Below, in pieces: positions 1 to 64,000 of a DNA stretch of 64,000 nucleotides. The stretch's first letter is position 1; each line of letters opens with the position of its first letter. Origin of the DNA: Nereocystis luetkeana (taxonomy: Eukaryota > Sar > Phaeophyceae > Laminariales > Laminariaceae); contig JARUPZ010000013.1 of the NCBI GenBank assembly GCA_031213475.1, positions 8,207,338-8,271,337 on the forward strand, in the 5' to 3' direction. Both the position numbers and the translations under genes were made by a program. The notes below the pieces were generated by a model. That model was given only the letters and a program-made list of their open reading frames with translations, had not been told where the DNA came from and did no database searches.

Positions 1-2557
1 TATATCCGGAAAACTTTCGGTTGGTCGTATGTCGGCAAAAAAACAAAAAAATTAAAAGGTCCTTCCATACGTTTTTTGGCGAGATTCTTCTAAATCACGT
101 GTCAACATTTCAGGTCCTAACTACAAAATCTGAGCGGTGCGTGGCGATATTGGTGAGTCCCGGATTTCTTGGCCGGCCCAGCTTGTAGAAGAAACAAAGT
201 GACACCAGCGTACGGATGCATGCATACGTAAAAGGGTGTATTTTCACGTACAACGTACGAGAACAGACTTTACAATTTCAACCAAGGGAGGGCAGACGCA
301 TACGGAAAGAAACAACAGAGTGTACGTATGGTCTCTCCGATTGGTTCGTAATTGGCCAAAATCAGTTGAAAGTTAAAAGGTAGACAGGGTAGAAAAAAAC
401 AGGTGTAGTACCTTGAGCCAAAATCAGATACAATGTCAGCCTGGCCAGTAGCAGGGTTCCTGGGGTGTGTTTTGTACTTGTTTTTAGAATGTAGCTGATT
501 TTAGCCGAAACGTGGCCAGGCATACCTGATTTTGGCAAATACCTTCTATTTTTCGAAAAACGACATCATATTATTAAAATGTAGGCCATCATCACTTCTA
601 CCGAGTTCGAATACCGAGCACCAATGTGAGAAAATGATATGGTGCGTCAATATTTAGGGTGGTGAAATATAATTGGGCACGCGAAGGGCAACTTTTTCAA
701 GATGTCGCGTAATACGGGAGTTCGTACGTACTCGGAAGTAATTTTAAGAAAACTGTGAGATCTAGAATTTCGTCGAAGCTCAGTTATTCAGGGTAAATTG
801 TAAATAAATGGAGTACTCCGACTATATTTGGCTGAAAAATGAGACGTATCAGGAGGGGAGGGATTGATACGTAGACAAGCGCTGACAGAGATCGACGGAG
901 GGGCTCAACGGCTCGTCTGCTTCCAAGGAATAAGTGATGAATGAACCGACTGAACGAATGTCGTGTGCTCCAGCGATGACGCTCATCGAAATGAAAAAAC
1001 GATAAAAATACACATGGATGACTATCACAAGTGGTACACACTCGAAGGCTGCCAAGACTTGCTGAATGTAATTAATAATAAACACCGGTATATATTTATT
1101 TATAGATTTCGAATTTCATGTGGGTCCGTTGCCACAATAACGAACCATTGGTTACTGACTACAGCAGTGGTTGTTATCTGGAATGCTGCAATTCCCGTAC
1201 GAAACATGCGTTTTAGCCGCAAACGCAGATAGGAACAAGCCTGCTGTCTGGGGGTGCTGTCAGAGGGTCAACTCTCCTTCACGCAGAGATAAAATCAGCA
1301 ATCGGAACATATAGCAACCACACAAATAGCAACGATCGCCAGGTCGTCCCGTACGCTTTGGCGAAACGTGAAGCACAGCAGCTGCTACAATACGACGTCC
1401 CTTCTGGGTGTATCCGTTCCGTTTTGTCCCCGCGGTAATATCGCACCCTTGATCATCACGCCTTTTAATTTGCCAAACCCATCCATCTGGGAAGAACACC
1501 CGTCCCGACCACCAGTATTTATTTGTCGATAACTCCTCCCTTATCGTACGCCCCCAAAACCCGACCACGACTGCTCGCGCCTGCTAGCTACGTACAATTG
1601 TGGAGCAGTGTTACTGACCAACCTGCAAGCGACCTTGCAGGTGAGCAAGAGGCTTGGCGCCCCCCGTAGACGTTTCCTTGGCAAAGTCGAATGCATGTAA
1701 TACTTTGCGATCAGGCATGGACCAGGGAAAACGTGATAAACTGCCGAATTGGACGTTAACTTAAAAAAGCACTCACTCCTACCAGGGGTATTATTTATGA
1801 GGAAACATTATTTAATTAGACCTCGATTTGTGTCGCCGCTTATACCACCTGGAGACACTAACACTATAAATACTACTGCTATACTGCTCTCTCCAACATA
1901 TGTACACCGCTATAACGATGGTAAACGGCCCGGCCGACGATGTGAGGTGTATCGAGCTTAAATGGCGTCCCGAGACGTTTTCCAAGCGTGCTCCGCGCGT
2001 ATTCCGAAAAAAATAACCCCGGACTTTCTTTGCGATTGGGGTCGATGTACAAGGAGACCAGTGGTTGGTGGGAACAAAGCGTGTGTAATCGAAGCTCCCA
2101 TCTGGATAAGATCCGAATTCTGTTTGTGCAGCTTTTCTGCCGGGCGTACGTGTTGTATATTTCGTACATAGAGAAAGAAGCATGAAGGACCCCAGATCTG
2201 AGTCCTGGCTACGTACAACAGGGGTGGTGGGGATGAGAACTAAGAGACACATAATATAGTTAGCGCAGGGGGGGGAGGGAGCATTGATGACACCCTAAAG
2301 CGAATACCCTGGTATGACACAACATTCCCGAGTACCGAGGAAGAGGTACCTGGCGCGCACTTAGGTACAAGTGAGATATCTGGTATCAACTTGTTGCACG
2401 TACATAGGCATCGGAATTATGACGCCTATTTTTGTGTGCCCTCATCTGGATCACGAATATGACACGCCGACAGGCTGTTTGGGGCACGAGCTTTGAAAAT
2501 TACGCACTCACTCGTACTATTAATAGCCAGTCTGGGCATCTGGAGCGGCATTGACCC
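1..2557. other. Stretch without a recognised gene
   Basis: No reading frame here resembles a family I know. The ORFs are short, overlap on both strands and lack splice-flanked coding character. Content is AT-balanced, with runs of A and T and frequent CGTACG words. The only structure I can support is a small foldback near 352-540. Confidence 0.5.
352..540. repeat. Small foldback repeat, MITE-like
   Basis: TTGGCCAAAATCAG at the left end is mirrored by CTGATTTTGGCAAAT at the right end, about 190 bp apart. A second inner pair (GCCAAAATCAG near 420 and CTGATTTTAGCC near 495) is also inverted. The short size, terminal inverted repeats and lack of coding capacity fit a miniature non-autonomous DNA transposon. 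Target duplications are not clear. Confidence 0.35.
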
Positions 2558-2980
2558 GTGAATAAGCCAGACTCACAAAAAGTTCAGTATATAAACGAAA
2601 CAGCTGCCTCTACCTCCGAGGCGCGCAAGCGCCAACACTACGCGCGTCCGGGACATGTGTCCTTCGACGAGCGGAGCCACAAACTAGCCACCTTAGCGGT
2701 GGAAAGCTTTGGGCGCCTCGGGGTAGAGGGCAGCAACTTCATCGACCAGCTGGCAGCTAGCGTCGTGGGGGGGAGGGATGGTGGGCCCATGGCAAGGAAG
2801 GGGGTAGTGAAGGAACGCCTGCTCCAAATCGTCCCGGTCACCACTCGGGTCGCCATTTCGAGGAGGGTGTCGAGGTTCAAGCTTCAGCTTAGGGACCGCC
2901 AAGAAGGAAGAAGGAACAGGGGAGGGAGGGACGACAGACCAACACCGATGGAGTGGGGATGGAGCTTGGATGCACTTTAG
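2558..2980 (+). pseudogene. Retroelement coding fragment (C-terminal part)
   Basis: An isolated 140-codon frame with the blocks HYARPGHVSFDERSHKLATL, FGRLGVEGSNFIDQLA and RKGVVKERLLQI. From memory these look like the distal part of reverse-transcriptase-bearing retroelement polyproteins common in algal genomes. No RT core, gag-like part or terminal repeat is next to it, so it appears to be a lone fossil fragment, followed by a short 3' tail-like AT-rich sequence. The family (LINE or other) is not certain. A database protein search would decide. Confidence 0.45.
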
Positions 2981-3964
2981 GATTTATTTAAGGATAGAAC
3001 GTAATGAGAAGGAAGGAGCAAATACAGCAAATAAATAGAGTAGACAAGCTGAAAGTTGGCACGGAATTAGGAATGGAGGTACTCTTGGTGCATGGGTTTC
3101 CTTTTGTTTCCGAGGTTTTCTTCTTTCGGGAAAGTTATGAGTGATCCATGCTGAAGATCATGCTGCACATTGTCTGATGGCAAGAGATAATAATATAAAC
3201 GAAACAGAGAATAAGATCGCTCAAAATCCCCGACAGTGCCTTCTGAGCTTTAGGATAGCTTACTGTTTCCTGCTGTAGCTGGCCTGGAGCAAGTGCATAT
3301 CGTTCGTGGTGCACTACTATATATACCTGGCATGTCAAGGAAACCGTCTTCTCGGGGTCCAATTGAGAAAGGCCAACGACGATTCTAGTAATAAATAGAA
3401 GTAATTTTGTTTTTGTCCGCGCACGGACAGGGTGAAAATAAGGTATGTGGGCATTGTTCCTAATACTTTGGCTGATGCCCAGTTTCTCGAGAGCGACCCA
3501 TTACTGATATGCACACGTTTTCCATACAGCCAACTGCTGCGGCTGCTCCGAAGTTGTTACTTCTCCTTTTTATTTCTTTTCTGACGCTTAAATCCTGCGC
3601 GAGTTGATTTGTTTCTTTCATTCAGTATTCCTGTCCCCTTGTCCATACGACAGGTAGTAGTACCATCGTTTCGTGGGTGCATGGCGGGCCTGTTTTTCTT
3701 GTGCTTCGACGGTTTTATACTGCCCTACCCATCTTTTTCGGGGCGGGGGCGCGGTTGACGAAAGCTTGAAGAATACCGCAGACAGGGTAACAAGGTACCA
3801 GGTCGACTTAATTGTGAGTTCAACCAGCATTTTATATGCTACTCGTACGACGACTGGCTGTGTTTGCCTATAGCGCGGTCGGACGTGTTTATCTTTAGTT
3901 AACTTGTCCGTAAACATCGTTTATATTAGTCTTGCTTTGTTTCGAATACTTGTATGTAGTGGGG
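2981..3964. other. Stretch without a recognised gene
   Basis: AT-rich sequence with no frame that resembles a known family and no clear repeat. It ends at the outer border of the large inverted-repeat structure. Confidence 0.45.
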
Positions 3965-3994
3965 ATATATATTTTCAAGGCTTATCACAGTGAC

Positions 3995-4300
3995 TGAGAA
4001 TCGTGGCGGGACAGGACGGGACAGATTTTTCTTGACAACGGGAGGGTAAAATAAAGAAAACAAAAGTTGCCGGGACGGGACGGGACAGCTGAAGCACAAT
4101 TTCTCGGCGGGACGGGACGGTAGAATTCAGCGGGACAGACTTTCACGACGGGACGGGACGGTAAATATTTTTGCCCTCAGCGGGACGGGACGATAAAAAA
4201 AAATCCCCACGGCGGGACGGGACGGTCATTTTATTTTTCTTCGACGGGGCGGGACGGTAACTATTTTTTGCCCGGCTAAACGGGACGGTAAATATATATT
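3995..4300 (+). repeat. GGGACGGGACGGTA minisatellite, outer block
   Basis: Irregular repetition of CGGCGGGACGGGACGGTA separated by short AT-rich spacers such as AATATTTTT, with at least seven units. The same unit recurs in the inner block of both arms. Confidence 0.75.
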
Positions 4301-4880
4301 TCTTCTTTCTCGCTGCAAGGCCGACGCACTTGTACGTGAAGACTTTCCCGCACTGCTGGTTGCGCGAAGGGAGCCGGCCCTACGCAGACGTTTTTCTTCT
4401 CTACCCGCGGCCCGCAAGCTCGAGAAGTGCCACCACTACACGGGCGACGTTTTTTTTTTCTGATTTCTTCCCACCCACCCATGCCCCAAGTACTCTTGTT
4501 GCGGTGCCAGCTCATCATGGAGGCTGTTAGGATGAATATTGTGCTTACGCTGTGTTGTTACTGGTGGTTGTGGAGGTAGATGGAGATAGGCGGTGTTGAA
4601 GGTGGCGGCGGCGGCGGCGGGGGTGATTCTAGTGCCGCTCGCTGCTGGTCGATCGACCCGCCCGTGACCTGGGCATCCATGGCGTCCGTACCGGTAATAC
4701 CAAAGATGGTAAAAGAAAAGAGAGAGCAGTTGTACCCCTCGACAGACAGCCACTTTGCCTTGTGAGACATGCATGCTTTGACTGACATCAAACTACTAGG
4801 TCTAGTGTGGAACACTCGGCCCTACATCGTTGACAGCGCACGTTTTGCGTCTCGCTCGATGACAGGTTACCTGACATCTT
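4301..4880. other. Insertion in left arm; no recognised gene
   Basis: GC-rich sequence with a GGCGGCGGCGGCGGG run near 4605 and frames on both strands that look like shadows. The phrase GTGTGGAACACTCGGCCCTAC near 4805 recurs in diverged form near 29450, so part of this block is a dispersed repeat. Confidence 0.4.
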
Positions 4881-4883
4881 TTT

Positions 4884-4918
4884 CGGCCACACCACCAGTA
4901 ATACTGGTGGTGTGGCCG
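4884..4918. repeat. 35-bp perfect palindrome
   Basis: Two 17-base arms, CGGCCACACCACCAGTA and its exact reverse complement, flank a single central A. The arms can form an uninterrupted 17-bp hairpin on either strand. Confidence 0.9.
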
Positions 4919-5554
4919 TGAGTTGAGTGTGGTCTCTGTTTTATTCGTGGGTGGTGGCGAGCTTGCGGCTACTACTACAGCTGCTGTGGCAGGGTACTTA
5001 CTTTCATTTCAACACATACAACATAAAGTCCAGCCATACAGCTGCTGGTCATCAACGCCATGACCGTTTGTGCTAAACAAAGAACTGCCTGTGGTGGGGA
5101 GCAATTTCATATTTTCCAAGATTGAAATTATGAAAAAACTAAAATACGTCATCATTTGTCATCATCAGCTGTGAGTTCGACTGTTTTTAATTGGATCTAC
5201 ATATAGTTTATACACTCAATTTTCAAGTTTGGAAGCTTAGAGACACGCCTATCCCACTATTTACTCTATACTATACTATAAACATTGTTAGTAGTTCCTC
5301 ACGTATTTCATTCATAGTAGTATGGGAGTTGTGTACCAGGTATAAATTATGATAGCATGGAGTACCTGGTAGTTACATACTGGTAGGAATTACTACTAAA
5401 TTTTAGTACAACTCGATTGTATTTTTGTGATTCGTGGTGGGAATGGAGGGGAACAGACGACCACGAATGAATGTATCTAGCAGGGGAAGAGGCACGTTAT
5501 GTCCGCCGGAGGCCATAATTTCGCGGGAGAGATTTTATCGGCTGGTAATTGTTC

Positions 5555-5825
5555 GATGTCACGGCGGGACGGGACGGTAACTGTTCGGTGTCACGGCGGG
5601 ACGGGACCGTAATTGTCCGGTGTCACGGCGGGACGGCACGGTAAGTGTTCGGTGTCTCGGCGTGACGGGACGGTAATTTTCAAAGGGAGAGATTTTATCG
5701 GCGGGACGGGACGGTATGTGACGACGGTCAAGGAATTTGTCGGCGGGACAGGACGGCGGGACCATTTTGACGGCGTTTTACCGTCCCGCCCCGACGTTAC
5801 CGCCAATACCGTCCCGCCGAAATAA
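5555..5825 (+). repeat. Minisatellite, about 32-bp unit
   Basis: At least four units of TGTTCGGTGTCACGG followed by CGGGACGGGACGGTAA, then diverged units containing GAGATTTTATCGGCGGGAC. A reverse-complement version of the same array lies at about 12140-12400. Confidence 0.8.
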
Positions 5826-6137
5826 TTTGATCGTTTTGGATTATCTACCGCATCCCCTTCGATGGGGCACGACACTTTGCAGCAGTAGTTCAGTCTTCCG
5901 ATTTCTCTGTCCTCGTTCCTGTTGATATTTCGATGTTCTCTCTGTATTGAGCAGGTAGAGAGTAGGTTTAGCAGTCTGGGGGAAGGGATCTTTAGGGATG
6001 TTTATGACTTAAAAAATGTGCAGCGTGGTCTGCACTTACTTCAGAATCGTCGTCCGCAAGTGAGACATTTCCTGGTTCGATGCAAACGCGGTGCAGCCGC
6101 GTCTATGGCTAGTTATGGCCCGTTTTTGGCTGCGGTT

Positions 6138-6177
6138 TGGGGTTAGAGTTAGGGTTAGGGTTAGGGGTTGGGTTGGG
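6138..6177 (+). repeat. Interstitial telomere-like TTAGGG tract
   Basis: GGGTTAGAGTTAGGGTTAGGG followed by TTAGGGG and TTGGG variants, about 40 bases. Far too short and internal to be a telomere. Such tracts can arise at repaired breaks. Confidence 0.7.
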
Positions 6178-8255
6178 TCTTCTCCCGTACCTTGATACCA
6201 ACTGGAACGAAAACACCTGAACAGCCTACCAACCCAAAGATCCCTTCTCCCAGATTGTTAAAGGTCCTCCAGATAGATAGATGCTGGAATGTTCATGTGT
6301 GTAATATGTCGTCCCGGTCGTGTCGCTGCCTCGGCAGGCATGCTGGGAGGCATGCCCTATATAAGGGGTAGGTATTTCTGGCGGGTGTAAGGCCGTACTC
6401 ACCCTCGAGGAGTGATACCTTCTTGCTGCTGCGTGTGGCCGCGAGGCTCAGGTCGCAGTAGAGCTGGGTCGTACGTGGTGCGTCAGGCACGGAGACCTAC
6501 GATTGGGGCGACTTTGGCTTTGGCATCTACGGCACATCAGCAATGCTTAATCGGGATGTCCGTGCGCGGAGGCGGGCGCCACCACAGGCCACTCTACGGC
6601 ACAGCCTATTGCGCCGGTAGGAGGCTGGATTCGACGACGACGGAGGAGGAGGGTACATAGCGTCGACGAGCGGGGAAGAGATAGATTGAGCTCGCCCTGC
6701 GCGAGAATTTTTTAATTTTTCAGATCAGAACCGCAAGTGCGAGGAGCATTTGTTTTGTCGGGGCAGGAGAGAAAAAGAACCGACTGGAAGGGATTGGCGA
6801 CGAGATGACTGGGCTAAGGTGATGAGGCGGCCATAGAGAACGGCAGCAGGACGGCTCACGAAGACCCGTGACCGGCGTGCACACCATCACTAGAGAAGCA
6901 GTCATTGTTTGTTTCCGGTTTTCGTTCTTCGCGAGGCCGTATATTTTCTATGTTGACGCCATATATATGTCCCTGTAGTGTTGGCGCGTTGTATACCCTT
7001 AAATTGATGGGGAATGACTCCCACAATTTTCAGGGGCGTGATATCATAGCCGTGCTGCACCTTTTGTGTCAGACGGACCGTGAAGAGATGACGATCGTTG
7101 ATATTCGTGTGGTGGTTTTTCGGTTCGATTCCTCCTTTTTCACAGTCGTCACTCTGACAGCACCCCAGACATCAGGTGTGTTTCTCTGTGTTCACGACTA
7201 CCGTGCGTTTTGTACGGTGCAGGCAGCACTCCAGACAGCAGCCGCCGTATAGTCAGCAGCCACGAGTTGGTGGTGGGAACGGCGGAACTCAACAGTATGT
7301 TGTATGGTTGAAAGGATATGCGGGCGGCCCTGTAAGTTCAGTTTGCATGCTGATTTCATCTTATGTGCGCCTTCTTCGTCTCTTGTATAGTTTTTTAGGA
7401 AGCCGAATTTCGATATTAGATATATATTTGTTTTTTTTTTCGGATGTTCCTATTAATAGGTCCCCAGCACCTTTGTGTCACCACGGACTCCTTCGTCTGA
7501 GATATACTGTGAAAACATACTCCGAGAAGCATGGAGTAAAGTTCGAACTCAGAGTACTGAGAGCATGGCTGCCGAAATACTGCGAGTGCTTGGAGCGTGA
7601 ACACTGCGTACAGAAGGTCCCCCTTCTGCGAGTAATGGCTGTAAGAGTGATAAAGCACCCCGGGGAAGAGCTGTATACCCGCAGTCCAAACATCCGAAAC
7701 ACTTGCATTACTTGACCCCTATAGAACAACCGCAGTCCCGTTTTGGGGATCAACTACTTCAAATTTGAGTGGTGTATCCCTAACACGGAACTGCGGTTCT
7801 CAAAGGGTTCAGAGTATCAAGATAACTGACCTCGTACATAATACGAACATTTTGCTACTCGCAGTATATACTGCTGTCGACATGATGCCGGTATAATCCA
7901 AGTACGCCAGATGCTACCCCCCCCCCCCCCCCCCCTTCCGATTGTAACTTATCATGACTCTCGGGACCATCTGTCAATGCTCGCGGCTACAAAACAATAT
8001 CTAAATCATCAAACGGTGCACATAATGCGAGGGCATCAATATACCACAGCGATGGAGCTTCGGCCCGCTGTGAGAAAGCGGTTCTTCGGGGAGGGTCGAG
8101 GCTTCAAAGCTGACAAGTGGGGGGAGCGGCAGAAATTGATTTGCCCGTATAGCGCAGGATGTCTCTTTCCATGTAAATACTGGGCTGCGCTGTACCATTT
8201 TCCAGAGAGTCCGTGAAGACGTGACGATGGTTGATATTGGTGTAGAGAATTTACG
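6178..8255. other. Interior of inverted-repeat structure; no recognised gene
   Basis: Long overlapping frames occur on both strands (for example 7176-7715 plus and 7478-7753 minus), but none resembles a known family. A direct repeat is visible: CCGTGAAGAGATGACGATCG near 7079 and CCGTGAAGACGTGACGATGG near 8212, both followed by TTGATATT.GTGT. A 19-base C run lies at 7917-7935. Confidence 0.45.
7917..7935. repeat. Poly-C run
   Basis: Nineteen consecutive C residues. A homopolymer of this size is prone to length variation and sequencing error. Confidence 0.9.
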
Positions 8256-8611
8256 AAGGTTAGGTTCGGTAAGTTCTGTACGCCCGGTTTCACAATACCC
8301 GGGGTACCAGTACAACCTTTATATACCTGGCCGGAACTTCTGTGAGTTCTGTACGCACGTGCCAGAATACCCGGAAGTTCTGTGGGTTCTGTATGGGTTT
8401 TATACCCGTACCCGTAACTTCTGTGAGTTCTGTAAGGGTTTTATACCCGTACCCGGAACTTCTGTTCGTTCTGTACTCCCGGTTTCACCATAATACCCGG
8501 AACTTCTGTGGGTTCTGTAAGGGTTTTATACCCGTACCCGGAACTTCTGTTAGTTCTGTAAGACACCCATACCCTGACCCTAAATCCACAAACCCTACAG
8601 AACCTAACCTT
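8256..8611. mobile_element. Minisatellite-bearing element with inverted ends
   Basis: Begins AAGGTTAGGTTCGGTAAG and ends CTACAGAACCTAACCTT, so the ends are inverted repeats. The body consists of about 40-base units of the form CCGGAACTTCTGTGAGTTCTG plus TA.GGGTTTTATACCCGTACC. Two more arrays of the same family lie at 28908-29337 and 31361-31826. Minus-strand frames rich in YRTHRSSG and ELTEVPG are translations of the repeat and not genes. Confidence 0.65.
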
Positions 8612-9392
8612 GGTAGGTTGTGTTCTTCCTCGCTCTTTCAACCATTCTCGGCCTCCGTCGTCCCAATTCAACCATTCTCAGCCTCCGACACCAAACATAT
8701 GACCCTCGTGCCCACCCCCTCTCGTCAAGCATGCCAACTATTTCATAGCTTCTTACAAACAACCGATCTGCTTTTTCAATCGTCCACATCGGCCTTTTCC
8801 AAAGGACCTTAAAAACAAAGGCGTTTAGTTCTGCGCAGTCAGGTGTCCCTGGAAGTTTTCTTTTTTGTCAATTATTGTTGCATCTACTTCGATACCAGGT
8901 ATATAAAAATGCTGTCGTTGTTGTTGTCTTCACATTAAATAGTCGTTTCTACCCAGCTTCATCAGTACACCCAGTGTGCGTCCTGATAGAGGGGTACTGA
9001 TTCTGTGGTCACAGACTGTTAGACAGAGGAAGACCAAAAAAGAATCTAAATCGAAAATTCAAGTGTCAGCAAGTGAAATGTCAGCGTACCGGGTACGAGA
9101 ACACATCAACGCAAGCAAGACCGGGGAAAAAAGAGAAAAAAGACAATAAACCAAAGAACAAAATCGGAGATGAAACATAATACAAACGACGCAAGGACTT
9201 CAGAAAGGCTCCCAGACGGAAAGCATATGAACTCAGGAAGGGCAGGTATCTGCAGGTAGGTATCTGCTGCGTGGACGAAGCAACACGACATTGGGGGAGA
9301 TACAAACGCAAGAGTCTGTAAGAGCTAGTCGACCTGTACCTAGCCACACGACCTATCTTTTCGTTTCTGCATTATTTGTCGACAGCTGTATC
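8612..9392. other. Stretch without a recognised gene
   Basis: No identifiable coding or repeat structure, apart from one TACCAGGTA palindrome at 8893-8901. Confidence 0.4.
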
Positions 9393-11575
9393 AGTACAGC
9401 TGCCCCTCCCCCCCTCCCCTTGTCGCTGTTCTTGGCGTCCTCTGTTGCGTGGCGCAGCCGGCTCTTCTGTGCTTTGTCCCTGTGCCACCTTGCCATGAAA
9501 GAGCCCCCCGCTTCGACGACCCCCCGGTACCACTTGCCGCTCTTCTTAGGCACCCTCGGCCATAACAGCGTATCTCCTCCGAACAGCAGGGGGGAGCTTT
9601 CCGTGGACCCCTCGGTGGCTTGAAAAACCCTGAGGTCGTCTGCGAGTCATTGGGCCCAGTTTGTTTCCGGTCGGCCTCGTCCTGGGTTCTCCCCACCAAC
9701 CATTGTCCCAAACATCATCCGGTGGGTCAGCCGCTTATTGGTCGTCCGCTGTACGGCCACCGCAAAGAGGAGGCGTCGTTTGCGTATGGTCGTCTCAACG
9801 CTCTCGCATTGAGCCTTTTTGAGGGCCTTGGCGTACGACATGAAGTGGTCAGTGCATTGCCGGCGCTGGAAGCCAATGATCCGTAGGAGGGGCTAGTGGC
9901 GTGCCGTTCCGAGCTCAGCGAAGTGTTCCTGACCAAGAGTCCACGTCACGCACCCGTACAGCCGTGTCTCCATCACCTCAGCCTTTAGCATGCGCACTTT
10001 TGAAGTGAGCGGTGCATCCTCCATGTCATACACTTCCCGTTTGAACCGATTCCAGCATGCCCATGCGTGACGGATCCGTCGCAAGAACTCTGGCATAATG
10101 TCAGCGCTTGCAACAAGACCACCCAGGTACAAAAACTGCATCGCCTCTCTGTCTCGCTGCTTCGATGACGAGCGGTGAGGTCTGGGGTGCCTGATTCAGT
10201 GTCCGCAGCAGCGTGGTCTCTGTCTTCCTTTCGGATACGATGGGGCCTGCTGTTTCGAAGACGGTCACCATGACAGTCATCATCTTCGCAAGGCCTTCCG
10301 CCGACTTGAACACAATGCCCTGTATCGTCCTCGTACAGCATACCCCATGCTGCCCTCTGTTCGCAAGTTAGTGGGTCAACCTTCACCCCGTCCTCGCCTA
10401 GGTCCTCCTCGAGGTGAACCAAGTCCCTCAAAATATCTGGGTCTTCACTGAAGCGTATCAGCACGGCGTGTGTCACAGCAGCGAAGAAGATATTGAACAG
10501 AAGTGGTGACAAGCCACATCCTTGCCGCAGCCCCTGAGTTACGTCGAGCCATTCCGAGTGCTCGCCGTTATCCGTACGCACGCGGGCTCGCATGCCTTCG
10601 TGGAGCTGGCGGATAAAGGTAAATATCTTCTCAGGTACGCCGAAGTGTGCGAGCACCACCCACTGTATCTCACGGTCGACGGAGTCGTATGCTTTCTGCA
10701 GGTCGATGAAGCACATGCATGAACAGGAGGGATTGTTCTAGCTCGTCCGAGTTCTTGCCGTCCGCGCACAACGAACAGCATGTCGACCGTTGATCGTGCT
10801 GGGCGAAAGCCGCACTGTTCCTCGGGGAGTATCCCTTGGGCCTCGAGGTAGTTACTGAGGCAGGACGCGACCATTTACAGCAAAAACTGGCCTGAATGGG
10901 CAGCAAGCGAAATCCCTTGGTAATTGTTGCAATCAGAGCGATCCTTCTTGTCAAGAAGGACCTTAATGGTCGCGTTATTCCATTGCTGGGGGACGGTACC
11001 CGTTCTCCACACATTGACAAGTAGGTTGTGAAAGTACCGGATGAACTCGGGGTGGTCGAATTTCAGTAACTCGGCCGGAAGGGAGTCTGGCCTCACCGCT
11101 TTACAGTTTGGCATACCCCGAATTACCGCCGTCTTATCCTCCTCGATCGGTTCATCTCCATACGATGGTGCCAACGGCCGTTTCGTTGTGGAAATAGGGC
11201 GTAGATGGTTGAATCAAGCTCTGACGACTTCGTGGTCAGGAGCGTGCCGAAAAACCTCGCCCACCGTTCAAGAATGCGTACCTTGTCCCTTGGTAGCCTG
11301 CCCTCCTCGTCCCGGATGGACTGTTCGCTTCTCGCCTTTCGACCGTCCAACCCGACCGTGGCCTTCAGGTGTTTGTAGAAACCCCGATGATTGTTGTCGA
11401 CGAGCAGTCTCTCCGTTTCAGCGAGATACTCTTCGGAGTAGGCGTACAACGCTGCATCAAGCCCCCTTCGTAGATTCGCGCCCGCCGTCCTCAGCGTCTT
11501 CCACGCGTCTTTGTCCTTTTTGATGCGCATGACTCGTCGGGCATCCTCCCTCGCATCCCATGCTATTTATATGGC
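9393..11575 (-). mobile_element. 5'-truncated LINE (non-LTR retrotransposon)
   Basis: Read on the minus strand, this segment carries in order the region ahead of the RT (11530-11123), the RT fingers and palm, and a C-terminal tail ending near 9640. The apurinic endonuclease domain expected at the start of such elements is missing, so the copy is 5'-truncated, as is usual for dead-on-arrival LINEs. The coding sequence is spread over several frames and is not functional. It lies inside the large inverted-repeat structure and probably inserted into it. Confidence 0.8.
9647..11530 (-). pseudogene. LINE reverse transcriptase, broken ORF
   Basis: RT landmarks in order on the minus strand are: [11 protein letters not shown] and [20 protein letters not shown] (about 11120-10920), CGFRPARSTVDMLFVVR (about 10815), catalytic block [15 protein letters not shown] (about 10710), block [17 protein letters not shown] (about 10535), and block C MLYEDD (about 10340). 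Downstream are [25 protein letters not shown] and [19 protein letters not shown] (10140-9930), then SYAKALKKAQCESVETT (about 9840). The reading frame changes several times between these blocks. Block C has YEDD where LINE RTs usually have YADD or FADD. It is a decayed copy. Confidence 0.8.
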
Positions 11576-12059
11576 GGCTGAGGTTTCTGCGGTCTCGCAC
11601 CCCCCGGGTTTGTGGGTGCCGTGGTGGGGGGGGTACGTTTTTCGCTACAGCATCAACAATAGCATCAATCAGCAAAAAAATCAGCCATGTCAGAGATACT
11701 GTTCGGTTGCGAGGGAAGGAAGGGCAGCTTGGAAAGGATCCGCGGCACGACGCGCAGCCTGCAATCTCCGTCGGATCGAAACTTCTGCCTGTCGAAATAA
11801 GTAATGATGGTAATAAAATGTCAGTGGACTTTTGATGCAACTACATGTATAGTCAGAACACGGTCGGAGTTGTGCAGGGGATCTAAGATTGATTCCGATT
11901 AGCTTGGAAACAATTATGAAGAAGCACAGGAAAAAAACTGGATCCGGAGGGTCATGATTACCGCAATCGGACGATTTTTCCATCCAACTGGTGTTACGGG
12001 GTCCGTAGTCAACAGGACCAAATATCTTAGGTAAAAACAAATAAATATACAAGGGTTAT
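11576..12059. other. Spacer with a relic of a MITE end
   Basis: Between the LINE 5' end and the right arm. Near 11991-12030 the string GTTACGGGGTCCGTAGTCAA followed by CAGGACCAAATAT matches one end of the small element seen at 35459-35561 and 47120-47228, so a partial copy sits here. No gene is recognised. Confidence 0.4.
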
Positions 12060-13278
12060 CACGGAAGCTCAACGGGACGGTAACGGCGGTAACAGAGGGT
12101 TAGGGTTGGGGTTAGGGTCAACGGGACGGGATGAGACCGGACGGTGAAACCGCCGTCAAAATGGTCCCGCCGTGCTTTCCCGTCCCGTCCCGTCGACAAA
12201 CTCCCTGACCGTCGTCACATACGTCCCGTCCCGCCGATAAAATCTCTACCGTTGAAATGTACCGTCTCGTCCCGCTGTGACATCGAACAATTACCGTCCC
12301 GTCCCGCCGTGACACCGAATGAATACAGTCCTCTGCCGCCGTGACACCGAACAAATACCGTCCCGTCCCGCCGATAAAATCTCCCCCGCGAAATTATTGT
12401 CCCCGGCGGGCATAACTTCCCTCTTCCCCTGCGAGGTATATTCATTCGTGGTAGTCTGTTCCCATCCAATCTCACCACGAATCACGAAATTAATAATATA
12501 TAATCGAGTTGTACAAAGATTTAGTAGTGATTTCGAAAAAACTATCAAGTACTACTACATGTTATCATAAATTGCACACAACTCCCATACTACTGTGAAT
12601 GACATACGTACCAGGTATAAAACAGTAGTAAGAGTACATAGTTGTTGTAGGCGTATTACGCAACTTGCAAAATTGAAAATTTAGTGTATCAACTATCGTC
12701 AAACTCACAGCTGATGACTGCGTATTATCGTATTTTCATCATTTTAAAATATTAGAAAATTCGAAATAGCTCGGCACCACATTTTTGTTTTTTTACGCAC
12801 AAAAGGTGCTGGCGTTGATGATCAGCAGCTGTCTGTATGGTTGGACCTTATTTTTTTATGTTGAGATGAAAAGTACGAACAAAATGAAAAATTACTTTTA
12901 AATACCAAGTCTAGTTTAGGAAGTGTGTGTACAGTGGTATATCTCGTGTCACTCGTGCCTCTGTGGCGTTGTTGTTGATGTTAAAAAAAAAAAAATCACA
13001 CAGAACTGCTATTTGTACTTCATATTTCCACCCGCAACACCTACCTGCCACAGCGGCACAAGCTCGCCACCACACACAAATGCCACAGAGACTACTTAAC
13101 TCGAGGCCACACCGTTCCGACGCCCCAAAGTTCCCGCCATTCAGAGGGGGGGAGAGTGTTATAAGGATTACCTGGGGCTGGGTAATCGATCGATATTTTA
13201 CCCCTATAGCTCAGTAGGTAACACCTTCACGTCCCGCCACGAATCTCAGTCAGTGTCATAAGCCTTGGAAATAAATGT
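12060..13278 (-). repeat. Right arm of the long inverted repeat
   Basis: Reverse-complement counterpart of 3965-5830. The inner part (12140-12400) is the CCGTCCCGTCCCGCCG minisatellite, then CACCACGAATCACG, an AT-rich block, CAGCAGCTG, CAAGCTCGCCACCAC, and the outer CGTCCCGCCACGAATCTCAG. Divergence between the arms is large enough that the duplication is not recent. Confidence 0.6.
12096..12118 (+). repeat. Short telomere-like tract in the right arm
   Basis: AGGGTTAGGGTTGGGGTTAG followed by GGT. At the aligned place in the left arm (near 5795) there is no such tract, so it was gained here or lost there. Confidence 0.6.
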
Positions 13279-15365
13279 AAATGTTTTTGTGTGTACCGTA
13301 GGTCTGATTTACATTCCCCTGCCGTGATAGAAACCCCGAGGTAGAGATGTGGAAATAGAGATAGAGAATAGATATCACCAAGCTATATCTTTCGACGACA
13401 CATCGGTGATCTGATCATTGTTTCTCTTCTTATAGAAACCGGATTTCGAAGCGTGTCTAAACCATCTGTTTTTTTTGCTATATATAATAGGTGTCCTCTT
13501 GACCGCCTGGACCTTGTTAGATGGAGCTTGTCTTTCATGCAAGTTGCCGAAAATTGAACTGCTGAAAGTTTTTTTTCGTTCGATATGAAAAGTTGCTCAC
13601 GACTGACTGTGATGATGATGTAGGCATGGCATTTTCATTTATTTCCCCCCTCCCCTCACAAAAATGGTCTTGAACGTTCCCGGTTCGAAATAGTTGCATC
13701 GTCGGCATGCCAATCGGGAAGGAGTGATATGTTGAACCCCCGACAATGAACGGTTGTTCTACAGCTTTCGAACCACGTACTACTATGCTCATATGCTATG
13801 TGTACGTCACGTATTCATCGTATATGCGAGTGTACGTATGTTTTGTCGTGTCCCTTCCATCCAACTTCATCTGTACACCCAGCGTATCTTTATAAACTTG
13901 CAGCAATAATACCAGGAATCGTTTCGGTACTGCTTTGAATGAGCCTCTATGGCCGTTAATTACTGATTTAGGTTTTTTGGTTTTGAGATCGTAATTATAG
14001 TACTTGGGAGGCGTATATTTGGATGGACAATCAGGGCCAGGATTTTTCCCCGCAAAGCAACGAGCCTTGCTCCTTGTCCCTCGTCTTGCTAAAAACCAAT
14101 GAAGCTGCTCTTCTTCTATTTGCGTAAGCGTTCAACACACGAAACTGCCGACGAGTACCTGTTGAATAAGCAAACCTCAGGGATAGAAAGTGTCCCGACC
14201 TCGGGCATTATGGAGTATGGAATACACAATAACAATGGAATACTTGCCTACTCGCTCGTTACAAGTGATACACTGCGTGTAACTTCAGCTACATCGAAAC
14301 ATAGTTTTGTTGTTTTACGAATCCTAATACCTAAAGACATGCCCTATGTTCGCATTCTGCGTCGTCTGCGCCTGTATTCCTCGATATATATGTTTTCCTG
14401 TACGCGGCGATCTAAAGTAAAATATCACACACCTACCTTGCAAAACTGAGCTTCGACGAAATCCTCGGAACCACACAACTGCTGTACCTGGCATATTATT
14501 TTTATAACTTTTCATGTATGTGTACGAGTATGGTATGAGGTGTCAACTATGGAGCATACTCGTAGTCAAAGAAGACGAGCGCTCGTCAGCAGAACGCGGT
14601 AAAAACAAGGCGCCCGGGGCCGAACCCCGGGTTTCCGGTCACTCTGATCTCTAGATGATTTATCGGAACATACAAAAGCGTCGCCATCTCAGCACGCTGC
14701 GTTTACAACTTTGGCTGGTTCGTGCATGCGGAGAGCGACCGTGACTTGTGGGAGACTTGTCCCAGCAGCTTGTGTTTCTATCGAGCTTGATCACCCGCGG
14801 GTTCTCATCAGAGGCCTACACCCCGACTAAAAGGTGTTCCAGTGGTATAAATTGATCGAAATTCGGGGTGCACAAATTTGACATAAAACCACCCTCGACT
14901 GAACGTTTGCACTTCACTTGCGGACAGCTACAGCTCTTCACGGGAAAATACAGCACGCGAAATTGAGGGGTAGTCGTGATGGGAGCTGTGAGGGCGTCGG
15001 GTGCGCCGGACGGCAATCAATCGTCGTGGGCAGCCAGAAGCGACTCGCGAGATGTGTTTGTGAAATCGAGGTTGCGAGCGAGTAGCACGAAAAAAACTCG
15101 ACAAAACGCCAAACACATTGTTTCATTCAACACAAAGAAGCACAACACATTGGCTACATCACCGGTGTATTCACTAGAAAATGGATTGATCTGTAATATA
15201 TATGAATATGCGAGGTCAGGAGCCGTCGTCGAGGATGCTGCTGGGCGCAAAACAACGTGTCCAATATGAGTAGTAGTAAGTTATTGGGTCCAACAAAGTG
15301 CTAAAAAGGGCTAACAATCGTACATTTGCGTCAACCATTCGACAACCACGAGAACGACCCCACAG
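13279..15365. other. Stretch without a recognised gene
   Basis: No coding frame resembles a known family. A TATAGCTCAGTAGGTA string just outside this stretch at 13204 looks like a Pol III A box, but no tRNA fold follows. Confidence 0.4.
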
Positions 15366-15608
15366 TATGGGTCCACCAGAAGTTCCTGAGTCCCTGCCAT
15401 TAGGAGGTCGATATCTCACCCCGATACAATACTTACTTGGGGAAATAAATGTCGTTTGTGCCACCTGACCGGCACGTGTATACATACGCTAGTAGTCCTA
15501 AAACGAATTTACGCGTAAAACTTTCACCCTAACTGGTAATCCCTCACCTAAGAAACCCAATTGGTCAGAAACCTTTGTCCCAAAAAGTGCAACCCCTACC
15601 GTGGGATG
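15366..15608 (+). repeat. Dispersed repeat family R1, copy 1
   Basis: About 240 bp homologous in the same orientation to 32811-33040. Shared blocks include CCAGAAGTTCCTGA, ATATCTCACC, AGTCCTAAAACGAAT, CAATTGGTCAG and TACCGTGGG. No terminal repeats or coding capacity are visible. It may be part of a longer non-autonomous element. Confidence 0.65.
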
Positions 15609-17626
15609 ACTCACGACACAGAGCAGGATGACGTATCTTGGTTTGTAAATCCCTCACTCTGACTGCACGTCGTATGTATAGACTGCCGAAACGTCTATTA
15701 ATACCACCCGGGGGGACTTGACGACGCATTTCTGAGGGTGCTAGCACCCATCAACTTAAGGTCCACTCTCAATAATTAATTGTCTTTTTTCTGCCGTCCT
15801 TAATCTAACTCCATTGTACAAGACTCAGCGTTGGTCCCACTGCTATTGAGCTGAGCTTATCGACACAATTTTCTAAATTGTTCTGGGCAATGTGAGCATG
15901 TGTATTTCTCAACACGCGTAGTGTTTCTTAACTCTGGGTGCCCACAGCTGTATGTAGTGTAATCGATAGCTGCTTCCAGGTTTTTCAGGAATAATAATTG
16001 TTCGCGGCTTTCGCAGCCACCCCGAGTCACAACGTGCCAGAGCGATCAACATGACACACGTGTTTGTTGGGTAGGCCCGCCGTCTTCTTGATGACTATCG
16101 CTTGCATGCCTCCTACGCTGGCAGCGTTTCTTTTTTCTGTAATTGTATCTGTTTTTAGAGTGCAACAAGTAACTACCTGGTATGCCATGCGCCTCATCGC
16201 GTATATTTTGTATTTATGACGTATATACTTACTTGGCAAAAAAATGACAAATAGCGAGTTTTTGGATATTTGGATTGGCCATGTTAGCAAAAAAAAATCC
16301 AACCTTTTTTTGGGGGTATTCCCCATGTCCTTCGTCGGAAAGTGTTTGGGAGTTTGGACCCGCCATTTCCATTTGGCAAGTTTTTAGCAAGGCTGGAAAA
16401 TCCAAATGTCCCAAAACTTGTCAATTTAGGAAGTTTTTACAGTCACTAGTAGTGTCGTTAAAGACGGCCCTAAAGCAATCCCGGCTCTCTTCACCGCTCC
16501 GAAGCCTCGACGCTAACGCACCCCAAGGCCTTCTCGTCGGTTCCTTGCACCGCCGCTCGCAGGAGAGTGCCGTCGGGTCGACTCACACAACGCTCGCCCT
16601 GTGTATCTCAAATAAACACATTGATAGGTTGAGCGCAGCGCGCATGAAACGTCTTCCGTGTAGGAATAGTTGTCTTACTCAAACCGGTTGACTTTTGTAT
16701 ATTTATTGTGCAGTGAGTGGCTACTTGTGCGATTCCGGTGTGATTTTCGTTGTTCAGCTGGTATATCGCACGCAATGGAGTGCAAAGATAAGTCAGGGCA
16801 TTCATTATGTAGAATTGCGTATGATGTAGCGCAGTTAGACGCCAGTCAAGGGATGAAAAAGCTGAAATATTCTCGTCATGAAATAAATGCAAGGCAACAG
16901 CTGCAGTGGGGAGGAGGGAGAAGAGCTTACTCTGTGACTCCGAATCTGAGTTACGGTTACAGGGCTAGGCCCGATGCTACGAAACGTCAGTTTGGCGTTG
17001 AGACCCACACCTAGTAATAGGCCCTAAGCCCAAATGGCGCGCCGCAGGTGCTAACAGCCATGCGCAAAATAGGCGCCCGGCAGGCGAAAACAAGTGAGAT
17101 ACACCCCGTAGGCAAGAATATGTCACAAGGATGACGTGCCATTATCTGCCTGAAAGGTGCCTATCTATATTTGACATTGGGTTTAAAAAATGCCTGAGCA
17201 CTGCCTGAAACATTCTTGCGCCCCAAGACAAGTCCTATACAAGTAGGTCATAGTTTCAACCGTTGATAGGCCCGTCTGCATACTCCAGCTGTATTTCTGA
17301 AACAGACGTTTTTCTTACGTGTATGGGAATTTCCCAACCGCTACATCTGGGTGAATTTGCGTTTTAGGGGGAGTTTCGATTCAGGGGCATGATATTGTCC
17401 GGTTGATTGAAAACTGAAACAAAAACACGCATCAGCAACCTCCACACAGCGGCAGCAGTCCAAGGTGCGTTGGGTAGTGGGTGTTGGTGTCGTTCGAAGT
17501 GCTGTAGTCCGCGTTTCTTTTTCCATTTCCTCTTTCCGAATAAGACTGGGGTTGTTTACTTCATGTGGGCGTCGATCACTGCTTGTTCTTACCAGGTAGG
17601 CTGCATTTATGTGTGTGTCGACCAGC
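15609..17626. other. Stretch without a recognised gene
   Basis: Contains a small foldback at about 16241-16429 and TACCWGGTA palindromes at 16174 and 17590. The frames are short and unrecognised. Confidence 0.4.
16241..16429. repeat. Foldback repeat, about 190 bp
   Basis: Left half AATGACAAATAGCGAGTTTT then GGATATTTGGATTGGCCATG is mirrored in the right half by CTGGAAAATCCAAATGTCCC then AAAACTTGTCAATTT. Arms are imperfect. Likely a small non-autonomous DNA transposon relic. Confidence 0.5.
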
Positions 17627-17867
17627 GTGAGCTACACTCCTAACGCCAAATTCCTTTGACATCGTGAGTCAGGCGTATCCGTAGGACCTAGCTAGGTAGA
17701 AACTATTTTTTTTGTACTAATTTGTATTGAGGAACGCACTGGTTCCAACTATTCCGAGCAATGTCCAAAGGCCATATAATTAAATTTTATAAAGTTTCTA
17801 CCTACGGACCTACGGATACGCCTGACTCACGATGTCAAAGGAATTTGGCGTTAGCAGTGTAGCTCAC
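17627..17867. mobile_element. Nearly intact foldback MITE, 241 bp
   Basis: The left arm starts GTGAGCTACACTCCTAACGC and the right arm ends with the reverse complement of the same string with a single difference. The match runs through the next 45 or so bases (AAATTCCTTTGACATCGTGA, GTCAGGCGTATCCGTAGG), then weakens toward a roughly 100-base AT-rich loop. So few differences mean a recent insertion or gene conversion between the arms. There is no coding capacity. It abuts the repeat at 17871. Confidence 0.8.
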
Positions 17868-17870
17868 AAA

Positions 17871-18498
17871 GAAAACCGAAGAATGGGAATGAAGCCTAAA
17901 ATGAGAACCAAGACCGAAAAATGGGAACGAAGCCTAAAATGAGAACCAACCCGTATCTCCAGAACCATGTGGTGTATCAGAAAACCAAAATGATCCTGCG
18001 AAACCCCTTGGCCAGCCCTGTGAGAGGAGTTCGTCAGAACGGCCATGCTCCATCTCGTGCCTTCGGGTGGGCGCAAAAAGCGATATACGCTGGCTCTATT
18101 GTGATTTCTCTAGGTGCAACAATCAATGAGAACGAAGCCTAAAATGAGAACCAACCCGTATCTCCAGAACCATGTGGTGTATCAGAGAACCAAAATGATC
18201 CTGCGAAACCCCTTGGCCAGCCCTGTGAGAGGAGCTCGTCAGAACGGTCATGCTCCATCTCGTGCCTTCGGGTTGGCGCAAAAAGCGATACACGCTGGCT
18301 CTATTGTGATTTCTCTAGATGCTGGCTACCGCGGCGATGCCGAGGACTTCCAGCCTGAGCGACAGCTCATTCGAAGGCTGCTGTACAGCCCCACAGGACT
18401 GTCAACTTTTCTCTTGGAGTTGTACACAATTGGTTTGCTTTCTAAAAAAAAACGTCCGTTCTCAGTTTTGGCTTCGTTCCCATTTTTCCGATTTATCT
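17871..18498 (+). mobile_element. Repeat family R2, copy 1 (partly duplicated)
   Basis: Ends are inverted repeats: ATGGGAACGAAGCCTAAAAT at the left and TTTTGGCTTCGTTCCCATTT at the right. The left half occurs twice in tandem (17921-18115 and 18124 onward). A second copy lies in the opposite orientation at 25454-25840. The body contains a frame running through both copies, with blocks NPYLQNHVVYQ, KMILRNPLASPVRG and AGYRGDAEDFQPERQLIRRL. I do not recognise that protein. The frame may be real or only a by-product of recent copying. Confidence 0.6.
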
Positions 18499-21326
18499 GT
18501 AAAACAATGAGCTACGAACGCTAAAAGACCGAAGATCCCGTTGCATAAAGTCAAGATGATGTTTAATCATACCTGGTACGCAATTAACGTCTTTCACCGT
18601 GAGGAAACCAAGGAAAATTGGAAGATGCGTTAAGGTATACCAGGTACCTCGTACGTGTCTACCCAAAACGACGAGAAATCCACGGTGTTTGTTTTCAATT
18701 AGAGCTTGAAACTTCGAACTTCGAACACATCCTCCGATGCCGAGATCGTGACGAAAGGACTGCATGGTGTGTGTTATGTCTGTTAATCTTTGTCTGGGGC
18801 TCAGAAAGCACTCCTGTGCGAAATAAAACAATGTGGCCACTTTATACGAGGGGCGAGGGGGGGAGGGGGGGGTATTGCAAACCCCCCACGCACCCCTCGT
18901 CAAAGTGAAAGCAAGAAAATTGTTTTCGAACACAAACGACGTAAACTTAGACCCGAACGGTGCGAATTCAAAACATGTCAAATGAAAGGAACAATTTAAT
19001 TCGTTTCGAAAACGGAACGTAAACAAAACATCAAAAGACAAAGAAGAGAGACATTTTATTTCCATTCATGAACTTTTGAAGGCTTCATAAACCTTGACAG
19101 GAACATACAGGTGGCCCATGCATGCCGACGAGTGTTGATGATGATCGTGATCCCTCGCGCAGACGCTCTCGAACTCTGCACTCTCTCCTTAACCCACGAC
19201 ACTTGCTCTCTCCCACACGTTCACATTCTGTTCGTTCGACGTCGTCGAGCGCCTTGCCAATCGTCAACCTCGATGGCCCGAACCCTCGTTGTCCCGAAAC
19301 CCACCATCTAGCCGATTTTGCCTGACGATGTCCAGGCACCCACCTCCGCTCACACCTTGATTGCTCTCGTTCTCAGCTGGCAATTGAGGTGGCCACGGCA
19401 CGGAAGGAGTCGAAGCCGGAAGCAGTTACTACTGCTGTTGCTGTTGCGGTAGCTCCTGCTTCTTCTGCTGTAGACGCTGCTGCTTAAGCCCCGTGTCCTC
19501 TTCTTTGTCCACCTGACCCATAATCTCCTGGTTTCCACCTCGCGTATCAAATCTGTACGCCGAAGTCACTACCGCTTCAATATTTTTTGTTTCCCATATT
19601 TTTCGTACTTTTATCCCGCCCGGCGATACCGGATCTTGCTCTTCCCGGCCACCACTATGATCATTTCCCTCAAATCCAGACAGGTTCAACTAAGTCCCCA
19701 TCATACTCCCATCGATCTGCTGCAAACTTCCTTGCTTTATTGACTTCTCGTACACGTTTATCACCTGCTCCTTCAGTGCCTTGTGATGAGCGTTGGCTAT
19801 CTGCTTCGGCTAATGCAATGACAGAACCGCAGATTTGTCAGTTAATTGACGAAATCGCAGTCAAAGATGTTCCGCTGAATGGTGGGGGGCTGATCTCTTG
19901 ATCTGGTGCTCCTTGCCAATCCGCTCTAACATTTACTTGTTGTGCGGGACTGACATGGGATGTGGCTCCCTGAGTCTTTTGAGTTTTGGTGCTTGGCTGC
20001 AAGGAAAAACTCCCCGACATTTTTGTGCAGTCGTTGTGTTCCTGCTCTGCGGAAACTGCGAAGGTGGACAAAATCTGAGGGATTCTACCGGTACCCCGTG
20101 ACCTGATAATAGACGTAGAGCCATGGCACGCACTGGGCCCGAGCTACCGTGACTTGTGCTTGTACGTCAACTCGGGTGAGGAGGACGTATCGCGGGCCGG
20201 GTGCGGTTGTGTGGTACCTGGTATGTCGGTCGATCTTGACATCAGGCGTGCGATCATGGAGATAGAAAACTCCTATAAAAATGAAACATGTTTAATAGAC
20301 TGGGAGGTGAGGCGCCTCGCCTCGCCGTGTGGTTTTGGCATTACTCTACACTTACTTCATCCACAAACACATTTGCGTCCCATCTCGATAGGGACAAGTC
20401 GCTCCTCGACCTCAGTCTATAAATTTCAACTACATACATCACACGAATCAGACAATCAAACTACATCATACATCGTCACGAATTGAGGAACGACTATCTT
20501 CTACACCCCAGTCATACGTAGCGCGATTGCCCCCTTACGAGTCGGAACTTCAGTCCGTTTGAAAGAGATTGCTCCCGCTATATTGCACGCATGTGCCACG
20601 AGCTTTATTTGAGCCGTAAACCACAGGTGTTTGGCTTGTTAGGTTTAGTGTCGTAAACAAAATCATCCTTAGGAAGCCCCAACTCCCCGACGAACCCAAA
20701 GAACAGAAAAAAAACGTTCGTCAAGGCGTCGACAGGAGTTCACAGGCAAAACACGTTTGCAACGGTTCAGGATCAATCACATGCAAACGGCGCGCGTATT
20801 TGCGCTTTTTGCGGAAGCAGGCTTATTTGAAAACTATTCCTCGGGATTATTACCGAGTGATTTAACCTGCGGTTTCTTGCGGGATTCGGGATAATCCCGT
20901 GGTCTAATGATAAATTCAAATATCCCTCTCCTGAGCCACGGGGAGGTGTTTTTAGGGTTCCCGCACCATCGCGCCCTTCACAAGCTGAGACTTAAACTGA
21001 TCCCCAGCGAAACGTTCACACCTCACTTGCTGTCAGCTCCAGCTTCCCACGAAACCCCACAACGAACGAAGTAGGCCACGTTTTTCAAGAGGATTGTGAA
21101 GGTGTCGGATTTATCACGCCGCAGTCAAAGCCAGACGTATTTACATCTTCCGGCCATCATGGCACCACGAGATTACCTGAAACCCATCCCGCACAAAGTC
21201 CGTACCAAAAGCGTGTACCGCCATGAAATGATATTTCGCTCCCGGGAACCAGAAAAAAAGAGCAAATAAATCCCGTTCCCACACCAGCACATCCCGTTGT
21301 GGACACATCTCATACCAAGAGAGGCG
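18499..21326. other. Stretch without a confirmed gene
   Basis: A G-rich hairpin sits at 18845-18900. Between about 19080 and 20100 both strands have longer frames with biased composition (Ala codons on plus, Gln-rich KQQRLQQKKQELPQQQQQ on minus near 19440). These could be worn coding sequence, but no domain is recognisable and frames are interrupted. TACCWGGTA palindromes occur at 18570, 18638 and 20215. Confidence 0.35.
18845..18900. repeat. G-rich imperfect hairpin
   Basis: ACGAGGGGCGAGGGGGGGAG is mirrored 25 bases on by CCCCCCACGCACCCCTCGT. The G runs of 4, 7 and 8 bases could also form a G-quadruplex on the plus strand. Confidence 0.5.
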
Positions 21327-21574
21327 TTCTACGATAGAGGTTCACCCTACATTTTCTGAGGCTCCTCACTTGAGGAGCTCCATACCGCACCCGAAAACTG
21401 AGTTCAGCGAAAATCCAAATGCATCGCGGGGAATAGTCCCATGGCCCAAGCCTACAGCACGTTATTTTTCGAAATCAAGATTGACATTTATTTCGACGAT
21501 TTATTTGGGGCCTAGGAACCCCGTCTTTCGGAAACAAAACAGCGCAAATGTGCTACCTCTATTATCGTAGAACG
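21327..21574. mobile_element. MITE family R3, copy 1
   Basis: Starts CGTTCTACGATAGAGGT and ends ACCTCTATTATCGTAGAACG, which are inverted repeats. It shares blocks such as GGTTCACC, GAAGCTCCTCAC-like, CCCGAAAACTGA and GGAATA.TCCCAT with a second copy at 57048-57292. There is no coding capacity. Confidence 0.7.
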
Positions 21575-22738
21575 GGTCAATAGATCTGTTCAGTCTTGGG
21601 TTAACTGAGTCCCGCGGCATGGCGTCCGGGAGTCAAAACGTCGTCTCGAGGAATGCCTGACGTTTTACGCTTTTGCCTTGTAGTTACTTAGCAGCTTCCG
21701 CAAGGGCTTAGCGTTCGCGTGTTTGGAACTATCTTATAATGGCCTTGCGCAATCATATCCTGGAATGTTTGTGCGCGGTTTTCAGTCACAGGTATGCTTA
21801 TTGCTTGGAGTACGTGAAACCTGCACGTGCAGAAAAATGTAACGTGAAAACATTTTTTTTAACGGCAAAGCCTCTCTGTTGCTGGCATGTTTGCCTAGTT
21901 TGTGCTGGGTCTCAGACACATTTTCGACGCTTACGCCAGCCGCAAGACCCCCCTAAAACAAAACGGCCCGTGTGTCACTCTCTTCCCCTCTAAATGGCGG
22001 GAACTGTCATGCTAAATATATGGAGTCGGGTAAATACTGCAAGCGGCATTCTTCGTGGTTGATATTTTAGGCGGTATAGGTATAGCCACCGCACGAGGAC
22101 CCGTATCATAAATAATGGTTCTGGTACACGTGCCAGGTATGAATATATACCTGGTATATATGCAATATATAATATATATAGATATATATATAATATATAC
22201 AGATATATTTACATAATATATATGTAGATATACCAGGTATTCATTAACATAAATATTTACGCAGATATTTCCTCATTGAATTAGTATGTATATTATATAA
22301 CAGCTGTATATTACGAGTACGTGTTCATCGACGAAGAGGAATAACGACGGCGACCTCGACTCCAACCGCGCATGTCGTTTTCTGGCTCCTTCCTCCATAA
22401 TAGCTAGACACCCATTTCATGAAGTATGTCTAGTCTACGTCGCTCAAACCTCTACTCTCATCAACGCACATCAACCGGGCGTTCTGTAACCCTAACCTCC
22501 ATGTATTCGTATTGCAGGCTAATTGTGTCGGGTTTGTCATGGGCTGTTGGTTCGGTCTGGGCCGGGCCGATCTGTAAACAATGACGGGCCGAGTTGGTCA
22601 GGGCCATAATGATGATGTTCAAAGTGTGACGGGCCCGGCCAGGCCAAGGCACATACATGGAGGTTCCGGATGCGCCGGGCCGAGTCGTGAAGGAGCAGGA
22701 GCAGACGAAAATCAGCAGCATGTCCTGAATTTCCGACC
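21575..22738. other. Stretch without a recognised gene
   Basis: Includes an AT dinucleotide-rich tract at about 22139-22240 built of ATATAT with two embedded TACCWGGTA palindromes (22148 and 22231). Nothing else is identifiable. Confidence 0.4.
22139..22240. repeat. AT-rich low-complexity tract
   Basis: Mostly ATATAT with interruptions. Its two ends carry TACCTGGTA and TACCAGGTA. Confidence 0.75.
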
Positions 22739-23473
22739 GTGCTCTTTGATTTTGTCTGTACTTCCCGCTGCTCTAACGACTCTCTGTTTATCACGGCCGT
22801 AATGCCAGACCTTACCAATATTAGGACCAATGTTCAACGATCAGTGCAACCAACCGCCGAAGTGAGCCAGCAAGTTTCTGCCGGTTCGAGGCGTAGCCGC
22901 GAAGACGAAAAGGGTGTGCCAGCTGCCTGACGTCGTTTCTGATCAACGTTGTAGGTTCTGCGTGTGTGGTCCTGACCTGCACGACGCTCTTGTCCCGTCA
23001 CACGCATGTTCTTAACGACCACGGAAATCAGAGTGCAAGACCAGGAGACAGATGACGTGGCTGAGGAATTCACTTACGGCCGCATTGGCGGTGTCATGCA
23101 GTACCGTGGTGCAAGGTAAGTTTGTACGCCAAAACTGCCGTTACCATGTTCTCGAGAGTGTTTGTTACCGAGTACCAGGTATATGTATCTACGAAACTTG
23201 AGAAAGCTTGTACTCCCGACGGGGTTGCAGAAAGGTTTGTCATAGTAACCTATTTGGATCGTCCCTGTCAATGACCCGAGAGCGATGGATCCGAAGGTGA
23301 CAAACGTGGGACCAGATCGTCGTTATCTGGAGACGACGCCCGCTTATCAACCCCTTTCGCGACGTCGAACAATCAAGGCAAAACAAAGTTTCCAGAAGTT
23401 TGACATACACATACGAAGTAAATTGTTTAGATGTGGTCATGTTTTGGCAGAACGGACAGAAGACAACATATAA
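22739..23473 (+). CDS. Weak candidate multi-exon gene, unknown product
   Basis: Three short stretches look protein-like: a frame ending near 22929 (PDLTNIRTNVQRSVQPTAEV, then a charged tail), an 84-base segment at 23032-23115 between AATCAG and GTAAGT (VQDQETDDVAEEFTYGRIGG, then VMQYRGA), and 23285-23473 (MDPKVTNVGPDRRYLETTPA, then a basic tail). The middle one is bounded by consensus splice sites and is phase 2 at both ends, like the LRR exons downstream. I recognise no domain. Whether the pieces belong together or are worn repeat sequence cannot be settled from the sequence. Confidence 0.2.
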
Positions 23474-23921
23474 ACTGCCAGAAAACTCTGTTCCAGACGG
23501 ATCGACCCACCGTTTCAGATTTTTGTTTTCGTCGTTGCGTCGGAGTGCTCAGTTTTTCCGACGGAAACTAATTCAAGATTTTTGGAGGTCAAAATAGTTG
23601 TCATCACTATTTTTTTTACACTGATTTTAGAACGTATCGCATCCAGCGGCAAATTCCTGAAAAGGTGTTTTTTTTATTTTTTTTTATTGAGAAGCAAGAT
23701 ATAGGCCAAAACCCCACTTTCCCCGTCTTCCGTTGAGGAGATTATAGCGCAAAAAATTCCTCGCATTCGGATAAATTGGACCTGGGCACTGGATCGTGTT
23801 TTATTTAGTTCTGAACAATAAATTGTGGGCATACAAAAAAATGTTCTCCTGAATTTTCGAGGTGTAGAAGAGATGTACATTAACGTGCATGGGCAGATGC
23901 ATCATAGTAGATATTGTTGTA

Positions 23922-24272
23922 GTTACTACTGTCTGCATGCGTTTGTCATTAATCGACTAATCAGGTCTGCCTTGGGCGTCGTCTACGACTTTTGTTTTGA
24001 TTGAGAAAGTTTTTTTTATTATTATTTTGGGGTACTTTCGATGTAGATTTTCCTATTTGGTAACAAAATTGTCCATTGTTCATGGAGTTTTTACTACTTA
24101 CTGTCAACATGCATTTGTCTCTAATCGACTAATCAGGTATGCCTTGGGCGTCGTCTAGAATTTTGGTTTGATTCAGAAAGGTTTCGTTTTTTTTTTGTCT
24201 AATTTGGGGTACTTTCGGGGTAATATTTCCCATTTATTTGGTAACAAAATTGTCCATTGTTCATGGAGTTTT
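23922..24272. repeat. Two-copy tandem duplication, about 175-bp unit
   Basis: The unit beginning TTACTAC..CTGTC..CATGC, containing AATCGACTAATCAGGT.TGCC and TTGGGCGTCGTCTA and ending AACAAAATTGTCCATTGTTC, is present twice back to back. The copies differ in T-run length and about a dozen bases. It lies just upstream of the first LRR gene exon. Confidence 0.8.
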
Positions 24273-24531
24273 TCATGGCCGGTTTTGATTGCGTCTCGAC
24301 CACGCGGTTCTAAGGGACTTCGTTTCACGTGCCGATTATAAAAAATGACGGAGAAAAAACTGTATCCGCTTCGGAAAAACTGCTCTGCTTGGACCATATG
24401 AAATGTAATAATCTCCGAACGAGAACACCACAAGGGATTTGCTAACATCCTAAATATCGAGCATGACCGATTCGCCGAACTGTTTTTCCCGGCCCATCTG
24501 CATGGGTGCCTGTCTGCCTGGTGTATTCCAG

Positions 24532-24589
24532 GTCAAAACTCGTGCCTTGTTGGTCTGGATTCGCGATGCGTTGAAGGCACTTCAGTTGT
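24532..24589 (+). CDS. LRR gene 1 exon: N-terminal Cys motif
   Basis: 58 nt between TTCCAG and GTGAGTG. Enters in phase 1 and leaves in phase 2. Encodes QNSCLVGLDSRCVEGTSVV. The two Cys, the Gly between them and SRC are shared with the matching exons at 43871 and 58859, which supports both the frame and the splice sites. Confidence 0.75.
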
Positions 24590-27500
24590 GTGAGTGACAA
24601 TTGCATATAAGCTACAATAGTCAGGGAGCCTTTCCGTAGAACCCAGACGTGGAAGTGGAGCATCCTCAACTCAATTAGTGAGCAACTTGCAATACCTGCG
24701 TGACAGCTCCCCTGCAGACCGTTACGCGTGCGTCGCACATTTCTAGTACACTGGTGGCACATCATTGAGGGGTCATTGCCCGGAATCTACCGTAGAGACG
24801 ACACATGTTTTCAGTGGTTAGAATATCCCTTCGAAGACACCTCGAAACTTTGAGCGGATGTAGAGCTACACCACAACGACTCACTCGAACGAAGCCTCCC
24901 GGCCGCCATTTAGAATGGTAAATCTACGTTGTGAGTTCCATCGAATACGACACGCATCGTACAATATCAGAACCTCCCATGCTCCCCTTCGCCGGTCTTC
25001 GTATGCTCCGACTACAGGGATCTCTCTGGCTGCGGTATCGCAGACGCTGACAGCACTGATCTCAAGCTATGCCTCAACACCATTGGACGCAGCGGCATTG
25101 TCACCCTGTGAGCTATTCTTTGCGACGCAGGATCAGCAAGAGTACCTATTGTCGGCGGTCCGACGCCACGCTCGTTCGTCTTGTGCGCTAACTAACACAA
25201 TCCAACCAGCAAGGCTACGGTGCAATTTTGGTGAACTCAATCCGCCTATCGTGTACAATGTGATGGTTTGAAAGGGGCGGGTTTTTGTTGCGGCGGGTAC
25301 AGTAGTTCCATCCATGTTTTGTGTCGCACAGGTGGCGTTTACTGTTTTGTCATTCCCGTCATTGGTCCAAACGTACAATCGGGCCTCGTCGTCTATCTCG
25401 GGCCCCTTGAGACCTCAAGAGTGGACTTTAACCCCTTTAGAACTATTAAAAATAGACAAATCTGAAAAATGGGAACGAAACAAAAAATGAGAACGGACGT
25501 TTTTTTTAGAAAGCAAACCAATTGTGTACAACTCCAAGAAAAAAGTTGACAGTCCTGTGGGGCTGTACAGCAGCCTTCGAATGAGCTGTCGCTCAGGCTG
25601 GAAGTCCTCGGCATCGCCGCGGTAGCCAGCATGTAGAGAAATGACAATAGAGCCAGCGTATATCGCTTTTTGCGCCCACCCGAAGGCACGAGATGGAGCA
25701 TGACCGTTCTGACGAGCTCCTCTCACAGGGCTGGCCAAGGGGTTTCGCAGGATCATTTTGGTTATCTGATACACCACATGGTTCTGGAGATACGGCTTGG
25801 TTCTCATTTTAGGCTTCGTTCCCATTTTTCCGATTTGTCTGTCTAACTGCAGTCCCGATTTGAGGATAATTCAGTCAAATTCTAAGTAGTTTGTCCCCAA
25901 ACGGGGACTACGCTACTAAGTGGGTTAAAGCGTTTTCGGTCTCCTGCAAGTATATGACTCACAACCAGTTGTTCACGAAAGCTTATGGGGGGGGGGGCTT
26001 GTAAAGGGGTGGTGACATTCGGTTGAACTGTATCGGTAGATGTCTTCCACGGTTCGCCGTTGTACGCAGTACCTATTGGCCAGTTTCACGCTGCCATGAA
26101 GGTAGTGCAAACGTACACGGCAGTGCAACACAGCGTATTTCTCCCGGCCCCCTCCCCCACCCCCGATGAATTTAATCGCGATTGTCTATTGTGACATATT
26201 CGTCGCTCCGTTGGCGCTTTTTGGTTGTTGGAACAGCCGGCTGCAGGCGAACGGCATTGGAACCATCGAAACTGATACCTTCGATGATATGACGTCTCTT
26301 CAAACCTTGTGAGTGCGCGAGTGAGGGTTGAACTTTTGTCGGACCGAGGCAGACGAAAGACGTGTAGCATGGCCACCTACACCCAAAAAGTGACAACGAT
26401 ACGCACACCTCCGTCACTCCACTGCAGTCAAATAGTTGTGCCACTACCTCTACTACGGCTGCTGGAGCCTCTACCCCGCTGTTATCTCTCAGCCTTCTGC
26501 AGAGTCCGAATGTAGTCACTTCTCCAAATGAGAGTACACCCGTCAACAGTTTTGATTTTTACGGAATCGGCGCAGCGACACGAACGTCGATTAGCCAGGG
26601 TACACCAGCAGGAGACGGCGAGCCCCAGCCCTCCTTGGATAAAACTCTGCTTCTAATCGTCTTGCAGCCAAGTTTCATGTCCATACACTGACTGGTAGTT
26701 ATGTTCCATCGACGGGCGAATTATCTTCTGATCTATTCTAACTAAGGGCCGGCCCTAACGGGGGGAAAATAAACGGGAGAATAAATCAAATACCATTCGA
26801 AGAGCGGGACTAAAGAGCACGTGGGGTTTTGGTCAAAAAAACAAAAATAGAAGTAGAAATCCCGATACCTACATTTTCATTTTTCGTTTTTTTAACTCCC
26901 ACAAGACTTTAAAAAAAAACAAAATTGGTGCCTAATAAACGAAATATGGGATACCCAGGGTCGAAGAGGAACATAGGAGGAGCTCGAAGCGTTGGGATGA
27001 AGTCCCGACAAAGTGTCTACGACCGGTTGGCAAACGAGGGCCGATGTAGTGCATGTGGCTGCCACGCGCCTTGTCTGCTGATGGCGGTAGGGAGTCATCC
27101 TGCGGTACCCTTGCAAGAAACCTGGCGATCAGGAAGTGGCTGTGGCGGTATATTGTTCGACATGATTCCCACTTAACATTCAAACGTCTGCCATCGAACA
27201 GCGATGGCCCACATAAACGTTCTAGAGCACTCGGGAGAGAGCGGGTTGGACCACGAGAACCGCCTGCTGTGGAGGGTGCCTCACGTGTGCGAGTTGTGTC
27301 TATCCACGGTCGCTGTCGAGCTCTATCGCCGAGAATCACGTGCTGTGGCGGTTGAGTCATTCTGAAAAACTGCACCACGTAAAAAATCGACTCGGCTCAT
27401 CTTTTAGTTTCGTTTTTTTTTCTCGTTAGGACAACCTGCTGTTTTTGCGAAAAACGAAAGTCTCTTCGTTTCATTTTTTTTTTCGTTTTTTTGCCATCGT

Positions 27501-30500
27501 TAAGACCGGCCCCAAGCACAGTTCCCAGCGTGATTCCTTAGAGGCGGGGGACACCAGGTGCGCACCGCATCGATTCGCCTAGAGACTCCCCGAGAGCTCC
27601 CCCATGAAGGCTCTTGGTTGGCTACGTGGAGAGTTGCAAACTAGCGGTTCGAAGACCCTCCCCGAAAAAGATTCGTCAGCGAAGAACAATTGAAATGTAT
27701 GCGTGAAAATGCGCCCTACGAACGGTTCAATAATTCTATTCATCGGATCATTTTGACAATAATTGGCGAGTAGAACAGCATCCCATGCGTACGCACCCGA
27801 GGGTCGGTGGAGGAATGAAACACGTAAAAAAACATGTTTTCCCCGTCCGTGGTATACGTACGCATATCTATAAACCACCGACAATTCCTATCTCGAGTGT
27901 GCGTCTGCCGCAGGACCTCACTAACGAAGCAGAGTTACGTTTTTTCTGTTATCTCGGGCCACACCCGCACACCCCCCACCTCTAGACTTTCAAAGTGTTT
28001 GCATTCCAGTAATGCTTAGGCACCGCTTACGATTCGATATGGATCGCACAAATTCGATATTTGCCGAAGGAAAGTTCGATATGTCCATCTATCGTCACTG
28101 CGTTGCATACGTGGGGTTGTGGCTATACAGCCACGCATGATTGTGGCTATACAGCAATGCATTGACAACAGTGGAAGCGGACTCGTCGACGATTTGGGGT
28201 CGTTGGCGAACTTGTGAGCGGAGCGTGTGAAATTAAACTATACCTGGTATGTAAAACGTACTGCCTATATGCTGTAACTATTGGCATGTCAGCGTTCCAG
28301 GTGTTGAGTTTTTGAACCATTATGTCGTGGTTGTATGCCTTGCAAGAGTTGTGTTTCAGATTAGGGCCAATTCCTCGATCTCACGCTGTCTTGGTGCAAT
28401 AGGTGAGTGACCAGCGTAGCACGAGATGGTACCCCATACATATGATTTAATACTGTTTTCATACGTTTCATTATGATGTACGTCAAATCCCTCGGCGTGT
28501 CTGGGTCGTATGATCAGGTGGCTGCATGACAACGCCATCGGAACCATCGGTCCTGGTGCCTTCCAGGATTTGGGCTCTGTTACGACCTTGTGAGTGATAT
28601 TTTAATGAGCTGCGTTCACCACGTACCTGTGAGGACAAAGTTCATTCCAACTCTGACCGTTCCGTGCGGAAGCAACCCCCCCCTGGTATGAATATATCTC
28701 CTGCTGCATCTTTTCCCCACACGCGATCCCAGATTTAAATTTCCGACCGTATTTCGACTGCATAGTTTTGACACCAAACCTCCAGTACTCTGCAAAGGCT
28801 TGCCGGATTTGTGGTGGCACTCACGTTCGTCTACGATGGAAGAAATGGTTGGAATAACAAACAATGTTGCTCCTTGCGAGTCGAGAGCCTCTCGGAAAGA
28901 ATATTTCAAGGTTAGGTTCTGAAGGGTACCTACAGAACCATACCCGGGGGCCTTATCAGAGAAATACCCTACGGAGAACTTCTGTGAGTTATGTAAGATA
29001 TTCATACCCGTGCCCGGAACTTCTGTAGGTTCTGTACGACCTTTTAACCGGTACCCGGAACCTCTGTAAGTTCTGTACGCCCCGTTTCAAAATACCCGGG
29101 GTACCGGTACAACGTTTTAGTACCTTCCCCGAGCTTCTGTGAGTTCTGTATGCCCGGGTCACAATACCCTGAACTTCTGTGAGTTCTGTAAGGGTTTTAT
29201 AGCCGTACCCGGAACCTCTGTATATTCTGTAAGACATCCATACCGGTACCCGGAACTTCTGTAAGTTCTGTAAGACCTTCATCACAATACCCGGGGTAAG
29301 GGTATACCCTCGGCACAATACCTGGGGTGCCAGTACAGATAAGCATGGCGTTGCGGAGCAAAGATGTCGGGAAACAGGACTTCCAACTAACTGTTGACAG
29401 GCAGCAGCTTTGCCATGACATGCCGTGACGGACGCCAAACTGCTCGGTTTTAGTGTGGAACACTTCGGCCCTACACCTTTGACAGCGCATGTTTGGCCTT
29501 GCTTAATATGTCTCCCGACATTTTGTTGAGGAGTGAAGGGTTGTGCATTCTGACGTCATGTCTGAACAGTGACACACCAAAAAAGAAATGACAAAATGTT
29601 ACAGCAGGGTACAGCTCTCAGACGCTAAGAAGGACACACGCTTGTTAGATCTCTGAGGCCGACTGACCTGCTGGTTGGGAGTTCGAGAAGTGCCTTCGAG
29701 CAGTAATGATCGGGTCACGCAGAGAGTGGATCGATGCAAAGCAGTAGTTGCAAGCAGCCAGAGTGAGCAATGGAACAGGAACCACAGACACGATGACGGG
29801 CACCACGGGCAAGGCAGGGCCCAAGGGGCTGAGGATCGATAGGACAGGTATCACAGATCACTTGGCTTTGACTTTCTTTCTTCACTTGGTGGTGTTTTGT
29901 AAAACACCGGGTTGTTCCGTGACCTCGTTACTGGTTCTATACACAGAACTGAAGGCGTTCCCACACCGGGGACCTTCCCTGCCCCTATAAGATCCGCCCA
30001 GAGGGTGGTATCCAAATCTTGCCCTCTGCCTGTCGAATAGACCCGACGCGTGACTGATCAGGACAGTTGTCTCGCGCCGTATTATCCTCCCCACAGCGCT
30101 GGTCACAACGGTCGCAACACTATGAACCTCCTGCCCTGGCGCCACTCGCTGAAACAGAAATTACAGCTCGTGTATACGTCGTATGTATATATATATATGA
30201 ATACGGTACATACTTGGTTTGATGCGTATAGAAATAATACAATAATATCACCACGAGCGCAACTTATGACACTCACGTACGTACGTAAGCAGAGGTTTCG
30301 TGTTTTCACCCGTACACTATTATATTACCAGGTACAGGGTATGATTTATTAAATAGTAGTGGGATGTACCGTACCAGTACTCGTTTCACGCATGGCCGTA
30401 GTCGAGGGGGGGTGGTTCAAAAACGTTTTCGATTTGTTTTCGTCGATGCAAAAAACTCTGAAGCAACGCACGCTGATTGATACACAGGCGGTTTAGCGCG

Positions 30501-33500
30501 ATTTCAGTCCTTGCGGTAACCTCCTCGTTCAAAACCGGAGTCGTATAGACACGTACTGGGTGGGGATGGTGATGTTCCTCAAGGCCAACTTCGAGCACAT
30601 CGCCGATTACGGGGCCATCCTCATGATCGCTGGGGAAGGTGTTTCGGTCATATCTCCCGGCCCGGTTAACCGGGAAGGACGCCGACTAGGTGGCGGCTGA
30701 AGCCGCCTTTGATGTGCTGAACATTCCTGCGGCATCAACTACTACTCAAGACATGGGCATGGACGAGGGCTATCGAAGTCTCGGTGGGGGGGGGGCTGCT
30801 GTTCTGGCTGCTTGCTGCTGCTGCTGCTGCTGCCGCCGAACTCCTATGTAGATTGGTATCGGCCTGTTATTGTTCGAAAACCCGGATGGTGGGACTCAAC
30901 ACCGTTGTTTGTAGTACTAGAGTTTAATACATTAGTAGTGGTGATTGGCATGACTTCATTTTCGGTAGTTATTTCGTCAGTTTTCGAAGGAGTTTCGGGT
31001 TTTCCATTTAAATGCTTGAAGTACTTGCAGTAGCATCATTAATAGTGTTATTCCAAGCTTTTGTTTTAGCGGAACGGCATACAAGTACGTTGATTTAGGA
31101 GGTAAATCTACGACCGCGGACGTCGTTCCCATGAAGTAGGAACGGTCCTTACCGTGGAAATGGGGAAAGACAGCTGTATTTAACAGAAATGAGCTACGCA
31201 ATGGGCTGTGCATGGTATATACGCTTTACTACCGACATTATATACAGTGTTTCGTGTTCGCAGTACCCCAATCGCAGTCTTTTGAAATGTGTTTATGTAT
31301 TTGTTTGTCAAGTAAATTCGTAGTTTTTTCGCCCCCTTGAGGTGGTATTGCCAGAGTATTACCCAGAACCTTTATAAGTTCTGTACGCCCGGGCCACAAT
31401 CGGAACCTCTGTGAGTTATGTACGCCCGGGCCACTATCGGAACTTTTGGGAGTTCTGTACGCCCGGGCCACAGTCGGAGCTGCTGTGGGTTCTGTACGCC
31501 CGTTCACATAATAAATACCCGTAACTTCTGTGAGTTCTGCACGCCCGTGTTACAATAACCGGAACTTCTGTGAGTTCTGTGCGACCTTCATACCCGTGCC
31601 CGGAACTTCTGTAAGTTCTGTGCGACCGAGCCACAATACCCGGGGTACCAGTACACCATTTTGATACCTGACCGGAACTTCTGTGAGTTCTGTACGCCCG
31701 GGCCACAGTACTCGGAACTTCTGTGAGGTCAGTATAGATGTTATACCCTAACCCGGAACTTCTGTAAGTTCTGTAAGACACTCATACCCTTACCCTAAAT
31801 CCACAAACCGTACAGAAATTAACCTTCACATATTTTAGGTTGCATCTTAGTAGAGCTGAACCTTGGGGGGATACGTTGTTAAAAGCGTTTCACCTGCAGG
31901 CGTGCTCGTGCTTAGACGGCGGTGACACGGGTTTCTACGACGGTGATACCGCATACTTCGTTGCATGTATTTCTTGTAATTGTTTCATTCGATGAACACA
32001 ATAGAGCATATATATATTTTGGCTTGTTGATTGATAACCTTTCTTCCATAAAGCGAGTGGGAACGTTTGTTCGATACATGGGTGGAGTACCAGAAATGCT
32101 GTTTTTGAGTTTGTTCGATGATCTCCCGCCAGCCCCGTCCGGAGTTATGATTACAGATTGCGTCCACCAGATACCGTCCTGCCGACTTCCTGCTGAAATT
32201 TTACAATAAAAAATGCCCCATGCGAGGGCACAGCACCATCGCACGACACAATCTGTTGAAACCAAAGATCTTGAAACGGAAACCAAACAGGGTAAACAAC
32301 CAAGGCAATCTGGCGCCAATAGCGCCGACGCACCATCTGTTTCATCTGATGTGTATGACCCCACTCCACGACAGAAGGGAACCACTGCTGTCTGCCTCTC
32401 GATCGACCGCGGTAATCGCCCTGCCGCTCCTCCTGCTGCTAGTTTACAGCTGTCTATTAGCATCGATTGTGCGGAATAGGCTGCAGAGTGAAAATTCGTA
32501 GGAAAACGAAAGTTGCTTTCGATTGGAGTCGTGCAACTGTACTGCAGCAAGTACTCGTGCGTACCAAGCATGTAGGGGAGGAGAAAACCGCACGAGTAGC
32601 TATGGCGGCGGCACAGGTCGCACATCAGAGACAGTTCGTGATGGTTTGGGCGTAAGATCACGACACACGCGTAGCGCTGCCCTCCCGGCCGGCTGTGAAA
32701 ATCGCACAGCCGCCGATGCCACTCCGTCGAAGAGCACAACCAACAAGAGCGAAGGGCCATTGTTCTGGCGACGGATGGTCTTACTAGTATTGATGTAAGA
32801 GCCTTCCCACTGTAGGGGTGCTCCAGAAGTTCCTGAACCCCTCACATTAGGAGCTCAATATCTCACCCGATACAAACCTTGGAAGAAATCCATTCGTGCC
32901 ACTTGACCAGCACGTGTATGCGCTAGTCCTAAAACGAATATGCGTGTAAAAGTTTAATCCTAACTGGCAGTTCCTCACTCAACGAACTCAATTGGTCAGC
33001 AACCTTTATCCCAAAACGTACAACCCTTACCGTGGGGTGTCTCGTAATCCGAATATATCACCAGGATATCTGTATCCTTACTGCCGGATCGCAGGTTCTG
33101 ATGAACAAAAGAATCAGCAGCCTCCCCGCGGACGTGTCGCCGCGTGTGTACTGTATGAGGCGGTGGTATTGGTGATAGGGCTGCGTTGTAGCTCGGGGGT
33201 GTCGCAGTGCCTTCTCTGCACTCTGTCTGCATTTCCCACAACGTACGCATAGGCACTGTGGGGAAATTGTGGTCATTGCACTGCTTGCAATGCAACTAGA
33301 GCTATCGTTCAATTCCTGCGAGATCAGTTGGATGCAGGGTCTCACGGTCTGCCATTGGTTCGATTGGACAATTGAAATATGTCCCAACTTTGTACCCATC
33401 TGCCCGCCGGGTTTCTGGTTCGTTAACTCTTCCTTGGGATTGCGTGTGTGCGATTTGCCAGGTTCCTACACCAAAATGCGTTGACCACGTTACAAGCAGG

Positions 33501-36500
33501 CATCTTCGACGGTTTGGGCTCCGTCAGGACCTTGTGGGTGGTGTATTTGGCATTGCGTTTCTCGTCATTCGTAAGTACACTCGTCTCACCTCGTGACCGT
33601 AGGACAAATCAAGCATTCCCCGTATGAATTTTGTTCGTGTTTGAGTGACGCATATCGTAGCAGGAGGTGCTAAAATCTTGTCGAATATCAAGGGGGTGGT
33701 ATCCTCACACGGTGCAATCTGACACGCGTTCCTCCGTTTGCCGTCTTGACCGATGGGAACAGGTTGCTTTTCGATAGCGGCGTCGCAACCATCGAGGCTG
33801 GCGCTTTCCGAGGTTTATCTTCCTTGATTGATTTGTGAGTGAGAACGTAACAGTGGTTGTCTTGTTGGCCCGGGGCTACAGCTGCGAAAGCCACACCCCC
33901 CCCCACGTTGAATCAGCTGCTGCTACGACAATCAAACGCTCATCGTCGCCCCACCGGGTCCTCACGACACCGATATGAATGCAGGTTTAGCATCCTACTA
34001 CCTTGTATTCGTTTACCGAACGTTAGGGAGAACCTTCCTCAAACTGATGTGGTTGCCTCCGGTGGGAAAGGGTGCTGATGTATGAAACAATTTCTTCTCG
34101 GACCAATAAGTGTTCCCCGCGGTGGAGATACTCGTATTCAAAAGATCCAATAACACGTAGGTGAGGACAGAGATATCCAGTATAAAATGACGCAGCTTCT
34201 ACATGACTACCCTGCTCCTACCGATGTGTGCTTCTACGGCACTGCTGCTTCTATGACGCCTGTACTATTCTCCCCCACAGTAGCAATGCACCCCCCGGCA
34301 GACGCCATCGATACGCACGCTGTCAGTACTACAGACGAGCAAGACATGATGAGTATCTGTCGCTTTCACGGCCTCGGCTTACATCACTCTGTAAACATAT
34401 ACGGTAAAAAGCGGAGGCGTCGGCTTGTTAACCTTACACTCGTAGCGAAACGAGTTCAAATGCACACAACCACCTGTTTCACTTCATGCTTGATTCCATC
34501 AGGAGTACTTTTTGATAATCTTCGCGTCTAATATATATATCGACATTTTTCATCTACGATGAATTTCTTCCGTTTTCCAGGCGGCTTGACAACAACGAGA
34601 TTGCCACGATAGACGACGGGGTCGTCGAAAACGTGGGGGTTCTTCAGGACTTGTAAGTGCATTGTGTGGGGTTTATCCTTCTTACAGCAGTATCGACTGG
34701 CTGTAGCTAAACGTTTAAGGGACTTGGGTATCAGATGTACTCATATGACACGGTTGTTTGAAAGGATGTGGGCGACACCTTGAACATTTCTCGGCCACAT
34801 AGCACCAAGCTCCCAACAGCATCTCAGAAAACGATAGATTTACTGAGGTCTGGCAGACAGGATACAGAATATCACCGCGACGAGGGGACGCACATTCGCT
34901 TACATATTTTTGCTACATACATGAAAGGACGGTACACGATCATCCGCCGCTCAAATATGGCACCAACTCGAACCTCGCGACGTATAGGAGGAATCGTGCC
35001 GGCGGGCCCCCGCTAGCACGTATGGTAGTCAGCTTCATGTATCCACTTCCATGACGGGTACCAGCTTGCGCTGGCGACGCCTTCATCGCTTAGAGATCCG
35101 CTGCGTCTTCACGTCGTCCCCGGCCGTCCAACATGACGTACCTTCCCTGAGTAGTGGGCATCAAATGCATCTGAGTTTCAAACACCCCCCTCTCTCCACC
35201 ACTGCAACGAGCTTTATACCGTAGGCCGCTGACGTCAAACGTTGTGTGCTATTGAGACTTACTTGCGCAATTACCCCGTTTAAAAAACAACTGTCTTCTG
35301 AAGGATTTAACTTCTTTTCCCGCATGCGGTCCTGCTGCAGGTGGTTAAACGGCAACGCGTTGACCACGATAGGAGCTGGCTCCTTGTACAGTTTGAGCTC
35401 CCTTGTTGACTTGTGAGTGTGGTACGCGTACGCAGTCTTCATTTTTTTTTGTAGAAACGAGGGACCAGAGTTAATTAGGACCAAATAATATTGTTTAGTT
35501 AAAATGGTGAACTATATAGGTGTTTATGTATACCATAGGTCCTATTAACTATGGTCCCCCGAAATAGTCATGTTCAGGGAGTGTGGAGACGTCGAGCGTG
35601 TAGGTGATGTCGCGCCTGGTGGCATTATGTCTCTTCAGAATGTTCTCTTGCCTGAGGAACGTTTCGACCAAGTACGATTTTGACGCTGTCCGGGGGAGGG
35701 GCGGGTGGCGCAGGAGACTTGTATGTAGCCGTCGATACTACCCTCTTCTCCACGTGACTTCAATCCTGATGCGTTGCAATCGGATGTACGTTGCTCCGTT
35801 CACGTATTTTTGGTGGTGGAAAAAGGCGCCTGCAAGACAACAACATCGGAACTATCGAGCCTGGCGCGTTCATGGATTTGGTATCTCTCCGACTCCTGTA
35901 AGTGAGAGAGTTGGCATGAAGTTCCTCTCGTCCCGGTTTAGGTGACACGGCACCCACGCGGTGACGATTTGATTTTTCTGCGCTAACGACCACATAGTAA
36001 TGGTGATGAAAATAGTTGACAAGAGTCGCCGCGAGTCGTTGCGCTCACCTTACTCCTTCGACGTCTTCTGGGTCGCACTGTAATGTAGAGAGATTTCGCT
36101 CTGACCCCATACGAATACAAAATAATAGGGAAACAGTGTTGCATATCATTGGTAACTCCGGGCGTTGAATTGGTCGCCCTGAAGCCACGGCCCTTCTGTA
36201 TCAAATGACGGTAGTGTCAGGGGACACACCGAATGTCATTCTAGTGATCGTTGACGAAACTCATCATTTTCCGGACCGTGTGGCATCACGTCCGAGCAGC
36301 GCGAATGGGCACAGTGAAGCAACCCGCAGGTCCTTTTCAAGATGCTTCGCAGGGATCATCAAAACAATGCGCCGAACTAATTCACTCGTCTAACTTCGGC
36401 TCGAACACTGTTTTTTTTTTCTGTTTCAGCGTAGATGTTGTCTAGATCCGGGGTAAAGCGTCGTACACACCCTTGTTTGCTGCTTGCCCTCTTGTAGACG

Positions 36501-38931
36501 CGATGGTCGGCAGCAGCCTGTCTCCTCTGGCTGGGCCTTGAAGGTGGTGTCACCAGTGGTGCACTTCCCGCAAAAACAAACTGATTTTGCCCAAAGTCCC
36601 GACAACATAGACATGGAAGCACGTCTGCCACCGTTTTTGGTACGAGGACTTTTCGTTTTTCTGCTCTAGCTCCGAACGTTTGCATCGAGCCAGGATTTGG
36701 CAGACCGGATTAGTGTACTCTCGTGAGCGTGCCAAAGCGACAGCACTTGGCGTGTCCTCCTCCGGGGCGGACCTCGTCGTCGAACTTTGAAAATGTGGTT
36801 CCTTACGCTTGAAATTTCGGTTTGTTGTACTGCTGTAGCCAAGTTTGTTTTTTGTACTACTGTGGAACCAGCAGGAAGAACCCAGACGTCGTAACGATTA
36901 CGTTCCTTATTCTTGACCTACAATATACGTATATATACTTGGCTACAGTGCTACAGTGCAACAAGCAAACGTTCAAGCGCCTGGAACCACATTTTCCAAC
37001 TTCAGCGACGAGGTCTGCCCCGATGGAGGACACGAAAAGTGCTGTCGCTTTGTCATACTCACAGGAGTGCACCAAGGAGTTCATATCCGGTCTGCAAACG
37101 GTTGGCTCGATAGAAACGTTCGGAGCTAGAGCACAAAAACGAGATGCCTTCTAAAAGAAACGACGGCAGATGTGCTTCCATTGTCTTTGTTGTACGGATT
37201 TTTTGTGCGTTTGTGGGCAGCGCAACACAGGTGGTGTATAAATGACTTCACATTATTTTAAACAAGCGGAACCTCCCCTCTACAGAAGACGCCTTGTGGG
37301 GGCAGAGTCACGACTCCCATGTCGATACGAGATTCTTTTCTGAATCGCGTCCTCAGGTTCCTTCATAACAACGCTCTGACGACGCTCCCAGCCGGAATTT
37401 TCGAAAACCTCGGGTCAGGCTCGTCACTGGTGACAATGTGAGTGTTTCTGCTCCTTCTCTCGGATTCGTCGTGCCTGCGCACAAACCAAGTAGCAGGCGG
37501 AGCGTGCCTACCTTCGCATATCTGGCGATCGCATGTGTGTGCGTGTGCGTATGCCATTCACACTTTCACGACGACATATTTATTGACCGTTTACATTGAC
37601 AAGTAACAGGTAACTCTGCCATTCTCCGCCGTTGCGTATTCGCACCGTCGTTTGCTCATTCAGGACTCTGTCTGGCAACGACGACCTTCAGTGCGTTCCC
37701 ACCATGTAAGGCGCATTCTTATCGCAGAGCGTTTTTTCTTTAATGAAATAATTGGAGATGTGTATGAGTATACGCAGGCGTTCTGTCACTATTCGTGAAA
37801 TTCTCCATAGTAGGAAAAAACAAGGTTGTTAAACTTCACACATTTGGAAAAAAGAAACAGCGAAGTATGGAAGATTGAACAATTGCGAGAAAGTATGTCG
37901 ATAATTTGGGGGGGGGAAGCTCTCCGATCAGAATGATTCTAAATCGTCTGTGCAGGGGATTGCGTGTGTTCTTGTAGAAGGCGTGCGTGAATAGTCTTCC
38001 TGATTCTTGAATGGGAATCCGAACACCCACACAGAACGGTTGGTTTCTGCTGTACGGGGGTACGGTCCGGATTTCGTACTCACCCTTCGTTTATTCGAAT
38101 ATTTTCTGATCGCTTACGAATGCGACATTAATCTCTGAAGTTTAAAGCTGCTTCCGTCCACCGTTGTCTGTTGTGTATGTCACATTATTTGCGCGGGCGA
38201 GGCAAACTGCACCATTTTCCAAGGGTGTGTTCCGCCGTGTGTCGCATGGTTTACTTCTCGGTTCGGATGATGTGTGCGCTAGAAGTTGAACCGAAAGCAA
38301 TCTACCAGGTGTGTCGTGCTCGCGCGCGGATGAGACACGCGCTTCTATTGCGACGATCGGGCATGAACCCGTGTCCCCCCCTCCGTCCCCACCCCTCTTT
38401 CTCTTGCGAACCCCTACAATCAGCAATTCACCCTTCTCCGGGGGCCTGCCTCCTACCGCTGGCATGTGCGGTAAGTGTTCGCGGCGTCCCGCGGGTAGTG
38501 TCGACTGCTTTCAAACGTATTCCATGAGGAAGATAAGGGTAATTTCATCAACGCCCCAACGCGAGTTTGTTGGTGCTTCTACCGCCAACGTGAAAAAATG
38601 ATTTAATGTACTGTCCGTACATATTGCAGGTCAGAGTTGGCTACCGATTGGAGAAGGAGACCGAAACATGGGCGATGAGTTTACTTCGCGTGACTTGATA
38701 TGTTTCACCGACGGCCTGCCTGTTTCACTCGCTCGATGTTAACAATGGCGGACGGGGTATCTACGCAGCACCCAATTTTTCTGAGACCGAACATTACCCT
38801 TGGTACCGTGTGATTCTTGCCAATCTCGTTTTGCCCCTGCCCAACAGAGTGCACTCCGGCCGCCGCGGTAACGTGCCACGCAGAGTTGGAAGTGTGTGTT
38901 CCGGGGGAGTTGGGCTACACCTGTGTTCCTG
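24532..38931 (+). CDS. LRR gene 1: Cys-capped leucine-rich-repeat protein (partial model)
   Basis: Thirteen exons are recognised on the plus strand: a 58-nt Cys exon, a 90-nt N-cap, seven 72-nt LRR exons, an 81-nt last LRR, a 42-nt C-cap, a 47-nt linker and an 84-nt Cys-rich exon. Joined, they keep one open frame and encode about 24-residue repeats of the type LxLxxNxLTTLxxGxFxxL. Conserved Cys at both ends is typical of secreted or cell-surface LRR domains, which bind proteins or glycans. Introns between LRR exons are all phase 2, with donors almost always GTGAGTG or GTAAGTG. The start codon, signal peptide and 3' end are not identified. No ROC, COR, NB-ARC or kinase domain is visible. Gene 2 is a tandem paralogue. 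A receptor or immune role is inference from family parallels. Confidence 0.8.
25018..25107 (+). CDS. LRR gene 1 exon: LRR N-terminal cap
   Basis: 90 nt between ACTACAG and GTGAG. Encodes DLSGCGIADADSTDLKLCL, then NTIGRSGIVTL. LSGCGI..AD, LCL and IGR are shared with copies 2 and 3. It reads as a divergent first LRR with two Cys, ending in the same phase-2 Leu codon as the repeats. Confidence 0.85.
25454..25840 (-). mobile_element. Repeat family R2, copy 2, inside gene 1 intron
   Basis: 387 bp with inverted ends AGACAAATCTGAAAAATGGG and CCATTTTTCCGATTTGTCT. Nearly identical by eye to 18124-18498 but reversed. The shared 130-codon frame here runs on the minus strand and has the same blocks (LRNPLASPVRG, GYRGDAEDFQPERQLIRRLL). 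Confidence 0.7.
26237..26308 (+). CDS. LRR gene 1 exon: LRR 1
   Basis: 72 nt, one repeat, bounded by GGAACAG and GTGAGTG. Core reads RLQANGIGTIETDTFDDM, then TSLQTL. It pairs best with the exon at 46630 in gene 2, and the bases just upstream (GGTTGTTGGAACAG, GATGGTGAGAACAG) are also similar. Confidence 0.9.
26756..27513. mobile_element. TIR element family R4, copy 1
   Basis: Starts GGGCCGGCCCTAACG and ends CGTTAAGACCGGCCCC, imperfect inverted repeats of about 15 bp. About 760 bp, homologous in the same orientation to 57361-58159. Minus-strand frames in both copies share GGSRGPT.SL.SALE, which could be a worn transposase remnant but matches nothing I can name. Likely a non-autonomous DNA transposon in the intron of gene 1. 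Confidence 0.6.
28518..28589 (+). CDS. LRR gene 1 exon: LRR 2
   Basis: 72 nt between GATCAG and GTGAGTG. Core WLHDNAIGTIGPGAFQDLGS. No obvious counterpart at the matching position of gene 2, so it was gained here or lost there. Confidence 0.9.
28908..29337. mobile_element. Minisatellite element, copy 2, in gene 1 intron
   Basis: Begins AAGGTTAGGTTCTGAAGGGT and continues as CCGGAACTTCTGTGAGTTCTG units with CCCGTGCCC spacers. The right end is not sharp. Same family as 8256-8611. Confidence 0.65.
31361..31826. mobile_element. Minisatellite element, copy 3, in gene 1 intron
   Basis: About eleven units of CGGAACTTCTGTGAGTTCTG with CGCCCGGGCCACA spacers. Ends ACCCTAAATCCACAAACCGT, ACAGAAATTAACCTT, matching the right end of copy 1. 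Confidence 0.7.
31912..32760 (-). other. Longest open frame in the window, 282 codons, unidentified
   Basis: Open frame within the 4.9 kb intron of gene 1, on the strand opposite to the gene. It is Cys- and Ser-rich with no domain, signal or membrane pattern I can name. Plus-strand frames cover the same bases with plausible composition too (32213-32479, SANSADAPSVSSDVYDPTPR-like), so neither strand is favoured. Probably chance or worn mobile sequence. Confidence 0.15.
32811..33040 (+). repeat. Dispersed repeat family R1, copy 2
   Basis: Homologous to 15366-15608 in the same orientation, with small indels. Lies in the same gene 1 intron, just upstream of LRR 3. Confidence 0.65.
33462..33533 (+). 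CDS. LRR gene 1 exon: LRR 3
   Basis: 72 nt between TTGCCAG and GTGGGTG. Core FLHQNALTTLQAGIFDGLGS. Closest to the exon at 47654 in gene 2. Donor deviates to GTGGGT. Confidence 0.9.
33763..33834 (+). CDS. LRR gene 1 exon: LRR 4
   Basis: 72 nt between GGGAACAG and GTGAGTG, only 229 bases after LRR 3. Core LLFDSGVATIEAGAFRGLSS. It pairs with 48075. The usual Asn of the LxxN position is Ser here. Confidence 0.9.
34581..34652 (+). CDS. LRR gene 1 exon: LRR 5
   Basis: 72 nt between TTTTCCAG and GTAAGTG. Core RLDNNEIATIDDGVVENVGV. Pairs with 49624. The conserved Phe is Val here, a divergent repeat. Confidence 0.88.
35341..35412 (+). CDS. LRR gene 1 exon: LRR 6
   Basis: 72 nt between CTGCTGCAG and GTGAGTG. 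Core WLNGNALTTIGAGSLYSLSS. By position its partner in gene 2 is the decayed exon at 53072. Confidence 0.9.
35459..35561. mobile_element. Tiny MITE family R5, copy 1
   Basis: About 103 bp. GAGGGACCAGAGTTAATTAG at the left is mirrored by CCTATTAACTATGGTCCCCC at the right. It matches 47120-47228 and a half copy near 11991. Inserted 46 bases downstream of LRR 6. Confidence 0.75.
35826..35897 (+). CDS. LRR gene 1 exon: LRR 7
   Basis: 72 nt between GGAAAAAG and GTAAGTG. Core RLQDNNIGTIEPGAFMDLVS, then LRLL. Pairs with 53450 of gene 2, including the shared VSL.LL end. Confidence 0.9.
36540..37250. repeat. Inverted pair of 180-bp segments
   Basis: About 36540-36720, read on the minus strand, matches about 37080-37250 on the plus strand: CCGGTCTGC.AA, GGCTCGAT..AAACGTTCGG, AGCTAGAGCA.AAAAACGA, GCAGA.GTGCTTCCAT. 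Both encode ETFGARA.KR-like and LCC.DF-like peptides. A foldback element or an inverted duplication in the intron between LRR 7 and LRR 8. Confidence 0.55.
37357..37437 (+). CDS. LRR gene 1 exon: last LRR, 81 nt
   Basis: Core FLHNNALTTLPAGIFENLGS, then GSSLVTM. Three codons longer than the other repeats because of a GSGSS loop, which is also present in the exon at 55154. Bounded by GTCCTCAG and GTGAGTG. Confidence 0.9.
37664..37705 (+). CDS. LRR gene 1 exon: LRR C-terminal cap
   Basis: 42 nt between ATTCAG and GTAAGG. Encodes TLSGNDDLQCVPTM. GNxDLQC.P is the usual start of a C-terminal LRR cap. Its twin in gene 2 is 55456-55497. Confidence 0.88.
38424..38470 (+). CDS. LRR gene 1 exon: linker
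   Basis: 47 nt between CAATCAG and GTAAGTG. Encodes NSPFSGGLPPTAGMC. Enters in phase 2 and leaves in phase 1. It matches 55997-56043 (PSS..GRPLPTAGLC), which confirms the frame. Confidence 0.75.
38848..38931 (+). CDS. LRR gene 1 exon: Cys-rich module
   Basis: 84 nt between CCCAACAG and GTGAG. Encodes ECTPAAAVTCHAELEVC, then VPGELGYTCVPG. Four Cys, with GYTC.PG at the end, like a small disulfide-bonded extracellular module. Three codons longer than the gene 2 copy at 56440. Leaves in phase 1, so the coding region continues, but the next exon is not identified. Confidence 0.78.
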
Positions 38932-39664
38932 GTGAGAAATGCTTCGGTGGTTAAATACCTCGCTACTGGCGCAGATGTTGAGGTAGCACCCGGTATACCA
39001 GCTGGACGAGCTTGCGGCACATACAGCATCAACTCGCACAGGGCCAAGGGTACTTCGACAGATGAATGTTGTGGATAGAATGGCCCCCATCGATTCAAAA
39101 AGCCTCCACGCACGGTGCGCCACGCAATTAACAAATTGTGCAAGCAAGGACGGACGTCGCAGGTTTGCCGAAGGTCGTTCAAATCGGATTAGAAAACCCA
39201 GCGTACAGTTGACGGGTTGCGCAGCCGTCGTAAATGCTCGCGCCTTCGCTAGTTGAAAAAATCGATTCGAAACAATTTTTTCAACATTATTCGTGGTGCA
39301 CGAGTCTCTATTTTAGTGTCGCAGTATATTGGGCATTCACATGTAAGGCCAGTGAATATACTGAAGATCTCGTGGAGATACCATTGGCTTGCCGGTGTTT
39401 CCCCGACGTGCCTCCAAGTGAGATTGACGAAATGCTTGTCACCCAGCTGCAACCGACAATAAAAATAGGGACTGCAACATGTTTCCACCCGGAATAAATC
39501 ATGGAGATCTTGTCCACATCCGTTATGTCGCATACCACGCAAAACAAAAAATTACGGCCTCACGCGATGGAGATACTGCAGTATGCGGACAACATGTAAA
39601 AACACAAGTGCGTGCGTACAAATTGTTTTTTCGCCTCGCCAACACGCCAGATACGTTGGGATAA

Positions 39665-40168
39665 ATGGGGCACAATGTCTACAACTGCTTGCATGCCAGA
39701 TGTTACGTTTTCACGTGCCTCCAGTATCACGCCGCAGTGCGTACCGACTCTCCAGTGGACGATCGCGGTAGTAGGTGCCTACGGAAATATTGCCACTGGG
39801 CAGATACGTCGAAAAGCTTTCGACCTCCTCATTCGATACAGAAGCCTCTCCCGACTGCCGTCCTGACAGAGGACATATCCGGCGGGGGTTGCCGCTCAAT
39901 GTTTATCCCCCGATTCGCACAGCCTGCGCATGCACCACGACGTCGTCACCCCGTATCGAGCGGGGGCGTATGGATAACGACTACCCTAGACAAAGACATG
40001 ACTGGGGGGTTTCGACATAGATATCCTCTTAAAATATATGATTCCCTACGTTTACCGTTGTTGACAAATCCAGCGCCGGCAGAAACTGACCCACCAACAC
40101 CGACGCCCGCCTCAGCGCCTACCGGAGGCCCGATCTTAGTGCGGTCAGCAGCGCCAGCCACAAGTTAG
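39665..40168 (+). CDS. Candidate 3' coding of gene 1, Pro/Thr-rich end
   Basis: A 167-codon frame whose last 35 codons read PAETDPPTPTPASAPTGG and end at TAG, like a mucin-type stalk expected in surface proteins. A stretch at 39716-39770 (CLQYHAAVRTDSPVD) is similar to 43246-43300 (CLQFHVAVSSDSSVD), suggesting a repeated exon. The link to gene 1 is inference and splice sites are not resolved. Confidence 0.25.
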   Translation: MGHNVYNCLHARCYVFTCLQYHAAVRTDSPVDDRGSRCLRKYCHWADTSKSFRPPHSIQKPLPTAVLTEDISGGGCRSMFIPRFAQPAHAPRRRHPVSSGGVWITTTLDKDMTGGFRHRYPLKIYDSLRLPLLTNPAPAETDPPTPTPASAPTGGPILVRSAAPATS

Positions 40169-40239
40169 TGTACATGGAATCGTGAGGCACCTATGACGAC
40201 CGCGTCATTCATGTCACTAGTACCGCCATAGCATGCACT

Positions 40240-40525
40240 AAGTATCCCAATCACAGGGTCCGACCAGATTGGAAATTTGATACATCTGCAGTTCGACGTT
40301 GAAGTGTTGCCCTCGACGAACCAAGTGGGCAATTGTTCACTGAAATCGAGATATAACTTATTCCCGGACCTGTTTAAAGACATGGCCCATATCCTATGCT
40401 GTACTCGCGTCGGACTTCCTGCGGCATTCCACGCGAACCGTAAGCACTCTTCCAACCAATTCACTACTGCCGCACAATATAAGCGCGAACGTGTTGAAGT
40501 AACCCAACACGTACGTGTGGTTTAA
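40240..40525 (+). CDS. Candidate coding stretch, unknown
   Basis: An open frame with protein-like composition (LIHLQFDVEVLPSTNQVGNC, then RYNLFPDLFKDMAHILCC). No family recognised. Could be a downstream exon of gene 1 or a fossil repeat. Confidence 0.2.
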
Positions 40526-42139
40526 AACCGACGTGACGCCGACGCGTATCGGCTGCGGTGTCCCGTTATCCCAGTATTGCTTTTAAGATGTTTCAGGCCG
40601 AACTTCGTATAACGGCATTGTTCGTCGTGTACGACTTGTCGTTTCTCGTGTGTAAATAGTTCGTACCCAGGTATGTGCGACGCTATTTCATAAACCACCG
40701 AGCGTATACGTTTATGTAGACAAACAGAGTGAATGTTCCGAAGGCATGTAGTTGGCATGCCCGTGGTACCCGGACGCGCCGAGCGTCCTCCCGTTGGTCT
40801 CGCAAGGACGTACATCTTATTCGTTCGTTAGTTTCACGTTATCATCATACCAAGTTTCGTGTATACATACCTGGTGCGAAGTAGATACTGATGATTGCGT
40901 TCGAGGGCACACGTTTCGTCCTGTACCTACGTGTGACGAACGACATTTTCTCTTCCTTACCCCCACCCCCATGACGTAAATCATACTTTTTTATTTCTGT
41001 CAGAAACGGCTGGCGTCCGCAAGAAACTATTCGTGGGGGAAAAAGTTTAAATTTGTCCCGTGCCATGACACCTGCCACTCTTATTTATGCCTGTGCGTAC
41101 GCCACATGCATCATTCGCGCCTTCAACCAATGAGTCGCGAATTACGGCAGGGTTGTCACCCGGTGAATTTCATGATCTGAGTACGGTGTTCAGCATGATC
41201 ACCGCGTGGGCTACGTTTCGCGATGTTCCAAATTCTTCGGATACTCTTGACTTAGCCCAAGGCGCTGAGTGAATCCAATGCCGCAACAAAAGCGCTTCCT
41301 GTGTATTTCAAAAGCAGTCCGACTGGTGTTCAGTTCCCATAGTTGTGTCATGACTTCTCCTGCCGACACCAACAGAATATCAAAATTCATAAACGCCGCC
41401 TCGGTGGTGGTGTCGACAGCCTTTGCACACTAATGGTTTTCCAGCACGCGATCTACATGTAAATGTTTTTCGGGCGTAACAGGGTCATGACGTTTCCTAT
41501 GTTCGGCTATCTGACACACCATATATATGCAGTGCTGCACACTTATCAAGAATAAAAAGATGGGCTGCAGCTGGGACTTTCTGCTTCGCTTCCACTTAAT
41601 CCCCTCTTTCCTTTCGAGTTTCTGTCTCATGTTTGGCCGGTAGAGAATTCGAGAAAATCTGCTGATTTTGTTTTTTGCCTCATTCATAACAGCGCCGCCA
41701 TTGACCGCATGCCCCTCTCTGGTCACGCAAGCGCACGTTTGACGTCCGGCTGCTCCTCGTGGACTCTATCTGGGGTACACTGACGCTAAACAAAGGCGCT
41801 CAAACACGCAATTGGGATGTTTCGACTTTCGGCCTCGTACGTGAGACATCGATACTGGCAAGGCCGTCGTAAATCCCTTGCCCACCTTCACCCGCTTCCT
41901 CGCTTCTTCCACTTCCTTTTGGGAGAGGTGTTCTCAATAAAACCACTACTGTCGCCGTCGACGTCTACTCCGCGCACACCTGAGTCGTTTCTATCTTCCT
42001 CGTTGTCACTCACCTATCAACTCATGATTAGCTACTGCCCCTTCCCCACTCCCACTAATACTGCTGATGCGCTTTTTTCGCTGCCACCATCCCCCGCACT
42101 ACCTGCCTGACTTCCTCGCTGCCACTATCCCTCTCCTCG

Positions 42140-42367
42140 TTGTCCTTGTTGCCACGACAAGCTCAACCGTCCCGGTCGATTCCCCGGTTGCTCACGTCCG
42201 GCAGTGGCGCCTATAATAGCGGGCGTGAAAACATTGTGCAAAGCGCAGTGACTTCTTACAGTAGCACCCAAGAGCCTTCTACTGCGACCTCGCCAACATC
42301 AGTCTATATCTCAAGTGGAAGCCTCTTACTGAGTGCAGTGCCGGTTGGCTCTACTAGCACCCTGTAG
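42140..42367 (+). CDS. Candidate Ser/Thr-rich frame
   Basis: Frame ends TSYSSTQEPSTATSPTSVYI, then SSGSLLLSAVPVGSTSTL and a stop. Such Ser/Thr-rich tails are typical of O-glycosylated stalks, but low-complexity frames also arise by chance. Position fits the far 3' end of gene 1. Confidence 0.2.
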   Translation: MSLLPRQAQPSRSIPRLLTSGSGAYNSGRENIVQSAVTSYSSTQEPSTATSPTSVYISSGSLLLSAVPVGSTSTL

Positions 42368-42569
42368 TCGAAACCATGGCCGGTTCGTGTCTGCGCCCGT
42401 CGTGTGATAGGACCCTTCGCCTATATCATCCCCCGCCGTAGCATGATGTTCTGCTTCACGAGTGACGCATCGAGGGCCGCAGGACCTGAGATGATGAACT
42501 TAGAACCGGGTGGGCATTTTAACAGCAACGTTGATATACCAGCATGGTGGTCATCGTCGCCAAGTATAG

Positions 42570-42947
42570 CTACGGTGTCCGATCCACGACGTCGCCTGGT
42601 GTAGTCACTCTTTGTTTCGTCCTCGCCATCCTCGTCCTTTCATCCTCATAACTATATTTGTCCGCGGAAGTAAAGGGATGCAGGTCATCCCGGGGTTCGT
42701 TACAGTCATCGGCGTCCATGAACGTGTACGGCCCGTCCAATTTTTCATGTTTGATGTGGTTTTCGTCGATACGGCCCACTATCATCACAAGACCAGCTGT
42801 TTCGAACAGGCGTCTCCGGTACAGCAGATCCAAAGCGAACATAATTGATTTTGGTTGGGGGTGCCCGCGTAGACGCAATGTTTCTAGTGGGGGGGAAACA
42901 ACTGGGAACTTGAAACAGCGCAAACAATACGTTTTACGGCTCGACAA
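42570..42947 (-). CDS. Candidate minus-strand frame, unknown
   Basis: 125 codons with varied composition (SIMFALDLLYRRRLFETAGL, then VMIVGRIDENHIKHEKLDGP). No domain recognised. Opposite in strand to the LRR genes, and a plus-strand frame covers the same bases. Confidence 0.18.
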   Translation of the reverse strand: MSSRKTYCLRCFKFPVVSPPLETLRLRGHPQPKSIMFALDLLYRRRLFETAGLVMIVGRIDENHIKHEKLDGPYTFMDADDCNEPRDDLHPFTSADKYSYEDERTRMARTKQRVTTPGDVVDRTP

Positions 42948-43870
42948 AATAAGCTAAAAGGCTACGAGCACACTCCTGTACCGGGTGAAAAATGCGCAAA
43001 TATATCTCTGAATAGGGGAAACACGTAATTTGCGACCACCAGATACAGGCAGCAGGGTGGGTCAAAGACGTCGGTAAAGCGCCCCTTGGGGGGTAATAGA
43101 GGTTTCTTTTTTTTCAGCGAAGAGGCAGTGTCAGCCTGGCTTTCTTGTTAGCCTGTTTCTTAATAGGTGCCCCCTACAGTAGGAAGATTTGTTGTACATA
43201 CACTCGCTTTACACTATGAACCACCCGTGTGCTGCGTGTACTTGTGTCTCCAGTTTCACGTTGCAGTAAGTTCAGACTCCTCGGTAGATGTTGTCGCGGT
43301 TGGCGACAGCGAGCCAGGGAGCACGGTGGGTGGACGAATGCACGTCATCAGTTTGGCATGGTTTATATAAATGAGAAAATCGGTAGCGTATTGACACGAA
43401 AGCGGTTGTCCAGGATAGTTCACGCGCCCAGTCTAAACCTAGGTCCCGGCATAACGAGACCCGTGGCACATAGTACGTGAAAATATCCCAGGGCTGTACT
43501 TCCTTCACGTGGATTCTCAAAAGCCAATAGGTGTATAAACTTCAGGCGAGCAGGTCTAAACTCACTGCATCACCGCTGGACAAATATAGATGCCGTAATG
43601 TTCGCCCGGGGAGTCTTGCCAAATAACACTTACGTCAACAGATTGGACGGAAAGCGGGACTGGGACCCGAACGGGCCTTATGTAGCAACGCTCGTTTGAT
43701 TACTACAAACGTTCGCTGTATGGTAAGAAACAAAAACAAGGTTTCGGACAAGAGCACAGCATTAAATTCGCCAACCTGCTGAATAAACCTGGCGTGCAAT
43801 GTACTGAGTCGCCTCTTGTGTCACCCCCCCCATGGGCATCTATTTATCTGTCTTTCTGATATGTGTCCAG

Positions 43871-43928
43871 ATTCGAACTCCTGCCTTACTGGCCCGACTT
43901 CGCGATGTGTCCCAGGCGTCCAATCTTT
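43871..43928 (+). CDS. LRR gene 2 exon: N-terminal Cys motif
   Basis: 58 nt between TGTCCAG and GTGAGTG. Encodes SNSCLTGPTSRCVPGVQSL. Same length, phases and Cys spacing as 24532 and 58859. Confidence 0.78.
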
Positions 43929-46900
43929 GTGAGTGGGTTATTTCCAAATTCCTGTATCTGGTACGTGGTATGAAATACGTCCAGCGATGTCTGAGAAAAA
44001 CGTGCGTACTGTTTCGTTGTTTTCTCAAGACGGCAACTGTACGAAACATGCCATATCGCTGTGACAGCTCGCCTATGTACACGTGCGCTTGCGTGCATCG
44101 TTTTAGCACGCTGTGGGTCTTCCGGAGAAAGGCGGACGCTCCTTCTCTACCGTAGTTGCGTGTGGTTTGTCGGGACATCCTCATTAAGTGAGATCGAATC
44201 GGTCAAGTGCACGTACTCGTAGAGTTCACGTTGAAGGGGTGCACACGAATGAAGCACGCAGGTCCCTATGATACAACTGAAATCTACTCTCCATAGGTAC
44301 GCTCTTCCTTTTTATGTGAACAACTGTGCTCAACTCGTCGACTGCTTCACACATAGCACACGTGCGAGTGACGACTTCGTTTGTCCTTCGCCTTTCGGTC
44401 CTCGGAACTACAGGAATCTTTCGGGGTGCGGTATTGGGGACGCTGACATGGCTAATGTCGGGCTTTGCCTAGACACCGTCGGACGCAGCGGGATTGTCAC
44501 CCTGTAAGTGTCCCTATCCGTCGGAGAACCAGCATAGGTGCCGCCGTGTCTTTGACGCAAAGCTTGTTCTGCTGTCGCGCAACCAAAGACACCATGCACA
44601 TAACAACGCTACGTCAAACATTTCTTCAACCCGGATTGTGTTGAGTGTAACCAAACTTATATAGTACCGTCCAATAACCTTTGAGAGGCGGGATTGCACA
44701 ACTCCTAATTGTAAATTCACTCGGAGAGCTGACTTGTCCTGATTTGCAACGATCACCCAGACATACAAATTGCGGGAGTCTCCTATAAAATCTGGAGACC
44801 TTGAAGTTGGCGTGTTAAGCCACGTTTGCCAACGACAGGGTGTTTGTCCGAACAAAAGGAAAAAAACACCTATGTACACGAATTACCGGACATCCTGTTC
44901 ATGATATTTCCCATATCTTCCGCAAGAACAATATATCAACACATACCACCAGTCAACCTACGGAGGTATTCTCCGCTCCCATGAAGACATCCGGTCGGGT
45001 AGATACATGAACCGTTAGATGTGTTTTCACCGAGTTTGTGATAGCTCTTCCAACCATTCCGGCCCACGAGCCGTGATTCCGCCCTAAAGTCCACCCTTTA
45101 TTTTTCCACCGATTGCCTCCCCAAATACGCTCAAAGCGCAATACAACATGTCGAGCGTCTACAGCAGATTTTCACCTGCACTTGGCCTCCCCATGGACGA
45201 TCGTATGACAACGATTTCAGCTGAACAAGGAGAGAAATAAACAAGAGGAAGAAAAAGTGTTATTAGTATGTATCAATAGGACCATCCTTTTCTTACCGGG
45301 CGTTAGCAATAATAGTCTCCGTACCTACAGTAGTACACTTTTCATTTTGTGTGACAAGACAAAAACAAGACTTGACGTACACAGGAATGTGAACCATCAC
45401 CGTATTCAACGTCAATGTATTATGACATTGTGCACGGTGAGTGCAAGGAAGGAGCGAACAATTGGTCAAGCTACGAGTCAGTCTGATTGGCGTAACCATG
45501 ATGTCGTTGTAACGGCAGTACAAGGCTGATGGTGCACGTTTGTTTGAGAATAGTCGTCGCATGTCTCAAAAAGGTATATTCGACTCGCAAACCGACATGA
45601 TGAGCACGGCGATTGCGTAAACCATTATGACTGCACCGACTCTATCTTGCAGACCATGTGCGAACTGTTATAATGACACATCCCGGTAATAAGCGCGGCT
45701 CCCTGATCCGACGGCGAACAGCCCGCTGTGACAAAAATATATTCGCACGTCGTACACGTATTGTACCATATTGTCGTTCATTCGACACTCAGGTAGATGC
45801 GTTTTTTCGATCGGCATTTTTTTTATCTCACATGCCCTGACCGTAGTCAGTTCTCACCATGGTCGCCTTTGGGCGGGAGGCTCTATTTGCGGACAAGGTC
45901 GGTTCCCCCAAATGGCCTCCCGGACAGATCCGGAACTGCTCCCGGAAAGCGGGAGGAGGTCGTTGCACGCGTGGGGTCCATCGGGGGCAGATATCCGAGA
46001 TAGGTGCCTGAATGCAGTCCCGAAGAATACTTTAATTCTCCGTACAGCGGTGACAAGACACCACCCAAGAGCACTTTCCAATACGCGTGTCCCTTGCACG
46101 TCACCCCTCAGACGTTTTGTGGCAATACGGTTCCGAACAACCCCACACATTCTCCACCTCTATACTCGTACCATAAAAATAGGCGCATTCCATTCCAGCA
46201 TCTTGATCATGCACCGCATTATTACAGTGATATGTTTGTCGGGCTTCACCATGCTGCAATCATGCGATGTTTTAGGAAACTGTATAGCAATGCATTGGCC
46301 ACATTGGCCGCTGAGCTCTTCGACGACTAAGGGTCTCTTGTGGGCTTACGCGTGGAGAACGTATCATTCAGCTTCACGGTTGTCTTTAGGCTGTAGGCAT
46401 GATAACGTCGATTGATGAAGTCAACAACGTACTCCTGGTGATGTTGCTTGTAAGATAGTCGACCGGGTTGACGGCCAACTCCCCAATTAGGCGCTGTCAT
46501 GGTGGTCTGTTGGGAAGTTGCACGTCGTACGAAACGGCGTACCTCACGCGGGTGGGTGAGTAAAATCCTCGTACGTTGTGTTTTGTGTCACGTCTGTCGC
46601 TCCGTTTGTGTTTTTGATGGTGAGAACAGCCAGCTGCAACAAAACGACATCGGAACCATCGATATCGGCGCTTTCCAGGGATTGACGTCTCTTACAGCCT
46701 TGTGAGTGGACAATAAGCTGACAGGGCAACGTCCCTTTCGACCTGAACCACTTTGGAGATCTTCTGCTGTACCAATCACATTGAGGAAGCAACCCTTGGT
46801 TCGAATAGCGTTTTCTACTTTCCATCGGTTGCGGGTAGTACGTGTCATGTGCAGTCTCGTTTCCGTAAACCTCGGCGAAGCGTGTATTCTCCGCCGGTCC

Positions 46901-49900
46901 ATATCCGCCAATCGCGCCCGTCTGGTAGCAAACGCGGCGAGCATTTTACTGCTGCTACATCGACTACTGTACAGAACATCCCCTGTTTTGCGGCGACTAC
47001 AGTTACTTTTGTGACTCGTTTGGTCCACGTACTGCGCGATATCTGCTGGTACTCCACAAGCGGCCGGTACTACTCAAAAAACAAATTCAGTGGTCGTACT
47101 ACGACATCACGACCCCAGGTATTACGGGGGACCACAGTTAATAGGGCCAAATATTGTTAGTAGAAATGGTGTAATATACAGATTTTTATGTATACCACAG
47201 GTCCTTTTAACTATGGCCCCCTGTAATAGTGTTCTGCCTTTTCTACGCTACTACTTGAGTACGTACGAACTACACCTAGTTGCATTTTGCAGCAGAACCG
47301 TGCACGTGCCGCCGGCTGTACATCGTATTGGCGGCTGGTCATGGTTTGCTCTATGTGATGTACAATAATTAACCTGCGTGTTACAGCTCCCTCTCTACAC
47401 TCTGCGTGTCTGTACTTCACAGAGCAGGCTGGACTGTCAAAGTATTGTTGTTGTTACAAGTCAAATTTAAATGCAACTATTGCTCCTGTCACATTCATGA
47501 GAGCTTTGGATCGAAGTTGCACGGTCTGTCGTTGGTTTGGTTCGATGGAGTAGTACACAGTCAGAATAGGAGGCATTGTTTTGTATACGGATGTTACCAC
47601 CCGGCTGCTGGTTCGCTAACACCTTGCGCTTTTGCTTGTATGCGATACATCAGGTTTCTCCACGTTAATAGGCTGACCACGATAGAAGCAGGGATTTTCG
47701 ACAATCTGGGCTCTCTTATAACCTTGTGAGTGAAGACTATCAGTAATTTTGTTGTTGCTCGTACAGCAGTTGCGACTGATTTGCGTAGAACATATCGGGT
47801 TTTCCGAAGCCGAAAAAAAAACGGATCGTCGTGCCAATGGTTGTCGTGATGTAGCATCTTGAAAGTGAGGTGTTTCGATCGGGTTCCAACAATCGCAGCG
47901 GTTGCCGGAAAATTGGATCCGTCCCGTCGTAGATAGTTCCGAATCGCAGATGATGTCGAGAGGGTGCTGGACTCATTCCGTAGCGCGAAGTGGTGGCCCG
48001 CCTGTCAAACTTGTCCTCACGCGTTGCATTCTGATGCACGTCGCTCTTCTCATCGTTTTGGACGGCGGGAACAGGTTGCTCCTCGACAACGACATCGGAA
48101 CCATCGAAGCTGGCGCTTTCAATCAGTTGACTGCTCTTGTTGACTTGTGAGTGAGCGAGTGATGAACGGTTTTGTTTCTCGATCCGAGAGTACGAGTGAA
48201 AAATGATTTTTTTTTCTCTTGACCCGCGAGCACATGTACGGCATGTGACAACACTCTACCGTCTACCGTAGATGCATGCGTTCATGGCGCTAGTCTCAGT
48301 GAGTCTTCATGGCGTCAAGTACCAGGTAATGGGGAAGGTTTTCGCCCTCCCCCATTCGAGTACCGAAGTTCGGGGACTGTTGAATTGAGTGTTGCCTTCT
48401 GGAGAAAGAGTGCCCATACCTGAGTACCTGGTATATTTCACAGATGACCAAACAGTGTTGCTCCGATGCATTGCGGGGAAAAAGGTAGACAAGCACAGAT
48501 CGTTCCGGTAGTTGGCTCCATGACGCTGGAGCCCTAATCAAACGCTTTGTTCGCCCCAGGATACCCTACAACTTGTTCCACAGCAGATGTTTCGCTCGTC
48601 ACGTCGTCAAACTACCAATCGAAGCAAGCCACGCATGTCGGCATGCGGGGTAGTCCTGTCTTCCTCGGAATGACATACCAACTAACGTTAGCTACGTACA
48701 TGCCGCGTCTACTCGGGGTGCCCTTGGGTTCACGATGAGCCTCCCACTTTAGCTTGGTCTAAACACGCACTGTTGTGACGTCGTTCGATTACACTTGTTT
48801 TCCTACGAGGCACTTACAATTTCGCAGAAACGCACAATAAATGCTCTAGCAGATTCAGTTCGAGCTTTCAACACGCGTGGTTCCCTTTTTGCTCAGAACT
48901 TGCACCGCTACAACAAATACTTTTCTCGTCCCTTCATGATGCTACTACCGTGGCTACATCTGTACCCTACTGCATGTATTCTACGGATACTCCTCATAGC
49001 GACTGCATGTAGTCACTTATGTACTACTCTTGCTGCTACGCGCACTAGAGTTACTGTTATACAGTAGTAGTACTGCGACCGCAATCGCTATAAACTGATG
49101 TACATTACTACTGCTGCTGCGCCAACAATGCTTATACAGCCAGTACCACCAAGTAAGTCTGCAAAATCTGGTACAAAAACAATATATCTCAATATATTTA
49201 CTACTGTGCCCCTGCTACATCTAGTCCTCATACGACTCGTAGTTGTGTTCCCTAAATCTTCCATGCAATCAGTACGACTGCTCCTGCTACAGCCTGTTAC
49301 TGCCGCTGCTCCTTTCAATGTTCTACTCAACCACACAAGAAATGAACTTCGCTGCATGCCCTCTGTACTTCAGATGTGCAACAGCACCTGAAAGTACCGT
49401 GGCTTAGACGGCCTGGGTTTGATTTTTTTTCTGCTGGCATGTACGGTCAAACGTGGAGCCGTTGAGCTGTTGCCTAACCACAGAAAAATGCCGAAACAAG
49501 CGGAAGGGCGAACAACAGCCTCTGTAACACACTGATCCTTTTAGTCCCACGCTTACACCCGATTTCCATGGCACCTCGGTGAGTTTCAAGTGTACGCCGA
49601 ATTTCTTTCTGTATATTATTCAGGCGGCTTGACGGCAATGCGATCACCATATTGGACGCCGGAATGTTCGACAATTTGGAGGCCCTTGAGATGTTGTGAG
49701 TGGGCATTGGGCATATATATGTTGTTCGTCCGTTTTATATATCTCCGACAGGCAATATATAGCCAGGTAGGTGTCTACCGGACGTGCGAATCTCGGGTGC
49801 TGCTACAGCTGTACTTCTTGATGACGGTGCCACAACCCCACGGACTGCCGGAGCATAAGCAACGAAATCATGAGAAGTCTCGGCGAGCGGAGGAGGCGTT

Positions 49901-52900
49901 GCCAATAACAACAGAGTTCATGACCGTCGGTTGCGGGAAATCATCCGATTATACCGATTGAGTCTGGCAGAGTCATACGGATCGTCTGCGCAACGTAGGA
50001 AGCGAGAACTGGAGCAAGTCCGACAATCAGACACACTGACTATTGATATGCGGCGTTTAAAGAAGGTACTCTGTGGGTACATATCTCTATAATCCAACAT
50101 TTATTTCCCGGGTTTGATCTCTCGTCTGTTCTATTGAAGAGCCCAAGTGTATTTCACGACTACTGGGTGTCATCATCCATCTGCGAGTCTCTTCACGAGG
50201 CGCATCATCATCAGCCACATTTTGTCAGCCAGCATGTTCATGTGAAACCCCTTTACGTAGTCATCGGGAACAAAACAAATGGCCGTGTGCTCGTTGGATA
50301 TGCAACCGACGAACATCTGTGGAACAGCAGCACTTACAGAGCCCGGCAAGACGTGGTTCGGTTCCACGTGGCTGGGAGGTGTTGCGTCGTTGTCTTCGCG
50401 GAAAACATCATTGATCCCTCTGGAATTGTCGGACGTCAAATCGAATTAGTTGGAAGTGTAGTGGAAGTAGATGGAAACGTTGGTGCATTTCCAGGGAAGT
50501 TTCCTGTTTGGAAGCTAGTGCAAGCCAGCAGAAGTTCCTAAGGTTGAAATAAAGCGGAAGCCAAGTGGAAGCTTAAACGGCATGCAGTCACCTCACGTTA
50601 GGGGTTGCCCTTTTTGAATTCCTCGAGTGAGGAACTACCAGTCAGGATGAATATTTTACTTGTATACTCGTTTGAAGACTAGCGCATACAAATAAATGCC
50701 GGTCGGGTGGCACGAACGAATTTCTTCCAAGTATTGTATCGGGTGAGATACTGAGCTCCCAATCAATGTGAGGGACTCAGGAACGTTTGGTGCACCTCTA
50801 CTGTGGGATGTCTCCATGCTGGTTAGGAGCTTGGTCCAGCTCCTGCTATACTTCCATAGACCTTGATGTAGCTCCACCTCCTTCCATCGACTTCTACTTA
50901 CGTCTACCTAATGCCACCCACTCCCAACCACGCCCATCCAACTTCCAAAACTTCGAAAAAAAAAAAAAAAAAACTCTGATTCCAAGAACTTCTGTTTGAC
51001 TTATTATATCTGTATGCAAGCTTCCATCGGCGTTCGTAGACGCTTCTGTCCATTCCCACACTCCGCCCGGACCTGATCCGACCCGGATGTGATCCAATTT
51101 CGTACAGCGCTCCCACCCATAAGGTGCAGAAACAATTTACCCCTCCGACGGCCGCGAGCGCGAAGCCCGAACAGCGAACAGTCAGATATTGTCGAACGAT
51201 AAAAAATCGTCGGATGGGAGTGAATGGAATGTATTGCAGACGTAGACAGAAGTTTCCGTAAAACCAAAAGCCGCAAGGAAAGTATTGGAGGCCTTTAGGA
51301 AAGGAACGGAAGAAGTGGAAGAAGGTAGGTTACAGGGAGTGCGACGTATGTCGGAGCTCCTGAGAGTGAATGGGAGTTTTCTGCGGACGTAGATGGAAGA
51401 TTCCGTAAAATCATATTTCAAGTGTAAGTACCAGAAGCACATTGGAAGGTATGGAAGTACGTGAAAGTAGGTGAAAGTCGTGCTTGTGTAGAAGAGTGGA
51501 TGGAGGCTTATGATGACGCAGATAGAAGTTACCGCAGGGAGAGAAAGGAATATCATTTTTCATGTACTTACATTACACTTACAAACCTGCCACTCGACTT
51601 CCATTCAACTTCCAAACCTTCCATGTCGGCGTCCATAACTGTTTTCAGGAAGGAGCCAAAATAAAGTTGGAAGAGTTTAATGAGAGCTTGGAATGAATGT
51701 CGAGTAGAAGCTCGCACCCATTCATCACCCAATAACTTCGACTCGTACGCCTGTTCCGCCTTCCGTAGACATTCATCGACGGCCGGTATCAAATGCCCAA
51801 TACCACTGACGGTCACGCAAAAAAACTCTTTTCATCCCTCTCGGATGCCGCTCGCTCTGGCACGACGTAGTGCATTCAGAATGATTTAACAAGTCAGCTT
51901 ATTGAATATGTTAGAACCTTTTCACCAGGTACTTACAAGCAATCAGTGCATTGTTGCACAAACTGTTTGTCCGTCATTGATCTTGGAATTGCTTCCTGTG
52001 TGGGGCGTCGTATGCGGCAACAACCTTGTACTGTATATATATTATATATATACAGGTTCGGTTGGACACGATTGTCTGTCCGAAGAGTATCGGTTGAAGA
52101 CGAACCGATCGACTCCGTTCTACGGCAGTATACGCCAGTAGAAAAACGTATATTGCTCGTCAAATTTATGCATAAGGGAATGTGGCGGCGGTCATGTGCC
52201 CGTCGTTACTACTACTGCTATGTACCTGTATTATTGAATATTGTTTTGCTGACGTACGCGAATGAAGTTTCTACCGATGGGTAAGTGTGACTATCATGCA
52301 TCCGAGGAAGAGCCTTTGGTTCCCAAACTCAAGACATTGGTGAATATATACATGAACAACACCAGGGCTTCTCCTTCCCCACCAACACATACCTGGTAAG
52401 AAGTTGCTATTTTGTAAATCAACACAACTCCAACCATTTTTGCGCCGGTGACTCCTGCGTCTTCGTTTATCGCTAAGTCAGTAGTTTCTTCTTATTTTTC
52501 CTCCGTCGGATAGGTGAAAAGAAAGCATAAGCTCACCACATTTTTCCACGTTCAGATTTCGTGTCGTGTGTCAATTTAACCTATAGCTAACCTTGGAACA
52601 TCAGCTCAGGCTGCTGTTGCTACTGACGCTTGGGCGCGTTGACCCGACCTGACCCCCGAGAGGGGCAGGTGCGGTGAAGATAGCCACCCGGGAGAGTCAT
52701 CTCTCCTGAGCAGTAGAGAACTTGTACGAGCTCACCCACTAGCGAAATCCGAGGGTTTGAGACCTTCACGCCGGTCATGGTCCAGTTACCGTTCACCCTA
52801 CCCGTTGGAATGTTGGTCGTCAGTAGGTGCTTTGAATGTAGACCATACATGTCGGGCCGTGATTGAGAGGAGTGCAATATCAGCGATGTGTGCCGTTCGA

Positions 52901-55900
52901 AAAGGTTCTTCTTGCGAAGGCTAATGTATGTCACAGATAAGAACCTTGGAACGTGTCTTCTGAACATCAATCAGAAAAGTCTCGGCGCAAGCATGAGCGA
53001 GACCATGTCTTTCGCGCAATGGGAGGCTACTCCAGCATGGCTCACAAGGCTGATTTCTTGCGGAATTTCAGGCGGCTAGACAGCAATCAGTTGACCACGG
53101 TGGAGGCGAACACCTTTTGACAGCTTGGGCGTTTTTCGGAGACGTTGACTACTATAAATCGTCTGCCGCCCATAACTACTCATGGCTGGGTCCACCCTGA
53201 TAATATTGGGGGTGTCGATGTCAGAGGTGCTGGCACATTTAACGACAAATTTGTGAGCGATTTTGTTCCCTTGCAGGAAATGCTTTCTGACAACGAGCCA
53301 GCTGGATACTGTCGGGCTGAGGGGTCGGAATGTTGGGATGGTGCCCGTCGCGCAAGCTCCCCTTCCCTCCACAAGTCACCTATGTCTTACTCCGTTGTAA
53401 ATGTACGTACCTCGATCGCTTTGTTGGGATTTTTACGCTGTGGTAACAGGCGCTTGGAGAACAACATCATCGAGGCCATCGAGCCCGACGCCTTCAAGGA
53501 CCTGGTGTCTCTACAACTGCTGTGAGTATTGCGATTCGGAATAATGTTCCTTTCGTGACGGGGTACACGTGTGATACGGTGTCATCGGTGCGACACGTCG
53601 ATCCAGCTGCAGTTACGTCACTTCATTACGCTATCGGTTGACGATTCGTCGGTGTTAGATTGGTCTCGTTCGGCTAGTAGCTACCTTGACCGAAACCCCA
53701 AGCCCTCCTCCCACTGGTACTGTTTTTTATGGAGACCTAGAATATCCCCCATGCGAATAACAACATATTGGAGATACATGCGTTTCACACGATCATTTCT
53801 CACGATGTATCGAATCGTTGCAGTGATGGATCACACCGTTCTTTTCGTCCGAGGCAGCGTTTGCTGTTTTGAGTTGATGTTATCAAGCATGAAGCTGGAT
53901 AGACCAAATCACATAATACTACGTGGTACGTCAAGAATACCGCAAGTTGTGTTCCAGGCATTTCGAATATCGTTGTTGGGCTGGGTCTTATACACTTGTT
54001 TTTGAGTGATTGAAAGAGGCAGGAAGTCGGATTTTCCACCGGCAAAAAGCCACACCAGATCGGTGCGCCATGTATGTGCCGTCTTATCGTGATTTTGGTT
54101 TACTTCATGGGAGAATTAAAATAACAGAACAGAACGGACATTTTGAACTCCACGTGGACCACGACACGAATGAGAGTCGTTCACGCCGGGTTGGGCGATC
54201 AACCTTCACCACCAGCTCCTCGAAGGAAGCAACGGAATGTGGAACCCCATGGGGAGCTGCGTAAGGGGTTTGCTAGTCGCTGGACCACCAAGGAGCTCTC
54301 GCCTTCGCGGAGCATGAGCTGCTTGCGGCGGCCGTAGTCAGAAAAATACCGTTTGATTGTTTTGATACTGCTGCTGTAGTCTCGTCCTATTCGTTTCCAA
54401 AATTGTTTTGCCTAGAGCAGCTGCAATTGGGCGGCCGCAAGGGACACGATAGTGGCCAAGGTACTGATGCCCTCCCTCTCCTCCCTCTCCGTGGTGGCCG
54501 ATGCACAAGTGTTTGAGCCCAGCTTTGTACAAGCGTACCAAGGCATGAAAGCGTCGTGACCCGTCATGAACCCAGTCTATAACCTATTCAAAATTGTATA
54601 ATGCCTCCGAGGTCTTGTGCAAAAGCAAATTTTATCACTTTCGGAGTTGATCAGAAGAGGCTGCCACAAAAAAACATTTCATCGAGTTTCATGAGTGATA
54701 AAATCTCGGAGGAACATTTTTTCCACCAAACAGGCCCGATATAACGTGATTTTGATAAAATCTGATCAAATAAGACCAGACACCCCGAAGCCTCCGTAAA
54801 CAGTCATATAATCACCTAAACAATAAATCATAAGATCCTGTCCGTCCATCACAACCAACCATCTGTAAAACTCGGTACGAACATATATCTGCAGTGCATG
54901 GATTTTTGTAGATACCACGCACAATAAGCGCCGCGTACTCTTTGCGGTTCTTTGCTCGGGTGACAAAAGATATCCTGGCAAATAATATCTCCTCTGGGGG
55001 GGAGCATGTAATTTCGAGCCGGAGTGCCGAACGTATTCCCGAAAAAAATGGAATGTGCCGGACATCTAGTAACAGGTAGAGACATACGAGGCAATGCCAG
55101 GTTAATGGGTTTGCCCGGCCAATGCGAGATTCTTCCCCAAAATGCGTCCTTAGGTCCCTTGCATCCAACGCTCTGACGACGCTTCCGGTGGGTATTTTCG
55201 AGGACCTCGGATCTGGTTCGTCACTGGAAACACTGTGAGTGCTCTTTGCGTCTTATCGCAGACTCGTCATGCCTGGGCACAAGCCCTAGCAGGCGGAACG
55301 TTGCTGACTTTGAACAGCTGGCCGTCACGTTGGCGTGTCTATGTCCATCACAACTCCATTATGACACCCCATCAGTGACCATTGTTGTCCACGCGTTTGA
55401 CCATATTCGACTGGCCACGTTCGCTGCGCAATCGAAACGGTTTCTACTCATTCAGGGGCCTGACTGGAAACGATGACCTACAATGCATCCCCACGATGTA
55501 AGTCGTCAGTGCGTGGGGTTTCCGTGTGCTGTGGGCGTGCGTGAGTTCTGTTCTCGCAGTGTGGGTGTGAATCCGAACAATAATGCTGAGCGGTTGGCTT
55601 TAGTTTTGATATATATATGCGGACACGACGGGATTATCGCGGGCAATTTAGTATTTGACGCCACACGTCCGATGCCTGAGTTGTTAACACTGCTGTATTT
55701 GTGAAATTTAGGCATATTGCACCTAATGGATGTGTCAGAGTTCTCCGGTTGTAGGTGAGGGGAGACAAGCCAAAGCACATTGGTCATGCCCGTGAGGTAT
55801 GTGAATCAAAGCTTAAGTACAGGTACATACTGTGTTTCATGAATCGATTATGCGCCTGCCGGGAACAATCCGCCGCGTATTTCGGGTAGCGTCCGAAGCC

Positions 55901-56514
55901 GGGTGAAAACGGCGTTAGACGTTCACTCAGTCGGCGTGAAACCACTTATTTCTCTTAAATGTATCCCGCTTTTCCCTTGCGTCCCGGTTCATGCAGCCCC
56001 TCGTCCGTGTTGGGGAGACCGCTTCCTACAGCTGGACTCTGCGGTAAGTATCTGGGGGGTGCAGCAAATGTTGTCTACTTCCTTCGAAAGTAGTCGATTA
56101 CGAAGATAACTACCTGCTACAGTAGGTATCTGTTAGTGTACGTGTCAATGTGCCATTCTCAAAGAGAGATCGACGGCGTGTCCGCTTGAGACGCTGAAGG
56201 TGGCGTGCTGGCGGTATACATTGCAGGGCGGAGTTGGATACCTAGTCCGGAATGTAGAGAAAAACACCAGCCGATGAGTCCTTACCAGGTGGGCGATGAG
56301 GCTTTAGCGCGTGGCTTCAACAGTTGCATCCGGGGTTTCATCGATTTTGTCAATCGAATTGAGATTGTTTCCACACCCAAAAACATTACCAGTGCCACGC
56401 TCTAGTGCGTGTCGAACTCGCGCATTTGCTGCCCAACAGAGTGTACACCAGCCGCCGCGGTGGTGTGCGATGCGGAGTGTGCTCCGGGGGCGGTGGGCTA
56501 CACCTGCGGTCCTG
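43871..56514 (+). CDS. LRR gene 2: Cys-capped leucine-rich-repeat protein (partial model)
   Basis: Tandem paralogue of gene 1 on the same strand, with the same exon series: 58-nt Cys exon, 90-nt N-cap, LRR exons, 81-nt last LRR, 42-nt C-cap, 47-nt linker, and a 75-nt Cys-rich exon. Six LRR exons look intact (46630, 47654, 48075, 49624, 53450, 55154) and two are decayed (46276, 53072). Matching exons lie 17.6-19.4 kb from those of gene 1, and some introns are also similar, so a whole segment was duplicated. Because every LRR exon is symmetrical (phase 2 at both ends, 24 codons), skipping the decayed ones leaves the frame open. Start codon, signal peptide and terminus are not identified. An extracellular ligand-binding role is inferred. 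Confidence 0.8.
44414..44503 (+). CDS. LRR gene 2 exon: LRR N-terminal cap
   Basis: 90 nt between AACTACAG and GTAAGTG. Encodes NLSGCGIGDADMANVGLCLD, then TVGRSGIVTL. Differs from the gene 1 exon at about ten residues. Confidence 0.87.
46276..46347 (+). pseudogene. Decayed LRR exon in gene 2
   Basis: After TTTTAG the frame reads KLYSNALATLAAELFDD, then a TAA where other repeats have a Leu codon, then GSLV. The expected GTGAGT after 72 nt is absent. Still clearly an LRR exon by its NALATL..ELFDD core. It is either skipped by splicing or already outside the transcript. Confidence 0.7.
46630..46701 (+). CDS. LRR gene 2 exon: LRR
   Basis: 72 nt between GAGAACAG and GTGAGTG. Core QLQQNDIGTIDIGAFQGLTS, then LTAL. 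Partner of 26237 in gene 1. Confidence 0.9.
47120..47228. mobile_element. Tiny MITE family R5, copy 2
   Basis: About 109 bp. TATTACGGGGGACCACAGTT at the left is mirrored by AACTATGGCCCCCTGTAATA at the right. Same family as 35459-35561. Both sit in introns of the LRR genes. Confidence 0.78.
47654..47725 (+). CDS. LRR gene 2 exon: LRR
   Basis: 72 nt between ACATCAG and GTGAGTG. Core FLHVNRLTTIEAGIFDNLGS, then LITL. Partner of 33462. Confidence 0.9.
48075..48146 (+). CDS. LRR gene 2 exon: LRR
   Basis: 72 nt between GGGAACAG and GTGAGTG. Core LLLDNDIGTIEAGAFNQLTA, then LVDL. Partner of 33763. The GGCGGGAACAG acceptor context is also alike. Confidence 0.9.
49624..49695 (+). CDS. LRR gene 2 exon: LRR
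   Basis: 72 nt between TATTCAG and GTGAGTG. Core RLDGNAITILDAGMFDNLEA, then LEML. Partner of 34581. Confidence 0.9.
50134..50541 (+). other. Open frame in gene 2 intron, unidentified
   Basis: 135 codons, no recognised family. The minus strand over the same bases also reads plausibly (DDYVKGFHMNMLADKMWLMM). Its end runs into the GGAAG-rich repeat. Probably worn mobile sequence or chance. Confidence 0.15.
50440..51660. repeat. GGAAG-rich repeat region with inverted halves
   Basis: Words such as GGAAGTAGATGGAA, GCAGACGTAGACAGAAGTTT and GCGGACGTAGATGGAAGATT recur on the plus strand (50440-50560, 51220-51540), and their complements recur at 50800-51060 and 51590-51640. CCGTAAAA follows the unit at 51257 and 51402. 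An A run of about 19 lies near 50956. It looks like a decayed foldback or nested repeat in the long intron of gene 2. Confidence 0.5.
52056..52280 (+). CDS. Candidate symmetric exon in gene 2, 75 codons
   Basis: Open between TATACAG and GTAAGTG, entering and leaving in phase 2 exactly like the LRR exons, so it could be included without changing the frame. Reads GWTRLSVRRVSVEDEPIDSV, with a hydrophobic stretch YVPVLLNIVLLTYA near its end. It is not an LRR and has no visible counterpart in gene 1. May be chance; transcript evidence is needed. Confidence 0.25.
53072..53143 (+). pseudogene. Second decayed LRR exon in gene 2
   Basis: After TTTCAG it reads RLDSNQLTTVEANTF and then meets TGA. One extra T in the TTTT run shifts the frame there. 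The donor position has TTGACTAC instead of TTGTGAGT. By position it is the partner of LRR 6 of gene 1 (35341). Confidence 0.72.
53450..53521 (+). CDS. LRR gene 2 exon: LRR
   Basis: 72 nt between GGTAACAG and GTGAGTA. Core RLENNIIEAIEPDAFKDLVS, then LQLL. Partner of 35826. Confidence 0.9.
55154..55234 (+). CDS. LRR gene 2 exon: last LRR, 81 nt
   Basis: Between GTCCTTAG and GTGAGTG. Core SLASNALTTLPVGIFEDLGS, then GSSLETL. Same three-codon extension as 37357. Confidence 0.9.
55456..55497 (+). CDS. LRR gene 2 exon: LRR C-terminal cap
   Basis: 42 nt between CATTCAG and GTAAGTC. Encodes GLTGNDDLQCIPTM. Twin of 37664. Confidence 0.88.
55997..56043 (+). CDS. LRR gene 2 exon: linker
   Basis: 47 nt between CATGCAG and GTAAGTA. 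Encodes PSSVLGRPLPTAGLC. Twin of 38424 with the same entry and exit phases. Confidence 0.75.
56440..56514 (+). CDS. LRR gene 2 exon: Cys-rich module
   Basis: 75 nt between CCCAACAG and GTGAG. Encodes ECTPAAAVVCDAECAPGA, then VGYTCGPG. Four Cys. Nine bases shorter than its twin at 38848, in frame. Confidence 0.78.
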
Positions 56515-57047
56515 GTGAGAGATAATTATGCGTGCAAATCAACTAAATACTTGGCGATTACCCCCGATGTACCTCACTTGATAAAAACATGATCAAGCGT
56601 GCGGTACGTATATGTGCGGCACAGGGTTGTATCTCGTGCCCAGCGTTGCCCGGACAGTTGAACTCTGCACTCTGGCTGGCAGTTATTGACAGCAACGGCC
56701 TCCACGTACGGTGCTTGACACGGCTCAAACGTGTTGCAAATAAGAAATGATGATGCAGGTCTGCCGAACATTCAACAAGTCTGGGTGAAACTCTATATGC
56801 AGCCGACGCGTCATGCTTGTTTTTGCCTCCTTCTTTTGCTGATACTCTCGTGACGTTTGATGTACGGAATCACCTATCGACTGCAACTGTGGTGCACTAT
56901 TCGTCCTCTAAGCGGTGTGTAAATGATTGATATGCACGTGTGTGTATCTGGTGCATGCAACCTTTAATGCGTAGACATACATCGAGCACCTGCCGAACTT
57001 CTCGTGGACGTTAAATTTGCATGTTCGTGTTTTCCTTGATGCGCGAG

Positions 57048-57292
57048 GCGTGCTACGACAAAGGTTCACCTTCAATTTTCAGAAGCTCCTCACGTAAGGA
57101 GTTCCACACCTCGCCCGAAAACTGACGTCAGAAAAGATCAAAATGCATGCCGAGGAATAATCCCATTGCCCAAGTATAGAGTAACGCCTTTTTTCTAAAC
57201 AAGCTCCCCATTCCGACGATTTTGGGTTATAGAGTCCCGTCGTTCCGAAGAAACCGTTTCAGCGGAAACGTCCTACCTCTATCGTAGAAGAC
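57048..57292. mobile_element. MITE family R3, copy 2
   Basis: Homologous to 21327-21574 in the same orientation. Ends CGTGCTACGACAAAGGTTCA and CCTCTATCGTAGAAGACG are inverted but worn. Divergence suggests an older family. Confidence 0.68.
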
Positions 57293-57360
57293 GTCGCGCC
57301 GAGTGTCCCAGTGTTTCTTGCGACCAATTTTCTTGTATGTATGGGTGTATAGATACCTGA

Positions 57361-58159
57361 GGGCTGCTCCAAGCGAGGAAACAACAAAATTTTAACGAAG
57401 AGCAGGACTGAAGAGCACGTGCGTTACATTCGTGAAATTAAAGGAAAAACAAATAGTGATTCCGATACCCCCGTTTTCAATTTTTCGTGTATTTTTACGC
57501 CCGAGAGCATACCAGGGGTATGTTTAAAGAAATGGGGCGTGGTGAGAACGAAATATGGGTGACCCGGGAACGGAGAGGAGTATGAGAGGAGCTTGGCGTT
57601 GGGATGAAGTTCTCATAACGTTCCTTTGACCGGTTGGCAGGCGCTCGATGGCCGAGCTGGTAGATTTGGCTGCTGCGCGATTCGTCTGCTAACGGCACGA
57701 GCATGTATGTGTTGAGTATAGTCAAGGGGTGCCCTAGCAAGAAAACGAGGGATCAGAGTGTGGCTGTGGCGGAATATAATATTCTTCGCTATGAGTGCCA
57801 CCCCACACATGTTCGAGGTGCGATTGTCGATACATAACCTCTAGAGCACTCCGGAGGGAGGGGGTTGGACCTCGAGAACCGCCTTCTGTCGAGAGCGCCT
57901 CGCGTTTGCGAGTTGTGTCTACAGTATCCACCGGCCTAGTCGAACGCTATCACAGCGATTCACGCGCTGTCGCGGTTGCGTCATTCTGGAAAAATGCACC
58001 GCGTATAAAACCGGTCTAGCTTCTTGTTCAGTTTCGTTAATTTCTTCTTTTGTTCGTCTCGTTAGAACTCAACCTGCTGGTTTTCACGATAAAAGCGAAA
58101 GTCGCTTCGTCTATTTCGTTATTTTTTGTTTGTTTGTTTTTCCTCATTAAGACCGGCCC
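57361..58159. mobile_element. TIR element family R4, copy 2
   Basis: About 800 bp homologous to 26756-27513. Right end CATTAAGACCGGCCC is well kept; the left end GGGCTGCTCCAAGCGAGG is a worn version of GGGCCGGCCCTAACGGGG. Shared internal blocks include GTTGGGATGAAGT, GAGAACCGCCT and GCGAGTTGTGTCTA. Confidence 0.6.
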
Positions 58160-58858
58160 TGGTACGCAGTAAAGTTCCATGTATGTATTCGAGATGCCAC
58201 CGTGCCTTCTATCGCATGTGTGTATGTATGTGTGATAAGACACAGGTTTCCTTCCTGACACCTCCCTACCTACTAAAAGCGGGAGGTGGAACAGATAATT
58301 GACGGCAAACAGGTGGTGTCCGCAAGAAAGAATGCTTGGGAAACCATGTTCGAACATGTCCGTTTCCATAACGGCCACGCCTGCCACGTCTGTGCACGCA
58401 GCCCCTGCCGTGATGACGCCACCGCGTGTACTAACGCCAGTCACAGCAGATGTTGTTTCTCAAACCGTCCTCATTTAGTGCACTTTCCGTTCGTTAGTAT
58501 TTTACGGGCATTCTTGACACGGTCGAAAGCTTTGAGTGAATACAAGGCCGCAGGAGGGCCTGCGACTGGATCGGGACAATCTCAAACCGACACTTCTTTC
58601 GCATCTGGCGGGTAGTCTTCATATGATCGAAAATCATTCGGTATATACAAGGCCATAGCAGGCCCTGTGACTCGAGCGGGAAAACATCAAGGCGACGCGT
58701 GTTTACATACCCCTCTCGGTGTGAATTGACGACAACCAATGCCGGCTGAAAACACAACATAGACGTTGCTGACCTGCGGAAGAAAAGGCATGTGCCGTTG
58801 ACGGGATCGCCTCTCCTCGCCCCTTTGTATGGCACCCGTTTTTGTGACCTCGATCCAG

Positions 58859-58916
58859 GTCCAAACCCGTGTCTAACTGGGTTGGAGTCGAGATGCGCGC
58901 CAGGCATTGGCGAAGT
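58859..58916 (+). CDS. LRR gene 3 exon: N-terminal Cys motif
   Basis: 58 nt between GATCCAG and GTGAGTG. Encodes PNPCLTGLESRCAPGIGEV. Same Cys spacing as the other two copies. Confidence 0.78.
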
Positions 58917-60130
58917 GTGAGTGAAATGTTCTCAGATTGTATTAAGACGTCTAGAAACAATTGGCTAGGACATACTTTCGTGTATGCTCCCCTTTGTAAC
59001 CTAGCTGTATGTAGCATAACATTTCTGCGTGACGGCTCCCTTGCAACCCGGAAGGAGTTCGTCCATGGTCGATGCACACTGTTGCCGGGTGGCCGACCCT
59101 CCGAATTGTCCTTGTTGGTTAGCTTGAAGCATCCTTATTGAGTGAAGAATAAGCCTCGAGTAAACCTACAGTACGTTTCACCTTGAAGACCCACTCGAAC
59201 GACGGGTGCCGGCCTACGTGATCGATACCATATACATCGTACAATAGCTCGACTTCGTGTCGCTCGTGGGTTAGTTTCGCAAATGATTGTGTTCACGTCA
59301 CCTGGTGCACCACACACCGCACACCATCGAAACTTCACATTGTTTTCTTCTGTTGTCTTATTTCGCTGTCAACCCCAGGGACTTCTCTGACTGCGGAGTT
59401 ACAGGCAATGACCTGGCCGATCTCCAGCTTTGCCTCGATGCCATCGGACGCGAGAACATTGAAAGTTTGTAAGATTCCCTGTTCGTTCGATGGCCAGCAG
59501 AGACATCCTTACCGCTGTAACGTGATTTTCTTTCAACTGATGTCCTAAATACAGTCCTGGAGATTAGCCCCCACTATAGTGCAACTTCTTTCGACATGGT
59601 TCACATTCCGTGTGACCATACGTAGTGCACCCTGTTGCCGTAGACGTGGGATCCGTTTCGGGTGCGCATTGCGATGCTATTAATAGAGTGTAGGTAACAG
59701 ATATAACATGTCCATATTCCAGACTGTGCCCAATTCATAGAGGAGGGGTCTGTTCGATAATTTGATGTATTTTGTACGACTCAACAGCTGAGTCTTAAGG
59801 TCTGCTCCTTTGAGCGTGCGACTGATGACAGCACACGGAACCGTTTGACTTGCAGGGTGTTGTTGACAGTCGGATGTGATTTGTTGGTATTGGCCGTGCA
59901 CGTTGGGCCGTTCGATCCATTTCTGCGGTAGTTCGTCATATATCCTCCGACATGGGGGTAGAAAAGTAAACGTACAACATACAGGACGACATAGTCCGCT
60001 GGTCGCGGGTTCGATCCTCAATATGTCCATTGTGCTGCACGTCGCGCCGTTGAAACAGCCAGGTGCAAGTAAGCGAAGACGGAGCGATCACGGCGGACAC
60101 TTTCAAGGGCATGGTGAATCTTAGAGTCTT
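58859..60130 (+). CDS. LRR gene 3: N-terminal part of a third paralogue
   Basis: Three exons of the same series are visible: 58-nt Cys exon, 90-nt N-cap and one 72-nt LRR exon, same strand and phases as genes 1 and 2. Parts of its first intron resemble that of gene 1, with shared TGCGTGACAGCTCCC-like and CACTCGAACGA blocks. No further LRR exon, C-cap or Cys-rich exon is recognisable in the 3.9 kb to the window end. So the gene either continues beyond the window after a long intron or is a truncated copy. Function as for genes 1 and 2, by inference. Confidence 0.65.
59379..59468 (+). CDS. LRR gene 3 exon: LRR N-terminal cap
   Basis: 90 nt between AACCCCAG and GTAAGAT. Encodes DFSDCGVTGNDLADLQLCLD, then AIGRENIESL. 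The most diverged of the three caps, but length, Cys and IGR are kept. Confidence 0.87.
60059..60130 (+). CDS. LRR gene 3 exon: LRR
   Basis: 72 nt between TGAAACAG and GTGAGTG. Core QVQVSEDGAITADTFKGMVN, then LRVL. Divergent at the LxxN position, but the F..M.NLR.L half, length, phase and donor fit the series. Confidence 0.75.
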
Positions 60131-63100
60131 GTGAGTGGGAGGGAGAGAATGAAGTTCCTCTCGGACAGGGGCAACCGATACCAAACCCAAGGCCCCTCAC
60201 GTCTATTGCAACAGGTGTCAGAACCCTTGAACGCCATCGATCAATAGTTCATCATTATTACCTAAGGAGTTCCAGCGAGTGATTACGGCAATCGAAACCT
60301 CGCATTCCCCGCCGAGACGTCCCGGGATAAGGAGGGTTTGCTACCCCCCCCAGTTAGCTGACCAAATGTTTGAGATATACTGTAAAGGTAGTATACAGCG
60401 TGTACAGCTACACCGAGTCTACTGAAAGCCGCACTATATGCTAACCTACCTCCTTTCCAAGCAGCGATTTCCTTGCGGTGGACGTGAGAACGGGCGTTCG
60501 CAGCAAACGTGGGGAAACGACAGTCGGTTTTGTCTTAAAACCGTGGTAAAACCGACCCATGCACGCAGAACACGGGGTCTTCTAAACATTTAACGGTTCT
60601 TCGTAAAAACACTTATGAATAGTAAGGCAGAAATACCTGGGCGGCTTGGACGTGTTCCAGTCGTTGCCGTGTAGACAATCATTCGTATACATATATGACT
60701 GAAGAAAAGCTGTAACCGGATTGACGACAACTTGTCCGGTCTGGAATGCCTAGTTGCCGGCTTGTGCCAACCCTCTTACATATCGCCCACTAAAACGAGG
60801 GCAAAACGCCCGAGAAGAGCCGGAAAGAGTATATCAGCCCAAACAATACTACTGCTAAACCCCAACTCCGCAAAGGCTATGAAATCGAAACGTAGTAAAC
60901 GGCAAGTCTGAGCTTGTGCTTTGCAAGGACGTTCGAATGACAACGCGTTCATTTTCACCACGAAACGCAACAGAGTATACCTGGTGGTAGAATCAATATT
61001 CGTTTGACCTCAAGAACTATCGAGCAAATGTTTTGATCAATTTTCAATGTCATGATGCGTGTGACAAGATGGCTGCACGATATGATGTGCGAACCGGTAT
61101 TTTTGACGAACGTGGTCAACGATAAGAAATGCTCCCGTACAATGCCAGCATCATGATTTTGTGACCTAGACCCGATATACACCGGTATTGTAGGCGCACG
61201 TACTCAACGACGATCTTATCGGGAATGTTTGCACGAAGAGTGCTACGTCACGCGGGAATAACTTGACCAACATTGAGCAAGTATTCACGGTGTTATTCAA
61301 TGGTGTGCGTATGGACAATGAAGGACTGTTAGTGCAACATAGGCCATTATGGTGGCGTCTCTCGAAAAGGCGTGCTCATATTAAACGCCGAGATCTCGAC
61401 AGGAATGGAGTAACCGCGACGACTAAACCAATTCGGTTTATTGTACCAGCCCGAATACGGAGTATCTGCGCAACTTCGTAAACCACAACCGATCCAGTTG
61501 CGCTGGATAGTACCCACGAACAGTAATACAGCTACGATATTTGCACAAACTTTAGTCCGGTGGGTATCTGTGAGGCATGCGCAAAATTATTGAAAATGGG
61601 AGTGGTGCAGCTCGTGGCTACTGGGAGAATATTGCACCTCCATAGTGGAGCATTGGAGTGCCGCTGGGTTCTCACCCGCTATACTTCAACGTCATCAGTG
61701 AGAATATGTCCAACAATTCCGACAAGAGATATGAACAACCCCCAAAGGCCTCACAACAGAGCACGTACGCCAATTTGCACTGGTAAACGAGAAGCTTCGT
61801 CTAAACGTATCTACACACTGTTCAGACAATATTACGTGACAATGGGCGTTCAACTAGCCGAACACGTGCTTTTATATGCACACGTGTGCGAGACTACTAG
61901 CTTCTCGGTTGTGCCACGCTGTAATATACCAAACGGGTGCGGCAGTCCTGGTTGCACGCCACGGTGTACCTCTAACGAATTATCCACCGGTGGATATCGG
62001 ATGATAAAACGACAGGAGGTATGTAGCGATGGCGCTAGAGGTATTGTGCTTTAGGTGCGCGCAAATTCAAGTTGACGGAAACATGGTGTGGAGGTTTTTT
62101 GCTCCCCCGTGAATGTGATCCAGATGTGAGTGGTAGCAGCCCCTTTCGGGGAAACATAAATCTCGCCGGGGTCTCCGGAGATGAATTGCAGACGAACCAG
62201 ACACGAATCAACACAGACCCGAACAATCAGACGCGTACGATTATGACCAACGGCCATGAACCACAGCTCCATAGTCACGGCACGCTGTCACGATAATAGC
62301 TCCTATATACCGTACTACAAGTACATCGACAATCGTCCGACGAATATATCTTCTCGTCAGGACACTGCAAGCAGTACCGTACGTAGTGTTCTTCCTCCAA
62401 ATAAATGCAGAAAATTCAAAAACCCAACAGTTCCGTTTTACAGAACCAAGTCACGTAACATCCGAACACTCGAACCAAATCAGCTCTATAAGGTACACTG
62501 TTAATATTGTAGCTTTACTCGAACGTTTTCTCGGGAATCAACGCGCAGCTTTCTCGGGCAAACGGACATTATAACTACATGGGATAGAATGTTCCGTTCT
62601 ACGGCACGATAATATTCATGATACCATGCATATCGGAAAAGGTTTCATTTTCTCGACGTACTAATGTAATAATAATAGTAGAATAATATAGAACTCAATA
62701 CTTAGATCACAATCCCTGAGCGTGCTCGGTTGGTGCATCCCTGGCCTCTCAGAGCTCCCACTTCCAAACCGCCTCCTTTCATTACTTGCCGGACCTTTCC
62801 AGCAGTTCTTTGTTTTCTCGGTCCTTTCTCCCTTTTTTATTATTTCGTTTCGTGAGCGTGCGTGTTCTCCTAGCACGGCATCGCGGGAGGACCCGGCACC
62901 GTCGCGGGTGTCAGCGGGTGCTGGCGGGTAGAGGGGGGGTTGCAAGGAGCGCGGTCGCCGCTTTCGTGCCTAGGCGTCGCGTGTGCCTCGAGACACGAGG
63001 GATGCATGAACGGGCTTTGTCTGGCTTCGATTTATGATTGTTGATAGAGTATGTACGAGTTATGAAGGTCGTTCGGGGGGGCAAGCTAATATTCAAGCGG

Positions 63101-64000
63101 TGCTTATTTTTACGACCACGCTTAAGTTGAAAGAGGGAGGTGTGCAGTTTGAACACCAACGTTATCGAGCTGGCGAACGACAGCCACGGTAAGCACCGGG
63201 CTTCACGCGAGGCGGGCGACGGGGCTGATTGTGGCAGGGAGTGATAAAAGCTTTACCCGGACCGAATCGATAGCGAGGTGGTCGCGAGAGGGGCGGGCGG
63301 CGTACGAGACTGAGAGAGGAGCTCTTCTGCTGTGCGATTTTTTTATTTTCTTGTTTTCGTTTGACCGGGTGTACGGTGCTCCAATCAGGCAGAAAAATAT
63401 TACACGAGAAGGGACGGGGATTTTTTTTCCCTTCCGAGTTTTCGGTTTCATTTTCATTGTTTTTGCTGCTGTGCCGTGCTGTGGTTCCACTGTTCTTCGT
63501 GCATACAGTACAGGCATACCTGGTAGAGCATATCGAACGAAGAAAATAAGTACAGACAGTAGTACCCTACCTGGGGTGTATGTACGTACGTACGACATCC
63601 GCGACCCGAAGCGTATATGTGGCATCCAAGCTGACGTCGGAGCTGTTTTTTCCTGAAGCATGGCGGCGGGACTCTTGGCATTATCAAGCCGCCGTTTTGC
63701 AATTACGATCCTTGAAAAAACTAAACTCGATCGTAGACCTCTGTTCGCTTCGTATAATTTCATGTAAGTTTTTCCTTCCTGAGCGAAGCGCCTTGTATTA
63801 CTTACCAGGTATTCAATAGTACCAAATGGACTTTTTTCCGGAATAGTTCACTTTTCTCGTTTGGCCGCGGGTCTTTTCTCGTGCTTCCTGCTGCGGGGCC
63901 CGCAGGGGGGCGGCGTGGACAGTGCGGTGCAAGCATTGGCTCCGGCCGGGCTTCGCGGCCCATGCTCCACATGGTCAAAGTCACGTGACCCAGCAAGCAA
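60131..64000. other. Right end of window; no confirmed gene
   Basis: The longest plus-strand frame (61560-62054, 164 codons, Cys- and Thr-containing) matches nothing I know. An LRR-like fragment (NNLTNIEQVF near 61260) lacks the exon length and splice sites. The last 1.3 kb is GC-rich with overlapping frames on both strands (63203-63763 minus, 63231-63656 plus) that I cannot assign. Confidence 0.4.

Follow-up and report, generated by a model that had tools for sequence, protein, structure and literature searches.

A 64,000-nucleotide stretch of Nereocystis luetkeana DNA, referred to here as the window, was analysed and found to contain a tandem, intron-rich LRR gene family with two near-complete copies and one partial copy. 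The family is predicted, with a probability of about 0.72, to encode a probably extracellular LRR binding protein. This protein would consist of an N-cap with Cys residues, 24-residue repeats stacked in a curve, a C-cap and a short Cys module. The exons and decayed exons are listed in Table 1.

Table 1. Predicted exons and decayed exons of the LRR gene cluster, with positions in the window.
Gene	Feature	Length (nt)	Class	Remarks	Position	Strand
1	Candidate first exon			ATG; signal-peptide-like hydrophobic stretch; phase-1 donor AG|GTAAGT	23052..23115	+
1	Cys exon	58		two Cys	24532..24589	+
1	N-cap exon	90		two Cys	25018..25107	+
1	LRR exon 1	72	I	gene 2 counterpart not found	26237..26308	+
1	Decayed LRR exon A			broken frame; without AG acceptor, donor retained; E 1.9e-8	28142..28213	+
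1	LRR exon B	72	I		28518..28589	+
1	LRR exon C	72	L		33462..33533	+
1	LRR exon D	72	I		33763..33834	+
1	LRR exon E	72	L		34581..34652	+
1	LRR exon F	72	L	pairs with gene 2 53072 by position	35341..35412	+
1	LRR exon G	72	I		35826..35897	+
1	LRR exon H	81	L		37357..37437	+
1	C-cap exon	42			37664..37705	+
1	Linker exon	47			38424..38470	+
1	Cys-rich exon	84		spliced at conserved GTGAGA, or in-frame stop soon after	38848..38931	+
2	Cys exon	58			43871..43928	+
2	N-cap exon	90			44414..44503	+
2	Decayed LRR exon A			in-frame stop; donor gone, acceptor retained; E 5.3e-6	46276..46347	+
2	LRR exon B	72	I		46630..46701	+
2	LRR exon C	72	L		47654..47725	+
2	LRR exon D	72	I		48075..48146	+
2	LRR exon E	72	L		49624..49695	+
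2	Decayed LRR exon F			stop-broken frame; poor donor, acceptor retained; E 5.1e-5	53072..53144	+
2	LRR exon G	72	I		53450..53521	+
2	LRR exon H	81	L		55154..55234	+
2	C-cap exon	42			55456..55497	+
2	Linker exon	47			55997..56043	+
2	Cys-rich exon	75			56440..56514	+
3	Cys exon	58			58859..58916	+
3	N-cap exon	90			59379..59468	+
3	Divergent LRR exon	72		groups with gene 1 LRR exon 1 (support 87/76); E 4e-8	60059..60130	+

Genes 1 and 2 share one series of exons, of 58, 90, n x 72, 81, 42 and 47 nt followed by a Cys exon, all in phase, with seven intact 72-nt LRR exons in gene 1 and five in gene 2. The joined reading frames are stop-free, encoding 301 amino acids over 13 exons in gene 1 and 250 amino acids over 11 exons in gene 2. 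Splice sites were inferred from sequence and most exons were first picked partly by such sites, which is how the open frame and AG/GT sites at all 24 modelled exons of these two genes should be read. A profile was also trained on the seven 72-nt exons of gene 1 alone, with the splice-site term left out. Its top ranks went to the 72-nt exons of gene 2, all five of them bounded by AG/GT sites (scores 29.9 to 49.8), followed by the gene 2 81-nt exon (23.6) and the gene 3 exon (13.0). The next-best place scored 5.7, and the maximum over ten 23-kb Markov sequences was 8.3. The exon grammar is confirmed as real, and in genes 1 and 2 the exon sizes described in an earlier note on this DNA are present where that note put them and in the phase it gave. 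The note had extended the full grammar to three genes on the same strand, which holds for genes 1 and 2 but for only the first three exons of gene 3. Gene 3 has a 58-nt exon, a 90-nt exon and a single divergent LRR exon, with no further LRR exon found in the remaining 3.9 kb up to position 64000; the full grammar is therefore demonstrated for two genes and not for three.

The repeats are LRR, not TPR, by Pfam, with LRR_8 matched at 3.5e-63 in gene 1 and 4.8e-32 in gene 2, and they match the typical 24-residue extracellular LRR class in both consensus and length. The best 60 of 305 matches to solved chains include IGFALS, LRRC15, LRIG1, LGR4, chondroadherin and TLRs, with E down to 5e-48, and the alignment to some designed LRR, VLR and LRRTM chains continues beyond the final repeat as far as the C-cap Cys. 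The locus is like the extracellular animal proteins (IGFALS, LRRC15, LRIG1, LGR4, TLR and VLR) in its 24-residue repeats, but unlike them in its caps: the N-cap had no match in the PDB up to E 1, and Pfam LRRNT and LRRCT were not matched up to E 1, thus no cap domain of the VLR type was found. NCBIfam matches were far under the curated cut-offs, a generic LRR signal, and Rfam gave no matches at gathering scores. In viral contigs, the joined gene 1 protein confirmed none of 10 candidate stretches and the two-protein alignment none of 22. Two records of the phages collection matched (31% and 36% identical); one of them carries an annotation as an LRR protein and the other carries none. One of 109 candidate stretches in genome contigs was confirmed. 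It belongs to a Gammaproteobacteria MAG and aligns, at 38% identity, with LRR sequence alone (query residues 165-222). The window also contains dispersed repeats and a fragment of reverse transcriptase. DNA matching the reverse-transcriptase region was not found in the phages collection, nor an exact match to a minisatellite unit in viral contigs.

It is plausible that the predicted protein is extracellular, given the Cys in both caps, the signal-peptide-like candidate exon upstream of gene 1 and the extracellular LRR proteins that are its nearest solved relatives. This candidate first exon is one of two identified by a loose rule between 17000 and 24520, where 1.4 per 7.5 kb are expected by chance; a strict donor rule, set after the candidate had been seen, found none in 30 Markov sequences of 7.5 kb. 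No DNA like it was found upstream of gene 2 or gene 3. An apparent ATG exon at 43832-43928 was dropped, as it is read in a frame other than that of the conserved Cys.

The exons could instead be the N-terminal part of a larger receptor, of the ROCO, NB-ARC-TPR or LRR receptor kinase type, with signalling exons unrecognised downstream. The exon size and phase are those described for brown algal ROCO LRRs (PMC11378527), and LRR receptor kinases are recorded in brown algae (PMC8307928). A GTGAGA is conserved after the Cys exon in both genes 1 and 2, so more exons may follow. The acceptor-led ORFs considered as candidate C-terminal exons include a Pro/Thr-rich one at 40074 in gene 1, of which no counterpart was seen among those listed for gene 2. 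However, ROC, NB-ARC and kinase domains had no match in 10 ORFs around and downstream of the two gene ends, a scan that short exons could escape, and caps carrying Cys are in keeping with an extracellular protein. Only 2.3 kb lies between the Cys exon of gene 2 and gene 3, and part of this is a repeat also present at 26798-27512; gene 1, with 4.9 kb of downstream space, is less constrained. In a search for a transmembrane helix on the + strand downstream of genes 1 and 2, no stop-free 19-residue window had a mean hydropathy of at least 2.2; a helix divided over two exons, or one of lower hydropathy, would escape this search. A larger receptor is considered unlikely.

The 72-nt and N-cap exons finish in TT or CT and the possible following exons begin with C or G, so that a Leu or Phe codon is formed whichever two exons are joined. 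This was found for 240 of 240 exon junction combinations, in agreement with the proposal that LRR boundaries are in phase 2 within such codons. At every junction into a 72-nt exon the codon is Leu in genes 1 and 2, against Phe in gene 3; at the 81-to-42 junction gene 1 has Met and gene 2 has Leu. Each 72-nt exon spans from mid-codon to mid-codon of successive framework Leu, and the predicted translations thus demonstrate that one turn of the LRR solenoid is encoded per exon. The frame remains open in all subsets of the 72-nt exons (128/128 in gene 1 and 32/32 in gene 2). Since the seams between any two exons are Leu or Phe, removal of a repeat is demonstrably neutral, at the predicted splice sites, for both the frame and the hydrophobic core. 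The earlier idea of repeat loss at no cost to the frame is supported by these open subsets and by the presence of three decayed exons.

In a DNA alignment, genes 1 and 2 are colinear, introns included, at LRR positions A, B, C, D, E, G and H. One order is kept, at these seven positions by sequence and at an eighth (F) by position. The genes differ by three broken LRR exons that are still visible and by one exon that is absent; the broken exons had gone unmentioned in the earlier note. In each of the five pairs of intact 72-nt exons, the two members are each other's closest DNA match when all 12 intact 72-nt exons are compared. The exons of the two genes are sisters in the tree for four of eight pairs (D, E, G and H) and are not sisters for A, B, C and F. 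In protein comparisons neither the B pair nor the E pair gives a best match, and the C and D pairs reach no more than a tie; an ungapped comparison of intron flanks recovered none of five pairs, the flanks tracking exon class. Exon F of gene 1 matches 53072 at E 0.023, which is weaker than its match to gene 2 exons C and D. A frameshift-tolerant scan scored two decayed exons at 18.1 and 18.2 and the gene 3 exon at 18.8, with one of six null sequences at 17.6; these exons therefore rest on the separate search that gave the E values in Table 1 and on their place. As aligned, the predicted genes demonstrate change by point substitution and by the in-place death of single repeats, not by reordering. 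The locus fits a birth-and-death LRR family.

The 18 LRR exons split once into two classes, I and L, with tree support of 97/95. The classes nearly alternate, at 7 of 8 steps, which random order gives in 9 of 126 arrangements (p 0.07, not significant alone). From these two lineages it is likely that the array expanded as cassettes of two exons, of 48 residues, were duplicated together with their intron edges. The whole gene would then have been duplicated in tandem, and the copies would have changed by point substitution and the death of single repeats in place, with no reordering. The conserved order, the two lineages and the in-place repeat death point to cassette duplication and then birth-and-death as the ordinary mode, in what is a clean two-copy case for checking shuffling exon by exon.

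For the LRR exon pairs of genes 1 and 2, dN is 0.28 and dS is 0.74 (Fisher p 6e-6), while the 58-nt exon pair, with dN 0.54 and dS 0.56, has no constraint seen on its own. Concave sites were compared over 6 exon pairs. For the five sites of the a priori xxLxLxx set, omega is 0.82 against 0.39 at other exposed sites, with a bootstrap 2.5-97.5% range of 0.15-2.78, not significantly greater than 1; with position 6 added as a sixth site, the values are 1.19 and 0.30. Fisher tests of concave against other exposed sites on rounded counts gave p 0.07 to 0.12 for five sites and 0.02 for six. Judged by these substitution rates, selection on the predicted exons is purifying overall and weaker at concave sites. 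Neither omega value, 0.82 or 1.19, is claimed as positive selection. A ligand, be it microbial, self or cell-wall, would presumably be bound on the concave face, where these values suggest that amino-acid change is least constrained.

Shuffling of modular LRR exons has been put forward as a way for brown algae to gain adaptive-like immunity. The earlier note had raised a diversity-generating recognition system for this locus. Under this reading LRR exons would be put together through alternative splicing or recombination, and different individuals or cells would have different repeat sets, along the lines suggested for the ROCO and NB-ARC-TPR genes of brown algae. The open frame of all 72-nt exon subsets, the Leu or Phe at their seams and the higher omega at concave than at other exposed sites would suit it, as would the splice variants with differing LRR sets that are reported for Ectocarpus ROCO genes (PMC11378527). 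However, frame neutrality is a general property of symmetric exons, and the exon order and the identity of the intact 72-nt pairs are unchanged between genes 1 and 2 at a dS of about 0.74. Exon differences arise by in-place decay, coding change is mostly purifying, and omega at concave sites is not significantly above 1. This pattern gives no support to shuffling, and a diversity-generating system is rather improbable. Slightly less probable still is an algal counterpart of Dscam, with secreted LRR receptors outside ROCO/NB-ARC-TPR using the exon-end rule for combinatorial alternative splicing into many concave surfaces. That the locus is largely dying, with gene 3 as a truncated relic and repeats being shed from genes 1 and 2 under relaxed selection, would account for the three decayed exons and the absent one, the divergent gene 3 LRR with no further LRR exon in the 3.9 kb left, and the reverse-transcriptase fragment and dispersed repeats, but is unlikely with an open frame and AG/GT at 24/24 modelled exons (sites partly used in picking) and dN/dS clearly below 1.

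Among the closest known systems are the LRR-ROCO genes of brown algae (Teng 2024, PMC11378527; Zambounis 2012, as cited there and in PMC8307928). One 72-bp phase-2 exon per LRR has already been published for brown algal ROCO genes (Teng 2024, PMC11378527), and the resemblance to these exons that had been noted earlier is borne out in size and phase. Excess variation on the concave face is a further likeness. The tandem family described here is unlike the ROCO genes in its Cys-bearing caps, with ROC/COR not found in 10 ORFs, and in being a tandem cluster with a static exon order between two copies; most ROCO genes are said, in a discussion of Nemacystus, to be dispersed (PMC11378527). Fifteen non-ROCO sequences of Saccharina japonica also have 72-bp LRR exons, and most are said to be LRR-only (PMC11378527). 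These have the same exon unit without ROC and may be of the same family, but the caps, Cys modules and clustering seen here do not appear in that description of them. What is new here is the colinearity, the in-place decay, the two exon lineages and the junction rule, and the locus supplies a defined, probably extracellular family for tests of splicing and selection. Outside the algae, the rat LH receptor, a gonadotrophin receptor, has LRR exons of similar size with introns all in phase 2, thought to derive from an exon coding for a single LRR (PMC11378527). By that description the size and phase are alike, but the receptor there is an animal GPCR.

The coding sequence of the cluster is divided among many short exons. 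Within 24532-60130 only three ORFs reach 150 aa (31912-32760 on the minus strand, 39665-40168 and 45771-46415 on the plus strand), and none has a Pfam match above the cut-off. The LRR exons were located through an AG-exon-GT unit search, with that at 33763 picked by eye, and the 58, 90, 42, and 47 nt exons by targeted scans; the phases match. When joined, gene 1 has 13 exons and 301 stop-free codons, gene 2 has 11 exons and 250 stop-free codons, and the partial gene 3 has 3 exons and 72 codons. Because the original exon picking used splice sites, an independent check was run with a profile of the seven 72 nt exons of gene 1, without a splice term, scanned over 41001-64000. The top seven places are the five 72 nt exons of gene 2, its 81 nt exon, and the gene 3 exon, with AG upstream of all seven and GT downstream of all six 72 nt places. 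The next-best place scored 5.7 and the maximum in ten Markov sequences of 23 kb each was 8.3. On the minus strand, before 26226, and after 60138, the best E value of the exon DNA profile is 0.75. The earlier note's grammar of one LRR per exon is thus correct and well above chance, since a gene 1 profile recovers the gene 2 exons and the joined ORFs are open. The full grammar is shown for genes 1 and 2 of the three proposed; gene 3 shows only its three exons.

Of the 13 intact 72 nt exons and three N-cap exons, 12 have TT at the 3' end and 4 have CT. Their possible successors are 15 LRR exons, 13 of 72 nt and two of 81 nt; 12 of these begin with G and 3 with C. As had been claimed, all 240 end-start combinations encode Leu (204) or Phe (36), and every exon subset keeps an open frame, 128/128 for the seven 72 nt exons of gene 1 and 32/32 for the five of gene 2. 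Loss of a repeat is therefore silent for both the frame and the hydrophobic core. This junction rule describes the exon boundaries and does not by itself prove the use of alternative exon combinations.

Genes 1 and 2 can be aligned in a single order, including exons and flanking introns. Cross-matches between non-partner exons also occur, as expected for repeats.

LRR exons by position in the gene 1/gene 2 alignment (start coordinates unless a range is given)
Position	Gene 1	Gene 2	Class	Pairing
Exon 1	26237-26308		I	
A	decayed	decayed	L	single alignment with B
B	28518	46630	I	single alignment with A
C	33462	47654	L	aligned
D	33763	48075	I	aligned
E	34581	49624	L	aligned
F	35341	53072 (decayed)	L	by place; direct alignment weak, E 0.023
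G	35826	53450	I	aligned
H	37357	55154	L	aligned
Gene 3 exon (60059-60130)			I	

Gene 1 F aligns more strongly to gene 2 exons C and D than to its decayed partner. When the 12 intact exons are compared at the DNA level, the members of all five intact 72 nt pairs are each other's nearest neighbours. At the protein level a clean reciprocal best match is seen for G only; C and D are tied, and the test fails for B and E. Comparing intron flanks without gaps recovered no pairs, their similarity tracking exon class. No trace of the first LRR exon of gene 1 was found in gene 2 by DNA profile or frameshift-tolerant scans. The order being unchanged in the sole comparison possible in the window, the proposed diversity-generating system is unsupported.

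In gene 1, decayed A has lost its frame and lacks an acceptor (nhmmer E 1.9e-8); in gene 2 it is interrupted by an in-frame stop and its donor is missing (5.3e-6). Gene 2 F has also lost its frame, and its donor is poor (5.1e-5). Frameshift-tolerant scan scores are 28.0 for gene 1 A, 18.2 and 18.1 for gene 2 A and F, and 18.8 for the gene 3 exon. A score of 17.6, near the last three, was obtained from one of the six null sequences, so those three rest on the DNA profile and place.

A tree was built from the 18 LRR exons plus 15 nt of the intron preceding each. It has one split supported at 97/95, which separates classes I and L; the intron bases are inside the alignment, so shared intron edges also favour this split. 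Gene 1/gene 2 sister pairs are seen for four of eight positions (D, E, G, and H). The intron end aacag precedes 6/8 class I exons and 0/7 of the intact class L exons listed, thus intron edges were probably copied along with the exon. In these class I acceptors purines adjoin the splice site, unlike class L (for example 26217-26236 and 48055-48074). The class order in gene 1, I L I L I L L I L, is suggestive of alternation (7/8 steps), which 9 of 126 random arrangements reach and is not significant. On the simplest reading, the array would have grown by two-exon cassettes and the whole gene then duplicated in tandem, after which the order stayed static while single repeats died.

The six LRR exon pairs have a dN of 0.28 against a dS of 0.74 (synonymous excess p 6e-6, from rounded counts), and the pooled 58, 90, 42, and 47 nt exons 0.30 against 0.73 (p 0.003); the 58 nt exon by itself is unconstrained (0.54 and 0.56). 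LRR framework positions have dN 0.11 and dS 0.67. At the five concave xxLxLxx sites omega is 0.82 (bootstrap limits 0.15 to 2.78) versus 0.39 at other exposed positions; adding the residue after Asn gives 1.19 versus 0.30 elsewhere exposed. When all possible subsets of the 16 non-framework positions are considered, the observed pN is reached by 5.7% (five sites) and 2.0% (six), and the observed pN/pS by 11.6% and 0.9%. Amino-acid change on the binding face is thus relaxed, or possibly diversifying, and positive selection is not proven.

The repeats are 24-residue LRRs (Pfam LRR_8, 3.5e-63 and 4.8e-32) of a type common among extracellular proteins of animals, and the best solved chains matching the joined protein are IGFALS, LRRC15, LRIG1, and LGR4. 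The N-cap has four Cys across two exons, in gene 3 as well, and has no match to solved structures up to E 1. Matches to designed LRR, LRRTM, and VLR chains cover the C-terminal part up to and including the last repeat, some reaching the C-cap Cys; the Cys module beyond has no match in those chains. Neither LRRNT nor LRRCT was reported by Pfam for the joined proteins. A candidate signal-peptide-like exon with a consensus phase-1 donor (23052-23115) is 1.4 kb upstream of the gene 1 58 nt exon. A loose rule for such exons expects 1.4 per 7.5 kb by chance; a strict donor rule found 0 in 30 null sequences, but was set after this candidate was known. No counterpart was found upstream of genes 2 and 3. 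GTGAGA is conserved 3' of the Cys exon in genes 1 and 2, and without splicing there both run into an in-frame stop a short way on. Ten ORFs at and beyond the gene ends were scanned, and no ROC, NB-ARC, or kinase domain was found in them.

Brown algae possess LRR receptor kinases as well as genes of the ROCO and NB-ARC-TPR types (PMC8307928). According to PMC11378527, brown algal ROCO genes have 72 bp, phase 2 LRR exons with positively selected concave sites, splice variants are reported in Ectocarpus, Saccharina japonica has 15 non-ROCO sequences with 72 bp LRR exons, most with LRR motifs only, and somatic recombinant loci had not been reported to date. The cluster architecture is a variant of this published gene style; no description of a Cys-capped tandem family with 72 nt LRR exons was found in the limited collection of literature searched.

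The window also contains a reverse transcriptase fragment (9985-10716, minus strand; RVT_1, 1.2e-11), probably from a degenerate retrotransposon; the adjoining minus-strand ORFs 10878-11213 and 11126-11566 have no Pfam matches. Minisatellite clusters (8265-8611, 28963-29304, and 31360-31826) have 37-41 base units with a GAACTTCTGTAAGTTCTGTA-like core, the one exact 24-base unit searched for being absent from viral_contigs. A 610-base imperfect palindrome (36593-37202), 73% identical to its own reverse complement and resembling a foldback element, is in the gene 1 intron between G and H. Same-strand dispersed repeat copies, 68% identical, are inside gene 1 (26798-27512) and between genes 2 and 3 (57396-58159). 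The inverted copies at 17916-18498 and 25454-25830 are 96-97% identical, far above the gene copies, indicating recent duplication or insertion. A three-copy dispersed repeat (15359-15612, 32799-33043, and 50614-50814, the third inverted) has 74-79% identity, its latter two copies being in introns whose length differs by several kilobases between the gene copies.
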